A stretch of 55,455 nt of DNA from NCBI RefSeq assembly GCF_000231055.2, contig NZ_CM001466.1:3641669-3697123 (forward strand). The letters are read 5' to 3'. This document shows positions 1-55,455 of this stretch, one piece after another. Within the stretch, counting starts at the first letter, position 1, and each line of letters opens with the position of its first letter. Source of the DNA: Saccharomonospora azurea NA-128 (GTDB lineage: Bacteria > Actinomycetota > Actinomycetes > Mycobacteriales > Pseudonocardiaceae). The notes under the pieces are model-generated. The model did not search any database. It saw only the letters and a program-made list of their open reading frames with translations, and had not been told where the DNA came from. A program made the position numbers and the translations under genes.

Positions 1-261
1 GGCCTGCTGCCGGGCGGTGTCGCCCGACGCGCCGACGAACGTGCCCGCCCGGCCGCGGGTCTCCAGAAGGCCCGCCTCCTCCAGCTCGCGGTAGGCGCGC
101 GCGATGGTGTTGGGAGCGATGCCGAGTTCGGCGGCCAGCGCCCGCACGGTGGGCAGCTTGGTGCCGACCGCGAGGTCGCCCTCGCGGATCCGGCGGGCGA
201 TCTCCACCTTGACCTGCTCGTACGGCGGGGTCTTCGACGTGGGGTCCACGCGGACGATCAC
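1..261 (-). CDS. GntR-family transcriptional regulator, N-terminal part
   Basis: The first 87 codons are visible; the gene runs off the left edge, so its C-terminus is missing. The visible part is a GntR winged-helix DNA-binding domain, with the helix-turn-helix segment AELGIAPNTIARAYREL and the wing ETRGRAGTFV. The effector domain is out of view, so the subfamily is open; a short YtrA-like form is possible. The GTG start lies 8 nt after the stop of the NUDIX gene and has GAGG 5 nt upstream, so it looks like the last visible member of a unit starting at fbiA. It may regulate that unit, but this is inferred from position only. Confidence 0.85.
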   Translation of the reverse strand, partial: MIVRVDPTSKTPPYEQVKVEIARRIREGDLAVGTKLPTVRALAAELGIAPNTIARAYRELEEAGLLETRGRAGTFVGASGDTARQQA

Positions 262-268
262 GTCGCCC

Positions 269-808
269 TCACCGGTCCAGCGCGGCGGCGATGAGTTCGG
301 TGAGGTCCTCCGTGCCCGGCGGCAGCTGGTGCACGGGCCACCACCGCAGGTCGTCGGACTCGTCGCTCGCCACCGGCTGGGCTCCCTCGGGGGCCCTCGC
401 CACGAAGCGCACGTCGAAGTGCCGGGTGGGCACGCCGAGCGAACACGTCACCGGGTGCACGTCGAGGTGCACGGGTTCGGGGTCGAGCGAGAGCCCGGTG
501 ATGCCCGACTCCTCCGTCGCCTCCCGCAGCGCGGCGTCCGCGAGGGAGGTGTCCTCGGGTTCGCAGTGCCCGCCGAGTTGCAGCCAGCGCCCCACGCGGG
601 GATGCAGGGTGAGCAGGATGTGCCGACCGGAGGCGTCGAGCAACACGGTGGACGCGGTGAGGTGTCCCGCGGCGCAGGACCGCTCGCACGCGTCCTCGCG
701 GGCGGCGAGGAACCCGAGGTAGCCGTGCCGGAGCGATTCCTGCGCGGCGTCGGCGGGCTTCCAGGCCTCCAGCGTCGCGGTCGCGTCGGCGTGCAGCGCG
801 CTCACCAT
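269..808 (-). CDS. NUDIX hydrolase in the F420 operon
   Basis: 179 residues. NUDIX enzymes hydrolyse nucleoside diphosphates linked to another moiety, using Mg2+ bound by the Nudix helix. The helix core REATEESGI is clear at about residues 97-105, preceded by a [11 protein letters not shown] segment that is the variant lead-in common in actinobacterial NUDIX proteins. The ATG overlaps the stop of fbiB by 7 nt, so it is probably translationally coupled to F420 genes. The substrate cannot be read from sequence. A role in cleaning up a phosphorylated F420 precursor or GTP by-product is speculation from context. Confidence 0.85.
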
Positions 809-2148
809 TCGATCAGTCCTTCGTCGAGGTCACGGGGTTGGCGAGGGGACAACGGGGTGGCCGGGTGCCCGATCGCCACCGCGCCGAGCGGGTACCAGTC
901 GTCGTCCAGTCCGAGGGTGCGGCGCACCACGTCGGCGGCGAAGATCGTCGAGCCGATCCAGCACGAGCCCAGTCCCTCGGCGGCCAGCGCCACCAGCAGT
1001 GCCTGTACGGCCGCGCCACCGGCGACCGTGAACATCGTGTGCTCGCAGTCGTTGCGTCGGGCGTCGCGGTAGGTGTGCGCACCGTCCGGCACCAGGAACG
1101 GCACGACGACCTCGGGAGCCGTGTAGAGCAGCTCGCCGCGGCGTACGCGGCGGGCGATCTGCTCGGGCGTGAACCCGTCGCCGGCGAGGTCGGCGCGCCA
1201 CGCCTCACGCATGGCGTCGAGCAGTTTCTCGCGTTCGGCGCGGGTGCGCAGCCAACCGAACCGCACCGGTCGCGTGTGGTGGGGCGCGGGGGCGGTGAGC
1301 GCGGCGCCGACGGCGCGCCGGACGGCGTCGGGATCGACCGGGTCGGTGGTGAAATCACGCACCGACCGCCGGGTGAGCACGGCCTCCCTGCGGCCCTGGG
1401 CGATCGCCTCGCGCGTGCCCAGGCGGAACAGGTCCTCGTCGGCAGGGCGCACGAGGTCGCGGGCCGTGGCGGCTCCCGGCACGTCGTCGCCGATGGTCAG
1501 CCCGCGCACCACGGCCACGGGCACGGCCCGGAGCTTGCCCTTCACCAGGTCGGCGGCGGCGGCGACCTCGTCGGCCACGGCGATCTCGGTGACGGCGAGC
1601 TCGTTGCCCTGCGCGTCCTTCTCGCCAGCGTACGACCGCAGCACCCGCAGGCCCGACGACCCGATGGCGGCGTCGGTCTGCCCGATCCGCCAGGCGCGGC
1701 CCATCGTGTCGGTGACGACCACGGCGACCTCGACGCCGAGCCGTTCCCGCAGACCGTTGCGCAGGGCCAGCGCCGAGGCGTCGGGGTCGTGGGGCAGGAG
1801 CGCGACCTCGCCCGCGTCGACGTTGGAGGCGTCGACACCGGAGGCCGCCTGCACGATGCCGAGGTGGTTCTCGGTGATGGCGGTGCGGCCGATGCGGGCG
1901 AGCACGCGCACGGCTTCCCGCTCCACGAGCTCGCGCCGTGCGGCGTCCCGCTGCTCGGGGTCGTCGGGGACCCGCACGAGCATGCCCTCGGTCTTCGACA
2001 CGACCTTGCTGGTGACCACCACGACGTCGCCGGAACGCAGCCACGGCGCCTGCGCCGCGATGGCTCCGGTCAGGTCGTCGCCGGGGCGGAACTCGGGGAG
2101 CCCCTCCACCGGCAGGATCTCGATCCGCTGCGCGGCGTGCTCAGTCAC
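802..2148 (-). CDS. fbiB: Coenzyme F420:L-glutamate ligase / nitroreductase-like bifunctional protein FbiB
   Basis: 448 residues from a GTG start that overlaps the fbiA stop by 8 nt; this matches the length I recall for M. tuberculosis FbiB, so the longer upstream frame was not used. Residues 1-245 are the F420-0:gamma-glutamyl ligase domain (CofE), which adds glutamates to F420 using GTP. Typical segments are [30 protein letters not shown] and the acidic DNVDAGE-like stretch. Residues about 250-448 are a nitroreductase-fold FMN domain ([23 protein letters not shown]), which in mycobacteria completes maturation of the deazaflavin. It is the second gene of a fbiA-fbiB-NUDIX-gntR unit. Confidence 0.95.
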
Positions 2149-3136
2149 TGTCCACTCCGGCCAGGTCGAGCGCGGCCCGCACCATGTCGGCCGTCGCGTC
2201 CACATCGGACATCAGCAGCGGCACCGCCCGCACGGCCACGCCCGGCACGTCCACCGACTCGCCCTTGTGGACCAGCCAGCCGTCGAGCAGCCCCTCCTCG
2301 GACGTCTGCCGGGAGCCGTAGTGCCTGCCGACGCCCTCGGCCGACGTCTCGACGCCGATGGCCGACAGGCACGCGTCGGCCATGCCCCGCACCGGTTTCC
2401 CGCCGATGATCGGGGAGAGGCCCACGACACCGGCCTCGGTGCGGCGCAGCGCCTCGCGGACGCCCGGCACCGACAGCACCGTGCCGATCGACACCACCGG
2501 GTTGGACGGGGCGAGCAGGACGGCGTCCGCCTCCTCGATCGCGCTCAGCACGCCCGGCGCCGGTTCCGCCTCCTCCGCGCCCACGGGCACGATGGCGTGG
2601 GCGGGCAACTTCGCCTGGTAGCGCACCCACCATTCCTGGAAGTGCAGTGCCATCTGCTGTCCCTCGTCCTCCGGGTCGTCCACGACGACGTGGGTCTCCA
2701 CCCGGTCGTCGGTCATGGGCAGCAGGCTGATGCCGGGCCGCCAGCGATCGCACAGCGCTTCGGTGACGGCCGACAGCGGGTAGCCCGCGCGCAGCATGCG
2801 GGTGCGCACGAGGTGGGTCGCGATGTCCTTGTCGCCGAGCGAGAACCACGTTGGTTCGGCGCCGTAGGCCTCCAGCTCGGACTTCACGGTCCACGTCTCG
2901 TCGGCGTGCCCCCAGCCTCGTTCCGGGTCGACACCGCCACCCAGCGTGTACATGCACGTGTCGAGGTCGGGGCAGATGCGGAGTCCGTGCATCCACACGT
3001 CGTCGCCGGTGTTGACGAGCGCGGTGACCCGGTGGGGCGAGTCCGCCTCGCCGACCGGTGGCAGGCCGAGGGCGGCCTTGACGCCGAGCAGGAACCGAGC
3101 TCCGCCCACTCCGCCGACGACGACGACAACCTTCAC
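2141..3136 (-). CDS. fbiA: 2-phospho-L-lactate transferase FbiA (CofD)
   Basis: 331 residues. It joins the deazaflavin Fo to the phosphoenolpyruvyl/phospholactyl-GPP donor to make (dehydro)F420-0. The N-terminal [18 protein letters not shown] and the following [19 protein letters not shown] segment are diagnostic of CofD/FbiA, as is [12 protein letters not shown] near residue 190. The GTG at 3136 places the conserved strand right at the N-terminus and gives the usual family length; the open frame extends another 38 codons upstream without conservation. It is the first gene of the operon and overlaps fbiB by 8 nt. Confidence 0.95.
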
Positions 3137-3513
3137 TGTGCTGGCCTCTTCCGAGATCTGTGTTGTTCCTTCGACGCCCGATCCTCGCACGGAGCCTGTC
3201 GCGGCCACGGCGGTGTTCCACGACTCGAATCCACCGGTCCGCACGATCACCGGGCACGATCGTGTGCGAACTCACAGTGGTCGCCACGGGGGCCGCCGGC
3301 GAGCCCGTGCGTCGCGCGCGTACTTCCGAGTTCGTCGATCTCGGTCACAATGGAGTTGCCACCAGCGAACACCCACGGCACACGCCGATCGCGCACGGGT
3401 GTTCACTCTGTAACACGGCGACGTCCCCGCGAGGGCGTCGGCATAGGATGCGCAAGCGGAACAGCGGACAGTCCGGCGAGAAGGCCAGACCGAAAGACAA
3501 GCAGGAGAACGCA
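3137..3513. other. Intergenic region between divergent fbiA and ferredoxin genes
   Basis: 377 bp with no convincing gene. It must carry the promoters of the fbiA operon (leftward) and fdxA (rightward). A palindrome CACGATCGTG lies at 3255-3264. A TAGGAT hexamer at 3444-3449 could be the -10 of fdxA and would give a leader of about 58 nt, but no good -35 accompanies it. Several reading frames are open here only because of high GC. Confidence 0.5.
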
Positions 3514-3834
3514 GTGACCTACGTGATCGCCGAGCCCTGCGTCGACGTGCTCGACAAGGCATGCATCGACGAGTGCCCCGTCGACTGCATCTACGAAGGC
3601 GAACGGATGCTCTACATCCACCCCGACGAGTGCGTCGACTGCGGGGCTTGCGAGCCGGTCTGCCCGGTGGAGGCCATCTACTACGAGGACGACGTCCCGG
3701 ACGAGTGGGCCGCCTACACCAAGGCCAACGTCGACTTCTTCGACGAGCTCGGCTCGCCGGGTGGGGCGGCGAAGGTCGGCAAGACCTCGCACGACCCGCA
3801 GTGGATCAAGGACCTGCCCCCGCAGGGCGAATGA
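3514..3834 (+). CDS. fdxA: 7Fe ferredoxin
   Basis: 106 residues. Electron carrier with one [3Fe-4S] and one [4Fe-4S] cluster. Cys9, Cys17 and Cys21-Pro form the C-x7-C-x3-CP motif, and Cys40, 43, 46 and 50 form the CxxCxxCxxxCP motif. The phrase [20 protein letters not shown] is nearly invariant in actinobacterial FdxA/FdxC. The GTG at 3514 has AGGAG 6 nt upstream. Its stop overlaps the dapC ATG (ATGA), so the two are co-translated, the same order as fdxC-Rv1178 in mycobacteria. The link between this ferredoxin and lysine biosynthesis is positional only. Confidence 0.95.
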
Positions 3835-4922
3835 AGTCCCCGGCGCTTCCCGACTTCCCCTGGGACTCGCTGACCGGACAGGCCGCGGTGGCGCGGTCGC
3901 ACCCGGAGGGGATCGTCGATCTCTCGGTGGGCACGCCGGTGGACGCGGTGCCGGAGAGCATCCGGGCCGCGCTGGCGTCGGTCTCGGACATTCCGGGCTA
4001 CCCGACGACGCACGGCACCGCCGCGCTGCGGGAGGCGGCGGTGGGGGCGCTGCGTCGCAGGCACGGTGTGACGGGGATCGAGCCGGACGCCGTGCTGCCC
4101 ACGATCGGTTCGAAGGAGCTGGTCGCCTGGCTGCCCACACTCCTGGGCGTGGGCGCGGGCGACACGGTCGTGATTCCCGAGCTGGCGTATCCGACGTACG
4201 AGGTGGGAGCCCTGCTCTCCGGTGCCACGGTGGCGCGGTCGGACGGGTTGACGGCGCTCGGGCCCGCGCGCCCGAAGATGCTGTGGCTGAACTCGCCGTC
4301 GAACCCCACGGGCAAGGTTCTCGGCCTCGCCCACCTGCGCAAGGTCGTGGACTGGGCACGGGAACGCGGCACCGTGGTGGTCTCCGACGAGTGCTATCTC
4401 GCGCTCGGGTGGGACGAGGAGCCCGTGTCGATCCTCCACCCGGACGTGCACGGCGGCAGCGTCGACGGCCTGCTGGCGGTGCACTCGCTCTCGAAGTCGG
4501 CGAACCTCGCCGGCTACCGCGCCGGCTTCGTCACCGGGGATCCCGCGCTGGTGCGTGACCTGCTGGCCGTGCGCAAACACGCGGGGATGATCGTGCCGAG
4601 GCCCGTGCAGGAGGCCATGACGGTCGCGCTGTCGGACGACGACGTGCTGCACGAGCAACGGGCCCGCTACGCCGCGCGCCGCGACGTCCTGCGGCCCGCG
4701 CTGGAACGGGCGGGCTTCCGCGTCGACCACTCGGAGGCGGGGCTGTACCTGTGGGCGACGCGCGGCGAGCCCGCGCTCGACACGGTGGAATGGCTGGCGC
4801 AGCGGGGCATCCTCGTGGCGCCCGGCACGTTCTACGGGCCCAAGGGCGCCGAGCACGTGCGCGTGGGCCTGACCGCGACCGACGAGCGCATCGACGCCGC
4901 AGCCGCGCGGCTGGCGGAGTAG
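3831..4922 (+). CDS. dapC: Succinyldiaminopimelate transaminase DapC
   Basis: 363 residues. A PLP-dependent class I/II aminotransferase that converts N-succinyl-2-amino-6-ketopimelate to succinyl-diaminopimelate in lysine and peptidoglycan precursor synthesis. Seen: [12 protein letters not shown] (substrate/PLP loop), [12 protein letters not shown], and the PLP-lysine motif [16 protein letters not shown]. The ATG at 3831 overlaps the ferredoxin stop by 4 nt. The neighbours dapD and dapE catalyse the preceding and following steps, which supports the DapC name over a generic aminotransferase. It converges on dapD across a gap holding 21-bp repeats and a hairpin. Confidence 0.92.
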
Positions 4923-4938
4923 CGAGCCCTGCCGTCGG

Positions 4939-5001
4939 CGTGTCCGCGTGTCTCGTACGCGTGTCCGCGCCCGGCGACCGCGTGTCCGCGCTTCGCGTAC
5001 G
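4939..5001 (+). repeat. 21-bp periodic repeat, array A (3 units)
   Basis: Three head-to-tail units start at 4939, 4960 and 4981, each beginning CGTGTCCGC and two of them ending CGTACG; a decayed fourth begins at 5002 with CGTGG. The same 21-nt unit occurs at 49539-49695 and 55100-55217. Located between the 3' ends of dapC and dapD. Confidence 0.85.
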
Positions 5002-5078
5002 CGTGGAGGTGAGTTCGCGCCGCTCCGGCTGGACGGACTGCCGTCTCGCCGAGCCGCCGGGGCCAGGCGTTGTCGTGA

Positions 5079-5111
5079 GACCGGGCCGGAGACGTACCGA
5101 CCGGCCCGGTC
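5079..5111. terminator. Hairpin between convergent dapC and dapD
   Basis: Perfect 11-bp inverted repeat: left arm GACCGGGCCGG at 5079-5089, right arm CCGGCCCGGTC at 5101-5111, 11-nt loop. No T-tract on either side, as is usual in high-GC actinobacteria. Probably serves both genes. Confidence 0.7.
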
Positions 5112-5135
5112 CACGCGTCGTTGCCTCCGTTGCCG

Positions 5136-6128
5136 TCAGTCGTTGGCGTGCAGGGCGGCGTTGAGTTCCACGCCCGCCCCGGTGCGTTCCACGACCTCCA
5201 CCTCGCCGGTCGTGGAGTTGCGGCGGAACAGGGCGCCGGAGACGCCGGACAGTTCGCGGGCCTTCACGGTGCGGCCCTGGAACGTCACCTTCGTCCCGGC
5301 CGTGACGTACAGGCCCGCCTCGACCACGGAGTCGTCGCCGAGGGAGATGCCCACGCCGCCGTTGGCGCCGATGAGGCAGCGCTCGCCCAGCGAGATGACC
5401 TCCTTGCCGCCGCCCGACAGCGTGCCCATGATCGACGCGCCGCCGCCGACGTCGGTGCCGTCGCCGACCACGACACCCGCCGAGATGCGGCCCTCGATCA
5501 TGGAGGCGCCGAGCGTGCCCGCGTTGAAGTTCACGAAGCCCTCGTGCATCACGGTGGTGCCGCTGGCCAGGTGGGCGCCGAGCCGCACGCGGTCGGCGTC
5601 ACCGATCCGCACGCCGCTGGGCGTGACGTAGTCGACCATGCGGGGGAACTTGTCCACGCTGTAGACGGTCACCGGGCCGCGGGCCCGCAGGCGAAGGCGG
5701 GTGGCTTCGAAGCCCTCCACCGGGCACGGGCCGTGATTGGTCCACACCACGTTGGACAGGTGGCCGAAGACGCCGTCGAGGTTCTGGCCGTGCGGTCGCA
5801 CCAGCCGGTGGGACAGCAGGTGCAGCCGCAGGTACACGTCGTGCGCGTCGGTGGGGGCCGCCGCCAGCGAGGCGATCGTGGTCCGCACGGCCACGACCTC
5901 CACCCCGCGCGCCTCGTCGGCGCCGAGTACGGCGGTGGCGGACGCGCCGAGGGTGTCGGCGGCTTCCTCCTTCGAGAGGCGCTCGGTGCCGCTGACGGCG
6001 GACGCGCTCACGTCGACGAGCTTCGGCTGCGGGAACCAGGTGTCGAGCACGGTGCCGTCGGTCGTGACGGTCGCCAGGCCGACACCGGTCGCGCCGGTCG
6101 TTTCGGGATTCGGGGTAGCTGTGCTCAC
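5136..6128 (-). CDS. dapD: 2,3,4,5-tetrahydropyridine-2,6-dicarboxylate N-succinyltransferase DapD
   Basis: 330 residues, actinobacterial DapD size. Transfers a succinyl group from succinyl-CoA to tetrahydrodipicolinate, the committed step of the succinylase branch of lysine synthesis. The C-terminal half is a left-handed beta-helix with hexapeptide repeats ([40 protein letters not shown]), preceded by the actinobacterial N-terminal domain with [16 protein letters not shown]. The GTG start lies 7 nt after a TACCGT hexamer, so the mRNA is probably leaderless. It is separated from dapE by an oppositely oriented lipoprotein gene. Confidence 0.95.
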
Positions 6129-6135
6129 GCTGGCT

Positions 6136-6141
6136 ACGGTA
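6136..6141 (-). promoter_or_regulatory. -10 hexamer of dapD (leaderless)
   Basis: TACCGT read on the minus strand, 7 nt before the GTG start at 6128. This spacing puts the transcription start at or next to the start codon, and there is no Shine-Dalgarno sequence. Confidence 0.6.
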
Positions 6142-6158
6142 ACCCGCGCCGTGCCTGG

Positions 6159-6584
6159 TCAGCCGGTCACGTCGGGCAGGGCCGACAGCTCCCTCTCGAC
6201 GTCCGAGAGCGCGGTCGCCATGTCGGTGAGCGTGCCGGCACAGACGTCGTGGTCGCCGCTACCAGCGCAGTCGTTGCTCCGGTAGGCACGCAGCGTGGAG
6301 TCGAGCCGGTCGGCGGCGTCCTTCAGACGGGGCTGGCCGGCCGCGTACTTGCGGGCGGTGCCGGGAACGTTCGACAGCTGGGTGACGAATTTCTCGCACG
6401 ACGGCGAGCGCACCTCGGTGGGCGCGCGGTAGCAGTCGTCGGCCTGCAACAGGTGCACCTTGGTCACGAGGGCGCCGGGCCCCGGGTCCGGCGAGCCCTT
6501 CGGGGCCGGACCGGCTTCGCGGGAGCAGCCGGTCAGTGCGAGCACTGCGATGGTGAGCAGAACGACACAGGCACGGGTACGCAC
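6159..6584 (-). CDS. Small lipoprotein of unknown function
   Basis: 141 residues. A signal peptide with a hydrophobic core at residues 6-18 ends in the lipobox LTGC (Cys20), so the mature protein should be lipid-anchored outside the membrane. The mature part has about six cysteines (DDCYRAP, SPSCEKF, SNDCAGS, DVCAGTL) that could form disulfides and is largely helical. I do not recognise the family. The GTG at 6584 has a TACCGT hexamer 6 nt upstream. It lies between dapD and dapE, divergent from dapE; no role in lysine synthesis is evident. Confidence 0.8.
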
Positions 6585-6590
6585 GGCTCC

Positions 6591-6596
6591 ACGGTA
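6591..6596 (-). promoter_or_regulatory. -10 hexamer of the lipoprotein gene
   Basis: TACCGT on the minus strand, followed by GGAGCC and the GTG start at 6584. It lies back to back with the dapE -10 at 6609-6614, so the two divergent promoters overlap within 25 bp. Confidence 0.5.
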
Positions 6597-6608
6597 CGCA
6601 GCGCGGGT

Positions 6609-6614
6609 TACGGT
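6609..6614 (+). promoter_or_regulatory. -10 hexamer of dapE (leaderless)
   Basis: TACGGT, 6 nt before the ATG at 6621, without a Shine-Dalgarno sequence. Same arrangement as dapD. Confidence 0.55.
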
Positions 6615-6620
6615 GCCAGC

Positions 6621-7697
6621 ATGGCCTCGCTCGATCTGCGTTCCGACCCCGTCGACCTCACCGCGGCCCTCGTCGACATCCCGAGCGTCTCCGGCGACGA
6701 GGCGATCATCGCCGATGCGGTGGAGTCCGCCCTGCGCGAGCAGGCGCCCCACCTGGAGGTGGTGCGCAACGGGAACGCGGTGCTGGCGCGGACGAACCTG
6801 GGCAGGCCGGAGCGGATCGTGTTCGCCGGGCACCTCGACACCGTGCCGGTCAACGACAACCTGCCCGGCCACCGCACCTCCTCGGGCGAGGACGAGGTGC
6901 TGCACGGGCTCGGCACCGTCGACATGAAGGGCGGCGACGCGGTGTTCCTGCACCTCGCGGCCACTCTGGCGGAGCCGCGGCACGACGTCACCTTCGTGTT
7001 CTACGACTGCGAGGAGGTCGAGGCGGACCGCAACGGCCTCGGCCGGATCGAGCGGGAGCTGCCCGAGTGGCTGCGGGGCGACCTCGCCGTGGTGGGCGAG
7101 CCGTCCAACGCGGTGGTCGAGGCCGGGTGCCAGGGCACGTTGCGTGCGGAGATCCGGCTCGACGGCGTGCGCGCGCACACCGCGCGCGCGTGGATGGGCA
7201 CCAACGCCATCCACGCGCTCGCCGACCCGCTGCGGCGGCTCGCGGAGTACGAGGCCCGGACCGTCGAGATCGACGGCCTCACCTATCGGGAGGGGCTCCA
7301 GGCGGTGCGGGTGTCCGGAGGCGTGGCGGGCAACGTCGTGCCGGACGAGGCGGTGCTCGCCGTCAACCACCGCTTCGCCCCCGACGTCTCGGTCGAGCAG
7401 GCCGAGGAACACGTGCGCACGGTGTTCGACGGCTACGACATCACGGTGGTCGACCGCTCTCCCGGCGCGCTGCCCGGCCTGTCGGCTCCGGCCACCGCCG
7501 AGCTCGTGCGGGCGGCGGGCGGAGAGGTGGCCGCCAAACTCGGGTGGACCGACGTCGCCCGGTTCGCCGCGCTCGGCATGCCCGCCGTGAACTTCGGCCC
7601 CGGCGACCCCACGCTGGCCCACACCCGGCAGGAGCACGTCCGGACCCGCGACATCCGCAGGGTGACCGAGGTTCTCCGTACGTTGCTGGCCGGATGA
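6621..7697 (+). CDS. dapE: Succinyl-diaminopimelate desuccinylase DapE
   Basis: 358 residues, M20 zinc metallopeptidase family. Hydrolyses succinyl-LL-diaminopimelate to LL-DAP and succinate. Metal and catalytic motifs are all visible: GHLDTVP (metal His and Asp), [11 protein letters not shown] (bridging Asp), DCEEVEAD (catalytic and metal Glu) and [14 protein letters not shown] (metal Glu). The dimerisation-domain His is in [11 protein letters not shown], and the C-terminal metal His in [11 protein letters not shown]. The ATG at 6621 begins the conserved [20 protein letters not shown] region. It completes the dapC-dapD-dapE set in 4 kb. Confidence 0.95.
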
Positions 7698-7700
7698 CTC

Positions 7701-7706
7701 TACGCT
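7701..7706 (+). promoter_or_regulatory. -10 hexamer of the first LOG gene (leaderless)
   Basis: TACGCT, 7 nt before the GTG at 7714, and only a few bases after the dapE stop. Suggests the LOG pair has its own promoter rather than depending on dapE. Confidence 0.5.
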
Positions 7707-7713
7707 GATCGTT

Positions 7714-8496
7714 GTGACCGAGGTGACGCGCAACATCGACAACGGCGACGAACGACCGTCGGAACGGCGTCAGGGACCTGTCGTCCTGCGCCGGGGCAGG
7801 CAGTCCGACGACACGACCACGGATCAGCGGCTGCTCGACTCCCGTGGCCCCAGCGACTGGGTGCACACGGACCCGTGGCGGGTGCTGCGGATCCAGGCCG
7901 AGTTCGTCGAGGGCTTCGGCGCGCTGGCGGAGGTGCCGCGTGCGGTGACGGTGTTCGGTTCCGCCCGCACGCCCCGCGACCACCCGGAGTACCAGCTGGG
8001 CAGGCAGATCGGCGCCGCGCTGGCGGGCGCCGGGTTCGCCGCCATCACGGGCGGTGGCCCGGGTGCGATGGAGGCCGTGAACCGGGGTGCGTCCGAGGCG
8101 GGCGGCCTGTCGGTCGGGCTCGGGATCGAGCTGCCGTTCGAGCAGGGCCTCAACCCGTGGGTCGATCTCGGCGTGAACTTCCGCTACTTCTTCGCGCGCA
8201 AGACGATGTTCGTCAAGTACTCGCAGGCGTTCATCTGCCTGCCGGGCGGGTTCGGCACGCTCGACGAACTGTTCGAAGCGCTCACGCTGGTGCAGACGAA
8301 GAAGGTCACCAAGTTCCCGGTGGTGTTGTTCGGCACGTCGTACTGGGGCGGACTGTACGACTGGGTGCGCGACACCGTGCTCGCCGAGGGCAAGATCAAC
8401 GAACGTGACATGACGTTGCTGCACGTGACGGACGACATCGACGACGCCGTCGGCGTGGTGCAGGAGGCCTACAAGGCATGGGAGGACACGCACTAG
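7714..8496 (+). CDS. LOG-family (TIGR00730) nucleoside 5'-monophosphate phosphoribohydrolase, long form
   Basis: 260 residues. Rossmann-fold LOG proteins release a base from nucleoside monophosphates (cytokinin ribotides or AMP). The signature PGGFGTLDE near residue 175 contains the catalytic Glu, with the ribose-phosphate loop GGGPGAMEAVNRGA upstream. About 65 N-terminal residues precede the fold and are rich in charge, which distinguishes it from the short form directly downstream. The two genes overlap by one base (TAGTG). Physiological substrate unknown. Confidence 0.9.
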   Translation: MTEVTRNIDNGDERPSERRQGPVVLRRGRQSDDTTTDQRLLDSRGPSDWVHTDPWRVLRIQAEFVEGFGALAEVPRAVTVFGSARTPRDHPEYQLGRQIGAALAGAGFAAITGGGPGAMEAVNRGASEAGGLSVGLGIELPFEQGLNPWVDLGVNFRYFFARKTMFVKYSQAFICLPGGFGTLDELFEALTLVQTKKVTKFPVVLFGTSYWGGLYDWVRDTVLAEGKINERDMTLLHVTDDIDDAVGVVQEAYKAWEDTH

Positions 8497-9065
8497 TGCA
8501 GCGCATCTGCGTTTTCTGCGGATCGTCGTCGGGGAAGGACCCGCGCTACGCGGCCGCGGCCGCCGAGGTGGGCACACTGCTCGCCGAGCGTGGGATCGGG
8601 ATCGTCTACGGCGGCGGCCAGGTGGGTCTCATGGGCGTCGTCGCCGACGCGGCGATGCGGGCGGGCGGCGAGGTCGTCGGGGTCATCCCGAAGCACCTCA
8701 TGCGCGCCGAGCTCGCCCACCACGACCTCACGCAGCTCCACGTGGTGGCCGACATGCACGAGCGCAAGGCCACGATGGCGCGGCTGTCGGACGGGTTCGT
8801 GGCTCTGCCCGGCGGGGCGGGCACGATGGAGGAGCTGTTCGAGGTGTGGACGTGGGCGCAGCTCGGCATCCACGCCAAGCCCGTCGGCCTGCTGGACGTC
8901 CGCGGCTACTACTCGAAGATGGCGGAGTTCCTCGACCACATGGTGGCCGAAGGTTTTCTGGGCGAGCCGAGCCGCGACCTCGTCACCGTCACCGACGATC
9001 CGGAAGCGCTGCTCGACGCGTTCGCCCGGCACACCTATACGCCCGTCGACAAGTGGGCGGGCTGA
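8496..9065 (+). CDS. LOG-family phosphoribohydrolase, short form
   Basis: 189 residues from the GTG at 8496; an ATG at 8478 would add six residues and overlap the upstream gene further. Canonical LOG protein: RICVFCGSSSG at the N-terminus, GGGQVGLMGVVADAA and the catalytic PGGAGTMEELFEVWTWAQLG. Resembles Rv1205 of mycobacteria, implicated from literature in cytokinin production there. Its paralogue lies immediately upstream; the pair shares the PGG-G-GT-(D/M)EE loop but differs in N-terminal extension, suggesting different substrates or partners. Confidence 0.92.
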   Translation: MQRICVFCGSSSGKDPRYAAAAAEVGTLLAERGIGIVYGGGQVGLMGVVADAAMRAGGEVVGVIPKHLMRAELAHHDLTQLHVVADMHERKATMARLSDGFVALPGGAGTMEELFEVWTWAQLGIHAKPVGLLDVRGYYSKMAEFLDHMVAEGFLGEPSRDLVTVTDDPEALLDAFARHTYTPVDKWAG

Positions 9066-9086
9066 CACCCAGGGGTGTCGGCCCGC
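9057..9086. terminator. Hairpin between LOG and acyltransferase genes
   Basis: Arms GCGGGC/GCCCGC and GACACC/GGTGTC enclose a CAGG loop, with one T-G pair between, giving a 13-bp stem. The stop codon of the LOG gene is inside the left arm. No T-tract. Confidence 0.65.
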
Positions 9087-9092
9087 GTGTGG

Positions 9093-9776
9093 TCAGGCCG
9101 CGTCGGCCTGGTCCTCGGCGGGACGCCGGTGGTAGCGGTCCACGTACTCGAGCCCGGACAGCTCCATGATCGAGTACATGATCTCGTCGGTCACCGCGCG
9201 CCGGATCGCGGGCGAGGAGCCGAGGCCCTCGTACCGGGAGAAGTCGAGCGGCTCGCCGAAGCGCACGCGGACCTTCGCGAACCGGGGGATCTTCTTGCCC
9301 ACCGGCAGCAGCTGCTCCGTGCCGCTCAGCGCCACCGGGACGACGGTGGCGCCCGTCTCGAGGGCCAGGCTGCCGACACCGGTGTGCCCGCGGTGCAGCC
9401 GGCCGTCCAGCGAACGCGTGCCCTCGGGGTAGATCGCGAACGTCTCACCGGACTCCAGCACCCGGCGCGCCGCGCCGAGGGCGGCGAGTCCGGCCATCGC
9501 GTTGCCCCGCTCGACGGGCACGTACCCGAGCGCGGACAGGAACGCGGCCAGCGAACGGCCCTTGAGGCCCCGGCCGGAGAAGTACTCCGCCTTGCCGAGG
9601 AAACGCACCGGTCGCGGCGACACCAGCGCGAGCACGGCCGTGTCGATCGCCGAGCGGTGGTTGGGGGCGAACAGCACCGGTCCGGACGTCGGAACGTTCT
9701 CCACGCCCTCGACCTGGGGGCGGTAGACGAGCCGGGCCAGCGGTGCGAGAGCACCACGGATCAGCAGTTGCAGCAC
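9093..9776 (-). CDS. 1-acylglycerol-3-phosphate O-acyltransferase (PlsC family)
   Basis: 227 residues. Membrane-associated acyltransferase that makes phosphatidic acid or a related lipid. The catalytic motif NHRSAID (HxxxxD) is at about residues 48-54 and the substrate motif EGTRS at about 118. The GTG at 9776 follows GGGAGG closely and gives a typical length; the frame upstream (33 codons) is not conserved-looking. Acyl acceptor not certain. It stands where mycobacteria have folP2/gpgS-region genes. Confidence 0.9.
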   Translation of the reverse strand: MLQLLIRGALAPLARLVYRPQVEGVENVPTSGPVLFAPNHRSAIDTAVLALVSPRPVRFLGKAEYFSGRGLKGRSLAAFLSALGYVPVERGNAMAGLAALGAARRVLESGETFAIYPEGTRSLDGRLHRGHTGVGSLALETGATVVPVALSGTEQLLPVGKKIPRFAKVRVRFGEPLDFSRYEGLGSSPAIRRAVTDEIMYSIMELSGLEYVDRYHRRPAEDQADAA

Positions 9777-9871
9777 GGTCCCTCCCGTTGGTGATCGCCA
9801 ACCAGGATCGCACGGCCGGAAGCGTCGCCCGAGGGGTGGCTGGCGAAGCACACGAGCGTTCCGCGCGTGTG

Positions 9872-9883
9872 TCACGATCGTGA
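9872..9883. promoter_or_regulatory. Palindrome before the DivIVA-like gene
   Basis: 12-bp perfect palindrome TCACGATCGTGA ending one base before the GTG start at 9885. Could be an operator or simply a chance GATC-centred palindrome; the core CACGATCGTG also occurs at 3255-3264. Confidence 0.3.
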
Positions 9884-9884
9884 T

Positions 9885-10199
9885 GTGACCACTGCCCTGA
9901 TCTACCTCCTCGTGATGCTGCTGGTGGCGGCCGTGGTGTTCCTGGTGGCGTCGCTCGTCTTCGGCCGGGGCGAGGAGCTGGCTCCGCTCGAACCCGGGAG
10001 CTCACCCACGCGGCTGCCCGCCGACGACCTGACGAGCGCGGACGTGGCCGACGTGAAGTTCCAGGTCGTGGTCCGGGGCTACAAGATGTCGGAGGTCGAC
10101 TGGGTGATGTCCCGGCTCGGCACCGAGCTGGACCTGCTGAGGGCGCGGGTCGCGGAGCTGGAGCGCGAAAGGGCCGGCGGTGAGGCGCGTCGTGAGTGA
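9885..10199 (+). CDS. Membrane-anchored DivIVA-domain protein
   Basis: 104 residues. An N-terminal transmembrane helix (residues about 4-28, LIYLLVMLLVAAVVFLVASL) is followed by a linker and a DivIVA-like motif KFQVVVRGYKMSEVDWVM leading into a coiled coil. DivIVA domains in actinobacteria mark poles and septa; this short membrane-tethered type is typically encoded near tag, as here. Its 3' end overlaps the next gene by 8 nt (GTGAGTGA), so it forms an operon with the SRPBCC and tag genes. Function beyond wall or pole localisation is inference. Confidence 0.85.
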   Translation: MTTALIYLLVMLLVAAVVFLVASLVFGRGEELAPLEPGSSPTRLPADDLTSADVADVKFQVVVRGYKMSEVDWVMSRLGTELDLLRARVAELERERAGGEARRE

Positions 10200-10644
10200 C
10201 CTCGCCGTGTCGGTCGACGTCGCCGCGCCCGCGGGCACGACGTGGCTCGCGCTCACCGACTGGGAGCGGCAGCGCGAGTGGATTCCCGGCACCACGGTGC
10301 GGGTCGTGTCGGGCAACGGGCGCAGCGTCGGCTCGCGGCTCGAAGCGTTCACCGGGAAGGGCGTGTTCGGTGTCAGGGACACGATGGAGATCACCAGCTG
10401 GGAGCCGCCCGTGCGGTGCACCGTCCGGCACCTGGGCAAGGTCGTGAAGGGCACCGGTACCTTCCACGTCCAGGCCAAGGGCGCGACGCGGTGCGTGTTC
10501 GTGTGGGCCGAGGAGTTCACCGCGCCGTTCGGGCCGGTGGGGAAGCTGGGCTGGGTGCTGATGAAGCCGGCGTTCGTGATGGCGCTGCGGCGGTCGATGC
10601 GGACGTTCGCGGAGTTCGCGGAGAGCTACGAGGTGGGTGGATGA
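10192..10644 (+). CDS. SRPBCC (START-like) family protein
   Basis: 150 residues. A polyketide cyclase/dehydrase-like helix-grip fold is indicated by the N-terminal SVDVAAPAGTTWLALTDWERQREWIPGT and the alternating strands that follow (EITSWEPPVRCTVRH, TRCVFVWAEEF), with a C-terminal amphipathic helix. Such proteins bind hydrophobic ligands; the ligand here is unknown. GTG at 10192 overlaps the DivIVA-like stop; an in-frame GTG at 10180 is an alternative. The stop overlaps the tag ATG (ATGA). Confidence 0.85.
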   Translation: MSDLAVSVDVAAPAGTTWLALTDWERQREWIPGTTVRVVSGNGRSVGSRLEAFTGKGVFGVRDTMEITSWEPPVRCTVRHLGKVVKGTGTFHVQAKGATRCVFVWAEEFTAPFGPVGKLGWVLMKPAFVMALRRSMRTFAEFAESYEVGG

Positions 10645-11210
10645 GCCCGGAGCTGGTGGGTGCCGACGGCATCACCCGCTGCGCGTGGGGCAACACCGCC
10701 GCCGACTACGCGGCCTACCACGACGACGAGTGGGGCGTGCCGCTGCGGGGCGACGCGGAGCTGTTCGAACGGCTGTCGCTGGAGGCGTTCCAGTCGGGGC
10801 TGTCGTGGTTGACGATCCTGAGGAAGCGGGAGGCCTTCCGCCGCGCCTTCGCCGGGTTCGATCCCGACCGGGTCGCGGCGTTCTCCGACGACGACGTCGA
10901 GCGACTGCTGTCCGACGCGGCCATCGTGCGCAACAGGGCGAAGATCCTCGCCACGATCACGAACGCCCGGGCCGTCGCCACGCTCGACACCCCGCTCGGC
11001 GAGCTGCTGTGGTCGTTCGCTCCCGGCGGCACGCGGCCGAGGCCGGCCACCATGGCCGACGTGCCCGCCACCACGCCGGAGTCGGTGGCGATGGCCAAGG
11101 CGCTGAAGAAGCGCGGCTTCGCCTTCGTCGGGCCGACCACCTGCTACGCCCTGATGCAGGCGACCGGCATGGTGGACGACCACGTGGTGGGCTGTTTCCG
11201 CGCGGCCTGA
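10641..11210 (+). CDS. tag: DNA-3-methyladenine glycosylase I
   Basis: 189 residues, usual Tag length. Removes 3-methyladenine from alkylated DNA. Seen: RCAWGNTAADYAAYHDDEWG at the N-terminus (zinc-site Cys and conserved Trp/Glu), FERLSLEAFQSGLSWLTILR, the helix-hairpin-helix region, and the C-terminal KKRGFAFVGPTTCYALMQ and DDHVVGCF, which supply the other zinc ligands. Last gene of the DivIVA-like/SRPBCC/tag operon. The same neighbourhood (Rv1210 region) exists in mycobacteria. Confidence 0.95.
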   Translation: MSPELVGADGITRCAWGNTAADYAAYHDDEWGVPLRGDAELFERLSLEAFQSGLSWLTILRKREAFRRAFAGFDPDRVAAFSDDDVERLLSDAAIVRNRAKILATITNARAVATLDTPLGELLWSFAPGGTRPRPATMADVPATTPESVAMAKALKKRGFAFVGPTTCYALMQATGMVDDHVVGCFRAA

Positions 11211-11219
11211 CCCGCGCGG
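11198..11219. terminator. Hairpin between convergent tag and enoyl-CoA hydratase
   Basis: CCGCGCGG at 11198-11205 pairs with CCGCGCGG at 11212-11219 around a CCTGAC loop that contains the tag stop codon. 8-bp perfect stem, no T-tract. Confidence 0.55.
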
Positions 11220-11245
11220 ACCCAGCCGCCACCCTGCCGGACGAC

Positions 11246-12106
11246 CTACTTTCCGGTGAACTGCGGGCGGCGTTTCTCCACGAACGCCTCCACCGCCTCG
11301 CGGTGGTCCGCGGTGCCGCCCAGCTCGGTCTGCGCCGCCGCCTCGGCGGCCAGTGCCTCGGCCAGCGAACACTCCGCGGCGCGGGCCACCGTGCTCTTGA
11401 TCTTCGCGTAGGCCCTGGTCGGGCCGGCGGCGAGCCGCGTGGCGACGGCGTGGGACCGGGCTGCCAGTTCGTCGTCCGGCACTACTTCGCCGACCAGCCC
11501 GAGCCGCAGCGCCTCTTCGCTGTCGACCTTGCGACCGAGCATCATCAGTTCGACCGCCCGACCCGCTCCGACGAGGCGCTGCAGGGTCCACGACGCGCCC
11601 GAGTCCGGCCCCAGCCCCACGCCCGCGAACGCCATCGCGAAGGTCGCGGAGCTGCTCGCGATCCGCAGGTCACACGCGTAGGCCAAGGCCGCCCCCGCGC
11701 CCGCCGCCGAACCGTTGACCGCCGCGATCACGGGTTTCGGCAGATCCACGAGCGCGGTCACGATCGGGTTGTAGTGCTCGGCCACCGTCGCCAGCGGGTT
11801 CTCGGTCCCCGACCTCAGCGTCGCGACGTGCTCCTTCAGGTCCTGCCCCGCGCAGAACGCCTTGCCCGCACCGGTGAGCACGACCGCCCGCACGCTGTCG
11901 TCCTCCGCCGCCTCCCGCAAGGCTGTGAGCAGGCGTTCCTTCAGCTCGACGGTCAGGGAGTTGTACGCCTTCGGCCGGTTGAACGTGAGCGTGCGTACCC
12001 CGTCGGCGTCGGTCGTCAGCAAGACCTCGGACTCGCCTCCGGCGCCGTCCTGAGCGCCGTTCGCGGCGGCGTTTCCGAGGGTCTCCGTGCTCTCGTGTGC
12101 GGTCAC
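11246..12106 (-). CDS. Enoyl-CoA hydratase/isomerase family protein
   Basis: 286 residues, crotonase fold. Seen: FNRPKAYNSLTVEL, the oxyanion loop GAGKAFCAGQDLKEH, and GSAAGAGAALAYACDLRIAS followed by FAGVGLGPDSGASWTLQRLVG. Asp in LGPDSG takes the place of a catalytic acid, similar to PaaG/PaaB-type hydratase-isomerases. The GTG at 12106 has GGAGG 8 nt upstream (GGAGGACACG), which decides the start over an open extension of 40 codons; the first about 25 residues are non-conserved and polar. Pathway (fatty acid or phenylacetate-like) cannot be settled; no partner genes are near. Confidence 0.9.
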   Translation of the reverse strand: MTAHESTETLGNAAANGAQDGAGGESEVLLTTDADGVRTLTFNRPKAYNSLTVELKERLLTALREAAEDDSVRAVVLTGAGKAFCAGQDLKEHVATLRSGTENPLATVAEHYNPIVTALVDLPKPVIAAVNGSAAGAGAALAYACDLRIASSSATFAMAFAGVGLGPDSGASWTLQRLVGAGRAVELMMLGRKVDSEEALRLGLVGEVVPDDELAARSHAVATRLAAGPTRAYAKIKSTVARAAECSLAEALAAEAAAQTELGGTADHREAVEAFVEKRRPQFTGK

Positions 12107-12293
12107 CGTGTCCTCCGTTGTCGTCCTCGATGGGCGAGTCTGACAGGCCTGCGGCGCGCATACCAGCAACGATCCGGCGCCGCTAAGATCGGTCCACGTT
12201 CGCGGCCGACTCCTTATGAGGGACAATGGTCACGACCCGGTTGCTTTGACGAGCGCGAACCGGGCGCGCTGGTTCAGACGGAGGGAGCACGCT

Positions 12294-12461
12294 ATGGCGG
12301 CCATGAAGCCCCGGACCGGAGATGGTCCCCTCGAAGTGACCAAGGAGGGGCGGGGCCTCGTGATGCGCGTACCGCTGGAGGGCGGTGGGCGTCTCGTCGT
12401 CGAACTGACGGCTGAGGAGGCCAAGGACCTCGGTGCAGCCCTTCAAGAGGCGACCAGCTGA
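12294..12461 (+). CDS. DUF3117 family small protein
   Basis: 55 residues, matching the family's size. The sequence MAAMKPRTGDGPLEVTKEG and the ending with MRVPLEGGGRLVVELT are almost invariant across actinobacteria. A strong GGAGGGAG ribosome-binding site lies just upstream of the ATG at 12294; an in-frame ATG at 12216 is ignored because the family starts at MAAMKP. Function unknown. It is followed by a hairpin and then the aminopeptidase gene. Unusually high conservation for a tiny protein suggests a house-keeping role. Confidence 0.93.
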   Translation: MAAMKPRTGDGPLEVTKEGRGLVMRVPLEGGGRLVVELTAEEAKDLGAALQEATS

Positions 12462-12480
12462 GTTTCCCTTGCCCGGTCCA

Positions 12481-12502
12481 GCCGAGCCCTGGTCGGCTCG
12501 GC
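12481..12502 (+). terminator. Hairpin after DUF3117
   Basis: GCCGAGCC at 12481-12488 pairs with GGCTCGGC at 12495-12502 around CTGGTC. Perfect 8-bp stem, 26 bp before the aminopeptidase ATG, so it may terminate the DUF3117 transcript or attenuate read-through. Confidence 0.6.
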
Positions 12503-12527
12503 GTGATTCGTAGTGCCTGGAGATCGC

Positions 12528-13994
12528 ATGGCGCGTTCGCCGCTTCCGTCAGTCCCTTCGCGGTTGATCGACGTGGAGGTGGCCGACCGCGCGAAGCGTA
12601 AAGCCCCCGAGGCGTTGGTCGTCACGGAGGGTGCGGTGCCCGACGAGGTGCCCGTCGAACTCGCCTTCACGGGCAAGCAGGGCGACGTCCAGCTGCTTCC
12701 CGGTGCCGACGGACCCCGTTGGGTCGTCGGTGTGGGCAAGGGCGATCGACGGCACTTTCGGGCGGCGGGCGCGGCGTTCGTGCGGGCCGCGCACACCTAT
12801 GCCGACGTGGAAGCCGACTCGGGTGGTCGGCCACCGCTGACCGTGCAGGTCCGCCTGCCCGAGTCGGCTCACGCCGGTGACCACGCGGCGTTCGCGACCG
12901 GCGCCGTTCTCGGTGGTTACCGCTACCGCATGACCGAGTCCGATGAACCGATCCGGGTGCGCACGCTGCGCCTGCTCGTGCCCGACGGCGCCGCGGTCGA
13001 CGAGTACGCGTCCGAGGTAGAGAAGGCCTGCGAGCTCGCCAGTGCCACGGCCCTCGCCCGCGACGTGGCCAACACGCCGTCCAACGTGAAGTCGCCCGAC
13101 TGGCTCGCGAGGACCGCGGAACGCGTCGCGGACGTCCCTGGGCTCTCCGTCACCGTGCGCGACGAGACCTGGCTGGAGAAGCGCCGGTTCGGGGGCATCC
13201 TGGCCGTCGGAGGCGGCTCGGCGAACCCTCCGAGGCTCGTCGAGCTGTCGTACCGGCCGCGCGGCGCGACCGCGCACGTGCTGCTCGTCGGCAAGGGCAT
13301 CACGTTCGACACCGGCGGGTTGTCGCTGAAGCCGGCGGCGGGCATGCACCTCATGCGCACCGACATGTCCGGTGGCGGTGCCGTCATCGCCGCGATGCGC
13401 TCGATCGCCGCGTTGAAGCCCGGCGTGCGGGTCACCGGCCTCGTACCCGCGGCGGAGAACCACGTCTCCGGCTCGTCGTACCGGCCGGGCGACGTGGTCC
13501 GGCACTACGGCGGTCGCACCACGCAGGTCGAGAACACCGACGCCGAGGGCCGCATGGTGCTGGCCGACGCGCTCGCGTACGGGATCGAGACCCACCGGCC
13601 CGACGTGGTGATCGACGTCGCCACGCTCACCGGCGCCATGAAGGTGGCGCTGGGCCTGCGCACCGGCGGGTTGTTCGCCACCGAGGACACGCTCGCCGAA
13701 CGACTCCGGGCGGCGGGTGACGAGGTCGGCGAGCAGTGGTGGCGCATGCCGCTGTCCGAGGAACACGCCGAGGCCGTCCGTGCCGACATCGCCGACGTCC
13801 GCCAGTGCCCGCCCGGCCCGGGCGGCATCACGGCGGCGTTGTTCCTGCGCGAGTTCACCGACGGTCTGCCGTGGGCGCACCTCGACATCGCGGGTCCCGC
13901 GCGGGCCGAGGGTGCCTACGACGAGGTGGTGGCCGGAGGCACCGGTTTCGGCGCGCGCACGCTCGTGGAGTTCGTGACGTCCTACGGGCGCTGA
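12528..13994 (+). CDS. pepA: Leucyl aminopeptidase (M17 family)
   Basis: 488 residues. Di-zinc cytosolic aminopeptidase that removes N-terminal residues from peptides. Catalytic domain motifs: GKGITFDTGGLSLKP (metal Lys and Asp), MRTDMSGGGAV (metal Asp) and the family signature NTDAEGRMVLADAL (metal Asp and Glu, catalytic Arg). The N-terminal third is the regulatory/hexamerisation domain. The ATG at 12528 has GGAGA 5 nt upstream and is preferred over the GTG at 12513. The 3' end overlaps the convergent LysR gene by 13 bp. Confidence 0.95.
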   Translation: MARSPLPSVPSRLIDVEVADRAKRKAPEALVVTEGAVPDEVPVELAFTGKQGDVQLLPGADGPRWVVGVGKGDRRHFRAAGAAFVRAAHTYADVEADSGGRPPLTVQVRLPESAHAGDHAAFATGAVLGGYRYRMTESDEPIRVRTLRLLVPDGAAVDEYASEVEKACELASATALARDVANTPSNVKSPDWLARTAERVADVPGLSVTVRDETWLEKRRFGGILAVGGGSANPPRLVELSYRPRGATAHVLLVGKGITFDTGGLSLKPAAGMHLMRTDMSGGGAVIAAMRSIAALKPGVRVTGLVPAAENHVSGSSYRPGDVVRHYGGRTTQVENTDAEGRMVLADALAYGIETHRPDVVIDVATLTGAMKVALGLRTGGLFATEDTLAERLRAAGDEVGEQWWRMPLSEEHAEAVRADIADVRQCPPGPGGITAALFLREFTDGLPWAHLDIAGPARAEGAYDEVVAGGTGFGARTLVEFVTSYGR

Positions 13995-14908
13995 GCGCGG
14001 CGGCGGACGAACTCCTGGAAGCGCGCCACGGCGGGCGGCAGTGGGCGGCCCGAGGGCCACGCCAACCCGATCTCCCGGGTCACCCGCGGAGCGAGCGGTA
14101 TCTCGACGACGCCCGACGGCGGATGCGGTTCGAACGCCGGGAGCAGGGCGACGCCGAGTCCCGCGGCGACGAGTCCCCGCACGGTGTCCGACTCCTGGCC
14201 CTCGAACGCCACCGTCGGGGTGAATCCGGCGGCGGCGCAGAGCTCGTCGGTGATCTGGCGCAGGCCGTAGCCGTGTTCGAGCATCACGAACACCTCGTCG
14301 GACAGGTCGCTCATCCGGACGCCCTGCCGGCGAGAGAGCGGGTGGTCGTCCGGTACGGCCACGAACAACTCCTGCTCGGTGAGCACCACCCATTCCAGCA
14401 CCGCCTCCGTGGGCGGGGGAGCGACCAGGGCCAGGTCGAGGTCCCCCGAGACGAGGCGCTCGACGATGTCCTGCCGGGAGCCCTGGACGAGGCTGAACCG
14501 GGTGCGCGGGTGGTCGGCCCGGAAGTCGCGCAGCAGGCCGGGCACGAGCGACCGGCCGAGCAGGTGCAGGAAACCCAGCACGACGTGCCCGGACTCCGGG
14601 TCGATCTCCTCCCGGACCCGGCGCACACCGTGTTCGAGAGCGTCGAGGGCACGCTCGGCCGCGTCCGCGAGCAGGTGTCCGGCGCGGGTCAGGCGGATGC
14701 CTCGCCCGTCGGGAACGGTCAGCGGGGTGCCGGCGGTGGCGCTGAGGGCCGCGAGCCGGCGGCTGGCGGTCGGTTGGGGGATCCCGAGCTCGGCCGCCGC
14801 CTTCGTGAGGTTGCCGGTGCGCCGGAGCGCGCGCAGGAGTGTGGCCGCCGGCGCCAGCTCCTGGGTGAGTCGGCCGTCATACTCATCCATCACGGTATGA
14901 ATCGTCAC
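13982..14908 (-). CDS. LysR-family transcriptional regulator
   Basis: 308 residues. N-terminal winged helix with LTKAAAELGIPQPTASRRL, followed by the two-lobed effector-binding domain (GHVVLGFLHLLGRSLVPGLL, GDLDLALVAPPP, VFVMLEHGYGLRQITDELC). Divergent from the MFS gene with only 49 bp between, the classic arrangement in which the LysR protein controls the neighbouring exporter. An ATG six codons downstream (14890) is an alternative start. Effector not predictable. Confidence 0.92.
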   Translation of the reverse strand: MTIHTVMDEYDGRLTQELAPAATLLRALRRTGNLTKAAAELGIPQPTASRRLAALSATAGTPLTVPDGRGIRLTRAGHLLADAAERALDALEHGVRRVREEIDPESGHVVLGFLHLLGRSLVPGLLRDFRADHPRTRFSLVQGSRQDIVERLVSGDLDLALVAPPPTEAVLEWVVLTEQELFVAVPDDHPLSRRQGVRMSDLSDEVFVMLEHGYGLRQITDELCAAAGFTPTVAFEGQESDTVRGLVAAGLGVALLPAFEPHPPSGVVEIPLAPRVTREIGLAWPSGRPLPPAVARFQEFVRRRAQRP

Positions 14909-14943
14909 TCATTCTGATATTGGACGCATTGGTTAGCGCCGCT

Positions 14944-14949
14944 TACCGT
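14944..14949 (+). promoter_or_regulatory. -10 hexamer of the MFS gene (leaderless)
   Basis: TACCGT, 8 nt before the GTG at 14958. It favours that codon over the TTG at 14949 and GTG at 14952. Lies in the 49-bp LysR/MFS gap, where LysR binding would overlap both promoters. Confidence 0.5.
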
Positions 14950-14957
14950 TGGTGGAC

Positions 14958-16172
14958 GTGATCGCCGGCGTGAGGGAGTCGACCGGACGGGCCGTAAGTG
15001 CCCGCCGGGTCACCGTGTCCGTGGCCGCGGCGGGCATCTGCGCCTTCTCGCTGCTCTACGCGCCGCAACCGCTGTTGCCGCAGCTGGCCGCCGAGTTCGG
15101 GCTCGATCCCGGTGCCGCGTCCCTCGCCGTGTCGGCGGGGACGGGCGGACTCGCCGCGGCCGTGCTGCCCATCGCGGTGCTCTCGGAGATCGTGGGCAAG
15201 CGACCGGTCATCGTCGCCTCCGTGCTGGCGTCGGCCGTGCTGGGCCTGCTCCTGCCGTTCGCGCCGTCGTACGAGGTGCTCCTCGTGCTGCGGGTCTTCC
15301 AGGGGATTGCGATCGCGGGCCTGCCCGGGGTCGCCGCGGCGTACCTCACCGAGCTGCTGGGGTCCGCGGGCGTGGCCGGTGCGGTCGGGGCCATGATCGC
15401 CGGCAACACGGTCGGCGGGATGCTCGGCCGGTTGGCGGCGGGCGGGGCCACCGAGTGGCTGGGCTGGCACGGGGCCCTCGCCGTCGTCGGCGGCCTCGCG
15501 CTGCTCTGCGCCGTGCTCGCCGTCGCCACGCTTCCCGGGATCGCGCGACCTCCTCGGGAGCGAGCCGAGCCGATCGGAGCTCGGCTGCGCACGGTGCTGG
15601 GGGGCTTCGCGCAGGGCCTGCGCAGGCCGGTCCTGTGGGCGCAGTACGGCGTGGCGCTGCTGGCGATGGGGTCGTTCGTGGCGTTGTACAACGCGGCGGG
15701 TTTCCGGCTCACCGGCGAGCCGCTCGGGCTGAGTCCGGCGATCGCGTCGCTGGTCTTCCTCTGCTACGCGATGGGCTCGGTGTCGTCGGCGACGGCCGGG
15801 AAGTTCGTCGCGAGGTTCGGCCGGATGCGCTGCCTGCTCGGTGGGCTCGCGTCGACGGCCGCGGGAGCGGGGCTGACGGTGGCGGACTCGCTCGCCGTGG
15901 TGATCGTCGGGTTCGTCGTCTTCACCGGCGGTTTCTTCGCCGCCCACGCCGTCGCCAACGCGTGGGCCGCGGCAGAGGCGCCTGGCCAGGCCCGTGCGTC
16001 GGCGTCCGGCCTGTACACGTTGTCGTATTACGTCGGAAGCAGTGTCGGCGGCACCGTGGGTGCGGTCGTCTTCGGGCGGTTCGGGTGGAGCTGGCTTGTC
16101 GCCACCGTCGCGGTGTGGCTGGCGTGCGCGGCGGTGGGCGTGCTCGTGCTCGCCCGCTCGCGCACGGCGTAG
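14958..16172 (+). CDS. Major facilitator superfamily transporter
   Basis: 404 residues, about 12 hydrophobic helices. The second helix region ICAFSLLYAPQPLLPQLAAEFG and SEIVGKRPVIVASVL (motif A-like loop) fit the YnfM/AraJ-like exporter class often paired with LysR regulators. GTG at 14958 chosen because of the -10 hexamer at 14944-14949. Likely proton-driven export of a small compound; substrate unknown. Probably controlled by the divergent LysR gene. Confidence 0.9.
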   Translation: MIAGVRESTGRAVSARRVTVSVAAAGICAFSLLYAPQPLLPQLAAEFGLDPGAASLAVSAGTGGLAAAVLPIAVLSEIVGKRPVIVASVLASAVLGLLLPFAPSYEVLLVLRVFQGIAIAGLPGVAAAYLTELLGSAGVAGAVGAMIAGNTVGGMLGRLAAGGATEWLGWHGALAVVGGLALLCAVLAVATLPGIARPPRERAEPIGARLRTVLGGFAQGLRRPVLWAQYGVALLAMGSFVALYNAAGFRLTGEPLGLSPAIASLVFLCYAMGSVSSATAGKFVARFGRMRCLLGGLASTAAGAGLTVADSLAVVIVGFVVFTGGFFAAHAVANAWAAAEAPGQARASASGLYTLSYYVGSSVGGTVGAVVFGRFGWSWLVATVAVWLACAAVGVLVLARSRTA

Positions 16173-16188
16173 TTCACCACATCGGGTG

Positions 16189-16204
16189 TCGAACAGGTGT
16201 TCGA
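16189..16204. terminator. Weak hairpin between MFS and methyltransferase genes
   Basis: TCGAAC-AGGT-GTTCGA, a 6-bp stem with a 4-nt loop. Much weaker than the other convergent hairpins in this window. Confidence 0.35.
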
Positions 16205-16248
16205 TGTCGCGCTACGATGGCGGCATGGAACCGACTGGGGGACTGTCG

Positions 16249-16911
16249 TCAGTGCGTCGTGCTGGTGGTCATCGCGGCCACCAGCAGCCCGTTGCCCATC
16301 GGCAGCAGGGTCGGGATCAGCCGGGTGTCCTCGCGCACGGCGCGCGCCACGTCGCGCAGCGCCAGCAACTCCGGTTCCCGGCGAGTCGGGTCGGCGATGC
16401 GGCCCGCGGCCAGCACGTTGTGGAAGGCGATCACGCCTCCGGGGCGCAGCAGCTGCACACCCAGGTCGAAGTAACCCGGGTACTCCACGCGGGCGGCGTC
16501 GGCGAACACGAGGTCGTAGCCACCGGTGGTGAGTCGCGAGAGCACGTCCAGGGCTCGGCCCATGATCAGGCGCGTCCGCCCCGCCGGATAGCCGGCCTCC
16601 AGGAACGAGCGCCGCGCGCTGCGGTGGAACTCCGGCTCGATGTCGATCGACGTGAGCACGCCGTCGGGGGTCATCCCCCGTAGCAGATACAGGCCGCTCA
16701 CGCCCGCCCCGGTGCCGATCTCGACCACGGCCTTGGCCTGGACCGACGCGGCAAGGAAGCTGAGCGTCGCGCCCGTGGCGCACGACACCGGTGGGCTGCC
16801 GAGCTGTTCCGCTCGAAGGCGCGCCCCGGCGAGCACGTCGTCCTCGGGGAGGTACGCCTCGATGAATTCGCCGAGATCAACCCAACCGGTGATGTGCGTC
16901 TCGGAGTTCAC
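16249..16911 (-). CDS. SAM-dependent O-methyltransferase (catechol/caffeoyl-CoA type)
   Basis: 220 residues. Class I methyltransferase: SAM-binding motif VVEIGTGAGVSGLYLL, acidic ribose contact LTSIDIEPE, metal-binding DLVFADAARVEYPGYFD and HNVLAAGRI. Homologous to Rv1220c, which in mycobacteria also lies divergent from sigE. The GTG at 16911 gives the family's usual length; an open frame extends further upstream without conservation. Natural substrate unknown. Confidence 0.92.
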   Translation of the reverse strand: MNSETHITGWVDLGEFIEAYLPEDDVLAGARLRAEQLGSPPVSCATGATLSFLAASVQAKAVVEIGTGAGVSGLYLLRGMTPDGVLTSIDIEPEFHRSARRSFLEAGYPAGRTRLIMGRALDVLSRLTTGGYDLVFADAARVEYPGYFDLGVQLLRPGGVIAFHNVLAAGRIADPTRREPELLALRDVARAVREDTRLIPTLLPMGNGLLVAAMTTSTTH

Positions 16912-17270
16912 GCGCCAGAGGTTAGCGCGGAGCCCCCTGTCATCACGCCCAGTACAGGCACCTAAGGTGCCGTTCGTCTCCAACCGGGTGGGCCGAGGGG
17001 TGGGCTTTCGGTCGGGTTCCCGCCGTCCCGCGGCGCATCCGGGACGAGGGCGGGACGCGTGAACGTGTTGCGAGAGTCGCAGGTGAAGGGCACTTCGTCC
17101 CTGGTCGCGGCGGTAGAGCGGGTCGGCCAGCACGGTCGGGCGAGATTTCTCAGGATGCTCTCAGACGGACTTCACTACAACCACAGGAAACCGGGTAACA
17201 CTGTGGGACCAAAGACGGGAACTCCCGTCGTACCCGCCACGTTGGGTGGAGTAGTGAAGGGGACGGGCCG
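16912..17270. other. Intergenic region upstream of sigE
   Basis: 359 bp without a convincing gene. It separates the divergent methyltransferase and sigE. The right end holds the SigE-type promoter (17217-17245). Open frames in this stretch run into sigE in the wrong frame and are not believed. Other promoters, such as a house-keeping one for basal sigE expression, should lie here but are not obvious. Confidence 0.5.
17217..17245 (+). promoter_or_regulatory. ECF (SigE-type) promoter of sigE
   Basis: -35 GGGAACT at 17217-17223, 16-nt spacer, -10 CGTTGG at 17240-17245. This matches the GGGAAC-N15/16-CGTT pattern known for SigE-class ECF factors. The predicted transcript starts about 20 nt before the sigE ATG. 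Implies positive autoregulation. Confidence 0.75.
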
Positions 17271-17864
17271 ATGGAGGTGCCTCAGCTGCCAAAGGACAGC
17301 ACGCAGACCGCTCCGGTTCTGGTGGACGACGAGGTCACGTGGACACCGCCGACCTGGGACGAGGTCGTCCGGCAACACGCCGACCGGGTGTACCGGCTCG
17401 CGTACCGGCTGACCGGTAACGCCCACGACGCCGAGGACCTCACCCAGGAGACGTTCATCCGGGTGTTCCGGTCGCTCGCGTCGTACAAGCCCGGAACGTT
17501 CGAGGGCTGGCTGCACCGCATCACCACCAACTTGTTCCTGGACATGGCGCGACGTCGCGCGCGGGTTCGCATGGAGAACCTGCCGGAGGACACCGACCGC
17601 ATCGTCGGCGACGGTCCGAGCCCGGAGCAGGTGTACTCCGACACCCACCTCGACCCTGATCTCCAGGCTGCGTTGGACGAGCTGCCGCCGGAGTTCCGGG
17701 CCGCCGTGGTCCTCTGCGACGTGGAAGGTTTGTCTTACGAGGAGATCGGTGCCACGCTCGGCGTTAAGCTCGGGACGGTTCGTAGCCGGATCCACCGAGG
17801 CCGGCAGGCTCTGAAGTCTTCCCTCGAGCGCCGACGTGCGCTCAAACAGGAGGCAACGGTATGA
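17271..17864 (+). CDS. sigE: ECF RNA polymerase sigma factor SigE
   Basis: 197 residues. Region 2 contains [18 protein letters not shown] and [16 protein letters not shown]; region 4 contains [20 protein letters not shown] and [18 protein letters not shown]. The order sigE-rseA-htrA-tatB is that of mycobacterial sigE, an envelope-stress sigma factor. It is shorter than the mycobacterial protein, lacking a long N-terminal extension. AAGGGGA precedes the ATG. Its stop overlaps rseA (ATGA), coupling sigma and anti-sigma synthesis. Confidence 0.95.
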
Positions 17865-18673
17865 CGGTTGGCAAGGGATGGGGGATGGCCGAGTCTCATC
17901 TTCTTCCCGACGCCGTGGTGGCGTTCGTGGACCAGGAGCTGTCGCTCGGCGCCCAGGAGCGCGCTGCCGCGCACCTGGCCCACTGTCCCAGGTGCTCCGC
18001 CGAGGTGGCCGCACAGCGCTCCGCCAGTGCTGCGGTCCGTCAGGCGAGCACGCCCACCATCTCGGCCGGTTTCCTCGCGAGCCTGCGAGAGATACCGCAG
18101 ACCGTCGATCTCCCGAACACGCCCGACAACCTCGCCGTGGGCGCCGACGGTCAGGTGATGGCCGTTCAGCGCCCCGACCGAGTCGCGGGCCTGCGGGAGG
18201 GGCTTCCGCCGGGTGCGCTCGGCACGTCGGCACCGCTCGGAACGTCCCCCACGGTGCTCGGCAGTGGTCCGCGGCTGTTCGGTGGCCGGGGCAAGCGCGC
18301 GAGCCAGGGAGCCGGGGTCGTGGTCTCGGGACTGGTCCTCGGTGCGCTCGCGCTCGTGGCGACCACGGGCGGCGACGGCAGCTCCGTCGAGGCGGACACG
18401 GAGTCCACGGGCACACCGCGCACGGGCGTGCTGCCCGCCGCGAAGATGGGCACCCATCAGGACAGCCCTGCCACCGCGTACGTCACCACCGCGGGAGACA
18501 CCACGGCGACGTCGTGGTCCTCCAGCGCGCCGACCTCGTCTCCCGTGCCTCCCGTGTCCTCCGTGTCTTCCACGCTTCCGACGAGCACCGTTCCCGCGTC
18601 GACGGAGAGCGCCGTCCCGACCACGTCGGTCGTCCAGGGCGCCGAGGCCGCGCCGACGGGTGCCCCACGCTGA
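17861..18673 (+). CDS. rseA: Anti-sigma factor RseA, with zinc-binding domain and membrane helix
   Basis: 270 residues. The N-terminal zinc anti-sigma domain has the motif H38-x3-C42-x2-C45 (HLAHCPRC) after [18 protein letters not shown]; it should hold SigE inactive. A single transmembrane helix is predicted at about residues 150-170 ([20 protein letters not shown]). A roughly 100-residue tail rich in Ser, Thr and Pro follows, presumably outside the membrane. The mycobacterial RseA I recall is much shorter and lacks this tail. The gene overlaps sigE and precedes htrA, whose protease may act on the tail. Confidence 0.9.
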
Positions 18674-18768
18674 CTTCACCGGACCGCGGGCAGCATCCCT
18701 GTGGGAGGCTTGGCGTAGGGTCACACGCCGAGCGATCCGAGTGATCACCGCAGTCCAACCGGGGAAGA

Positions 18769-20286
18769 ATGAGCGATCCAGCCACGCCGAAGCAGGAGGA
18801 GTCCGGGGAACATCGGCTCCGGCCGCGCCCGATCGCGCGCCCACCGGTGGACCCGGCGATGGCGGCGACGTTCGGCAGGCCGAAAGGCGTGGACGGTTCG
18901 TTCGACCTGCTGCACTCTCGGGACACGGAGGCTCGACCACAACCGGTCCTCGCTCCGCCGCCCCCGCCGTCGCTCGCGCAAGCGTTCGGCCGGCAGCCGG
19001 GCGACGAGGGCGTGGTCCTGCAGCGGCCCGGTGACGACAAAGCCGAGCCGTCGGACCACGCCGACGAGCCGCTGTGGACCTCCGACGCCGATCCCTGGCG
19101 CGATCCCGGTTCGCCCGCTGTGCTCGGCCAGCCCGCCCTCCGTGGCGCCGAACGCGTCGACGGCGACGTCGAGCGGCCGACCGGCCCACTGCTCAGCCTG
19201 CCCGAGCTCCTGTTCGGTCGACGGGTCAAGCCGACGGCGCTGGCGTTGCTGGGTGTCCTCGCGTTACTGGTCGGAACCGCCGGTGGCGCCGTGGGCTGGG
19301 GCCTCGCCGCGGCCGGGGACTCCCTGACCGGTGAGCTGAACATCGCCGAGGCCGAGGCCGCCAAGGAACGTCCCGCGGGATCCGTCGCCGCGATCGCGCA
19401 GAAGGTGTCTCCCGCGGTCGTCTCCATCGAGGTGGAGGCGGGCCAGTCCGGGGGCGTAGGGTCCGGCGTCGTCATCGACCACGAGGGCTACATCCTCACC
19501 AACCACCACGTCGTGTCGCAGGCCTCCCGCGCCGACGACGCGAAGCTCACGGTGGTCTTCACCGACGGGACCCGGCTCAAGGGGGCCATCGTCGGGTCGG
19601 ACCCGAAGACCGACCTCGCCGTCCTCAAGGTGAACGTCCAGAACCCCGTGGTGATCGAGATCGGTGACTCCGACGCCCTCGCCGCCGGCGACCGGGTGAT
19701 GGCCATCGGCTCGCCCTTCGGCCTCGAGAACACGGTGACCGAAGGCATCGTGAGTGCCCTGAACAGGCCTGTCACCGCGCCGGGCGAGAACGGGGACCCG
19801 CCGGTGACCTACGACGCCATCCAGACCGACGCGGCGATCAACCCGGGTAACTCGGGCGGGGCGCTGGTCGACTCCACCGGCGCACTCGTCGGCATCAACT
19901 CGATGATCCGCACCGCGGGCAGTGCGGGTGAGGGCGGCAGCATCGGCCTGGGCTTCGCCATCCCGATCAACCAGGCCATCGACATCAGCGACTCGCTCGT
20001 GCGCAACGGCAGCGTCAAGCACGCGTCGCTGGGCGTCAACGCCGCGTCCGTGTCGGCGAACACGTCGCAGGGAGCGCAGGTGCGCAACGTCGAGCCGAAC
20101 GGTCCGGCCGCCAGGGCTGGGATCGCGGAAGGCGACGTCGTGGTGAAGGTCGGCGATCGGCGAGTGCGGAACGCGGCGGAGCTCACCGTGGCGGTGCGCG
20201 AGCACGAGATCGGCCAGTCGGTGCCGGTTCAGGTGGTACGGGAGGGACGTCAGCTCACCGTCGATGTAACCCTGGGTTCGGATTGA
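18769..20286 (+). CDS. htrA: HtrA/DegP-like serine protease with PDZ domain
   Basis: 505 residues. About 155 residues of polar cytoplasmic sequence, one transmembrane helix (about 158-182), then a trypsin-like domain with catalytic triad His247 (LTNHHVVS), Asp282 (KTDLAVLK) and Ser362 (NPGNSGGAL), and a C-terminal PDZ domain (about 415-500, GPAARAGIAEGDVVVKVGDR). An envelope quality-control protease placed after sigE-rseA as in mycobacteria. GGGGAAG precedes the ATG. Probably co-transcribed with sigE-rseA; no separate promoter was recognised in the 95-bp gap. Confidence 0.95.
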   Translation: MSDPATPKQEESGEHRLRPRPIARPPVDPAMAATFGRPKGVDGSFDLLHSRDTEARPQPVLAPPPPPSLAQAFGRQPGDEGVVLQRPGDDKAEPSDHADEPLWTSDADPWRDPGSPAVLGQPALRGAERVDGDVERPTGPLLSLPELLFGRRVKPTALALLGVLALLVGTAGGAVGWGLAAAGDSLTGELNIAEAEAAKERPAGSVAAIAQKVSPAVVSIEVEAGQSGGVGSGVVIDHEGYILTNHHVVSQASRADDAKLTVVFTDGTRLKGAIVGSDPKTDLAVLKVNVQNPVVIEIGDSDALAAGDRVMAIGSPFGLENTVTEGIVSALNRPVTAPGENGDPPVTYDAIQTDAAINPGNSGGALVDSTGALVGINSMIRTAGSAGEGGSIGLGFAIPINQAIDISDSLVRNGSVKHASLGVNAASVSANTSQGAQVRNVEPNGPAARAGIAEGDVVVKVGDRRVRNAAELTVAVREHEIGQSVPVQVVREGRQLTVDVTLGSD

Positions 20287-20333
20287 CGGGGTAGGCTTTC
20301 ACCGCATCGTGGTTCGAGGCGGAGGTTGGTCGC

Positions 20334-20738
20334 GTGTTCGACAACATTGGCTGGGGTGAAATCCTGGTGCTGATCGTCGCCGGCCTGTTCATCCTCGGGC
20401 CGGAGCGATTGCCGGAAGCCGCCGCGTGGCTCGGCCGAACCGTGCGGAAGGTCAGGGATTTCGCGACGGGCGCCCGACAGCAGCTGCGCGACGAGGTCGG
20501 TACCGACCTGGAGGAGTTCCGCAAGCCCATCGAGGACCTGCGGAACCTGCGCAACTTCGACCCGAAGCACGCCGTGCGCCAGCACCTCTTCGACGGCGAC
20601 CCCGACCCGCTCGGGCTGAACAACATCAACGGCACCGGCTCCGCGACCGGCAACGGTGCGCCGCAGGGGACCACACCGCACCAGGTGGAGCCGCTCCGAC
20701 CGGGGGAGAAGCCCCCGGTGGACCCGGACGCCACCTGA
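20334..20738 (+). CDS. tatB: Sec-independent protein translocase subunit TatB
   Basis: 134 residues. A short N-terminal membrane helix with the [22 protein letters not shown] signature (hinge Gly-Pro) is followed by an amphipathic helix ([20 protein letters not shown]) and a polar tail. TatB recognises twin-arginine substrates together with TatC, which is not in this window. GTG start with GGAGG 9 nt upstream. The last coding bases contain a CCGGGGG/CCCCCGG hairpin (20700-20718). End of the sigE-rseA-htrA-tatB unit. Confidence 0.95.
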
Positions 20739-20773
20739 CGCGGTCGCGGCACCAGGGGGCCGGTGGGCGTCAG
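20735..20773. terminator. Hairpin joining the stop codons of tatB and mrp
   Basis: CTGACGC at 20735-20741 pairs with GCGTCAG at 20767-20773, with inner CACC/GGTG. The tatB TGA is in the left arm and the mrp stop (TCA on this strand) is in the right arm. No T-tract. Confidence 0.5.
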
Positions 20774-21915
20774 CGGCCCGCCGGAGTGACGTTCAGCATC
20801 ATCCCCGCCAGGCCCCTGGCCCGGACGGACAGCTTCTCGGCCGCGCTCGTGAGCACCTGGCTCGCCGTGGTGTCCGGCTCCGCCAGCACGAGCGGAGTTC
20901 CGGCGTCGCCCTGCTCACGCAGCTTCGGGTCGAGCGGCACCTGTCCCAGCAGCGGAACCTCGGCTCCCACGGACTTCGACAGCGAGTCCGCCACCGCCTG
21001 GCCTCCGCCCGAACCGAAGATCTCCATGCGGGAGCCGTCCGGTGCCTCGAACCAGGACATGTTCTCGATGACGCCCGCGACCCGCTGCCGCGTCTGCAAC
21101 GCGATGGCGCCCGCGCGCTCGGCGACCTCGGCGGCCGCCTGCTGCGGTGTGGTGACGACGAGGATCTCGGCGTTGGGGATGAGCTGTGCGACCGAGATGG
21201 CGATGTCACCGGTGCCGGGCGGAAGGTCGAGCAGCAGGATGTCGAGGTCGCCCCAGAACACGTCGGCGAGGAACTGCTGCAGCGCTCGGTGGAGCATGGG
21301 GCCACGCCACACGACGGGGGTGTTGCCGGGCGTGAACATGCCGATGGAGATGACCTTCACGCCGTGAGCCTGCGGCGGCATGATCATCTTCTCGACCTTG
21401 GTGGGCTTGTCGCCCGCCCCGAGCATGCGGGGGATCGAGTGGCCGTAGATGTCGGCGTCCACCACGCCGACGGACAGGCCCTTGCGCGCCATGGCGGCGG
21501 CCAGGTTGACCGTGACGCTGGACTTCCCGACGCCGCCCTTGCCGGAGGCCACACAGTACACGCGGGTCAGCGAACCGGGCTGCGCGAACGGGATCACCGG
21601 CTCCTCGGCGTCACCGCGCAGCTTCTTGCGCAGCTCCGTGCGCTGCTCGTCGCTCATCACGTCGAGCTCCACCCGCACGTCCCGCACGCCCGGGAGCTTG
21701 GCGACGGCTTCCGTGGTGTCGCGCGTGATGGTGTCCTTGAGCGGACAGCCGGCCACGGTGAGGTAGACGGCGACCGTGACGAGCCCGTCGTCACCGACCG
21801 AGATGTCCTTGACCATCCCCAACTCGGTGATCGGCTTGCGGATCTCCGGGTCGTGGACGGCGTTCAGCGCCGTGCGCACGTCCTCGACGCTGGGGGTCTC
21901 CTGGGTGGTGGTCAC
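20770..21915 (-). CDS. mrp: Mrp/NBP35-family iron-sulfur cluster carrier ATPase
   Basis: 381 residues from the GTG at 21915; an ATG at 21966 would add 17 and has a possible -10 (TACCGA) 8 nt upstream, so the start is not certain. N-terminal MIP18/DUF59 domain (ALNAVHDPEIRKPITELGM, VAGCPLKDTI), then a P-loop domain with the deviant Walker A ASGKGGVGKSSVT, VVDADIYGHSIPRML and DLPPGTGD. These proteins carry Fe-S clusters to target apoproteins. Mycobacterial mrp (Rv1229c) lies in the same region downstream of tatB. Confidence 0.92.
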   Translation of the reverse strand: MTTTQETPSVEDVRTALNAVHDPEIRKPITELGMVKDISVGDDGLVTVAVYLTVAGCPLKDTITRDTTEAVAKLPGVRDVRVELDVMSDEQRTELRKKLRGDAEEPVIPFAQPGSLTRVYCVASGKGGVGKSSVTVNLAAAMARKGLSVGVVDADIYGHSIPRMLGAGDKPTKVEKMIMPPQAHGVKVISIGMFTPGNTPVVWRGPMLHRALQQFLADVFWGDLDILLLDLPPGTGDIAISVAQLIPNAEILVVTTPQQAAAEVAERAGAIALQTRQRVAGVIENMSWFEAPDGSRMEIFGSGGGQAVADSLSKSVGAEVPLLGQVPLDPKLREQGDAGTPLVLAEPDTTASQVLTSAAEKLSVRARGLAGMMLNVTPAGR

Positions 21916-22015
21916 TGCTGCGGCACCGACCTTCTCGTCGCTGATGAATGGCGTTGTTTCCCTCATGCTACGTGTCGGTAGTCGGAGTTCGGCGGCTACA
22001 TCCCGCGCGATCCTC

Positions 22016-22067
22016 ACGTCGACGGTAGGTCGGGGTAGCCTGGGTCACACGTCGACGGTGGTCGGGG
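22016..22067. repeat. Direct repeat in the mrp/slipin divergent promoter region
   Basis: ACGTCGACGGTAGGTCGGGG at 22016-22035 recurs at 22049-22067 as ACGTCGACGGTGGTCGGGG (one base deleted). The copies start 33 bp apart, about three helical turns, with a possible TAGCCT -10 between them at 22036-22041. Confidence 0.5.
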
Positions 22068-22130
22068 CCGCGTCGTCGAGCACGCGGAACGTACGGACGG
22101 CGCGACCTCGCGGGAAGCGAGGCGACGGTC

Positions 22131-22958
22131 ATGGCAACGGTGCTTCTTCTGTGCGTCGTCATCGGCTTGGCGCTGGTGATCCTGGCGGCGGCCTCGGTGC
22201 GCATCGTCCGGCAGTACGAACGCGGCCTGGTCTTCCGGTTCGGCCGGGTGGCCCGGCTGCCGAGGGAACCCGGACTCGCGCTGATCATTCCGGGCGTCGA
22301 ACGCATGCACAAAGTCAACATGCAGGTCGTGACACTGCCGGTGCCCGCGCAGGACGGCATCACGCGGGACAACGTCACCGTGCGGGTCGACGCCGTCGTG
22401 TACTTCCGGGTGTTCGATCCCGTGCAGGCGATCGTCGGTGTGGAGAACTACCGCTTCGCGATGTTGCAGGTGGCGCAGGCGAGCCTGCGTCGCACGATCG
22501 GGGAGAGCAACCTCGACGACCTGCTGTCGCATCGGGAACGCCTCAACGAGGGGCTGGAGCTGATGATCGACAGCCCGGCGGCCAGCTGGGGGATTCACAT
22601 CGATCGGGTGGAGATCAAGGACGTCGCGCTGCCGGAGTCGATGAAGCGGGCGATGTCGAGGCAGGCGGAGGCCGAACGCGAGCGCCGTGGTCGCGTGATC
22701 TCGGCGGAGGGGGAGCTGCAGGCCTCGGAGAAGCTCGCGCAGGCCGCGGCCACGATGGCGAACACGCCGGCGGCGCTACAGCTGCGCCTCCTGGAGACGG
22801 TCGTGGAGGTCGCGGCGGAGAAGAACTCGACCCTCGTGCTGCCTTTCCCCGTGGAGCTGTTGCGGTTCCTCGACGAGTCGGCGAAGCGGGACGCCACGAC
22901 GCGCGCTGGGACCGGCGACGTCATGCCTCCTCGGCCTCGCGGCGTCGCGGGTTCCTGA
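22131..22958 (+). CDS. Slipin (SPFH/stomatin-like membrane protein)
   Basis: 275 residues. One N-terminal membrane helix (about 3-22), then an SPFH domain: RIVRQYERGLVFRFGRV, PGLALIIPGVERMHKVNMQV, RDNVTVRVDAVVYFRVFDP and the coiled-coil-rich segment MSRQAEAERERRGRVISAEG. Bacterial slipins form oligomeric membrane microdomain scaffolds, often with an NfeD partner, which is not seen here. Divergent from mrp; followed by a hairpin. Role in this organism unknown, though the next gene also encodes a stress-type membrane protein. Confidence 0.92.
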   Translation: MATVLLLCVVIGLALVILAAASVRIVRQYERGLVFRFGRVARLPREPGLALIIPGVERMHKVNMQVVTLPVPAQDGITRDNVTVRVDAVVYFRVFDPVQAIVGVENYRFAMLQVAQASLRRTIGESNLDDLLSHRERLNEGLELMIDSPAASWGIHIDRVEIKDVALPESMKRAMSRQAEAERERRGRVISAEGELQASEKLAQAAATMANTPAALQLRLLETVVEVAAEKNSTLVLPFPVELLRFLDESAKRDATTRAGTGDVMPPRPRGVAGS

Positions 22959-22981
22959 GCGGGCGCGGGCGGTGTCCTGTT

Positions 22982-22999
22982 CACCCGGTTTCCCGGGTG
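22982..22999 (+). terminator. Hairpin after slipin gene
   Basis: CACCCGG-TTTC-CCGGGTG, a perfect 7-bp stem 23 bp after the slipin stop codon. Confidence 0.6.
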
Positions 23000-23068
23000 T
23001 ACGAAGCGTGAGATCATGGCACCACCCGCCCGGGTTGTCGGCGAGCGCAACAGAGCAGAGCACAGGTG

Positions 23069-23590
23069 ATGATCGTGACCGGTCCCTTCTCTTCGGGTCC
23101 ACAGGCGCAGAGGTCGCCGCGCCTTCCCACGCCGCCGTCCGGTTGGCCGATCGGCTCGTACTCCACGTACGAGGAGGCGCAGCGGGCCGTGGACTATCTC
23201 GCGGACAAGGAGTTCGAGGTCCAGGACGTCACCATCGTCGGGGTCGACCTCATGCTGGTGGAGCGGGTGCTCGGCAGGCTGTCGTGGGCGAAGGTGCTGG
23301 GTACGGGTGCGGCGTCGGGTGCGTGGTTCGGTGCGTTCATCGGTGTCCTGCTGAGTCTGTTCGACACGACGCAGGGTTTCTCGTTCCTTCCGTTGCTGGT
23401 CGGCCTCGTCGCCGGTGTGGTGTTCGGTGCGGCGTCCGCCGCGATGGGCTACGCGTTCACCCGGGGTCGGCGGGATTTCTCGTCGGCGAGTCAGCTCGTC
23501 GCGGGGCGTTACGACGTCCTCTGTCAGCCCCGAACGGCGGAAAAGGGTCGCGATCTGCTTGCGCGCCAGGCGATGGGTTCACACGGCTGA
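23069..23590 (+). CDS. Membrane protein with general-stress (GSP17M/YflT-like) domain
   Basis: 173 residues from ATG 23069 (GTG at 23066 is equally possible). Residues about 28-65 (GSYSTYEEAQRAVDYLADKE, VQDVTIVGVDL) resemble the GSP17M domain. Two transmembrane helices follow (about 75-95 and 105-128, rich in Gly and Ala), with a cytosolic C-terminus containing YDVLCQP. Corresponds in position to Rv1234, just before lpqY in mycobacteria. The precise function is unknown; it may sense or respond to envelope stress. Confidence 0.82.
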   Translation: MIVTGPFSSGPQAQRSPRLPTPPSGWPIGSYSTYEEAQRAVDYLADKEFEVQDVTIVGVDLMLVERVLGRLSWAKVLGTGAASGAWFGAFIGVLLSLFDTTQGFSFLPLLVGLVAGVVFGAASAAMGYAFTRGRRDFSSASQLVAGRYDVLCQPRTAEKGRDLLARQAMGSHG

Positions 23591-23605
23591 GGGAAAAAGG
23601 TCTTC

Positions 23606-23625
23606 TAACTAGCCACTATTAGTTA
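23606..23625. promoter_or_regulatory. Inverted repeat upstream of the lpqY promoter
   Basis: TAACTA at 23606-23611 and TAGTTA at 23620-23625 with an 8-nt spacer, in a locally AT-rich patch 11 bp upstream of the proposed -35. Candidate regulator-binding site. Confidence 0.45.
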
Positions 23626-23635
23626 CTGTCTGTAC

Positions 23636-23664
23636 TTGCGCGCCGTTCTGGCCGGGCCTAGATT
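23636..23664 (+). promoter_or_regulatory. Promoter of lpqY-sugABC
   Basis: TTGCGC at 23636-23641 and TAGATT at 23659-23664 with a 17-nt spacer, a reasonable house-keeping sigma promoter. The predicted transcript starts near 23671, about 100 nt before the lpqY ATG. Confidence 0.5.
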
Positions 23665-23674
23665 TATGGCACCG

Positions 23675-23702
23675 GTCACAGGCCGTTTTCTGACCCTGTG
23701 AC
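23675..23702. promoter_or_regulatory. Inverted repeat at the lpqY transcription start
   Basis: GTCACAGG at 23675-23682 and CCTGTGAC at 23695-23702, perfect 8-bp arms with a 12-nt spacer, immediately downstream of the proposed transcription start. Could be an operator or an RNA hairpin in the leader. Confidence 0.55.
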
Positions 23703-23771
23703 ATCGATGTCCGTGCACGCCGGTGTGGTGGGGTGGCTCCCTCCTCCGTGCGTGCGGTGGGGAGGAGATCC

Positions 23772-25097
23772 ATGGCGAAGGTCGCTGCGCGGCGGCGACT
23801 CCGACGTTCACCCGGTCGTGTAGCGGCGCTACTCGGTGCCACCGCGGTGACCGGGTCGATGCTGACCGCGTGCGGGTCGAGCGACGGGATGCAGATCAAC
23901 GTCTACTACGCCCCGGAAGACAACTTCCAGGCGGTCGTGGACGACTGCAACGAGCAGGCGGGCGGACGCTACGAGATCGTCTACAACAAACTGCCCCGCG
24001 ACGCCGACGGTCAGCGCGAGCAGATGGTGCGCAGGCTCGCCGCGGGGGACACGTCGATGGACGTCCTGGGCCTCGACGTGACCTGGGTACCCGAGTTCGC
24101 CGAAGCCGGGTGGGTCGAGGAGTGGACGGGCGAGAACAAGGTCGAGGCCGAGCAGGACGTGCTCCCCGGCCCTCTCGAGACGGCGGAGTGGGACGGCAAG
24201 CTCTACGCCGCGCCGAAGAACACGAACGTGCAGTTGCTCTGGTACGACGACCGCATCACCCCCGAGCCTCCGCGCACGTGGGACGAGATGATCGAGATGT
24301 CCCGGAAGCTGCGTGACGAGGGCAAGCCGCACCAGATTCTCTTCACCGGAGCCCAGTACGAGGGTCTCGTCGTCGTCTACAACTCCCTCGCCGAGTCGGC
24401 GGGCGGGCGCATCCTGTCCGAGGACGGCGAGTCGGTGGTCATCGACGAGGGCGCCGTGCGTGGGCTGGAGATCCTGAAGGAGGTCAGCTCCACCGGGCTG
24501 ACGGACCCGTCGCTGACCAACCAGCAGGAGGACGAGGTCCGTCTGGCGTTCCAGCAGGGACGCGGTGCCTTCCAGTTGAACTGGCCGTTCATCTACGCGT
24601 CGTACGCGGAGGAGAAGCCCGACGAGCTGCAGCACATCAAGTGGGCGCCGTACCCGGGTGTGGGTGAGCCGGGCACCGGGCGCAGCACCATCGGTGGCTA
24701 CAACCTCGCGGTGAACTCGTCGTCCGAGCACAAGCCGGAGGCGTTCGAGGCGGCGCTGTGCCTGCGCAGCCCCGAGCACCAGAAGTTCTCGGCGCTCAAG
24801 GACGGCGTGCCGCCCACGGTCGAGTCGGTCTACAACGATCCGACGCCGCTGGACCCGGGCAAGCCCGCCGACGCGGACGCGAACCCGACCATGGCGCAGA
24901 AGTACCCGATGAAGGACACGATCCGCGACCAGCTGAAGAACGCGGCGGTGCGTCCGTTGACCCCGGCGTACCAGAACCTGTCCATCGTGATGGCGAAGAT
25001 CCTGTCGCCGCCGTCGGCGATCGACCCGCAGGCCACCGCGGAGCGGTTGAGCGACCAGCTCGACGAGGCGCTCAGCTCGAAGGGCGTGATCCCATGA
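23772..25097 (+). CDS. lpqY: Trehalose ABC transporter substrate-binding lipoprotein LpqY
   Basis: 441 residues. Signal peptide with lipobox MLTAC (Cys34) followed by a family 1 extracellular solute-binding fold (INVYYAPEDNFQAVVDDCNE, NTNVQLLWYDDRITPEPPRT, GAFQLNWPFIYASYAEEKPD). By synteny with Rv1235-Rv1238 it should bind trehalose released from mycolate turnover or the environment, though a related disaccharide cannot be excluded. GGAGGAG lies 6 nt before the ATG at 23772. First gene of the lpqY-sugA-sugB-sugC operon, overlapping sugA by 4 nt. Confidence 0.92.
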   Translation: MAKVAARRRLRRSPGRVAALLGATAVTGSMLTACGSSDGMQINVYYAPEDNFQAVVDDCNEQAGGRYEIVYNKLPRDADGQREQMVRRLAAGDTSMDVLGLDVTWVPEFAEAGWVEEWTGENKVEAEQDVLPGPLETAEWDGKLYAAPKNTNVQLLWYDDRITPEPPRTWDEMIEMSRKLRDEGKPHQILFTGAQYEGLVVVYNSLAESAGGRILSEDGESVVIDEGAVRGLEILKEVSSTGLTDPSLTNQQEDEVRLAFQQGRGAFQLNWPFIYASYAEEKPDELQHIKWAPYPGVGEPGTGRSTIGGYNLAVNSSSEHKPEAFEAALCLRSPEHQKFSALKDGVPPTVESVYNDPTPLDPGKPADADANPTMAQKYPMKDTIRDQLKNAAVRPLTPAYQNLSIVMAKILSPPSAIDPQATAERLSDQLDEALSSKGVIP

Positions 25098-26062
25098 GTG
25101 ACACGGCTGCAGTTCCCGCGACCGAGGCCGGTGCCGCGACCAGGGCCGACACGGGCGGGAAGCGGGGCAAGGCCCCGATGAGCGAGGGCAAGCGGGCCGA
25201 GCGCAAGCTCGCGCTGCTGCTGGTGGCTCCGGCCGCGCTCGTGATGCTGGCCGTCACGGGCTACCCGATCATCTACTCGGTGTGGTTGTCGCTGCAGCGC
25301 TACGACCTGCGGTTCCCGGCCGAGCGCGAGTTCGTCTGGTTCGACAACTACGCCGCCGTGCTCACCAACTCGTACTGGTGGACGGCGTTCGGCGTCACGA
25401 TGCTGATCACCGTCGTGTCGGTGGCCGTCGAGTTCGTGCTCGGCATGGCGTTGGCCCTGGTGATGCACCGGACGCTGGTGGGCCGAGGGCTGGTCCGCAC
25501 GGTCACCCTGATCCCGTACGGGATCGTCACGGTCGTCGCGGCGTTCTCGTGGTTCTACGCCTGGACGCCCGGCACGGGCTATCTCGCGAACGCGCTCGCG
25601 CCCGACGGGGCGCCCCTGACGGAACAGTGGACGTCGCTGGGCATCATCATCCTCGCCGAGGTGTGGAAGACGACGCCGTTCATGGCGCTGCTGCTCATGG
25701 CGGGTCTGGCGCTCGTGCCGGACGACCTGTTGAAGGCCGCGTCGATGGACGGGGCCGGCCCGTGGCAGCGGTTCACGAAGGTGATGCTGCCGGTGATGAA
25801 GCCGGCGATCCTCGTGGCGTTGCTGTTCCGCACCCTCGACGCGTTCCGGGTGTTCGACAACATCTTCGTGCTGACGAACGGCGCCAACGACACCTCCTCG
25901 GTGTCGATGCAGACCTACAACAACCTGATGAAGGGGTTGAACCTCGGTATCGGTTCGACGATGGCCGTGCTGATCTTCATCGCGGTGGCGATCATCGCGT
26001 TCGTCTTCGTCAAGGTGTTCGGTACGGCGGCACCGGGCAGTGACCAGGAGGGGAAGCGCTGA
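25094..26062 (+). CDS. sugA: Sugar ABC transporter permease SugA
   Basis: 322 residues with six predicted membrane helices after a charged N-terminus of about 48 residues. The ABC permease EAA loop is [20 protein letters not shown], the contact site for the ATPase SugC. MalF-like family. The ATG overlaps the lpqY stop (ATGA), and the stop overlaps the sugB start (TGATG). Confidence 0.95.
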
Positions 26063-26901
26063 TGGCCATCAACACGGTCACCACTGCCCGCAAGGCGCGG
26101 TGGGCGCTGATCGACATCATCGTCGTGGTGTACGCGCTGGTGCCGGTCCTGTGGATCGTCTCCCTGTCGTTCAAGACGAAGGAGACGCTCGCGGACGGCA
26201 ACTTCATCCCGCGCGCGTGGACGCTCGACAACTACCGCGAGATCTTCGCGACCGACGAGTTCATCCGGCCGCTGATCAACTCGATCGGTATCGCGATCAT
26301 CGCGACGGTCATCGCGGTGGTGTTCGGCATGATGGCGGCGTACGCGGTGGCGAGGCTCGACTTCCCCGGCAAGAAGCTCCTGATCGGGGTCTCGCTGCTC
26401 ATCGCGATGTTCCCGCAGATCTCCCTGGTGACACCGCTGTTCAACATCGAGCGGGAGCTCGGGTTGTTCGACACGTGGCCGGGGCTGATCCTGCCGTACA
26501 TCACCTTCGCGCTGCCGTTGGCGATCTACACGTTGTCGGCGTTCTTCCGGGAGATCCCCTGGGAGCTCGAGAAGGCGGCGAAGATGGACGGAGCCACCCC
26601 GGGGCAGGCGTTCCGCAAGGTGATCGCGCCGCTGGCCGCCCCCGGTGTGTTCACCTCCGCGATCCTGGTGTTCATCTTCTGCTGGAACGACTTTCTGTTC
26701 GCCATCTCGCTGACGTCCACGGAGGCGTCGCGGACGGTGCCCGCCGCGTTGTCGTTCTTCACGGGCGCCTCGCAGTTCGAGGACCCGACGGGGACCATCT
26801 CGGCGGCAGCGGTGGTGATCACCGTTCCGATCATTCTGTTCGTGTTGTTCTTCCAGCGACGCATCGTCGCGGGGCTGACCTCCGGTGCGGTGAAGGGTTA
26901 G
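26062..26901 (+). CDS. sugB: Sugar ABC transporter permease SugB
   Basis: 279 residues, MalG-like, six predicted membrane helices. EAA loop [20 protein letters not shown]. The N-terminus [20 protein letters not shown] is the first helix. It pairs with SugA to form the pore of the trehalose importer. Starts one base inside the sugA stop and ends 3 bp before sugC, so the four genes are a single operon. Confidence 0.95.
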
Positions 26902-26904
26902 GCA

Positions 26905-28086
26905 ATGGCTGAGATCGTGCTCGACAAGGTGACCAAGCGGTTCCCCGACGGAGCCCTCGCCGTGTCGGAGATGAGCATTCACATCCAGGACGGGGAGTTC
27001 GTCATCCTCGTCGGCCCGTCGGGTTGTGGGAAGTCGACGGCGTTGAACATGATCGCGGGTCTGGAGGACATCACCTCCGGCGAGCTCCGCATCGACGGTG
27101 AGCGCGCCAACGAGAAGTCGCCGAAGGATCGCGACATCGCCATGGTGTTCCAGTCGTACGCGCTCTACCCCCACATGAGTGTGCGGGAGAACATGGCGTT
27201 CCCGCTGCGGCTGGCCAAGGTGGACGACGCCACGGTGAAGCGGAAGGTGGAGGAGGCGGCGGCGGTCCTGGACCTGACCCAGCACCTCGACCGCAGGCCG
27301 TCGAACCTCTCCGGTGGGCAGCGGCAGCGGGTCGCCATGGGGCGCGCGATCGTGCGCAAGCCCAAGGCGTTCCTCATGGACGAGCCACTGTCCAACTTGG
27401 ACGCCAAGCTGCGGGGCCAGATGCGCACGTCGGTGTCGAAGTTGCAGAAGCAGCTGGGCACCACGACCGTCTACGTGACCCACGACCAGACCGAGGCCAT
27501 GACTCTCGGAGACCGGGTCGTGGTGCTGCGCAGCGGCGTCGTGCAGCAGATCGGCGCACCGCAGTTCCTGTACGACAACCCTGTGAACCTGTTCGTGGCC
27601 GGGTTCATCGGGTCGCCGTCGATGAACTTCGTGCCGGCGACGTTGGAGAACGGGGCGTTGAACAGCACGCTCGGTTCGGTCGAGCTGCCCGACCGGCTGC
27701 GCCGGATGGTCGAGCAGGCGAACGCGCCTCGCGACGTGATCATGGGTGTGCGTCCGGAGAGCTTCGAGGACGCGGCGCTGATGGAGGAGGGACACCGCCG
27801 GGGCGGCGCGACCTTCGACGCGACCGTGGACGTGCTGGAGTCGATGGGCTCGGAGAAGTACGCCTACTTCACGGTGGACGCGGAGCTCGCGCAGAGCAGC
27901 GAACTCGCGGAGCTCGCGGCCGACGCGGGTGCCTCCGACGTGCCGGGTGCGGGTTCGACCGTCGTGGCCCGCCTGTCGGCGTCGTCGGAGATCCGGGAGG
28001 GCGACCGGGCGCAGGTGTGGTTCGACATGGACAAGATCCACCTGTTCGACCCCTCGACGGGCAAGAACCTCACCTACAGCGGCTGA
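26905..28086 (+). CDS. sugC: Sugar ABC transporter ATP-binding protein SugC
   Basis: 393 residues, MalK/UgpC type. Walker A GPSGCGKST, signature LSGGQRQRVAMGRA, Walker B FLMDEPLSNLD and switch VTHDQTEAM. After about residue 240 comes the regulatory OB-fold (TOBE) domain (FIGSPSMNFVPATLENG, VRPESFEDA). Powers trehalose import by LpqY-SugAB. Last gene of the operon, followed by a strong hairpin. Confidence 0.95.
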   Translation: MAEIVLDKVTKRFPDGALAVSEMSIHIQDGEFVILVGPSGCGKSTALNMIAGLEDITSGELRIDGERANEKSPKDRDIAMVFQSYALYPHMSVRENMAFPLRLAKVDDATVKRKVEEAAAVLDLTQHLDRRPSNLSGGQRQRVAMGRAIVRKPKAFLMDEPLSNLDAKLRGQMRTSVSKLQKQLGTTTVYVTHDQTEAMTLGDRVVVLRSGVVQQIGAPQFLYDNPVNLFVAGFIGSPSMNFVPATLENGALNSTLGSVELPDRLRRMVEQANAPRDVIMGVRPESFEDAALMEEGHRRGGATFDATVDVLESMGSEKYAYFTVDAELAQSSELAELAADAGASDVPGAGSTVVARLSASSEIREGDRAQVWFDMDKIHLFDPSTGKNLTYSG

Positions 28087-28105
28087 GAACGGCTGAGGAA
28101 CCGGC

Positions 28106-28152
28106 GCGGGCTGCGCACGAGGGCGGTGTCGCTGTCGTCGTGCGCAGCCCGC
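28106..28152. terminator. Strong hairpin between sugC and the ParB-like gene
   Basis: Perfect 15-bp inverted repeat: GCGGGCTGCGCACGA at 28106-28120 and TCGTGCGCAGCCCGC at 28138-28152, 17-nt loop. Serves the two convergent units; no T-tract. Confidence 0.85.
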
Positions 28153-28186
28153 CGTCGTGTCCGCAATCGCTGCCGTCTCCGCGGCG

Positions 28187-29032
28187 TCAGGATCGGCGGT
28201 CGCGCACGGCCTTGATGACGTCGTCGTCCCAGCGGTGGGTCCGGATGAGCCGGTACCGTTCGCTGGCGACCAACAGGTACGCCTCGGCTTCGGTGCGGTC
28301 GCCCACCAGGTCGGCCTGGTGCAGCATCTGCACCACCGGCTCGAACTCCTCGGTGTACCACCGCTGCGCCACGGTCTCCCGGTCGAGCAGCGCTCCCTCG
28401 TCCTGCATCAGCCGGAAACCCCACGCCTCGACGTGCTCGCCGAGCTGGGCGTAGTCCTCGGATTTGGTCATCACCACCGCCGCGCGGGCCTCGCCACGCA
28501 GCGGCACCCGTTCCAGGAACAGCCGCCGGTAGCCCTTGACGATGAGGTCGCCGCGGTGCCGGATGCCGCTGGGGTCCACCTTGGTCTTCACGAGGGTGAC
28601 GTTGGCTTCGATCGTGGTGAGCCCGAGGGCGTAGGCGACCGACACCCTGTGGTGCCCGTCGATGACGAAGTGCAGGTCACCGACGCGGTACACGTCGATG
28701 GGCGGGATGTGTTCGCCTCGCCTGCTGGCCTGGGCGAGCCGCTCCCACCGCTGGCGGACGCGGGCGGAGGTGGGCCGGAACCGGCGGTCGAAGTCCCGGC
28801 CGCGGTCCACACTGCCCACGATGGAGTCGAGGCGGATCACCCGCAGCCCGATCCGCCGTTCACCCACCCTGCCGAGTGCCTCGACCACTTCGTCGAAGGG
28901 CAGCGTGATGTTGACGTCGTCGGGCTCGCCGCGAAGCCACATGGCCAGCCGCGAGAGGACCTGGCGGCGGCGGGCGCGGAGGAAGTCGTGTTCGGCGTCG
29001 ACGCGGGGAGAACCTGAGCTGCGGCTTCTCAC
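28187..29032 (-). CDS. ParB/sulfiredoxin-fold domain protein
   Basis: 281 residues. The segment PPIDVYRVGDLHFVIDGHHR at about residues 115-134 is the ParB N-terminal nuclease-like motif (GDLHFVIDGHHRVSVA contains the conserved G-H-R). No ParB helix-turn-helix is evident, so a DNA-partitioning role is unlikely; such domains also occur in CTP-dependent or kinase-like proteins. The C-terminal half is helical and charged. GTG at 29032 has GGAGG 5 nt upstream and overlaps the phosphoesterase stop by 4 nt. Function unknown. Confidence 0.8.
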   Translation of the reverse strand: MRSRSSGSPRVDAEHDFLRARRRQVLSRLAMWLRGEPDDVNITLPFDEVVEALGRVGERRIGLRVIRLDSIVGSVDRGRDFDRRFRPTSARVRQRWERLAQASRRGEHIPPIDVYRVGDLHFVIDGHHRVSVAYALGLTTIEANVTLVKTKVDPSGIRHRGDLIVKGYRRLFLERVPLRGEARAAVVMTKSEDYAQLGEHVEAWGFRLMQDEGALLDRETVAQRWYTEEFEPVVQMLHQADLVGDRTEAEAYLLVASERYRLIRTHRWDDDVIKAVRDRRS

Positions 29033-29733
29033 AGTGCCTCCGTGGGGGTCGGGCGGCCGATCCCGAACACGTGGGCCCCGACGACGTTGCGCACACGCGT
29101 GTCGCCGAGGCGGTGGTCCGGAGTGGGCCGACCGTAGGGGTGGACATGTCCGTGGAGCAGCCACCGGGGTCGCAGGCGGCGCACGGCGTGGTGCAGGCAC
29201 TCGAACCCTCGGTGGACCGGGTCCGGCCCGTCACCGACGCCCCGGGGCGGCGTGTGGGTCAGCAGGACGTCCACGGGACCGCGGGCGCGCCGCACGAGCC
29301 TGCGGGCCCGGCGGGCCTGCGCGCGTTCGCTCCACTGGTTGGGGCCGTTGTTGTACAGCGGCGACCCGCCGAGACCCGCGATGCGTACCCCCGCCACCTC
29401 GACGACGCGTCCGTCGGCGTTGACACCCCCCGGCGGGCCCGGCCACCGCGAGGGAAAGCCGGCGCGCAGGGCCAACCCGTTGCGGAAGCCGAACCCGCTG
29501 AGGTCCGGGTCGTGGTTGCCGGGCACGAACACCAGCGGCCGGTCGAGGGTGCTGGCGAGGAAGTCGAGGTAGTCGAACGGGAGGTCGCCCGCGGCGAGGA
29601 TCAGGTCGACCGACACGTCGGTGACGCACGCGCTCCACAGCGCTTCGTCGACCTCGTCGGACACGGCGAGGACGCGCGGCGGCGCGTCGATGTCGGGCAC
29701 GCCGCCGAGGCGTCGACCGCCCGGCGAGGACAT
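29029..29733 (-). CDS. Metallophosphoesterase
   Basis: 234 residues. Calcineurin-like fold: AAGDLPFDYLDF, the metal motif VPGNHDPD, LLTHTPPRGVGD and the C-terminal LLHGHVHPYG supply the usual Asp/Asn/His ligands. The first metal-binding Asp motif (normally DxH) appears as AVSDEVDE, so that site is atypical. ATG at 29733 is 8 nt after the small membrane protein gene and overlaps the ParB-like gene, so the three are probably co-expressed. Substrate unknown. Confidence 0.85.
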   Translation of the reverse strand: MSSPGGRRLGGVPDIDAPPRVLAVSDEVDEALWSACVTDVSVDLILAAGDLPFDYLDFLASTLDRPLVFVPGNHDPDLSGFGFRNGLALRAGFPSRWPGPPGGVNADGRVVEVAGVRIAGLGGSPLYNNGPNQWSERAQARRARRLVRRARGPVDVLLTHTPPRGVGDGPDPVHRGFECLHHAVRRLRPRWLLHGHVHPYGRPTPDHRLGDTRVRNVVGAHVFGIGRPTPTEAL

Positions 29734-29741
29734 GGCCCCGA

Positions 29742-29858
29742 TTATCCCGTGCCGTTGGCGAGTTCGGGGTTCGTCGCGATGACCGCGGTGACGACGACCA
29801 CCCAAACCAGCGCGGCCGTGAGGGCCCAGAACTTGAGGTTGGTGAGCATGCGGGACAC
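29742..29858 (-). CDS. 38-residue single-pass membrane protein
   Basis: GTG start at 29858 with a good ribosome-binding site (AAAGGAGTG, 6 nt away); an internal ATG at 29849 is the alternative. Residues 10-28 are strongly hydrophobic (FWALTAALVWVVVVTAVIA) between a basic N-terminus (SRMLTNLK) and a short polar tail, so a single membrane helix is expected. The stop lies 8 nt before the phosphoesterase ATG, and corA ends 62 bp upstream. Too short for standard gene finders. Possible regulator of CorA or anchor for the phosphoesterase, by position only. Confidence 0.6.
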   Translation of the reverse strand: MSRMLTNLKFWALTAALVWVVVVTAVIATNPELANGTG

Positions 29859-29920
29859 GACTCACTCCTTTCGTCGAGCAGGGAAGGCAGGAAGGCTTCA
29901 GCGGCGACGAGACGCTCGCG

Positions 29921-31015
29921 TCAGAGCCATTTCTTCTTGCGGAACACGCGGTAGAGCACCAGGCAGATCACGAGGATCACCACGATCACCGCCGGGTAGC
30001 CGTAGCGCAGCTGCACCTCGGGCATGTACTCGAAGTTCATGCCGTAGATGCCGGCGATGGCGGTGGGCACCGCGATGATCGCCGCCCACGAGGTGATCTT
30101 GCGCATGTCGGAGTTGAGCTGGAGCGTGATCTTGCCGAGCGTGGCGTCGACCAACGTCGTCAGCAGTTCGTCGAACGCGGCCACGCGGTCGGACACCGTG
30201 ATGACGTGGTCGTGGACGTTGCGGAAGTACGACCGGACCTCCTCGGGGATCATCCGGGTGTAGCCCTCCGCCAGCCTGCGCAGCGGCGTCGCCAGCGGCA
30301 GTACCGCCCTGCGCAGTTCCAGCACCTCGCGCTTGAAGAGGTAGATCTGTTCGGACGTCACCCGCGTGCGCGGCGCGAACACCTCGGTCTCCATCTCGTC
30401 GATGTCGTCCTCGATGCGCTCGGTGACGTTGAGGAAGTGGTCGACGACGTGGTCGGCGATCGCGTGCAGCACCGACGCGGGACCGTGCAGCAGGCGTTCG
30501 GGGTCGGCGTCGAGCTCCCGGCGCAGGTGCGTCAGACCGGCGTGGTTGCCGTGGCGGACGGTGATGATGAAGTCGGAGCCGACGAACGCCATGAGCTCGC
30601 CCGACTCGACGATCTCGTTGGCCGTGGTGGGCGAGTCGTGCTCCACGTACCGCACGGTGCGGAACACCATGAACAGCGTGTCGTCGTAGCGTTCGAGCTT
30701 CGGCCGCTGGTGGGCGTGCACGGCGTCCTCGACCGCGAGCTCGTGCAGCCCGAAGGTGTCGGCGATGCCCTGGATCTGCTCCTCGGTGGGCTCGTGCAGG
30801 CCGATCCACACGAAGCCCTCGCCCCGGGACCGGACCTCGGCGATCGCGTCGGCGTGCGACCACTCGCCGGGTTGCCGGACCCCGTCGACGTAGACACCGC
30901 AGTCGACGACGTACGTGGGTGGCGTGACCTCGCGGGAGCCGCCGCGACGCCGAAGGTCGCGGGCCCGGCCGTTGGCACGGCCGCGCAGGCTGCCGAGAGA
31001 GGGAATGGCGGGCAT
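29921..31015 (-). CDS. corA: Magnesium/cobalt transporter CorA
   Basis: 364 residues. Long cytosolic N-terminal domain, then two C-terminal membrane helices; the first ends with the GMN signature (IAGIYGMNFEYMPE) that forms the selectivity filter. The charged end FRKKKWL is typical. GGAGG is 6 nt before the ATG at 31015. Mycobacterial corA (Rv1239c) also lies beside lpqY-sugABC. A possible leader peptide lies upstream (31123-31200). Confidence 0.95.
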   Translation of the reverse strand: MPAIPSLGSLRGRANGRARDLRRRGGSREVTPPTYVVDCGVYVDGVRQPGEWSHADAIAEVRSRGEGFVWIGLHEPTEEQIQGIADTFGLHELAVEDAVHAHQRPKLERYDDTLFMVFRTVRYVEHDSPTTANEIVESGELMAFVGSDFIITVRHGNHAGLTHLRRELDADPERLLHGPASVLHAIADHVVDHFLNVTERIEDDIDEMETEVFAPRTRVTSEQIYLFKREVLELRRAVLPLATPLRRLAEGYTRMIPEEVRSYFRNVHDHVITVSDRVAAFDELLTTLVDATLGKITLQLNSDMRKITSWAAIIAVPTAIAGIYGMNFEYMPEVQLRYGYPAVIVVILVICLVLYRVFRKKKWL

Positions 31016-31477
31016 GGGAAGCCTCCTGGCTGTGACGTCGTGGGTCGATGACGACAGGCACGTGCCAGCGGCCCCGCCTGGGGCTCGACGAGACGCGGGA
31101 GAGACGCGGGAAACGCGAACGGCTACCGCGGCGTCAGTGATCGGGCCCGTGAGGGAGGGACGCCGGCCGAACTAGGAAGCGGACTATCGCCACTACTCAT
31201 CTGCGTCCTCACCTCCTCGGACTCGACGTCGATCGGCGCGGGCGGCGAGTGTGGAGGACCCGCCGTGCGAACATCTCGCGCCGCTGTCCGAGGGTACCCC
31301 TGTCGGAGTGATCACGTCCGGACAGGCCGGTGTGATGTTGGTGAATATCCGGTGGTAGAGCCGGAAAGTGGAGGCGACACGCCCACAGCCGGGCCTGCCA
31401 ACGGTTACGGTGAGGCGAGATCCCGCCCGAACCGGGCCCGGTGGGCGGGACGCCTGTCGGCCACCCCGAGGACGGAC
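31016..31477. other. Intergenic region between divergent corA and DUF2332 genes
   Basis: 462 bp. It contains the corA leader (leftward) with a candidate 25-codon ORF, and a TACGGT hexamer at 31406-31411 that might be the DUF2332 -10, although no clear -35 supports it. I looked for but did not recognise an M-box Mg2+ riboswitch. Open frames extending DUF2332 upstream have no conserved look. Confidence 0.45.
31123..31200 (-). CDS. Possible 25-codon proline-rich leader peptide of corA
   Basis: ATG at 31200 preceded by GAGGAGGTGAGG (Shine-Dalgarno 6 nt away), stop TAG at 31123. The peptide has five prolines (residues 7, 9, 15, 16, 24), including a Pro-Pro pair, and many Ser. It ends 107 nt before the corA ATG. 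Mg2+-transporter genes elsewhere (mgtA) are controlled through proline-rich leaders, hence the interest; no attenuator structure was identified here. The peptide is hypothetical. Confidence 0.3.
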   Translation of the reverse strand: MSSGDSPLPSSAGVPPSRARSLTPR

Positions 31478-32587
31478 ATGACTTCGAGTCTGGACACGGT
31501 TCGCGAGCGCCTGCGCCGGTTCGCCGAGTACGAGGCGGCGGACTCGTCGCCGCTGTACTCGCATCTGGCCGCCGAGGCGGCGGGCGACGACGACGTCGCG
31601 CGCCTGCTCACCGCGGCCTCCGGAAACGACGCGCATCCCACGCTGCTGCTGGCCGCGGCGCACCGGTTGCTCCAGTCGGAACCCATCCACCCGCTGACGC
31701 GGTACTACCCGTCCCTGGGCGGCCTCGACGGGCCGGACGAGCAGACGTGGTCGCTGTTCCGGGAGTTCGTGCTCGACCGGGCGAAGGCGATGCGCGAACT
31801 CGTCGGGACCCGGTTCACGCAGACCAACGAGGTCCGGCGCGCCGCCGTCCTCTATCCCGCGGTCGCCTCCGTGGCGAAACGGGTCCGGGGAGCCGTCGGG
31901 CTGCTGGAGGTCGGGTGCAGTGCCGGCCTGCTGCTGGGCATGGACACCTTCTCGTACCGATACCTGTGCGACGGCGGGGAACAGATCACCGCGGGCCCGG
32001 CCAAGGCGGCCGTGGGCCTGCACTGCGCGCTCGCGACGGGTCCGGAGGCGGTGTTTCCGGCGCTGCCGCGCAAGGTGACCGTCTCGGCGCGTGTCGGGCT
32101 GGACCGTTCGCCCGTCGACGCGTCCGACGAGGAGGAGCTGGCGTGGCTGGAGGCGTGCGTGTGGGCCGACCAGCCCGACCGCATCCGCCTGCTGCGGACG
32201 GCGGCGGCCGCGCAACGCCGCAAGCCACCGGAGTTGGTGGCGGGTGACGCGGTGGATGACTTCGCCACGGCGGCGGCCCGGGTACCGGACGAGGTCCCGC
32301 TCGTGGTCTTCACCAGCTTCGCCCTGCCGTACCTGTCGGCGACCCGGCGGGACGACTTCGTGGCGGCGTTGCGGGAGGTGGCGTCCCGGCGGCGCCTGTG
32401 GTGGGTCGCGATGGAGGACTACGCGGCGGGGCTGCGCCACGTGCTTCCCGGCCGGGACGAGTTGTCCTACGCCGTGACGGGCCGGGCCACGCTCGGTCTG
32501 GTGTCCTTCGAGAACGGGCAGGCCAGCGCGGAGGTCAAGGCGCAGGCCGTGCCCCACGGTCAGCGCATGACGTGGCTGGCGAGCTGA
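31478..32587 (+). CDS. DUF2332 family protein (putative methyltransferase-like)
   Basis: 369 residues. Actinobacterial DUF2332 family. Recognisable features: YPSLGG near residue 75, TQTNEVRRAAVLYPAV, and the glycine-rich loop LLEVGCSAGLLLGMD, which resembles a SAM-binding motif I, followed by FTSFALPYLS. A methyltransferase fold is therefore likely, but substrate and activity are unknown. ATG at 31478 is chosen because conservation begins at MTSSLDTVRERLRRFAEYEA; the open frame upstream is not conserved. Confidence 0.85.
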   Translation: MTSSLDTVRERLRRFAEYEAADSSPLYSHLAAEAAGDDDVARLLTAASGNDAHPTLLLAAAHRLLQSEPIHPLTRYYPSLGGLDGPDEQTWSLFREFVLDRAKAMRELVGTRFTQTNEVRRAAVLYPAVASVAKRVRGAVGLLEVGCSAGLLLGMDTFSYRYLCDGGEQITAGPAKAAVGLHCALATGPEAVFPALPRKVTVSARVGLDRSPVDASDEEELAWLEACVWADQPDRIRLLRTAAAAQRRKPPELVAGDAVDDFATAAARVPDEVPLVVFTSFALPYLSATRRDDFVAALREVASRRRLWWVAMEDYAAGLRHVLPGRDELSYAVTGRATLGLVSFENGQASAEVKAQAVPHGQRMTWLAS

Positions 32588-32604
32588 CTCGCGCGCTCGT
32601 CAGC
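32583..32604. terminator. Hairpin joining the stops of DUF2332 and NUDIX genes
   Basis: GCTGAC at 32583-32588 pairs with GTCAGC at 32599-32604. The left arm contains the DUF2332 TGA and the right arm the NUDIX stop (TCA on this strand). 6-bp stem only. Confidence 0.4.
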
Positions 32605-33043
32605 AGCGGGGCAGCACGCCCCAGTCCCGCAGGTTCGCGTGCAGGCCCTTCGTCAGGAGCCCGGCGCGGTCCAGGTCGGCCAGTTCGGCGTCCGTGACCC
32701 AGCGGGCGTCGGCGGCGTCGTCGCCCGGCCGTAGCGCTGTGTCCTCGACGCCCTCGACGGTGCACGCGTAGTCGTGGATCTCGTATCGATCGCGGGTGAC
32801 AACGCCCACACGACGTTCCGGCCGTACCGACAGGCCGGTCTCCTCGTGGAGCTCGCGGACGACGGCGTCGGTGTCGGTCTCCCCGGACTCCACCCGGCCG
32901 CCCGGCAGCGACCACAGTCCTCGGGAAGGCGCGTGACCTCGAAGGATGAGCAGAAGACGTCCGTCGGAGTCGAACACGATCCCGCCGACGCAGCGCTGGG
33001 TGCTCAACGCGGTCTCCTCTTCCCAGGAGTGTGTACCCGACAT
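32600..33043 (-). CDS. NUDIX hydrolase (MutT-like)
   Basis: 147 residues. Canonical Nudix box GGRVESGETDTDAVVRELHE followed by ETGL, at about residues 45-70, with the preceding SRGLWSLPGG strand typical of MutT/ADP-ribose pyrophosphatase-like enzymes. ATG at 33043 begins MSGTHSWEEETALSTQRCVGG. Converges with DUF2332. Possible roles include nucleotide-pool sanitation; substrate not predictable. Confidence 0.9.
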   Translation of the reverse strand: MSGTHSWEEETALSTQRCVGGIVFDSDGRLLLILRGHAPSRGLWSLPGGRVESGETDTDAVVRELHEETGLSVRPERRVGVVTRDRYEIHDYACTVEGVEDTALRPGDDAADARWVTDAELADLDRAGLLTKGLHANLRDWGVLPRC

Positions 33044-33086
33044 TTCGGGAACCTCACGGAGTGTAGTTGAAGATCGACTTCGCTGC

Positions 33087-33139
33087 ACCGCACTGACCCA
33101 AGTGCAGGACTTTACTGCCGTAACGGAGCGCAGTGCGGT
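33087..33139. repeat. Inverted repeat upstream of the small membrane protein
   Basis: ACCGCACTG at 33087-33095 and CAGTGCGGT at 33131-33139, perfect 9-bp arms 35 nt apart, in the divergent gap between the NUDIX gene and the 53-residue membrane protein. Possible regulator site with looping, or chance. Confidence 0.4.
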
Positions 33140-33201
33140 ACAAACTTAGTGGCACCAAGCCGCTGTACAGGTCTGCACTTCGAGAGACGGGATTGATCAC
33201 C

Positions 33202-33363
33202 GTGAACGTCAAAAAGCTTGCGATGTTCGCTGGTATCGCGTTGGTCCTCTTCTTCGTGATCGCCCGGCCAGGCGAGGCGGCGGGGTTCGTGGACAACATC
33301 ATCACCGCGCTGCGAGACGCCGCCGAAGCCGTGATCACGTTCGTCAGCAACGTGTTCAGCTGA
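33202..33363 (+). CDS. Small membrane protein, 53 residues
   Basis: From GTG 33202; TTG 33193 would add three residues. One hydrophobic helix (about 6-24, LAMFAGIALVLFFVIARP) is followed by an amphipathic C-terminal helix (FVDNIITALRDAAEAVITFV). It lies 16 bp before the PH-domain gene in the same direction and may be co-expressed with it. This pairing recurs in actinobacteria as I recall. Function unknown. Confidence 0.75.
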   Translation: MNVKKLAMFAGIALVLFFVIARPGEAAGFVDNIITALRDAAEAVITFVSNVFS

Positions 33364-33379
33364 TCGGCACGCTCCGGCC

Positions 33380-33946
33380 ATGTTCGCGCCACGTGATCCA
33401 GACGAGTACCTGCTCGACACCGAACGTCGGGTGATCAGAATCCGGCGGCACTGGGCCTGCCTCATCTGGCAGACCTTCGAGGCCGTCGCCCTGATCGCCG
33501 TGTGCGTGATGGTCTCCTACATCCTGCCGCCCGCGATGTGGATGCTGCAGAACGTCCTCTGGTACGTCGCGCTGTTCCTCGTGCTGCGCTTCGCCTACCA
33601 GGTCGTGGAATGGTGGGTCGAGCGCCTGGTGGTCACCGACAAACGCTTCGTCATGACCACCGGGGTCTGGACGACACAGGTGCTCATGATGCCCATCACC
33701 AAGGTCACCGACCTCACCTACGAGCGGCCGTTCCTCGGCCGCATCCTCGGGTACGGGACGATGGTGGTGGAGTCGGCGGGGCAGATCCAGGCGTTGAACC
33801 GCATCGAGTACCTGCCGAAGCCGGAGGAGTTCTACGACACGATCTCCGAGCTCGTGTTCGGCGACAAGCAGAAGCAGGCCGAGCGGTTCTCCATGATCAA
33901 GGCGCAGCGGGCGGCGCGGCGCAGCAAGAAAAAGGTGATCGGCTGA
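33380..33946 (+). CDS. Membrane protein with bacterial PH domain (YdbS-like)
   Basis: 188 residues. Two membrane helices (about 32-50 and 58-78), then a bacterial PH (bPH2) domain: WVERLVVTDKRFVMTTGVWT, MPITKVTDLTYERPFLGRIL, YGTMVVESAGQIQALNRIEY. Such proteins are thought to help in membrane or envelope stress functions. C-terminus is basic (RRSKKKVIG). ATG at 33380. Confidence 0.9.
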   Translation: MFAPRDPDEYLLDTERRVIRIRRHWACLIWQTFEAVALIAVCVMVSYILPPAMWMLQNVLWYVALFLVLRFAYQVVEWWVERLVVTDKRFVMTTGVWTTQVLMMPITKVTDLTYERPFLGRILGYGTMVVESAGQIQALNRIEYLPKPEEFYDTISELVFGDKQKQAERFSMIKAQRAARRSKKKVIG

Positions 33947-34034
33947 CGCGCGAGCAGGACGGCGGCGACGACGCCGGCCGGGTGCGGCCCAGGGTGCGGC
34001 CCCGCATACCGGGCGGCGCTGGACAATGGTCCGT

Positions 34035-34895
34035 GTGCGCATCGACCTGCATACCCACTCGACCGTCTCGGACGGCACCGACAGTCCTGGCGACCTGGTC
34101 CGCATCGCGGCGGACGCCGGTCTCGACGTCATCGCGCTGACCGATCACGACACCACCGCGGGATGGGACACGGCGGTGCGGTCGCTGCCTCCGGGACTGC
34201 GTCTGGTGCCGGGTGCCGAGCTGTCGTGCGAGGCGCCGGCCGCGGACGGGCGCCGGGTGAGTGTGCATCTCCTGGCGTACCTGTTCGACCCGGCGGCGCC
34301 CGCACTGGTCGTGGAGCAACAGCGGTTGCGGCGAGAACGGCGGCGGCGGTTGCGGGTGATGGCCGAGCGCATGGCCGCCGACGGTCTGCCGGTCGATCCC
34401 GACGAGGTGCTGGGGGAGCTCGGCCCGGATGCGCCCGCGGGCAGGCCGCATCTGGCCCGCGCCCTGGTGCGCGCGGGTCTGGTCCGCACCGTCGACGAGG
34501 CGTTCGCGCGGTTCCTCGGCGGTGGCCGCGGGTATCTCGTGCCGAGGTCCGACACACCGGTCGCGACGGCCATCGACATGATCAACGAAGCGGGTGGGGT
34601 CACGGTGCTGGCGCATCCGTTCGCGTCCTCGCGAGGTCCGACGATCTCGGAGGACACCATCGCCGAGCTGGCGGAACGGGGCCTGACCGGCGTCGAGGTG
34701 GATCACCCCGATCACGATCCGGCGACGCGCCGCCGGCTACGGGGCCTCGCCGACGACCTCGGCCTGGTCCGGACCGGGTCGAGCGACTACCACGGCAGCA
34801 ACAAGACCCTCGTCATCGGCCAGGAGACCACGGAACCCGACCAGTTCGAGGCTCTGCTCGCGCAGGCCACCCGCGCTCCGGTGGCGGCGTCGTGA
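34035..34895 (+). CDS. PHP-domain phosphoesterase
   Basis: 286 residues. N-terminal RIDLHTHSTVSDGTDSP is the first PHP metal motif (HxH); further ligands come from LTDHDT, PGAELSCE, HPFASSRG and SSDYHG. Related to E. coli YciV/RNase AM (nucleoside 3',5'-bisphosphate phosphatase or 5'-3' exonuclease on small RNA). GTG at 34035 gives the family's usual VRIDLHTHS start; the ATG at 34026 lies three codons upstream. The stop overlaps the marC-type gene by 4 nt. Confidence 0.88.
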   Translation: MRIDLHTHSTVSDGTDSPGDLVRIAADAGLDVIALTDHDTTAGWDTAVRSLPPGLRLVPGAELSCEAPAADGRRVSVHLLAYLFDPAAPALVVEQQRLRRERRRRLRVMAERMAADGLPVDPDEVLGELGPDAPAGRPHLARALVRAGLVRTVDEAFARFLGGGRGYLVPRSDTPVATAIDMINEAGGVTVLAHPFASSRGPTISEDTIAELAERGLTGVEVDHPDHDPATRRRLRGLADDLGLVRTGSSDYHGSNKTLVIGQETTEPDQFEALLAQATRAPVAAS

Positions 34896-35512
34896 CCGAG
34901 TTCTTCAGCGTCACCCTGTTCCTGGAGGCGTCGATCACCCTGCTGGTGATCATGGATCCGCCCGGGACGGTCCCGGTGTTCCTGAGCCTCGTGGGCCGCA
35001 AGACGCCCTCCGCGAGGGCCAAGGCCGCACGGCAGGCCGTGCTCGTGTCGCTTCTCGTCGTCACGTTGTTCGCGGTGGCGGGGGAGTTCATCCTCGTCTA
35101 CCTCGGCATCGGCATTCCCGCGCTGCAGGGTGCGGGCGGATTGCTGCTGTTGCTGGTGGCGCTCGACCTGTTGACGGGCAAGGGCACGTCGCAACCGGAG
35201 GCGGCGGAGGACGTCAACGTGGCGCTCGTGCCGCTGGGCACGCCGCTGCTCGCCGGCCCGGGCGCCATCGCGGCGACCATCGTGTTCGTGCGCGAGGCGC
35301 AGGGGCACGTCGGTTCGTACGTGGCGCTGGGGGCGGCCATCGTTGCCGTGCACCTGGTGCTGTGGGGGTGCATGAGGTACTCGGGTGTGCTCATCCGGGT
35401 GGTGCGGGAAAGCGGCATCACCCTGCTGGCCAAGGTCGCGGGTCTGCTGCTGGCCGCCATCGCCGTCGATCTGGTGGCCGACTCGATCCGCGGCTTCATC
35501 GAGGGGGCGTGA
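34892..35512 (+). CDS. MarC family integral membrane protein
   Basis: 206 residues, six predicted membrane helices. N-terminal MDPPGTVPVFLSL and the mid-protein TPLLAGPGAIAATIV are MarC/UPF0056 signatures. The family is linked by annotation to multiple antibiotic resistance, but its transport role is unproven. GTG start overlaps the PHP gene stop (GTGA). The next gene starts 1 bp after the stop, so all are probably one operon. Confidence 0.92.
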   Translation: MTEFFSVTLFLEASITLLVIMDPPGTVPVFLSLVGRKTPSARAKAARQAVLVSLLVVTLFAVAGEFILVYLGIGIPALQGAGGLLLLLVALDLLTGKGTSQPEAAEDVNVALVPLGTPLLAGPGAIAATIVFVREAQGHVGSYVALGAAIVAVHLVLWGCMRYSGVLIRVVRESGITLLAKVAGLLLAAIAVDLVADSIRGFIEGA

Positions 35513-35513
35513 C

Positions 35514-36374
35514 ATGGAACAGCTCGGGTTCGACTTCGGCGTCGAGCCGCAGCCGCTGATCAAGGTGACGCCCGCGAGGCTGTCGCTCTACGACGACTGC
35601 CCTCGGCGCTACCGCATGACCTACCTCGATCGGCCCGCCCCGGTGCGCACCGGGCCGTGGGCGCACAACACGGTGGGCGCGGTGGTGCACAACGCGCTGC
35701 GGGAACTGTTCGCCCTCCCGGCGCGGCGGCGGACGCCCGAGCGGGCGGCGAAGCTCGTCGCGGAGCACTGGCGCAGCGCGGGATTCGCCGACGCGGTGCA
35801 GGTCGCACGGTATGCCGAGGCGGCTCGGCGTTGGGTCGCCGACTATGTCGAGCACCACGGCGCGGAGGCCGATGTCGTCGGCCTCGAACGGTGGGTGTCG
35901 GCGAGGGTCGGCAGCGATCCGAGCGCACCGTCGTTGCTCGTGGAGGGCCGGGCCGACCGCATCGACCGGCGTGGAGGCGAGTTGGTCGTCGTCGACTACA
36001 AGACGGGTCGGCGCGCCCTGCAGGACGCGGACGCGCAGCGGTCCCAGGCGTTGGCCCTTTACGCCGTCGCGGCGCGCCGCACCCTGCACGCGCCCTGTTC
36101 GCGGGTCGAACTGCATCACGTTCCCACGGGCACCGTCGCGGTCGCGGAGCACACCGAGAAGACGTTGGGCGAGCACGTGCGCAAGGCCGAGGAGACCGCC
36201 ACGGCCACCCGTGCCGCGGCCGATAGGCTCACCGAGGGGGGCGATCCGGATCACCTCTTCCCTGCGCGACCGGCGCCTCGTTGTGCCTGGTGCGAACTGC
36301 GTCCCAGCTGCCCCGAAGGAAAGCAGGCGGCACCCGCCGCTCGCCCCTGGGACTTGCTGGCGCCGACGACGTGA
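35514..36374 (+). CDS. RecB-family PD-(D/E)XK exonuclease with Fe-S cysteines
   Basis: 286 residues. PD-(D/E)XK motifs: LVEGRADRIDRR (Asp), ELVVVDYKTGRR (D-x-K). An N-terminal Cys in YDDCPRRYR and three C-terminal Cys in APRCAWCELRPSC form the four-cysteine Fe-S staple seen in AddB and related nucleases. It is nuclease-only, without helicase motifs. The ATG is 1 bp after the MarC-family stop. Probably DNA repair or Cas4-like end processing; no partner helicase is adjacent. Confidence 0.9.
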   Translation: MEQLGFDFGVEPQPLIKVTPARLSLYDDCPRRYRMTYLDRPAPVRTGPWAHNTVGAVVHNALRELFALPARRRTPERAAKLVAEHWRSAGFADAVQVARYAEAARRWVADYVEHHGAEADVVGLERWVSARVGSDPSAPSLLVEGRADRIDRRGGELVVVDYKTGRRALQDADAQRSQALALYAVAARRTLHAPCSRVELHHVPTGTVAVAEHTEKTLGEHVRKAEETATATRAAADRLTEGGDPDHLFPARPAPRCAWCELRPSCPEGKQAAPAARPWDLLAPTT

Positions 36375-36393
36375 CGACGATTGACGGAGTGAC

Positions 36394-36717
36394 ATGGCAG
36401 AGCCGGACACGGTGGAGTTGAGCGTGCCCGCCGAGCCGACTCGGGCTCGGGTCCGGGTGTGGCGGGGACTCACGGGCGCCCTCGTGGCGGGGTGGGGTGC
36501 GGTCGTCGTCGTCCTCGTGGTCGCTCAGGTCGTGGCGTGGAGCGGCGGCGGGGAGGGCCCCGGTGCGTTCGAGCTCGTCGGACACGCCGTCGGCCTCGTG
36601 TTCGCCGGGGGAGCGCAGTTCGTCGCGGAACGCAGCGACGGTGTACGGGCGGGAGCGGCGGGCGCGGCGATCGCCCTGCTCACCCTCGTGATGCTGTGGG
36701 TCTTCTGGTGGTCGTGA
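36394..36717 (+). CDS. Small membrane protein, 107 residues
   Basis: Three predicted membrane helices (about 27-47, 58-75 and 86-106) after an acidic and polar N-terminus. I do not recognise a named family. It follows the RecB-like nuclease by 19 bp and is likely its co-transcribed partner. Ends convergent with the alpha/beta hydrolase at a shared hairpin. Confidence 0.75.
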   Translation: MAEPDTVELSVPAEPTRARVRVWRGLTGALVAGWGAVVVVLVVAQVVAWSGGGEGPGAFELVGHAVGLVFAGGAQFVAERSDGVRAGAAGAAIALLTLVMLWVFWWS

Positions 36718-36733
36718 GCGGCGGCGCCGCTCA
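36715..36733. terminator. Hairpin joining stop codons of a membrane protein and a hydrolase
   Basis: TGAGCGGC-GGC-GCCGCTCA. The first three bases are the plus-strand stop and the last three are the minus-strand stop. 8-bp perfect stem, 3-nt loop. Confidence 0.55.
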
Positions 36734-37630
36734 TCCGGCGTCGCGGCCGAGCCAGCGTCTCCAGCGTGGGAGCAGCGCCGCGAGCAAGGCGGCCGGATTC
36801 TCCGTGTTCGGTGAGTGGGCCGCGTCCGGGACGACGACGAACTCGGCACCGAGCCGGCGAGCCATGTCCTGCTGACTCGGCACGCTCCACGCGTCGTCGT
36901 GCGCTCCGGTGACGACGAGGCCCGGTGTCGCGCCGGCCCGCAGGGCCGCCGCCAGGTCGTCCACGAGGTCGGGTTCGTGGCGCAGCCCGTGGGCCATGCC
37001 GAGCAGACAGGCTGCGGACGTCGCCACGAAACGGGTCCGGAGGAACTCGGACAGCGCGTCCGGCGCACGGTCGACGCTGCCGTCGCCCAACGCGGCGGTC
37101 AGCTGCTGCCGCACCGCGTACGCCGCGCCGACACCGCCCTGCCGCAACAGGACCTCCCCCGCGTCCAGAGCTCGGCGGCGGGGACCGGGCGGAAGCGCCG
37201 CGGGCCCGCTGCACAGCAGGGTCAGTCCCGCGACCGGGGCTCCGGCGAGGACCGCGCCCCGCGCCACGTGCCCGCCGTAGGAGTGCCCGAGCAGGACGAC
37301 GGGACCGTCCGCGGCGAACGACGTCGCGAGGTCGGCCACCACCTTGCCCAGTTCCGCCGGGCGGTACGCCGACTCGTCGTGCGGGCCGGGTGACTCGAAC
37401 TGCCCGGGAAGGTCGACGGCCACCGGCAGGATGCCCGCCGCGGCGATGCCGTCGAGCAGGGGAGCGAAGTCCTCTTTGGACCCCGTGTAGCCGGGAACGA
37501 GCAGAGCGCTGCCCACGGTGTCGCCCGGACGAGGGCCCTGCAGCGCAGCCACCGGCCCGTGTGGACCGTCGAGCTCGACTCGCGTGGCTCCGTGGGGGCT
37601 CAGTGCGGACGACGGGCGCGGCTGGCTCAT
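36731..37630 (-). CDS. Alpha/beta hydrolase
   Basis: 299 residues. Nucleophile elbow GHSYGG at about residues 115-120, oxyanion strand LLVPGYTGSKEDF, catalytic Asp/Glu in VVTGAHDDAWS and His in VVPDAAHSPNTENP. Substrate unknown. Four bases before it, the beta-propeller gene ends, so it may be the last gene of an rhlE operon. Confidence 0.88.
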   Translation of the reverse strand: MSQPRPSSALSPHGATRVELDGPHGPVAALQGPRPGDTVGSALLVPGYTGSKEDFAPLLDGIAAAGILPVAVDLPGQFESPGPHDESAYRPAELGKVVADLATSFAADGPVVLLGHSYGGHVARGAVLAGAPVAGLTLLCSGPAALPPGPRRRALDAGEVLLRQGGVGAAYAVRQQLTAALGDGSVDRAPDALSEFLRTRFVATSAACLLGMAHGLRHEPDLVDDLAAALRAGATPGLVVTGAHDDAWSVPSQQDMARRLGAEFVVVPDAAHSPNTENPAALLAALLPRWRRWLGRDAG

Positions 37631-37634
37631 CCGA

Positions 37635-39038
37635 TCATCGTAGTGCCACCAGGGTGCCGCCCCGTTGTTCGAGCAGGACCGGACCCGTGGCCTCCAGCTC
37701 GACCGGCCCGGAGTGACCGCGCCGGTCGACGGCGACGGTGCGGGTCACGGCGCCGGTGCGTTCGTCGAGCGCCGCGAGACCGCCGGGAATGGGCACGACG
37801 TACTCGCCCGCGAACACGGTGCCCGCGCCGAGGGTGCCCTCGACCGTCCACCGGGGCCGCAGGTCGGGCAGCGAGAGGGCGACGGTGCTGGAGCCCGTGA
37901 ACCAGTACAGCTGCTCGCGGCCGACGGCGGTGGAGACCGCGCCCGACTCGGGTACGGCGGCGAGGTCGTCGGACGGGACGGCGAGATCGAACGTGCCGAC
38001 CTGCTTGCCGCCGTAGTCCCAGACGAACAGTTGTCGCCGCTCGGGCAGCGCCACCGCCACCCGTTCGTCCGACATGGCCACGAGCTGGGCCGTCGTCTCG
38101 GGCAGCAGGGCGCTGAACACCTGCTCGGGTTCGTCGGCCTCGTCGCCCGCGGCCTTCAGCACCGTCAGTCGGGCGCCGGTCTCGTTCGGGCAGTGTTCGA
38201 TCACACCCACCCGGTCGCCTCCCGCCGCGACCGTGGAGTAGTGGCAGTCCGGCCTGGGCTGGCGGTTGGGGTTGACGGGCGCGGGCACCCGACCGTATTC
38301 GAGGGTCTTCACCAGGTCGCTGCGCCACGTGTTGATCAACCGGGTGCCGGTCGTGGTCACGTGGCCGCCGTCGACGACGAGCCGGGTGGGTGACTCGGCG
38401 TCACCGTTGCGTTGAGCGGTGCGTTGCCCGGTCGCCGGGTCCAGCTGAGTCACCTCGCTGCACCCGGCGTCCTTGCGGTACACGGCGACGGCCTTCGACC
38501 ACGCGGTACCGACGGTGCAGAGTTCCAGGTCGCGGCCGTACTCCCAGCGCACCTCGCCGGTGAGCGGATCGCGGCCCGCGACCGTGCCGTCCGAGCCCGT
38601 GATCACAAAGCCGCCCTGGGCGAGCGGCACCGGGGTGGCGGCGCTGTCGGCGCGCCACCGTTCCGCGAGACTGCCGGGCACCGACGCCGGTCCTTCGAGG
38701 CGCGGCGGCGGTTCCGAGGCCGTGCGGTGGGTGGTGGCGTGGCTGTCGCTGAACAGCCAGACCACCACGCCCGCGGCGACGCACACGACGGCCAGCGCCG
38801 TGGCCAGCACCCGGTCGCGCCGCCGGTTCCAGGGAGAACGCCGTGACGCGCGAGCACGCTGCGAGTCCTCACCGGTGGTGTCGCGGGCGCCGTCGTGCAG
38901 GCCGCCCGGAGTGTGCTCCGCGTCCGGCGCGGAGCTCTCCGCCGGGCCCGGCGCGTCCTCGTTCTCCGGCCTGGTCTCCGGCGGAGGCGAGGTCGTCTCG
39001 GGAGGGTGCTCGTCGGGCCGTCCGGACGGGGTGCTCAC
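37635..39038 (-). CDS. Membrane-anchored beta-propeller (PQQ-like) protein
   Basis: 467 residues from GTG 39038. A long polar N-terminus (about 80 residues) precedes one membrane helix (about 87-105, VLATALAVVCVAAGVVVWLF). An extracytoplasmic domain of repeated beta-strands follows (FVITGSDGTVAGRDPLTGEV, WEYGRDLELC), consistent with a PQQ-like propeller without dehydrogenase motifs. Homologous in position to Rv3212, next to rhlE. Starts 5 bp after the helicase stop. Function unknown. Confidence 0.82.
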   Translation of the reverse strand: MSTPSGRPDEHPPETTSPPPETRPENEDAPGPAESSAPDAEHTPGGLHDGARDTTGEDSQRARASRRSPWNRRRDRVLATALAVVCVAAGVVVWLFSDSHATTHRTASEPPPRLEGPASVPGSLAERWRADSAATPVPLAQGGFVITGSDGTVAGRDPLTGEVRWEYGRDLELCTVGTAWSKAVAVYRKDAGCSEVTQLDPATGQRTAQRNGDAESPTRLVVDGGHVTTTGTRLINTWRSDLVKTLEYGRVPAPVNPNRQPRPDCHYSTVAAGGDRVGVIEHCPNETGARLTVLKAAGDEADEPEQVFSALLPETTAQLVAMSDERVAVALPERRQLFVWDYGGKQVGTFDLAVPSDDLAAVPESGAVSTAVGREQLYWFTGSSTVALSLPDLRPRWTVEGTLGAGTVFAGEYVVPIPGGLAALDERTGAVTRTVAVDRRGHSGPVELEATGPVLLEQRGGTLVALR

Positions 39039-39043
39039 GCGCC

Positions 39044-40660
39044 CTAGTCTGCCTCCGCCGCGGCTTCGGTGGTGTTGGTGGGGTTGCCGCCCACCGCGGC
39101 GCCGCGGGTCCTGCGGCGGCGACGGCGGCGTGCGGGCCGCTCGCCGCTGTCGCTGTGTGACGACTCCTCCTTGTCGGCCGGCGCGACGTGTTCGGCCGTC
39201 GGCGTGTGCGGCGCGCCGCTGCGGGTCCGGCGCCTGCGCGGGCGGGTGTTGTCGGACGTCGCGTCGTCGCCGGCGTGCGTGGGGCGCTCGGTCGCGTCCT
39301 GCGTGGCGGAGGAGATCTCCCGTCCACTGCGGGTGCGCCTGCGCTGGCGCGTGCGCTTGCGCGGCGCGTCCGCCCGGCCCTCGTCCCGGCTCCGGGTCCG
39401 ATGCCGCTTGCCTCCGAAGTCCTCCTCGTCCTCGGCGGCGAGTCCGGCGCGCGTGCGCTTGGACAGCGGGAGTCGTCCGGTGGCGGTCTCCGGGATGCCG
39501 AGGTCGGTGAACAGATGCGCCGAGGTCGAGTAGGTCTCCACGGGCTCCGGCATGTTCAGCCCGAGCTCGTCGGAGATCAGCTTCCAGCGGGGGATCTCGT
39601 CCCAGTCGACCAGCGTGATCGCCACGCCGGTCTTGCCCGCCCGGCCGGTGCGACCGATGCGGTGCACGTAGGTCTTCTCGTCTTCGGGCGTCTGGTAGTT
39701 GATGACGTGCGTCACGTCGTCGACGTCGATGCCGCGAGCGGCGACGTCGGTGGCCACGAGCACGTCCACCTTCCCGGAGCGGAACGCCCGCAGTGCCTGT
39801 TCCCGGGCGCCCTGGCCGAGGTCGCCGTGGACGGCCGCGGCGGCGAACCCACGCTCGGTGAGGTCGTCGGCGACCTTCTGCGCGGTCCGCTTCGTGCGGG
39901 TGAAGATCATGGTCAGTCCGCGGTTCTCCGCCTGGAGCACCTTGGCCACGAGTTCGGGCTTGTCGAGCGAGTGCGAGCGGTAGACGAACTGCGTGGTCCG
40001 TTCGTGGACCGCTCCGGCCTCGTTGTCCTCGGCCCTGATGTGGGTCGGCTGACGGAGGAAGGTCCTCGCGAGCGTGAGGATCGGGCCGGGCATCGTGGCC
40101 GAGAACAGCATCGTCTGCCGCTGCTCGGGCACCATCCGCAGGATGCGCTCGATGTCGGGCAGGAAGCCCAGGTCGAGCATCTCGTCGGCCTCGTCGAGCA
40201 CGAGTGTGGCGACCTTGCCGAGCACCAGGTGGCGCTGTTCGGCGAGGTCCAGGAGCCTGCCCGGTGTGCCAATGACCACGTCGACGCCGTCGCGCAGCGA
40301 CTTGATCTGCGACTCGTAGGGGCGTCCGCCGTAGATGGACGCGATGCGCACGCCGAGGTGCTTGCCCGCGTTCTCGAGGTCCTGGCTGACCTGCACGCAC
40401 AGCTCACGCGTGGGCACCACGACGAGTGCCTGCGGGGTGCCGTCGCCGGGCAGCGCGAGCCGCTGCAGCAGCGGCACGCCGAAGCCGAGGGTCTTGCCCG
40501 TTCCGGTGCGGGCCTGGCCGATGACGTCGTCGCCGGACAGGGCGAGCGGGAGCGTCAGGGCCTGAATGTCGAAGGTCCGCTCGATACCCGAGGCGTCCAG
40601 CGCCCGGACGATCTCCGGGTGGACGCCGAGCTCGGCGAAGGTCGGGTTGGAGGGGGACAC
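39044..40660 (-). CDS. rhlE: DEAD-box RNA helicase RhlE
   Basis: 538 residues. Q-motif F-AELGVHPEIVRAL region, motif I GQARTGTGKT, Ia PTRELCVQV, II VLDEADEM, III SAT, IV MIFTRTKRT, V TDVAARGIDV and VI HRIGRTGRAGK. The C-terminal about 130 residues are a low-complexity basic tail rich in Arg, typical of RhlE-type proteins. Matches Rv3211. GTG at 40660; no in-frame start exists further upstream before a stop. Likely acts in ribosome assembly or RNA turnover. Confidence 0.95.
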   Translation of the reverse strand: MSPSNPTFAELGVHPEIVRALDASGIERTFDIQALTLPLALSGDDVIGQARTGTGKTLGFGVPLLQRLALPGDGTPQALVVVPTRELCVQVSQDLENAGKHLGVRIASIYGGRPYESQIKSLRDGVDVVIGTPGRLLDLAEQRHLVLGKVATLVLDEADEMLDLGFLPDIERILRMVPEQRQTMLFSATMPGPILTLARTFLRQPTHIRAEDNEAGAVHERTTQFVYRSHSLDKPELVAKVLQAENRGLTMIFTRTKRTAQKVADDLTERGFAAAAVHGDLGQGAREQALRAFRSGKVDVLVATDVAARGIDVDDVTHVINYQTPEDEKTYVHRIGRTGRAGKTGVAITLVDWDEIPRWKLISDELGLNMPEPVETYSTSAHLFTDLGIPETATGRLPLSKRTRAGLAAEDEEDFGGKRHRTRSRDEGRADAPRKRTRQRRRTRSGREISSATQDATERPTHAGDDATSDNTRPRRRRTRSGAPHTPTAEHVAPADKEESSHSDSGERPARRRRRRRTRGAAVGGNPTNTTEAAAEAD

Positions 40661-41117
40661 GGTGGCGTTGTCGGGGGCTGTGCCCGTCGCCGGGTCGGTC
40701 GTGGGGTTGTCGTTGCGTTCGATGTCGAATCGCCTCTCTCATACCAGCGCGCACAGCCGGTTGCTCACGGCTTGTCGACCACCACGCGAAAAAGCGCTTC
40801 GCTTCGCGACGTGTCACACGAAACGGAGTGGGACGCCGCTGGAGGCGTGCACGCACATTGTCAATACGGAGTGAAGTGGTGCGACGGAAGACGGCGTAGG
40901 AGAACCGGCGCCTGGTTCGGCACTGCGTTGTGTCCGGAGCTTGTCCGGACCGTCGTGCCGAGCGCCTCATGTGCGCCATCTCGACGTCGTTGCACTACAC
41001 GAGGCCACCTTCACTACCAGTCGACAGTCTAACCTGTCCAGTCCCCGACGCCCGGTGCGTCGCCCGGTGCGGCGGCGTGTTGTTGGTCTCGTTGTGGCCT
41101 GAACTACGGTTGTTTCC
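40661..41117. other. Intergenic region between divergent rhlE and ferritin-like genes
   Basis: 457 bp without a convincing gene. On the minus strand, at 40785-40808, CGCGAA and TTCGCG arms enclose a small AAGCG-AAG-CGCTT stem followed by a T-run, roughly 125-150 nt upstream of rhlE; it could be an attenuator. The right end contains the ferritin-like gene's TACGGT hexamer. Confidence 0.4.
41105..41110 (+). promoter_or_regulatory. -10 hexamer of the ferritin-like gene (leaderless)
   Basis: TACGGT, 7 nt before the GTG at 41118, with TTGGTC 16 nt upstream (41083-41088) as a candidate -35. Confidence 0.55.
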
Positions 41118-41795
41118 GTGACTGACGCGAAGGCTGGTGGCACCGAAGGAACCCGCTCGATCGGGGCGGGCGTCGTCGATCTGCTCGGCGTGCTCGCGTA
41201 CAGCGAGCTCTCGGCGTTCGACCGGCTGGCCGAGGATGCGCGCACCGCACCGTCGCTGGCCGGGCGGGCCGCGCTCGCGTCGATGGCGGCGGCCGAGATG
41301 GGGCACTACGGGCTGCTGGAGCGCTACCTCTCCGACCGCGGGGTCTCGGTCGAGGACGCCATGCGCCCGTTCATGCGCCACATCGACGCGTTCCAGCAGT
41401 CCACCGCGCCGAGGACGTGGCTGGAATCGCTGGTCAAGGCCTACGTCGTGGACAACCTGGCCGCCGATCTGTATCGCGAGCTGGCCGGGGTCCTCGACGA
41501 CGAGACCCGCGACCTGGTGTTCACCGTGCTCGGAGACACCGGCTACACCGCGTTCGCCCAGCGCGAAGTCGCGGCGGCGATCGAGAACGACACCCCGATG
41601 CGCGACCGGCTCGCCCTCTGGAGTCGTCGGCTGCTCGGCGAGGCGTTGACGCAGGCCCAGTACGTGGTCGCGGAAAGCGACGGCCTCGCCGAGCTCATCG
41701 TGGCGGGAACCGGCGACCTCTCGGGCATCGCGGCGCTGTTCCGGAAGCTGCAGCAGCAGCACACCAAGCGGATGCAGACCCTCGGTCTCGGCTAG
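41118..41795 (+). CDS. Ferritin-like fold protein (MiaE-like)
   Basis: 225 residues. Helical protein of the ferritin-like superfamily, tRNA-(MiaE)-like subgroup, homologous in position to Rv3210c. Conserved segments: LLGVLAYSELSAFDRLAEDA, MAAAEMGHYGLLERYL (Glu and His as metal-ligand candidates), LVKAYVVDNLAADLYRELA. An iron- or metal-binding site is likely but incomplete ligands cannot be ruled out from sequence alone. Function unknown; it is transcribed away from rhlE and precedes DUF3107. Confidence 0.85.
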   Translation: MTDAKAGGTEGTRSIGAGVVDLLGVLAYSELSAFDRLAEDARTAPSLAGRAALASMAAAEMGHYGLLERYLSDRGVSVEDAMRPFMRHIDAFQQSTAPRTWLESLVKAYVVDNLAADLYRELAGVLDDETRDLVFTVLGDTGYTAFAQREVAAAIENDTPMRDRLALWSRRLLGEALTQAQYVVAESDGLAELIVAGTGDLSGIAALFRKLQQQHTKRMQTLGLG

Positions 41796-41835
41796 CCTTG
41801 ATCCGACGAACAGTCACGACTAGGCGGAGGTCGCA

Positions 41836-42066
41836 GTGGAGGTCAAGATCGGCATCAAGGACGCGCCGCGGGAGCTCGTGGTGGCCAGCAATCTCTCATC
41901 CGACGAGGTGGAGAAGCAGGTTGCCGACGCGCTGAGTGCCGACGACGGCCTGTTCCGGCTCACCGACGACAAGGGCCGCAAGTACCTGGTGCCTGCCGAC
42001 CGCATCGCCTACGTCGAGATCGCGCCGTCCGACGTCCGCCGAGTCGGTTTCGCCGTCGGTTCCTGA
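41836..42066 (+). CDS. DUF3107 family protein
   Basis: 76 residues. Same family as mycobacterial TB9.4 (Rv3208A). Begins MEVKIGIKDAPRELVVASNL and ends in RKYLVPADRIAYVEIAPSD, the conserved core. GTG start with GGAGG 7 nt upstream. Small cytosolic beta-rich protein; function unknown. Followed by a long hairpin. Confidence 0.92.
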   Translation: MEVKIGIKDAPRELVVASNLSSDEVEKQVADALSADDGLFRLTDDKGRKYLVPADRIAYVEIAPSDVRRVGFAVGS

Positions 42067-42081
42067 CGTCTCGAAGTCCCC

Positions 42082-42128
42082 CCGAGCCACCCTCCGCCCT
42101 GCTCGACAGCGGGCGGAGGGTGGCTCGG
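42082..42128. terminator. Strong hairpin between DUF3107 and DUF4873 genes
   Basis: Perfect 18-bp inverted repeat: CCGAGCCACCCTCCGCCC at 42082-42099 and its complement at 42111-42128, 11-nt loop. No T-tract. The longest perfect stem in the window. Confidence 0.9.
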
Positions 42129-42145
42129 TGGTTGACAGGTGGTCT

Positions 42146-42481
42146 CTAGTCCTGCGCGGGCGCCAGGTCCGCCAGCGAGGTGGGCACGAAGAACGGGGGC
42201 CTGCTCGTGCCCATGATCCGGTAGCGGTCCCACGGGTCGGGGTCGGAGATCTCGCCGTGAGCGCTGCCCTCGGGTGTGCGGATCTCCACCGTGCGCTTCT
42301 TGCCGTCCGCGAGCTCGGAGAGCCGCTGGTCGGCCTTGATCCGGCCGTACCAGTGGTAGTAGCCGTCGATGGGCTGGAAGTGCCCGCGCAGCTCCACCTC
42401 GACGTCGAGTTCGGTGTTCTCGTCGAGGTGCAGCGTGGCGGTGCCCGTGTAGCCGTCCTCGTCGTGCTCGTGTCCGCTCAC
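42146..42481 (-). CDS. DUF4873 domain protein
   Basis: 111 residues. DUF4873 is a small beta-barrel-like domain often fused to the C-terminus of flavin monooxygenases; here it is stand-alone. Seen: DGYTGTATLHLDENTELDVE, LRGHFQPIDGYYHWYGRI and GTSRPPFFVPTSL. The GTG overlaps the TetR stop by 4 nt, so it is co-expressed with the regulator. Placed opposite an AurF-like oxygenase, which suggests a role in the same oxidative pathway; that link is inference. Confidence 0.85.
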   Translation of the reverse strand: MSGHEHDEDGYTGTATLHLDENTELDVEVELRGHFQPIDGYYHWYGRIKADQRLSELADGKKRTVEIRTPEGSAHGEISDPDPWDRYRIMGTSRPPFFVPTSLADLAPAQD

Positions 42482-43281
42482 GATGGTTCTCCCGTCGACT
42501 CGTGGGCAACAGTGTCGCCGGCTTTCGCAGGGCCGGCTTTCAGCGTGACGACCTTGTTGGCGTCCAGTGGTTTGTCGGGATCCAGCACGATCCCGTGCTG
42601 ACGGGTCAGCCCGTCGATGGCCGCCCAGATGATCTGCGTCAGATACTCCACGACGCTGTCGCGGCTCATGGTGCGCTTGTCCAGCCACCACTCGCCGGTG
42701 TTCTGCACCATGCCGACGATGCCGTAGGCCCACGGTTCGGCCGCGCCGGAATCCATGTTGAGCATCCGCATGTAGTCGCCGAGCAGGGCGGTGATCGCGG
42801 TGGCGATGACCTCCTTGTCCTCGGCGACCACGTCGGCGTCCACCGGCCGATCGGCGATCGGAGTGTGGGCCAGCAACCGGTAGAGGTTCGGGTGCTCCTC
42901 GATCACCGAGAAGAACGCGTCGAGCGCCATCCGGATACGGGGGACGGGCGCGAGTTCGGCGTTGATCGCCGGGATGAGCCGTTCGAACAGGATCTCGGTG
43001 CCCCGGCGCCCGAGCGCGAGGTACAGGTCGGCCTTGTCCTCGAAGTGGCGGTAGAGCACCGGTTTGGTGACTCCCGCGGCCGCGGCCACGTCCTCCATCC
43101 CGACGTCGGGACCGTGTTCCGCGAGCGCCCTCAACGCGGCGTCGACGAACTCGGCACGGCGTGCGATCCGGTGCTTGCGCCAGCGGTCGCGTCGCGCGTC
43201 GCCGCCTGGCTTCGCTGCGGAGTCGCGCGATCGCCCGCCGGCGCGGCTGGAGCGGTTGACACGGTCGACCATGTTGGTCAT
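42478..43281 (-). CDS. TetR-family regulator of the AurF-like cluster
   Basis: 267 residues. Helix-turn-helix at about residues 58-80 (GMEDVAAAAGVTKPVLYRHF) after a basic, unusual 35-residue N-terminus; the C-terminal ligand domain is FadR/AcrR-like. ATG at 43281 (43272 is an alternative). Divergent from the AurF-like gene across a 56-bp gap that contains GTAAC half-sites, so it should repress both directions. Confidence 0.92.
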   Translation of the reverse strand: MTNMVDRVNRSSRAGGRSRDSAAKPGGDARRDRWRKHRIARRAEFVDAALRALAEHGPDVGMEDVAAAAGVTKPVLYRHFEDKADLYLALGRRGTEILFERLIPAINAELAPVPRIRMALDAFFSVIEEHPNLYRLLAHTPIADRPVDADVVAEDKEVIATAITALLGDYMRMLNMDSGAAEPWAYGIVGMVQNTGEWWLDKRTMSRDSVVEYLTQIIWAAIDGLTRQHGIVLDPDKPLDANKVVTLKAGPAKAGDTVAHESTGEPS

Positions 43282-43291
43282 GCTACCAGAA

Positions 43292-43313
43292 GTAACTGTT
43301 ACCGGAAGTTACA
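43292..43313. promoter_or_regulatory. Candidate TetR operator (GTAAC half-sites)
   Basis: GTAAC at 43292-43296, GTTAC at 43298-43302 and GTTAC at 43309-43313. The first pair forms an 11-bp palindrome; the third half-site is 11 bp (one helical turn) from the second. Overlaps the likely promoter of the TetR gene. Confidence 0.6.
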
Positions 43314-43337
43314 TCAAGGGGAAGGTGGTGGGCCGCG

Positions 43338-44243
43338 ATGACGCGCGCCGTGACGGAGTCGAGCCGCGAGAAGACCGCCCAGCGGCTGCTGAGGTCGTCG
43401 GCCAACAAGTTCTACGACCCCGAGATCGACATCGACTGGGACGCGCCGCTGGTCGAGGGCAAGCGCTACCTGCCCGAGGAGCGCTCCAGCCTCTACGGCA
43501 CGCAGCTGTGGGACCGCCTCACGCCCGAGCAGCGCATCGAACTCGGCAAGCACGAGCTCGCGAGCATCGCCACCAACGGCATCTGGTTCGAGGTGCTCCT
43601 CATGCAGATGCTGCTCAAGGAGGTCTACGACGCCGACCCCACGACCGAGTTCGCCCAGTACGCGTTGACGGAGATCGCGGACGAGTGCCGCCACTCGACG
43701 ATGTTCGCCCGCTTCAGTGACCGCGTCGGCTGCCCGCACTACGGTCCGGTGCCCTGGCGCAAGCGGCTCGGCAAGCTGCTCAACGTGCTCGCCTACGGCC
43801 CCGCCATGTACGGGTCGATCCTCGTGGCCGAGGAGATCCTCGACCGGCTGCAGCGCGAGCAGATGAACGACCCCGACATCCAGCCCCTCGTGCGCATGGT
43901 GAACCGCATCCACGTGCTGGAGGAGGCCCGGCACGTGACGTTCGCGCGCGAGGAGGTCAAGCGCCGGATGAGCACGCTCCGGGGGCCGGAGCGCGCGTAC
44001 CAGCAGTGGCTCCTCGCGGTGGTCTCGAACGAGATCACCCACAGCCTGATCAACCCCAACGTGTACAAGGCCGTCGGCATCCGGCCGAGGGACGGACAGC
44101 GGGCCGCCGAGGCGAACCCGTACTGGCAGGAGACCATCCGGTACACCGGCGAGCGCATCATGGGCTTCCTCGACGAGGTCGGTCTCGTCGGTGCGCCCGG
44201 GATGCCCTGGTGGCGGCGTTCGTTCCTGCTCGGGGCGCGGTGA
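43338..44243 (+). CDS. AurF-like diiron N-oxygenase family protein
   Basis: 301 residues. p-Aminobenzoate N-oxygenase (AurF/DUF455-like, PF11583) family. Metal ligands match the AurF pattern: Glu85 (NGIWFEVLL), Glu116-x2-His119 (ADECRHS), Glu165/166 (VAEEILD), then His192, Glu196 and His199 in HVLEEARH. Known members oxidise arylamines to nitro compounds; in actinobacteria many are uncharacterised and may act on lipid or amine substrates. ATG at 43338 follows AAGGGGAAGG. It lies one codon-gap upstream of a hydrolase and faces the TetR regulator. Confidence 0.88.
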   Translation: MTRAVTESSREKTAQRLLRSSANKFYDPEIDIDWDAPLVEGKRYLPEERSSLYGTQLWDRLTPEQRIELGKHELASIATNGIWFEVLLMQMLLKEVYDADPTTEFAQYALTEIADECRHSTMFARFSDRVGCPHYGPVPWRKRLGKLLNVLAYGPAMYGSILVAEEILDRLQREQMNDPDIQPLVRMVNRIHVLEEARHVTFAREEVKRRMSTLRGPERAYQQWLLAVVSNEITHSLINPNVYKAVGIRPRDGQRAAEANPYWQETIRYTGERIMGFLDEVGLVGAPGMPWWRRSFLLGAR

Positions 44244-44250
44244 GCGAACG

Positions 44251-45141
44251 GTGAAGGCACGCGATCTGACCATGGCGGACGGGACCGTTCTGGCCGTCGA
44301 GGAGGACGGTCCCGCCGACGCCGATATCACCGTCGTGCTCGTACACGGGTGGACGCAGGACCGCCGGACCTGGGACCGCGTCCTCCCACTGCTGCCGCCC
44401 GGGGTCCGGTGGGTGCGCTACGACCTGCGGGGCCACGGGGCGTCGGCGCCGCCGGCGCCGGGCACCGCGACCATCGACCGGCTGGCCGACGACCTCGTCG
44501 AGGTGGTCGAGGCCGTCGCCCCCACCGGGCGGCTCGTGCTCGCGGGCCACTCCATGGGCGGCATGACGATCATGGCGCTGGCGGACCGGTACCCGGAGCT
44601 GGTGCGTGCTCGCGTCGAGGGCACCGCATTCGTGTCCACCGCGTGCTCGCACATGAGCCGGGTGACCCTGGGGCTGCCCGGCGTGTGGGGAGCCCTCGCG
44701 CACCGGGTCGAGCGCAGGCTCGCCGGAATGCTCACCCGCTACCGCCGCGACCGGCTCCCGCTCAGCCGGACCGCGGCGAGGCTGGGTGCCCGGTGGCTGG
44801 TCTTCGGCCGCAGGCCCCGCCCCGCCGACGTCGCGATGGTGGCCGACCAGCTGCTGCGCGCCCACCCGGCGAGCGTGGGAGCGTTCCAGACCGAGATCGG
44901 CCTGCACGACCGCACGACGGCGTTGTCGGTGCTGCGCGACACCCCCGGCGTGGTCATGTCGGGCACGGCCGACCGGCTCTGCACCACCCGCCACGCCCGC
45001 GCCATCGCCGACGAGCTGCACGAAGGCAGACTCGTGCTGTGCCCCGGAGCGGGGCACATGCTGCCGCAGGAACGGGCGACCGAGGTCGCCGAGGAGATCG
45101 CGACGCTGTGCCGGGTGGCGGCGACGTCACCGGCCGCCTGA
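44251..45141 (+). CDS. Alpha/beta hydrolase of the AurF-like cluster
   Basis: 296 residues. HGWTQDRRTW oxyanion motif, nucleophile elbow GHSMGG (about residues 95-100), catalytic Asp in VMSGTADRLC and His in CPGAGHMLPQE. GTG at 44251, 7 bp after the AurF-like gene. Probably acts on the product or a precursor of the oxygenase; substrate unknown. Confidence 0.9.
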   Translation: MKARDLTMADGTVLAVEEDGPADADITVVLVHGWTQDRRTWDRVLPLLPPGVRWVRYDLRGHGASAPPAPGTATIDRLADDLVEVVEAVAPTGRLVLAGHSMGGMTIMALADRYPELVRARVEGTAFVSTACSHMSRVTLGLPGVWGALAHRVERRLAGMLTRYRRDRLPLSRTAARLGARWLVFGRRPRPADVAMVADQLLRAHPASVGAFQTEIGLHDRTTALSVLRDTPGVVMSGTADRLCTTRHARAIADELHEGRLVLCPGAGHMLPQERATEVAEEIATLCRVAATSPAA

Positions 45142-45154
45142 GGGAGCCGGAACC

Positions 45155-45194
45155 GTTCCCTCTCTCCGGTCAGTCACGACCGGAGAGAGGGAAC
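45155..45194. terminator. Strong hairpin between hydrolase and second TetR gene
   Basis: Perfect 17-bp inverted repeat: GTTCCCTCTCTCCGGTC at 45155-45171 and its complement at 45178-45194, 6-nt loop. The TetR stop codon straddles the left arm and loop, so the right arm is TetR coding sequence. Confidence 0.85.
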
Positions 45195-45829
45195 CCGGCA
45201 CCGATCCCGCGCCAGGCGAGCGTCGAGATCAGGGACACGGCCTCTTCCTGCGACATCGAGCTGTTGGCCAGCCAGAACCGGGCTCCGACCTGACTCATCC
45301 CGACGAGCCCGACGGCGAGCAGTCGCGCCTTCTCCTCGTCGAGGCCCGCGTCGGCCGTGATCGTCTCGGTGATGGCGTCGACGCTGGCCGTCGTCGCCCT
45401 GTCCACGGCCTCCTGCACGTCGGGCTCGCCGCGCAGGTCCGACTCGAAGACCATGCGGAACGCGCCCGCGTCGCCGTTGACGAACTCGAAAAACGCGCCG
45501 ACCGCGTTGCGGACGCGTTGCTTGTTGTCGGTGGTGGACGCCAGCGCCTGCTGCACGGCGTTCACCAGGTTGTCGACGTGGCTTTCCAGCAACGCGATGT
45601 AGAGGTCGAGCTTGCCGGGAAAGTGCTGGTAGAGGACGGGTTTGCTCACTCCGGCACGCTCGGCGATGTCGTCCATGGCCGCCGCGTGGTAGCCGTTGGC
45701 CGCGAACACCTCCTGCGCGGCAGCCAGCAACTGCGCGCGGCGCTCCGTCCGCGGAAGCCGGACACCGCGGCCGAGCGGTGTCGCGTTCGCCTCATCCGAG
45801 ACCTGCTGTGCCTGTCCCGTCTCCGTCAT
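45170..45829 (-). CDS. TetR-family regulator (Rv3208-like)
   Basis: 219 residues from ATG 45829, which has GGAGG close upstream. HTH MDDIAERAGVSKPVLYQHF at about residues 51-69. The C-terminal domain begins LYIALLESHVDNLVNAVQQA. Same position as Rv3208 in mycobacteria, next to the DUF3152/hydrolase genes. Divergent from the next hydrolase; a palindrome sits in the gap. Confidence 0.92.
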   Translation of the reverse strand: MTETGQAQQVSDEANATPLGRGVRLPRTERRAQLLAAAQEVFAANGYHAAAMDDIAERAGVSKPVLYQHFPGKLDLYIALLESHVDNLVNAVQQALASTTDNKQRVRNAVGAFFEFVNGDAGAFRMVFESDLRGEPDVQEAVDRATTASVDAITETITADAGLDEEKARLLAVGLVGMSQVGARFWLANSSMSQEEAVSLISTLAWRGIGAGFPLSGRD

Positions 45830-45869
45830 CCCCGCCTCCAGTCGTGCGTCCCACCGAACACTACTCGTG

Positions 45870-45879
45870 GGTACGTACC
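45870..45879. promoter_or_regulatory. Palindrome in the TetR/hydrolase divergent promoter
   Basis: GGTACGTACC, perfect 10-bp palindrome, with a TAGTGT hexamer (minus strand, 45861-45866) just downstream as possible -10 of the TetR gene. Consistent with autorepression. Confidence 0.45.
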
Positions 45880-45917
45880 GCACGCCAAGCGCCAGGGGCG
45901 TCAGGCATGCTGTCACT

Positions 45918-46985
45918 GTGTCCGAAACACGCACTGGTTCACCCAGAAGCCTGACATCCGCTGGACCGGCTGCCCGGCCACCGCTGACCCACGTGCCGCT
46001 GTCCACCACACCGCTCGCCGATCTCGACCGCACGTCCGGCCCCTGGCCCGGGGAGACCCGGCGGGTGGGTGAGCTGGAGCTGTACGTGCGGCGCACCGTC
46101 GGCGGCGGCGCTGGCGGCGCTGACGGCGCTGTTGTGTCGCCGGTGTCTCCGGCGGACCAGTCTGCCACGGTGGTCTACGTGCACGGGCTCGGCGGCTCGT
46201 CGACCAACTGGACGGACCTCGGCGCACTTCTCGCCGGTCACGCGTCGGGACACGCCCTCGACCTGCCCGGATTCGGCTTCTCGGAGCCGATCGACGGCTT
46301 CCCCTTCAGCCTCGCCGCGCACGCGGGTGTGCTCGCCGACTACCTGTCCGAGCACACCGACGCGCCGGTGCACCTCGTCGGCAACTCGATGGGCGGGGCG
46401 ATCTCCATGCTCGTCGCCGCGCACCGGCCCGAGCTCGTGCGCACGTTGACCCTCGTCTCACCGGCCGTCCCCGACCTCCGCCCCGACCCGCGCCGGTTGT
46501 CCGACCCCAGGCTGGCGCTCGCGTACCTTCCCGTGCTGGGCAAGCGGGCCCGACGGCAGCTCGCGGCCATGACGCCGCGGCAGCGGGCCGAGCAGGTCAT
46601 CCGCCTGTGTTTCGCCGACCCGTCCGCGTTCCCCGCCCATCGCTTCGACGAGCTGGTCGAGGAACACGGTGCCCGCGTCGCCTACGACTGGGCCGAGCGC
46701 GCGATGTCGCGCAGCACACTGGAGATCTTCCGCACCTGGTTCACCCGGGGCACCGGATCGCTGTGGTCGGTGGCTCCGCGCATCGGCGCTCCCACGCTCG
46801 TGGTGTGGGGCACGCAGGACCGCGTCATCTCCGTGCGCAGGGCTCCCCGGACGGCGCGGCTCATTCCCCGGGCACGGCTGCTGGTCCTCCCCAGGACGGG
46901 GCACGTCGCGCAGATGGAGCGACCCACGACCGTGGCGAGGGCGATGCTCGGCATGTGGGAGAGCGTCGAGGCCGGTCACTGGTGA
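45918..46985 (+). CDS. Alpha/beta hydrolase with extended N-terminus
   Basis: 355 residues. The first about 75 residues are polar and low-complexity; the hydrolase fold begins at TVVYVHGLGGSSTNW. Nucleophile elbow GNSMGG (about 155-160), catalytic Asp in VVWGTQDRVI and His in PRTGHVAQME. GTG start chosen because a CATGCT hexamer lies 6 nt upstream; a later start is possible. Probably controlled by the divergent TetR. Confidence 0.85.
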   Translation: MSETRTGSPRSLTSAGPAARPPLTHVPLSTTPLADLDRTSGPWPGETRRVGELELYVRRTVGGGAGGADGAVVSPVSPADQSATVVYVHGLGGSSTNWTDLGALLAGHASGHALDLPGFGFSEPIDGFPFSLAAHAGVLADYLSEHTDAPVHLVGNSMGGAISMLVAAHRPELVRTLTLVSPAVPDLRPDPRRLSDPRLALAYLPVLGKRARRQLAAMTPRQRAEQVIRLCFADPSAFPAHRFDELVEEHGARVAYDWAERAMSRSTLEIFRTWFTRGTGSLWSVAPRIGAPTLVVWGTQDRVISVRRAPRTARLIPRARLLVLPRTGHVAQMERPTTVARAMLGMWESVEAGHW

Positions 46986-47076
46986 GGGACGGCTCCGCCG
47001 AACGGGCGACGGACGATCCGCCGAACGTGTCGAGCCACGCGCGGAGACGCGCGCCGGAGTGTGGCACTCTGAAGCC

Positions 47077-48210
47077 GTGGAGCGGGTAACAGAAGGAGCA
47101 CGGAACAGCGACTGGGACGTTGCGTCAGCCGGTCACGATCCTGCTGATGCCCGTGGCGCGTCCGTGTCGTCGGCGGATTCGGTGCCCCCGGAGGCCGACG
47201 ACGATCCGGAGTTCGAGTCCGAGTCGGAGGCCCTCGGCAGACGACGCACGGCGGAGCCGCTGCGCGCGTCGTGGCAGCCCGCCGGAGCGACCCCGCCCGA
47301 ACGCCCCCGGCGGTCGGGTGTCAAGAAGTTCACCGCCACCTTCGGGTGGCGCGCCTACCTCGTGCCGATCCTGCTCGTCGTCACCGCCCTCGTCGTGTGG
47401 GACACCACCCAGAACGCCGCACCGAGCGGGTCCGACTCGGCCGCCGGCGACACGTCTGGTGGAGGGGACGGCGGGGCGGCCCAGTCGTCCGCCGTCGCCA
47501 CCGAGATCCCCGCCGGGGAGATCCGGCTCGACATCCCCACCGCGGAGCTTCCCGACGGAGGCGACTACAGCAAGAGCGGGCAGGGGGCCTGGCACACCGT
47601 TCCGCTCTCCGAGGACAGCGGCGACCGGGTGGGCGACGCCGGGCAGCTGTTCACCTACACCGTCGACGTGGAAGACGGCCTCGACCCGGGCAGCTTCGGT
47701 GGCGACGACGTCTTCGCCTCCACCGTCGAGGCCACGCTGTCGGACGACCGGAAGGGCTGGGTGGGCACCGGCGACGTGTCACTGCAACGAGTCGACGACA
47801 GCCACCCCGAGCCGGATTTCCGCGTCAGCCTGACCTCACCCGCCACCACGAAGGAACTCTGCGGCGACGCGATCAAGTACGAGGCGTCCTGCTACACGAG
47901 CGCGCACGGCCGCGTCGTCATCAACCTGGCCCGCTGGGTGCGCGGGGCGAAGGCGTTCGGCGGCAACATGATCAACTACCAGCAGTACGTCGTCAACCAC
48001 GAGGTCGGGCACGCACTCGGCAACGGGCACGTCGGCTGCGACAAGGACGGCGGGCTGGCGCCGGTGATGATGCAGCAGACCTTCGGCGTCGCCAACGACT
48101 ACGTCGCCAAGCTCAACGACCTGCCCGGTGGCGACCGCGACGCCGTGCCCGCCGACGGCAAGATCTGCCTGCCCAACGCGTGGCCCGTGCCACAGCCGAA
48201 GGGCGATTGA
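47077..48210 (+). CDS. DUF3152 protein, membrane-anchored with metzincin-type zinc motif
   Basis: 377 residues. Polar N-terminus, one membrane helix (about residues 92-108, YLVPILLVVTALVVW), then an extracytoplasmic DUF3152 domain. Residues 308-318 read HEVGHALGNGH, an HExxHxxGxxH zinc motif of metzincin-type metalloproteases, so peptidase activity is likely though unproven. Cys at CGD, CYT, GCD and KICLP may form disulfides. Homologue of Rv3207c. GTG at 47077. Confidence 0.88.
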   Translation: MERVTEGARNSDWDVASAGHDPADARGASVSSADSVPPEADDDPEFESESEALGRRRTAEPLRASWQPAGATPPERPRRSGVKKFTATFGWRAYLVPILLVVTALVVWDTTQNAAPSGSDSAAGDTSGGGDGGAAQSSAVATEIPAGEIRLDIPTAELPDGGDYSKSGQGAWHTVPLSEDSGDRVGDAGQLFTYTVDVEDGLDPGSFGGDDVFASTVEATLSDDRKGWVGTGDVSLQRVDDSHPEPDFRVSLTSPATTKELCGDAIKYEASCYTSAHGRVVINLARWVRGAKAFGGNMINYQQYVVNHEVGHALGNGHVGCDKDGGLAPVMMQQTFGVANDYVAKLNDLPGGDRDAVPADGKICLPNAWPVPQPKGD

Positions 48211-48229
48211 CCGGTCGACAACCGGCACA

Positions 48230-48254
48230 TCCCGCCCACGATGTGGACGCGGGA
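48230..48254 (+). terminator. Hairpin after DUF3152 gene
   Basis: TCCCGC/GCGGGA outer arms with inner CCAC/GTGG and a GAT loop, 10 paired bases with a 2-nt bulge, 20 bp after the stop. Confidence 0.6.
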
Positions 48255-48318
48255 AGACCCAGCCCTCTCGCGCGGTTATAGATGGCGACAGACCGCGAAC
48301 GCGCGAGATGGAGGACTG

Positions 48319-49521
48319 ATGTCTGGTACTGAGGGCGGAACGCCGCAAGCCACGCTTCCGCCGCTCGTCGAGCCGGCCGCCGAGCTCACCAAGGATGAAG
48401 TCGCGCGCTACAGCCGGCACCTCATCATTCCGGATGTCGGCGTGGACGGCCAGAAGCGACTGAAGAACGCCAAGGTTCTGATCATCGGCGCCGGTGGGCT
48501 GGGCAGTCCCGCCCTGCTGTACCTCGCCGCGGCGGGAGTCGGCACGCTGGGTGTCATCGACTTCGACGTCGTGGACGAGTCGAACCTCCAGCGCCAGGTC
48601 ATCCACGGCGTGTCCGACGTCGGCAAGCCGAAGGCCGTCTCGGCGCAGGAGTCCGTCGCCGAGATCAACCCGTTCGTCAACTTCGTGACGCACACCGAGC
48701 AGCTGACCACCGAGAACGCGGTGGAGCTGTTCAGCCAGTACGACCTGATCCTCGACGGCACGGACAACTTCGCCACGCGCTACCTCGTCAACGACGCCGC
48801 CGTGCTCGCCGGCAAGCCGTACGTGTGGGGCTCGATCTTCCGATTCGAGGGCCAGGTGAGCGTCTTCTGGGAGGACGCGCCGAACGGCAAGGGCCTGAAC
48901 TACCGCGACCTGTACCCCGAGCCCCCGCCTCCCGGCATGGTGCCGTCGTGCGCCGAGGGCGGTGTGCTGGGTGTGCTGTGCGCGTCGATCGGCTCCATCA
49001 TGGTGACCGAGGCGATCAAGCTCATCACCGGCATCGGTGAGCCGCTGCTGGGCCGGCTCGTCACCTACGACGCCCTGGAGCTGCGCTACCGCGAGGTGAA
49101 GATCCGGAAGGACCCGGAGACGCCCAAGATCACCGAGCTCATCGACTACGAGGCGTTCTGCGGTGTGGTGTCCGACGACGCTCAGCAGGCGGCGTCCGGC
49201 CACACGATCACGCCCGCGGAGTTGAAGGCGAAGTTCGACGCCGGCGAGAACTTCGAGCTGATCGACGTCCGCGAGCCGCACGAGTACGAGATCGTCAACA
49301 TCAAGGGCGCGAAGCTGATCCCGAAGGACCGCATCCTGTCCGGCGAGGCGCTGGCCGAGCTGCCGCAGGACAAGCCGATCGTGCTGCACTGCAAGTCGGG
49401 TGCTCGCTCGGCGGAGGCCCTCGCGGCGCTGCACAAGGCGGGCTTCGCCGACGCCAGCCACCTCGGTGGCGGGGTCCTGGCGTGGGCGCGTCAGGTGGAC
49501 CCCAGCCTCCCGACGTACTGA
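48319..49521 (+). CDS. moeZ: Adenylyltransferase/sulfurtransferase MoeZ
   Basis: 400 residues. N-terminal MoeB/ThiF-type adenylation domain (GAGGLGSPALLYLAAAGVG, DFDVVDESNLQRQVIH, SCAEGGVLGVLCASIG) and a C-terminal rhodanese domain (LIDVREPHEYEI, active-site Cys in LHCKSGARSAEAL). Activates sulfur-carrier proteins (MoaD, CysO, ThiS) as their thiocarboxylates for molybdopterin, cysteine and thiamine synthesis. GGAGG is 4 nt before the ATG. Same gene order as Rv3206c-Rv3207c. A TATAGA hexamer near 48277 may be its -10. Confidence 0.95.
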   Translation: MSGTEGGTPQATLPPLVEPAAELTKDEVARYSRHLIIPDVGVDGQKRLKNAKVLIIGAGGLGSPALLYLAAAGVGTLGVIDFDVVDESNLQRQVIHGVSDVGKPKAVSAQESVAEINPFVNFVTHTEQLTTENAVELFSQYDLILDGTDNFATRYLVNDAAVLAGKPYVWGSIFRFEGQVSVFWEDAPNGKGLNYRDLYPEPPPPGMVPSCAEGGVLGVLCASIGSIMVTEAIKLITGIGEPLLGRLVTYDALELRYREVKIRKDPETPKITELIDYEAFCGVVSDDAQQAASGHTITPAELKAKFDAGENFELIDVREPHEYEIVNIKGAKLIPKDRILSGEALAELPQDKPIVLHCKSGARSAEALAALHKAGFADASHLGGGVLAWARQVDPSLPTY

Positions 49522-49538
49522 CCCGAGACGCCGAGCAC

Positions 49539-49695
49539 CGTGTCCGCCGCTCAGCGACGCATGTTCGCACTTCCCGTACGGGCGGTGCGTGCACAGACTG
49601 CGGACACGAGTGCACAGACTGCGGACACGCCGGTGTGGGGTGAACCCCACCGGCGTGTCCGCAGTTCATGAACGCGTGTTCGCAGTTCGGCGGGG
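49539..49695. repeat. 21-bp periodic repeat, array B (6 units, mixed orientation)
   Basis: Plus-oriented cores at 49539 (CGTGTCCGC) and 49560 (CATGTTCGC); minus-oriented cores at 49600-49608 and 49621-49629 (GCGGACACG); plus-oriented cores at 49654 and 49675 (CGTGTTCGC). Each same-orientation pair is exactly 21 nt apart. A 21-bp tandem copy lies at 49589-49609 / 49610-49630. Between moeZ and the next gene. Confidence 0.85.
49618..49665 (+). terminator. Long hairpin formed by two opposed repeat units
   Basis: Left arm ACTGCGGACACGCCGG (49618-49633) pairs with CCGGCGTGTCCGCAGT (49650-49665), and inner TGGGG/CCCCA surround a TGAA loop with a 2-nt bulge; about 21 bp in all. Likely ends the moeZ transcript. 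It is built from the 21-bp repeat family. Confidence 0.75.
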
Positions 49696-49701
49696 TACCG
49701 T
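49696..49701 (+). promoter_or_regulatory. -10 hexamer of TIGR02569 gene (leaderless)
   Basis: TACCGT, 6 nt before the GTG at 49708. It begins directly after the last 21-bp repeat unit (49675-49695), so the repeats occupy the -15 to -50 zone of this promoter. Confidence 0.5.
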
Positions 49702-49707
49702 CTCGGC

Positions 49708-50499
49708 GTGATTCAGGGACCGCCGCCACCGGAGCACACGCGCCGGGCCTTCGGGCTGGGCGGTGCCGACGTCGAACCGCTCGGCGGAACGGGCTGGCGC
49801 TGCGGTGACGTGGTGCTGGAACCCGTACACGACCGCGCGCAGGGCGTGTGGTTGTCACGGATCCTCGCCGCACTCGACGTGCCCGAGCTGCGGATCGCCC
49901 GCCCCATCGGCGCCACCGACGGGCGGTGGGTCGTCGGCGGCTGGCGGGCGCGCCGCCTGCTGACGGGCTCGCCCGAACACCGCCCGGAGGAGACCGTTCT
50001 CGCCGCGGTGCGGCTGCACCGGGCGACCGCCACCTTCGAACGCCCGTCCTTCCTCGACGACCGGCAGGACGTCTTCGCGGTCGCCGAACGCATGGCGTGG
50101 GACGAGGAACGACGCGAGCTCGACGAGGCCAAGGGCGGGAGACTGTTCGAGATCCTCGCGCCGTCCCGTCGACCGGTGTGGGGCGCCGACCAGCTCGTGC
50201 ACGCCGAACTGTTCGGCACGCTCCTCTTCGACGGCGACCAGCCACCGGCCCTGGTGGGTTTCGTGCCGCACTTCCGGCCCGCCGAGTGGGGCGCCGCGGT
50301 CGCGGCCGTGGACGCCGTGGCGTGGGGCGGCGCCGACGGCACGTTGCTGCGGCACTGGTCCCACCTGCCCGAGTGGTCGCAACTCCTGCTCCGCGCCGTC
50401 CTCTTCCGCCTCGCCTGGCACGCCCTGCATCCCCGGTCGAGCGCCGCCACCCTCGACGGCCTGCGCCGCGTCGCCGGTGAGGTCACCGAACTGCTCTAG
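49708..50499 (+). CDS. TIGR02569-like conserved actinobacterial protein
   Basis: 263 residues. Resembles the TIGR02569 family (distant aminoglycoside-phosphotransferase/kinase-like fold): WRCGDVVLEPVHDRAQGVWL, GRWVVGGWRARRLLTGSPEH, ADQLVHAELFGTLLFDGD and a DAVAWGGADGTLL stretch. The kinase catalytic residues (HGDLH-type motif) appear as VHAELFGTLLF, so catalysis is doubtful. Occupies the place of Rv3205c. Function unknown. Confidence 0.78.
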   Translation: MIQGPPPPEHTRRAFGLGGADVEPLGGTGWRCGDVVLEPVHDRAQGVWLSRILAALDVPELRIARPIGATDGRWVVGGWRARRLLTGSPEHRPEETVLAAVRLHRATATFERPSFLDDRQDVFAVAERMAWDEERRELDEAKGGRLFEILAPSRRPVWGADQLVHAELFGTLLFDGDQPPALVGFVPHFRPAEWGAAVAAVDAVAWGGADGTLLRHWSHLPEWSQLLLRAVLFRLAWHALHPRSSAATLDGLRRVAGEVTELL

Positions 50500-50520
50500 C
50501 CCTCCACCCATTCGCCGCGC

Positions 50521-51642
50521 TCACGTCCACGTGACGCGCAGCGATTCGGTCCCGCGCGCCGCACACACCCGCTCGGCCTCGTCCTCCGCGGCCGCCCTCG
50601 CCCGCGCCGACAGCGGCAGCAACGCCGTCATCGTCACGTCCAGTCGGCGGCCGGACCTCGTCGCCCGCCACGTGCCCGCGATCTCGCCGTCGGCGAGGAT
50701 CGTGCCCGGATTCCCGAGGATCTTCCACACCTCCTTGCGATGCGCGGGGTCCGGCACGAGCAGGGCGCGGTCCCGCGCCTGCACCAGCGGATCCTTCGGC
50801 GGGAGCAGGCGAACCGTGTTCGGCTCCGGCGGGTTCTCCAGCAGCGGCACCGCGTCGGCGGGGATCGCGCCGCGCCGCCCCTCCACCGACACGTCCACGA
50901 GGTCGTCGGGCCACATCGTGCGCGTCAGCACGGCTTTCGTGGTGCCGACGAACCCGGCGGCCTCGGTGGCGGTGGCCGGGCCGTGCAGCCGCAGGTACGA
51001 CCTCACCACCTCGGCCGCCGCACGGGGATCCGGGCGACGCGCCAGTGGCGGTCGGGGACGCAGCGGCACCAGCGTGGCGGGGGACGAACCCGGTTCCAGC
51101 GCGACCCCGGCCAACGGCGTGGCCAGCCGCATGAGCTGGTCGTGGATGTGCGTCGCCTGGCAGCGCCGACACCACAGCGAGAGCCCGTCCGGGATCACCT
51201 TCGTCACCGCTTCGCTCGCCGCACCCTTGGTCATGGTGCGCGTGACGACGTCGCGCAGTGCCTGGGCGGCGGTGCGGATCGCCTCGTCCGCGGGCATCCC
51301 GGCCGCCGCGAGGTCGCGGCGCTGCCAGCTCAGCCGGGCGGCGGCGTCGGCGGCGTCCCACGGCGGGAGAGTGGTGATCAGCGCACGGAACTCGGCCGCG
51401 CGGTGGTAGTGCGGGGCGCCCCGGTGCGACCACGCCAGGACCAGCCGGTCGTCGTCGCCCGGGGCGGGCGCCGGGTCTCCGTCCAGGCGTGCCAGCAGCG
51501 CGAGCTCCGCACTGCCGCGCTGGTCGTCCTGGACGCCGAGATCGAACACCCGCAGTGCCACGGGATCCGCGCCGGAGTCGCGGTGCAGGCCCTGCGCCGC
51601 GATCCGGTACGCCATGGCCTGGTCTCGATCGATGTCGAGCAT
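50521..51642 (-). CDS. Winged-helix DNA-binding (YcaQ/AlkX-like HTH_42) protein
   Basis: 373 residues. Family PF06224, winged-helix proteins that include DNA glycosylases such as YcaQ/AlkX. Seen: GPATATEAAGFVGTTKAVLTR (wing helix), LLPPKDPLVQARDRALLVPD, and a C-terminal ADGEIAGTWRATRSGRRLDV strand pair. Catalytic QxQ of the glycosylase members is not clear here, so activity is uncertain. ATG at 51642. Confidence 0.82.
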   Translation of the reverse strand: MLDIDRDQAMAYRIAAQGLHRDSGADPVALRVFDLGVQDDQRGSAELALLARLDGDPAPAPGDDDRLVLAWSHRGAPHYHRAAEFRALITTLPPWDAADAAARLSWQRRDLAAAGMPADEAIRTAAQALRDVVTRTMTKGAASEAVTKVIPDGLSLWCRRCQATHIHDQLMRLATPLAGVALEPGSSPATLVPLRPRPPLARRPDPRAAAEVVRSYLRLHGPATATEAAGFVGTTKAVLTRTMWPDDLVDVSVEGRRGAIPADAVPLLENPPEPNTVRLLPPKDPLVQARDRALLVPDPAHRKEVWKILGNPGTILADGEIAGTWRATRSGRRLDVTMTALLPLSARARAAAEDEAERVCAARGTESLRVTWT

Positions 51643-51681
51643 CGTGACCTTCCCGAGTCTGTCGAACCTCCGCGACCGCTG

Positions 51682-52077
51682 TCAGGCGAAGCGGTAGTCG
51701 AACGTGTAGGGCACCGTCTGCGAGGCCGACGCCGCCGTGCCGCTGCCGGTCAGTCCCGTGAGCTCGCCCGTCGCCGATCCCGGCACGACGGTGAAGCGGT
51801 CGGAAATGCCGTCGTCGGAGTACGCGACGTCGTGCCGGACGACGAACGAGCCCGAACGGCCCGCGACGCTGCCCTCGATGCGGGAGTACCCCGGAGCTCG
51901 CTGCTCACCGTGGCCGGTCGGCTCGTCGTAGTACAGGAGGTAGTCGACGGTCGCCGAGCCGGTGATCACGCCCTGGTAGGTGAACGTGGCATGGGCGTGG
52001 GCGTAGCGGGGGCCGGTCTCGTCGCCCGCGACGACGTGCTCGTCCCAGCTGGTCATGGTGTAGGTGTTCGTGCTCAT
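51682..52077 (-). CDS. DUF3224 family protein
   Basis: 131 residues from ATG 52077. DUF3224 (allene-oxide-cyclase-barrel-like) proteins form small beta-barrels: YTMTSWDEHVVAGDETGPRY, GSATVDYLLYYDEPTG, GRSGSFVVRHDVAYSD. Function unknown. Divergent from the WYL-type regulator, which may control it. Confidence 0.85.
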   Translation of the reverse strand: MSTNTYTMTSWDEHVVAGDETGPRYAHAHATFTYQGVITGSATVDYLLYYDEPTGHGEQRAPGYSRIEGSVAGRSGSFVVRHDVAYSDDGISDRFTVVPGSATGELTGLTGSGTAASASQTVPYTFDYRFA

Positions 52078-52140
52078 GCCGACCAGCCTCGCGCCGAAAC
52101 CTGCCATCTCCTGTCAGTTTTCTCGAGCAGAATGGGCGAC

Positions 52141-53109
52141 ATGCGGGCGAGCAGGTTGTTGTCGCTGGTGCTGCTGCTCCAGAACCGCGGGCGCATGACG
52201 GCGCAGGCGCTGGCCGACGAGCTGGAGGTGTCGGTGCGCACGATCTACCGCGACATGGACGCGCTGTCGGCGGCGGGCGTGCCCGTGTACGCCGACCGTG
52301 GTCGCACGGGCGCCTACCAGCTCGTGGGCGGCTACCGCACGCGGCTCACGGGACTGTCGGAGGAGGAGGCACAGGCGCTCGCGCTCGCGGGACTGCCGGC
52401 GGCCGCCGCGGAACTCGGGCTCGGCACGGTGCTGGCCGCGGCGCAGCTGAAACTGTCCGCCGCGCTGCCGGACGAGTTGCGTCGCCGGGCGGGCGAGCTC
52501 GCCGAACGCTTCCACGTCGACGTGCCCGGCTGGCACCGCGACCTCGAACGCGTGCCGGCGCTCGCGGAGATCGCCGATGCCGTGTGGCACGCGCGACGGC
52601 TCCGGGTCCGCTACCGGCGGTGGGACGACACCGCGGTCGAGCGCGATCTCGACGCGCTCGGGCTCGTACTGAAGGCGGGTGTGTGGTACCTCGCCGCCCG
52701 GTGCGGCGGCTCGGTGCGCACCTACCGGGTGTCGCGTGTGGACGCCCTCACCGACCTCGGGGAGTCGTTCGACCGGCCCGAGGACTTCGTGCTCGCCGAG
52801 TACTGGCGGGCGTGGTCGGAGGGGTTCGAGAAGCGGCTCTACCCCGACACCGCGTTGGTGCGCCTGTCGCCGCTGGGACGGGACCTCGTACCGTTCTTCC
52901 TGGGTGCCGTCGGGGCGCGCGCGTTGCGGGAGACCGCGACCGGGCCGGGGCCCGACGGCTGGTCGACGGCGGAGCTGCCGGTGGAACGAGGCGCGCCCGC
53001 ACTCGGGCAGCTCCTGCGGTTCGGTGCGGAGCTGGAGGTGCTCGCACCGCCCGAGCTGCGCAGCCGGGTGTCCGAGGTCGTGTCGAGGATGGGTGAGAGG
53101 TATGGCTGA
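52141..53109 (+). CDS. WYL-domain (YafY/PafC-like) transcriptional regulator
   Basis: 322 residues. N-terminal DeoR-like helix-turn-helix (MTAQALADELEVSVRTIYRD), then a WYL domain (VRYRRWDDTAVERDLDALGL, GVWYLAARCGG, YRVSRVDALTDL) for ligand or nucleic acid sensing. ATG at 52141 chosen over 52132 because CAGAAT lies 7 nt before it. Divergent from DUF3224; the last bases overlap the uroporphyrinogen synthase gene by 8 nt. Confidence 0.88.
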   Translation: MRASRLLSLVLLLQNRGRMTAQALADELEVSVRTIYRDMDALSAAGVPVYADRGRTGAYQLVGGYRTRLTGLSEEEAQALALAGLPAAAAELGLGTVLAAAQLKLSAALPDELRRRAGELAERFHVDVPGWHRDLERVPALAEIADAVWHARRLRVRYRRWDDTAVERDLDALGLVLKAGVWYLAARCGGSVRTYRVSRVDALTDLGESFDRPEDFVLAEYWRAWSEGFEKRLYPDTALVRLSPLGRDLVPFFLGAVGARALRETATGPGPDGWSTAELPVERGAPALGQLLRFGAELEVLAPPELRSRVSEVVSRMGERYG

Positions 53110-53914
53110 GGCGCCGCTCGCGGGCGTGACCGTGGGGATCACGGCCGAACGTCGTGCGAACGAGTTCGCAGCGGCGCTGCGACGGCACGGGGCCACGGTG
53201 ACGCACGCGCCCACCATCACCATCGTTCCGCTGCCCGACGACGAGCGGCTGCGCACGGTCACCGAGGTCGTCGTGAACACCGACGTCGACGTCGTGGCGG
53301 TGACCACGGGCGCGGGTTTCCGCGGCTGGTTCGAGGCCGCCGAGGGCTGGGGGCTCGCGGACGCGCTGCGGGAGTCGTTGGCCCGGGCGCGCGTGTTCAC
53401 CCGGGGCCCGAAGGCCACCGGCGCGGTCCGGGGCGCGGGCCTGTCGGAGGTCTGGTCGGCGGCGAGCGAGACCAACCAGGAGCTGTTCGACCGCCTCGGG
53501 GTCGACGACGTGCGGGACAGGCGGGTGGTGGTGCAACTGCACGGCGCGCCGTTGCCCGACCACGTGGCCGCGTTGCGCGACCGGGGCGCCGACGTGCTGG
53601 AGGTGCAGCCCTACCGCTGGCAGTGGCCCGGCGACCTGGCTCCCGCGCGCGATCTCGTCGAGGCGGTGGCACACGGACGGGTGGACGCCTTGGCCTTCAC
53701 CAGTGCCCCCGCTGCGGCGAATCTCCTGACGCTCGCCGACGAGAGTCCCCACCGGGACGCTTTCGCGGCTGCGCTCGCGAGCCGGGTGCTGTGCGCCTGC
53801 GTCGGGCCCGTGACGGCCGCGCCACTGGTCGAGCGCGGAATCCCGGTCGCGGTGCCCGAACGGCAGCGGCTCGGGGCGCTGGTGAAACTGCTGGTCGCGC
53901 GCCTCGGGTGGTGA
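53102..53914 (+). CDS. Uroporphyrinogen-III synthase (HemD-like)
   Basis: 270 residues. Two-domain UroS fold: GVTVGITAERRANEFAAALR, TTGAGFRGWFEAAEGWGLAD, FTRGPKATGAVRGAG, QLHGAPLPDHVAALRDRGAD, ALAFTSAPAAANLLTLAD and CVGPVTAAPLVERG. It would cyclise hydroxymethylbilane for tetrapyrroles. Overlaps the WYL regulator by 8 nt, so it is a stand-alone gene outside a hem cluster and may be a second UroS-like or uroporphyrinogen-related protein. Confidence 0.85.
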   Translation: MAEAPLAGVTVGITAERRANEFAAALRRHGATVTHAPTITIVPLPDDERLRTVTEVVVNTDVDVVAVTTGAGFRGWFEAAEGWGLADALRESLARARVFTRGPKATGAVRGAGLSEVWSAASETNQELFDRLGVDDVRDRRVVVQLHGAPLPDHVAALRDRGADVLEVQPYRWQWPGDLAPARDLVEAVAHGRVDALAFTSAPAAANLLTLADESPHRDAFAAALASRVLCACVGPVTAAPLVERGIPVAVPERQRLGALVKLLVARLGW

Positions 53915-53921
53915 GCGGTAC

Positions 53922-54785
53922 TCAGCTCGCCGACTCGCCCGCCCCGGCGTGGTCGTGGGCGCGGAGCTGCTCGCGACCGGCGTCCTCCTCGCTGCGCCCC
54001 TGCCGCCAGTAGCCGGTGAAGGTGATGTGGCGCTTGTTCACACCGCGCTCCCGGACGAGGTGCCGGCGCACGTGCTTGACGAGGCTCGCCTCACCCGAGA
54101 TCCACGCGTACGGCGCGCCCGCGGGGAGCATCGCGTCCCGGACGGCGGCCAGCACGGCCTCGCCCACGGGTGCGTCCCCGCGGTGCACCCACCGCACGTC
54201 CACCCGTTCTCCGTACCCGGCGAGGGGAATCTCGTCGGCGGCGTCGGCCACCTCGACGAACACGATCGCCCTCGCCTGGTCGGGCAGGCGTTCGCAGATG
54301 GCCGCGATGGCCGGCACGGCCGACTCGTCGCCCACCAGCAGCTGCCAGGACGTTCCGGCGGGAACGTCGTAGAGCCCGTGCGGGCCGAGCAGTGCGACCT
54401 CGTCGCCGGGACGCGCGTTCGCCGCCCAGCTCGATCCCGGGCCCGCGTCGTCGTGCAGGACGAAGTCGATGTCGAGCTCGGCGGCCCAGGGCCGCGCGTG
54501 GCGGACGGTGTAGGTGCGCATCGCGGGTCGCACGCCGTCCGGCATCGCGAGGTAACGCCGGTACCACGACATCGCGTCGTCGGCCAGCGTCGGCGGAAGC
54601 TGCGGGGCTCGGGTGCCGGGAGTCGGGAAGAACACCTTCACGTACTGGTCGGGGGCGCCGTCGACGACGTGTGCGAGGTCTGGACCGGTGAACGTGACTC
54701 GCACGAGCCGGGGGGTGATCGCGCGGACGTGACGGACGTGCGCGGTCAGGTAGGCCAGACGTGGCCGGATCGCCTCGGTGCTCAT
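53922..54785 (-). CDS. Siderophore-interacting protein (FAD-dependent ferric-siderophore reductase)
   Basis: 287 residues. SIP family: N-terminal FAD-binding barrel (AITPRLVRVTFTGPDL, MRTYTVRHARPWAAELDIDF, GSSWAANARPGDEVALLGPH) and a NAD(P)H-binding C-terminal domain (QLLVGDESAVPAIAAICERL, AWISGEASLVKHVRRHLV). Reduces Fe(III)-siderophore to release iron. ATG at 54785 lies 6 nt after a TAGCCT -10 that is embedded in an iron box, so iron repression is expected. Confidence 0.93.
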   Translation of the reverse strand: MSTEAIRPRLAYLTAHVRHVRAITPRLVRVTFTGPDLAHVVDGAPDQYVKVFFPTPGTRAPQLPPTLADDAMSWYRRYLAMPDGVRPAMRTYTVRHARPWAAELDIDFVLHDDAGPGSSWAANARPGDEVALLGPHGLYDVPAGTSWQLLVGDESAVPAIAAICERLPDQARAIVFVEVADAADEIPLAGYGERVDVRWVHRGDAPVGEAVLAAVRDAMLPAGAPYAWISGEASLVKHVRRHLVRERGVNKRHITFTGYWRQGRSEEDAGREQLRAHDHAGAGESAS

Positions 54786-54803
54786 TAGGCAAGGCTAACC
54801 TAC
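54785..54803. promoter_or_regulatory. Iron box (DmdR/IdeR-type operator) of the siderophore-interacting gene
   Basis: TTAGGCAAGGCTAACCTAC matches 16 of 19 positions of the palindromic consensus TTAGGTTAGGCTAACCTAA. It covers the -10 (TAGCCT on the minus strand), the stop codon of the upstream alkyltransferase-like gene and the first base of the SIP start codon. Iron-loaded repressor should block transcription. Confidence 0.85.
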
Positions 54804-55090
54804 AGGGGCCGCCAGCGAAACCGTCGGAGGTCGACGCGCTGTCCGTCGGCGAGCACTCCCTCGGCCCGGAGCCGGGCGAGTTGCTCACGCGCGAGGTGGG
54901 GAGCCGGGGTGCCGTCGGCGCGGAGTACCCGGTGCCACGGCAGGTCATGCCCGTCTTCGGCGAGCACCCGCCCCACGAGCCGGGGAGTGGAGGCGCCCGC
55001 GAGTGCGGCCACGTCGCCGTAGGTGGCCACGGTGCCCTCCGGCACGGACGCGACGACGGCGCGGATCCGTTCGTGCAGTTCCTCGTTCAT
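54800..55090 (-). CDS. Alkyltransferase-like (ATL/MGMT-family) protein
   Basis: 96 residues. MGMT-type DNA-binding domain; at the position of the methyl-accepting Cys in PCHR it has Trp52 (PWHRV), which defines alkyltransferase-like proteins that bind O6-alkylguanine and hand it to nucleotide excision repair. GTVATYGDVAALAG is the conserved helix. ATG at 55090 has GGGGGA upstream. The mycobacterial counterpart is Rv3204. Its stop is 15 bp before the SIP start, and repeats of array C begin 10 bp upstream of its start. Confidence 0.9.
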   Translation of the reverse strand: MNEELHERIRAVVASVPEGTVATYGDVAALAGASTPRLVGRVLAEDGHDLPWHRVLRADGTPAPHLAREQLARLRAEGVLADGQRVDLRRFRWRPL

Positions 55091-55099
55091 GTCGTCCCC

Positions 55100-55217
55100 C
55101 GTACCGAAACTGCGGACACGCGTGCGCAGACGGCGGACACGGTACGCCTGGTCTCGTGTCCGCGGGGCACGCACGTGTGTCCGCTCCTCGCGTACGCGTG
55201 TTCGTCGTTCGACGACA
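55100..55217. repeat. 21-bp periodic repeat, array C (5 units, mixed orientation)
   Basis: Minus-oriented cores at 55112-55120 and 55133-55141 (GCGGACACG); plus-oriented cores at 55155, 55176 and 55197 (CGTGTCCGC, TGTGTCCGC, CGTGTTCGT), all at a 21-nt step. Lies in the divergent gap between the alkyltransferase-like gene and the helicase. Confidence 0.85.
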
Positions 55218-55292
55218 CCCGGCCGGGCGCCACACGCAACACTCGTCACCACGCTGCATCACCGCGCCGGGGCGGCATGATTCCATCAGGGC

Positions 55293-55455
55293 GTGAACGG
55301 ACTCCGAGCGCGACTCGTGCGGGCCCCGGCGCGGCCGCTCCCACCGGAGGAGTGGGACGACGGCGCACGCCGACTGCAGGCCGGGCCGCGCGGGTTCGTC
55401 CGCGTGCTCGGCGGTCCTGGCACGGGCAAGACCACGCTGCTCGCCGCCACGGCGG
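55293..55455 (+). CDS. UvrD/AddA-type helicase, N-terminus
   Basis: Only 54 codons before the right edge. The P-loop GGPGTGKTTLLAATA at about residues 40-54 is the Walker A motif of a superfamily I helicase, and the mycobacterial counterpart at this position is Rv3202c (an AddAB-like ATP-dependent exonuclease subunit). GTG at 55293 is the best start; there is no clear Shine-Dalgarno. The rest of the gene is not in view. Confidence 0.85.
   Translation, partial: MNGLRARLVRAPARPLPPEEWDDGARRLQAGPRGFVRVLGGPGTGKTTLLAATA

Follow-up and report, generated by a model that had tools for sequence, protein, structure and literature searches.

Helically phased arrays of 21-bp repeats at gene ends in Saccharomonospora azurea NA-128, a candidate protein-binding platform

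The window, as the whole analysed stretch of 55,455 nucleotides from S. azurea NA-128 is called here, raises the question of why short repeats between its genes keep a spacing of exactly 21 bp, and whether they serve a protein on the DNA, an RNA or their own propagation. To our knowledge, little has been established for high-GC actinomycetes, among them many antibiotic producers, about where transcription stops or how supercoils in convergent gaps are handled. If the reading preferred below is true, a genome-wide gene-end element readable from sequence would offer a direct handle, by which sites can be listed, the protein fished out and the arrays deleted, while the drift of letters under a fixed geometry would provide a natural series for protein-DNA co-evolution.

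Arrays of the window and their 21-bp spacing

Fourteen repeat units are present in the window. The unit consensus is CGTGTYCGC RSYYYNCGYACG, a non-palindromic sequence of a 9-bp core and a 12-bp spacer. Eleven cores match CGTGTYCGC exactly and three (49560, 55176 and 55197) carry one mismatch. Array 1 (4939..5001, + strand) consists of three direct units starting at 4939, 4960 and 4981; it lies between the convergent genes dapC (3561-4922, +) and dapD (5136-6128, -), named from NCBIfam DapC_actino and DapD_actino, and begins 16 nt past the dapC stop codon. Array 2a (49539..49580, +; units at 49539 and 49560, the second core being CATGTTCGC) begins 17 nt past the stop codon of moeZ, whose product was named by NCBIfam, and is followed by array 2b on the - strand (49588..49629; units 49588-49608 and 49609-49629, core starts 49600 and 49621), with an inner gap of 31 nt between the last + and the first - core. 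A 24-nt centre without strand, CCGGTGTGGGGTGAACCCCACCGG (49630..49653), separates array 2b from array 2c (49654..49695, +; units at 49654 and 49675), which stops 12 nt short of 49708, where the following + gene is predicted to start. Array 3a (55100..55141, -; units 55100-55120 and 55121-55141, core starts 55112 and 55133) occupies the 5' region of a short - gene starting, by eye, near 55091. It is separated by an inner gap of 13 nt from the three units of array 3b (55155..55217, +; 55155, 55176 and 55197); the gap appears divergent by eye, and the codon model found no gene to the right of array 3b within the window.

Re-location of the units confirmed the original prediction of 14 units with same-strand cores exactly 21 nt apart, and the spacing exceeds chance: five exact pairs at this distance were found in the window against none summed over 100 first-order Markov windows. 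The whole genome holds 251 pairs of the form CGTGTYCGC-N12-CGTGTYCGC (120 forward, 131 reverse), and a control with the reversed pattern gave 0. The window together with about 100 listed of these 251 pairs furnished a set of 47 arrays, in which 159 of 164 same-strand neighbours are 21 bp apart, the set having been built by 21-bp extension. Under the same construction, 73/73 neighbours of genus g16 keep this distance among the arrays listed. When gaps of 3-33 were allowed, 340 of 346 core pairs in nine genomes of other genera, chosen for an earlier match to the fixed spacing, were 21 bp apart. Furthermore, a scan of periods 10-40 over 55,339 intergenic bases (the array-holding stretches and the window) gave 30 matches at 21; all other periods stayed at a background of 3 to 5 each, to which three runs of N contribute.

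The arrays extend through the genus and beyond it. CGTGTYCGC pairs number 113-332 in each of 8 of the 12 genomes of the genus, and other genera of the same family carry diverged versions with the core ACGCGTGT; the array stretches were retrieved by pattern match, and arrays of other genomes are those among the matches listed. The predicted hundreds of intergenic copies with differing flanking genes were thus largely borne out, except that some copies keep the same neighbours. In the phylum sample, 395 other genomes lacked CACGCGWGT pairs altogether. Among 80 named loci reached via moeZ, CGTGTYCGC pairs occurred in one (Saccharomonospora piscinae L062), and a period scan of the same loci revealed at least one further 21-bp array (Amycolatopsis rifamycinica L111). 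A loose core search in these loci returned many two-core matches, which were treated as noise. A phage origin was rejected, as 65 viral-contig stretches held one pair each, taken as chance. No described repeat family matching these arrays was found in the literature searched.

Helical register and a putative binding protein

The opposite-strand runs of the listed arrays are phased as well, a property that adds to the original prediction. Inner gaps of converging (> <) runs measure 10, 20, 28-31, 40-41, 50-52, 62, 82 and 84 nt, with misfits of 5 and 8. Among centres distinct in sequence, the 24 that reach 20 nt or more, a cut-off chosen after the gaps had been seen, give an R(10.5 bp) of 0.905 and an R(21) of 0.16; none of 20000 uniform draws reached this R(10.5), and the best period among 5-22 was 10.6. 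R(10.5) falls to 0.734 over all 30 distinct centres and 0.760 over all 48; this analysis omits variant loci of G187 and G092 and same-genome repeats of one gap string. Four of the 30 distinct centres (5, 5, 5 and 8 nt) are out of phase and count against a binding platform. Divergent (< >) runs in genus g16 are 20-22 nt apart in 10/10 cases among the arrays listed, and across four species one orthologous gap measures 30, 31, 30 and 29 nt while its letters change. Opposite-strand runs at helical multiples point to a protein on double-stranded DNA, so that the earlier suggestion of a protein-binding array on one helix face is supported and strengthened.

We give about an even chance to the proposal that the arrays are cooperative binding platforms for a sequence-specific putative protein, forming a boundary at gene ends. 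Each 21-bp unit, with a core of about YACGCGTGTYCGC and a variable remainder, would take one protomer or dimer; units two helical turns apart would place all protomers on the same face, and opposite-strand runs at multiples of about 10.5 bp would keep that face. Since units and runs stand in helical register, two or more units would build a cooperative nucleoprotein block. The boundary would act by stopping or slowing RNA polymerase as it leaves a gene, or by holding the expected positive supercoils, and neighbouring genes would be kept from interfering. The parts of this proposal differ in strength: the sequence argues strongly for binding and suggests cooperativity, and the boundary is a conjecture to which it hints weakly.

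The same spacing would come free with tandem copying, and slippage could yield exact 21-bp copies devoid of function. We regard such neutral duplication as very improbable: the spacing remains 21 in the listed arrays of this genome despite divergence of the 12-bp spacers, and half-period phasing of opposite-strand gaps, which slippage does not give, largely refutes it.

The 9+12 geometry is shared with LytTR regulators, of which AgrA represents a further operator type, and a regulator of this kind might bind the arrays. By eye, about half of the core positions fit the LytTR 9-bp repeat consensus, [TA][AC][CA]GTTN[AG][TG]. LytTR matches were found in 39/39 genomes searched, two of them in the genome of the window, but array-free genomes carry them too and co-occurrence is therefore uninformative; no array-like pair lay within 1.5 kb of any of the 30 matches examined, including one of those two. 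In the portions of PMC6193735 drawn on here, HdrR-type operators resemble the arrays as 9-bp direct repeats with mostly a 12-bp spacer (11 or 13 in a minority), whereas they form a single pair upstream of a -35 box and lie upstream of promoters, and their core letters appear to differ from those of the arrays. We hold LytTR binding to be improbable.

Gene 3' ends, orientation and RNA folding

The location of the arrays bears on their role. Of the 47 listed arrays in the genome of the window, 20 lie in convergent gaps, compared with about 15 among 177 other gaps (p=2.3e-7), and 45/47 overlap no predicted ORF. Of the 61 flanks that face the 3' end of a gene, 39 begin, core first, 3-27 nt past the stop, and 42 of 49 core-first flanks of this kind lie within 60 nt of it; these distances depend on the gene calls, which came from a home-made codon model. 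The original view that the arrays are not tied to one gene holds for gene identity and fails for location, since 3' ends and convergent gaps are preferred. A boundary would be the likeliest role of the putative protein because the blocks often adjoin stop codons and occupy convergent gaps. Against it, a roadblock 3-27 nt past the stop would halt polymerase before the stop is transcribed. An autoregulatory array beside a regulator gene was rejected, as the listed genes with 5' arrays share no DNA-binding protein by eye.

Placement directly past stop codons would also suit an RNA-level 3' element, in which paired runs form a hairpin terminator or the repeated single strand loads Rho. In the single-run arrays 15/17 are in sense orientation (two in divergent gaps left out), which is compatible with an RNA role too, but orientation is mixed in a second set of genera, which counts against both the RNA and the binding-platform readings. 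Among the listed arrays, z lies below -2 in 25 of 28 two-strand arrays, and in a comparison over gaps free of N, single-run ends fold somewhat better than array-free 3' ends (median -1.06 vs -0.38, p=0.017). Nevertheless, z exceeds -2 in 15 of 19 single-run arrays; a hairpin is therefore not needed, and it was rejected as a general basis. TTTT, the T run of an intrinsic terminator, follows within 100 nt in 1/58 array 3' ends vs 14/123 others, unlike an intrinsic terminator with its stable stem and trailing T run, although two-strand arrays do fold. The median C minus G is 0.01 for 24 single-run ends, 0.05 for 34 two-strand ends and 0.00 for 123 array-free ends, with no clear Rho-like excess, and a Rho loading site was likewise rejected. 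Both sides of the stem in the 49630..49653 centre changed among relatives (five species, compared by eye), as an RNA element would allow, and this stem may be an ordinary terminator hairpin. On the other hand, the gaps track the B-DNA repeat though the centre letters vary, and Rfam gave no family above threshold in 7 sources. An RNA-level element is considered unlikely.

Turnover among species and comparison with known systems

Some arrays stay at orthologous gaps with their units changing, and others were gained and lost between species. For seven array-bearing gaps of the genome of the window, the array is kept in 15 of 23 species comparisons, a tally that drops L062 (same species as G024). 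One gap measures 157 bp in this genome, where it holds an array; its array-free counterparts in two relatives are 39 and 14 bp long. The genome of the window carries a directional module of 70 bp, with a centre of 10 nt, more than once, and one array matches many non-orthologous sites in relatives. These observations suit the original alternative of a mobile non-coding element, a dispersed and partly selfish repeat of the BIME/MITE type whose modules are copied and survive best at 3' ends; the phasing would then come from a transposition or recombination complex, with no host function. One Y1-transposase gene in the genome of the window fits as well. We nonetheless think this unlikely, since 7 of 10 array-bearing genomes yielded no member of the REP-associated Y1 family, inspection by eye of the sequence flanking 14 listed arrays revealed no target duplication, and some arrays are kept in place while units turn over and cores remain more conserved. 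A mobile element flanked by arrays was sought by eye among the genes of five relatives' array loci, and none was present.

At the moeZ site in five species, mean identity is 0.950 for cores and 0.631 for spacers, which argues against neutral duplication too, even though unit number differs between species at orthologous gaps and consecutive units of one array share a spacer, as slippage would give. For the closest pair, on one of two sides, spacers (0.92) and cores (0.89) show no core excess. Gene conversion among arrays could account in part for the core conservation.

Returning to the binding platform, a more specific version appears possible though doubtful: the helix-phased arrays would form 3'-end boundaries with a dedicated putative architectural protein of their own, and would amount to a bacterial insulator, a new class of chromosome element. 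Recognition letters would in that case have drifted between genera of one family under a fixed 21-bp and 10.5-bp geometry.

REP/BIME elements are placed at gene 3' ends. As far as the sources drawn on extend, those of enterobacteria and pseudomonads resemble the arrays in being short, numerous and intergenic and in combining both orientations into mosaics (here 251 pairs, with 45/47 listed arrays outside ORFs), and roles in supercoiling and termination have been proposed for them. REPs are palindromes, mostly of two super-families tagged at one end with GTAG- or CGTC-, in the portion of PMC3733652 used here, whose main text does not mention Saccharomonospora, Amycolatopsis, Pseudonocardia or Actinobacteria. 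The arrays, unlike REPs, are non-palindromic direct repeats with a strict 21-bp period and half-period phasing. Membership in REP/BIME was rejected: the Y1 transposase domain of RAYT (PF01797) occurs in 3/10 array-bearing genomes, the window's own included, and the imperfect palindromic unit with a tetranucleotide tag was not found, the consensus being no palindrome and 15/19 z values lying above -2.

We know of no helical phasing across strands in bacterial satellites. These are tandem repeats, some intergenic, spread chromosome-wide, and Amycolatopsis mediterranei is listed with 23 of them, according to the parts of PMC6749651 consulted; in its main text, both '21 bp' and Saccharomonospora are absent. 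The A. mediterranei satellites might include arrays of the present kind.

A parallel to the proposal itself is BldC of Streptomyces, an actinomycete protein that forms a cooperative filament on head-to-tail direct repeats of variable number, where DNase cuts periodically on about one face, as given in the sections of PMC5859096 drawn on. BldC sites are 9-bp AT-containing repeats at promoters (PMC5859096, same sections), whereas the present repeats are GC-rich, 21 bp long and located preferentially at 3' ends.

Units, copies and relatives

The original prediction described 14 units in three places of the window, and all were recovered at exactly the positions it gave. The window (bases 3,641,669-3,697,123) lies on a single contig of 4,763,852 bases, and 251 CGTGTYCGC-N12-CGTGTYCGC pairs were counted in the genome versus 0 for the reversed pattern. 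The 245 units of its 47 arrays follow the consensus CGTGTYCGC RSYYYNCGYACG, with most information at unit positions 1-9, 17 and 19-20; a directional 70-bp module with the centre GCCGTGCGAC or a close variant is repeated through the genome.

CGTGTYCGC pairs matched in 41 of 297 genomes of the family. Eight of the 12 genomes of the window's genus hold 113 to 332 pairs each, and the remaining four, of 82-91% completeness, hold 0, 0, 1 and 0. Eight genomes of other genera carry 137, 126, 62, 33, 27, 15, 14 and 7 pairs, and all further matching genomes at most 4. The core common to other genera, searched as ACGCGTGT-N13-ACGCGTGT, was found in 29 of the 297 genomes, spread over 9 of 46 genera; the highest count, 86 pairs, came from genus g16. 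This genus is probably Amycolatopsis, because a named A. rifamycinica locus (L111) carries an array of the same kind; its units approximate CACGCGTGTCGTCCRTCYGAT, mixed with CACGCGAGT units. Longer arrays of up to 15 units, with the core CGTGTTCGCC and a looser placement behind stop codons, were seen at L147-L151 of one genome (G187). CACGCGWGT-N12-CACGCGWGT gave no match but the window's own among 396 genomes of the phylum, where other cores could still form arrays. The stretches of sequence retrieved came to 0.43 Mb.

Helical phase and a putative binding protein

Of the 164 distances between same-strand neighbours in the 47 arrays, 159 equal 21 bp; that set was built by 21-bp extension, and a period scan and a free-gap count are the less biased tests. 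In nine genomes with the ACGCGTGT core, 346 core pairs were found with the gap left free between 3 and 33, versus 340 with the gap fixed at 13. Runs on opposite strands were compared through the length between their inner cores. Runs in the order > < gave 48 gaps (42 from fetched loci, six added from other listings), measuring 10, 20, 28-31, 40-41, 50-52, 62, 82 and 84 nt, with misfits of 5 and 8. The full set of 48 gave an R(10.5) of 0.760, and the 30 gaps remaining once alike centres were merged gave 0.734; among the 24 gaps measuring 20 nt or more, a threshold chosen after the data were seen, R(10.5) was 0.905, R(21) was 0.162, and the best period in the tested range of 5 to 22 was 10.6. 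The observed R(10.5) was reached by none of 20000 uniform draws in each of the three sets. The low R(21) matters here, since decayed hidden units would yield 21-steps rather than half-steps.

In the order < >, the gaps were 13 (two), 23 (four), 24 (three) and 29 nt (one), five of them representing one moeZ locus in five species. Genus g16 showed < > gaps of 20-22 nt in 10 of 10 cases, with several centres unrelated and others alike, and four > < gaps of 20, 29, 51 and 94. At one orthologous site, four species have inner gaps of 30, 31, 30 and 29 nt. Such phased geometry is the behaviour expected for a protein on B-form DNA, and the phasing argues for a putative protein that would bind every unit, on a fixed helix face and on either strand. 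Cooperative binding is suggested because the unit number varies.

Placement at gene ends and persistence of arrays

The 47 arrays occupy 21 tandem, 20 convergent and 5 divergent gaps, one being undecided; a count of all gaps of 60 bp or more in these stretches gives 113 tandem, 76 divergent and 35 convergent. Convergent placement holds for 20 of the 47 arrays versus about 15 of 177 other gaps, obtained by subtraction (Fisher p=2.3e-7). A gene 3' end is faced by 61 of 93 array flanks, with the core towards the gene in 49 of the 61; these core-first flanks lie at most 60 nt from the stop codon in 42 of 49 and at most 27 nt in 39. Of 17 single-run arrays, 15 read in the same direction as the neighbouring gene. 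In a second set (genera g16, g33 and g4), 16 of 21 clusters sit in convergent gaps, with one undecided and no clear array orientation; in g16 alone, 13 of 18 clusters do so. The 53 arrays of other carriers comprise 26 tandem, 21 convergent, 1 divergent and 5 overlapping predicted ORFs, and the variant arrays of genus g26 are less strictly placed. At L169 249-10609 (genome G111), a two-unit array follows each of three successive genes, about 3.3 kb long, whose products resemble one another and look secreted-protease-like by eye.

A boundary at gene ends would be the simplest use of the arrays. A plain roadblock sits awkwardly with two features of the Saccharomonospora arrays, their nearness to stop codons and the sense-strand preference of single runs, and these leave room for a possible RNA part in array action. 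Folding z lies above -2 in 15 of 19 single-run arrays and below -2 in 25 of 28 two-strand arrays, the latter being inevitable for inverted runs. No clear C-over-G excess was seen at array 3' ends, T runs are rarer there than at array-free 3' ends, and Rfam gave no match at its thresholds for the 7 sources searched. The best explanation would be a putative sequence-specific protein on helix-phased arrays, with a conjectural boundary role at gene 3' ends.

Seven array-bearing gaps of the window's genome were compared with relatives in which both flanking genes are adjacent. The array was retained in 8 of 15 comparisons for three L050 gaps and the moeZ gap (with window arrays at 49539-49695), and in 7 of 8 for three L048 gaps; one L050 gap of 157 bp with an array stands against array-free counterparts of 39 and 14 bp. 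Among five species, aligned cores of the moeZ arrays average 0.950 identity versus 0.631 for spacers. At third codon positions of moeZ, identity to the window's gene is 0.75-0.86, and the closest pair has one side on which spacer identity (0.92) is on a par with core identity (0.89). These comparisons suggest that some arrays are held in place under core constraint and that others were gained or lost.

Downstream of moeZ, the segment 49630-49653 that separates the - run from the following + run forms, by eye, a stem whose two sides co-vary in five species. In other members of the Pseudonocardiaceae, long hairpins of different, recurring kinds stand 3' of moeZ (L063, L065, L069, L076-L081, L085, L086; by eye), such as GCAAGGGACCTTTGCT and GTCCGTGAAGG, each with its inverse; these may represent additional repeat families that occupy this position. 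One gene at L048 8512-9891 is 100% identical in protein to its G128 counterpart in L285, and the array gap beside it is near letter-identical, whereas the other compared proteins of these two species are 82-93% alike, apparently a sign of recent exchange.

Comparison with known systems

No published title describing these arrays was found, which is weak evidence given the thin search coverage of subscription literature. For Amycolatopsis mediterranei, 23 satellites are listed in PMC6749651, and some single arrays may therefore already be included in a published repeat list. The array geometry equals that of LytTR sites as described in PMC6193735. The window's genome has two LytTR matches, but nothing was found that links them to the arrays.
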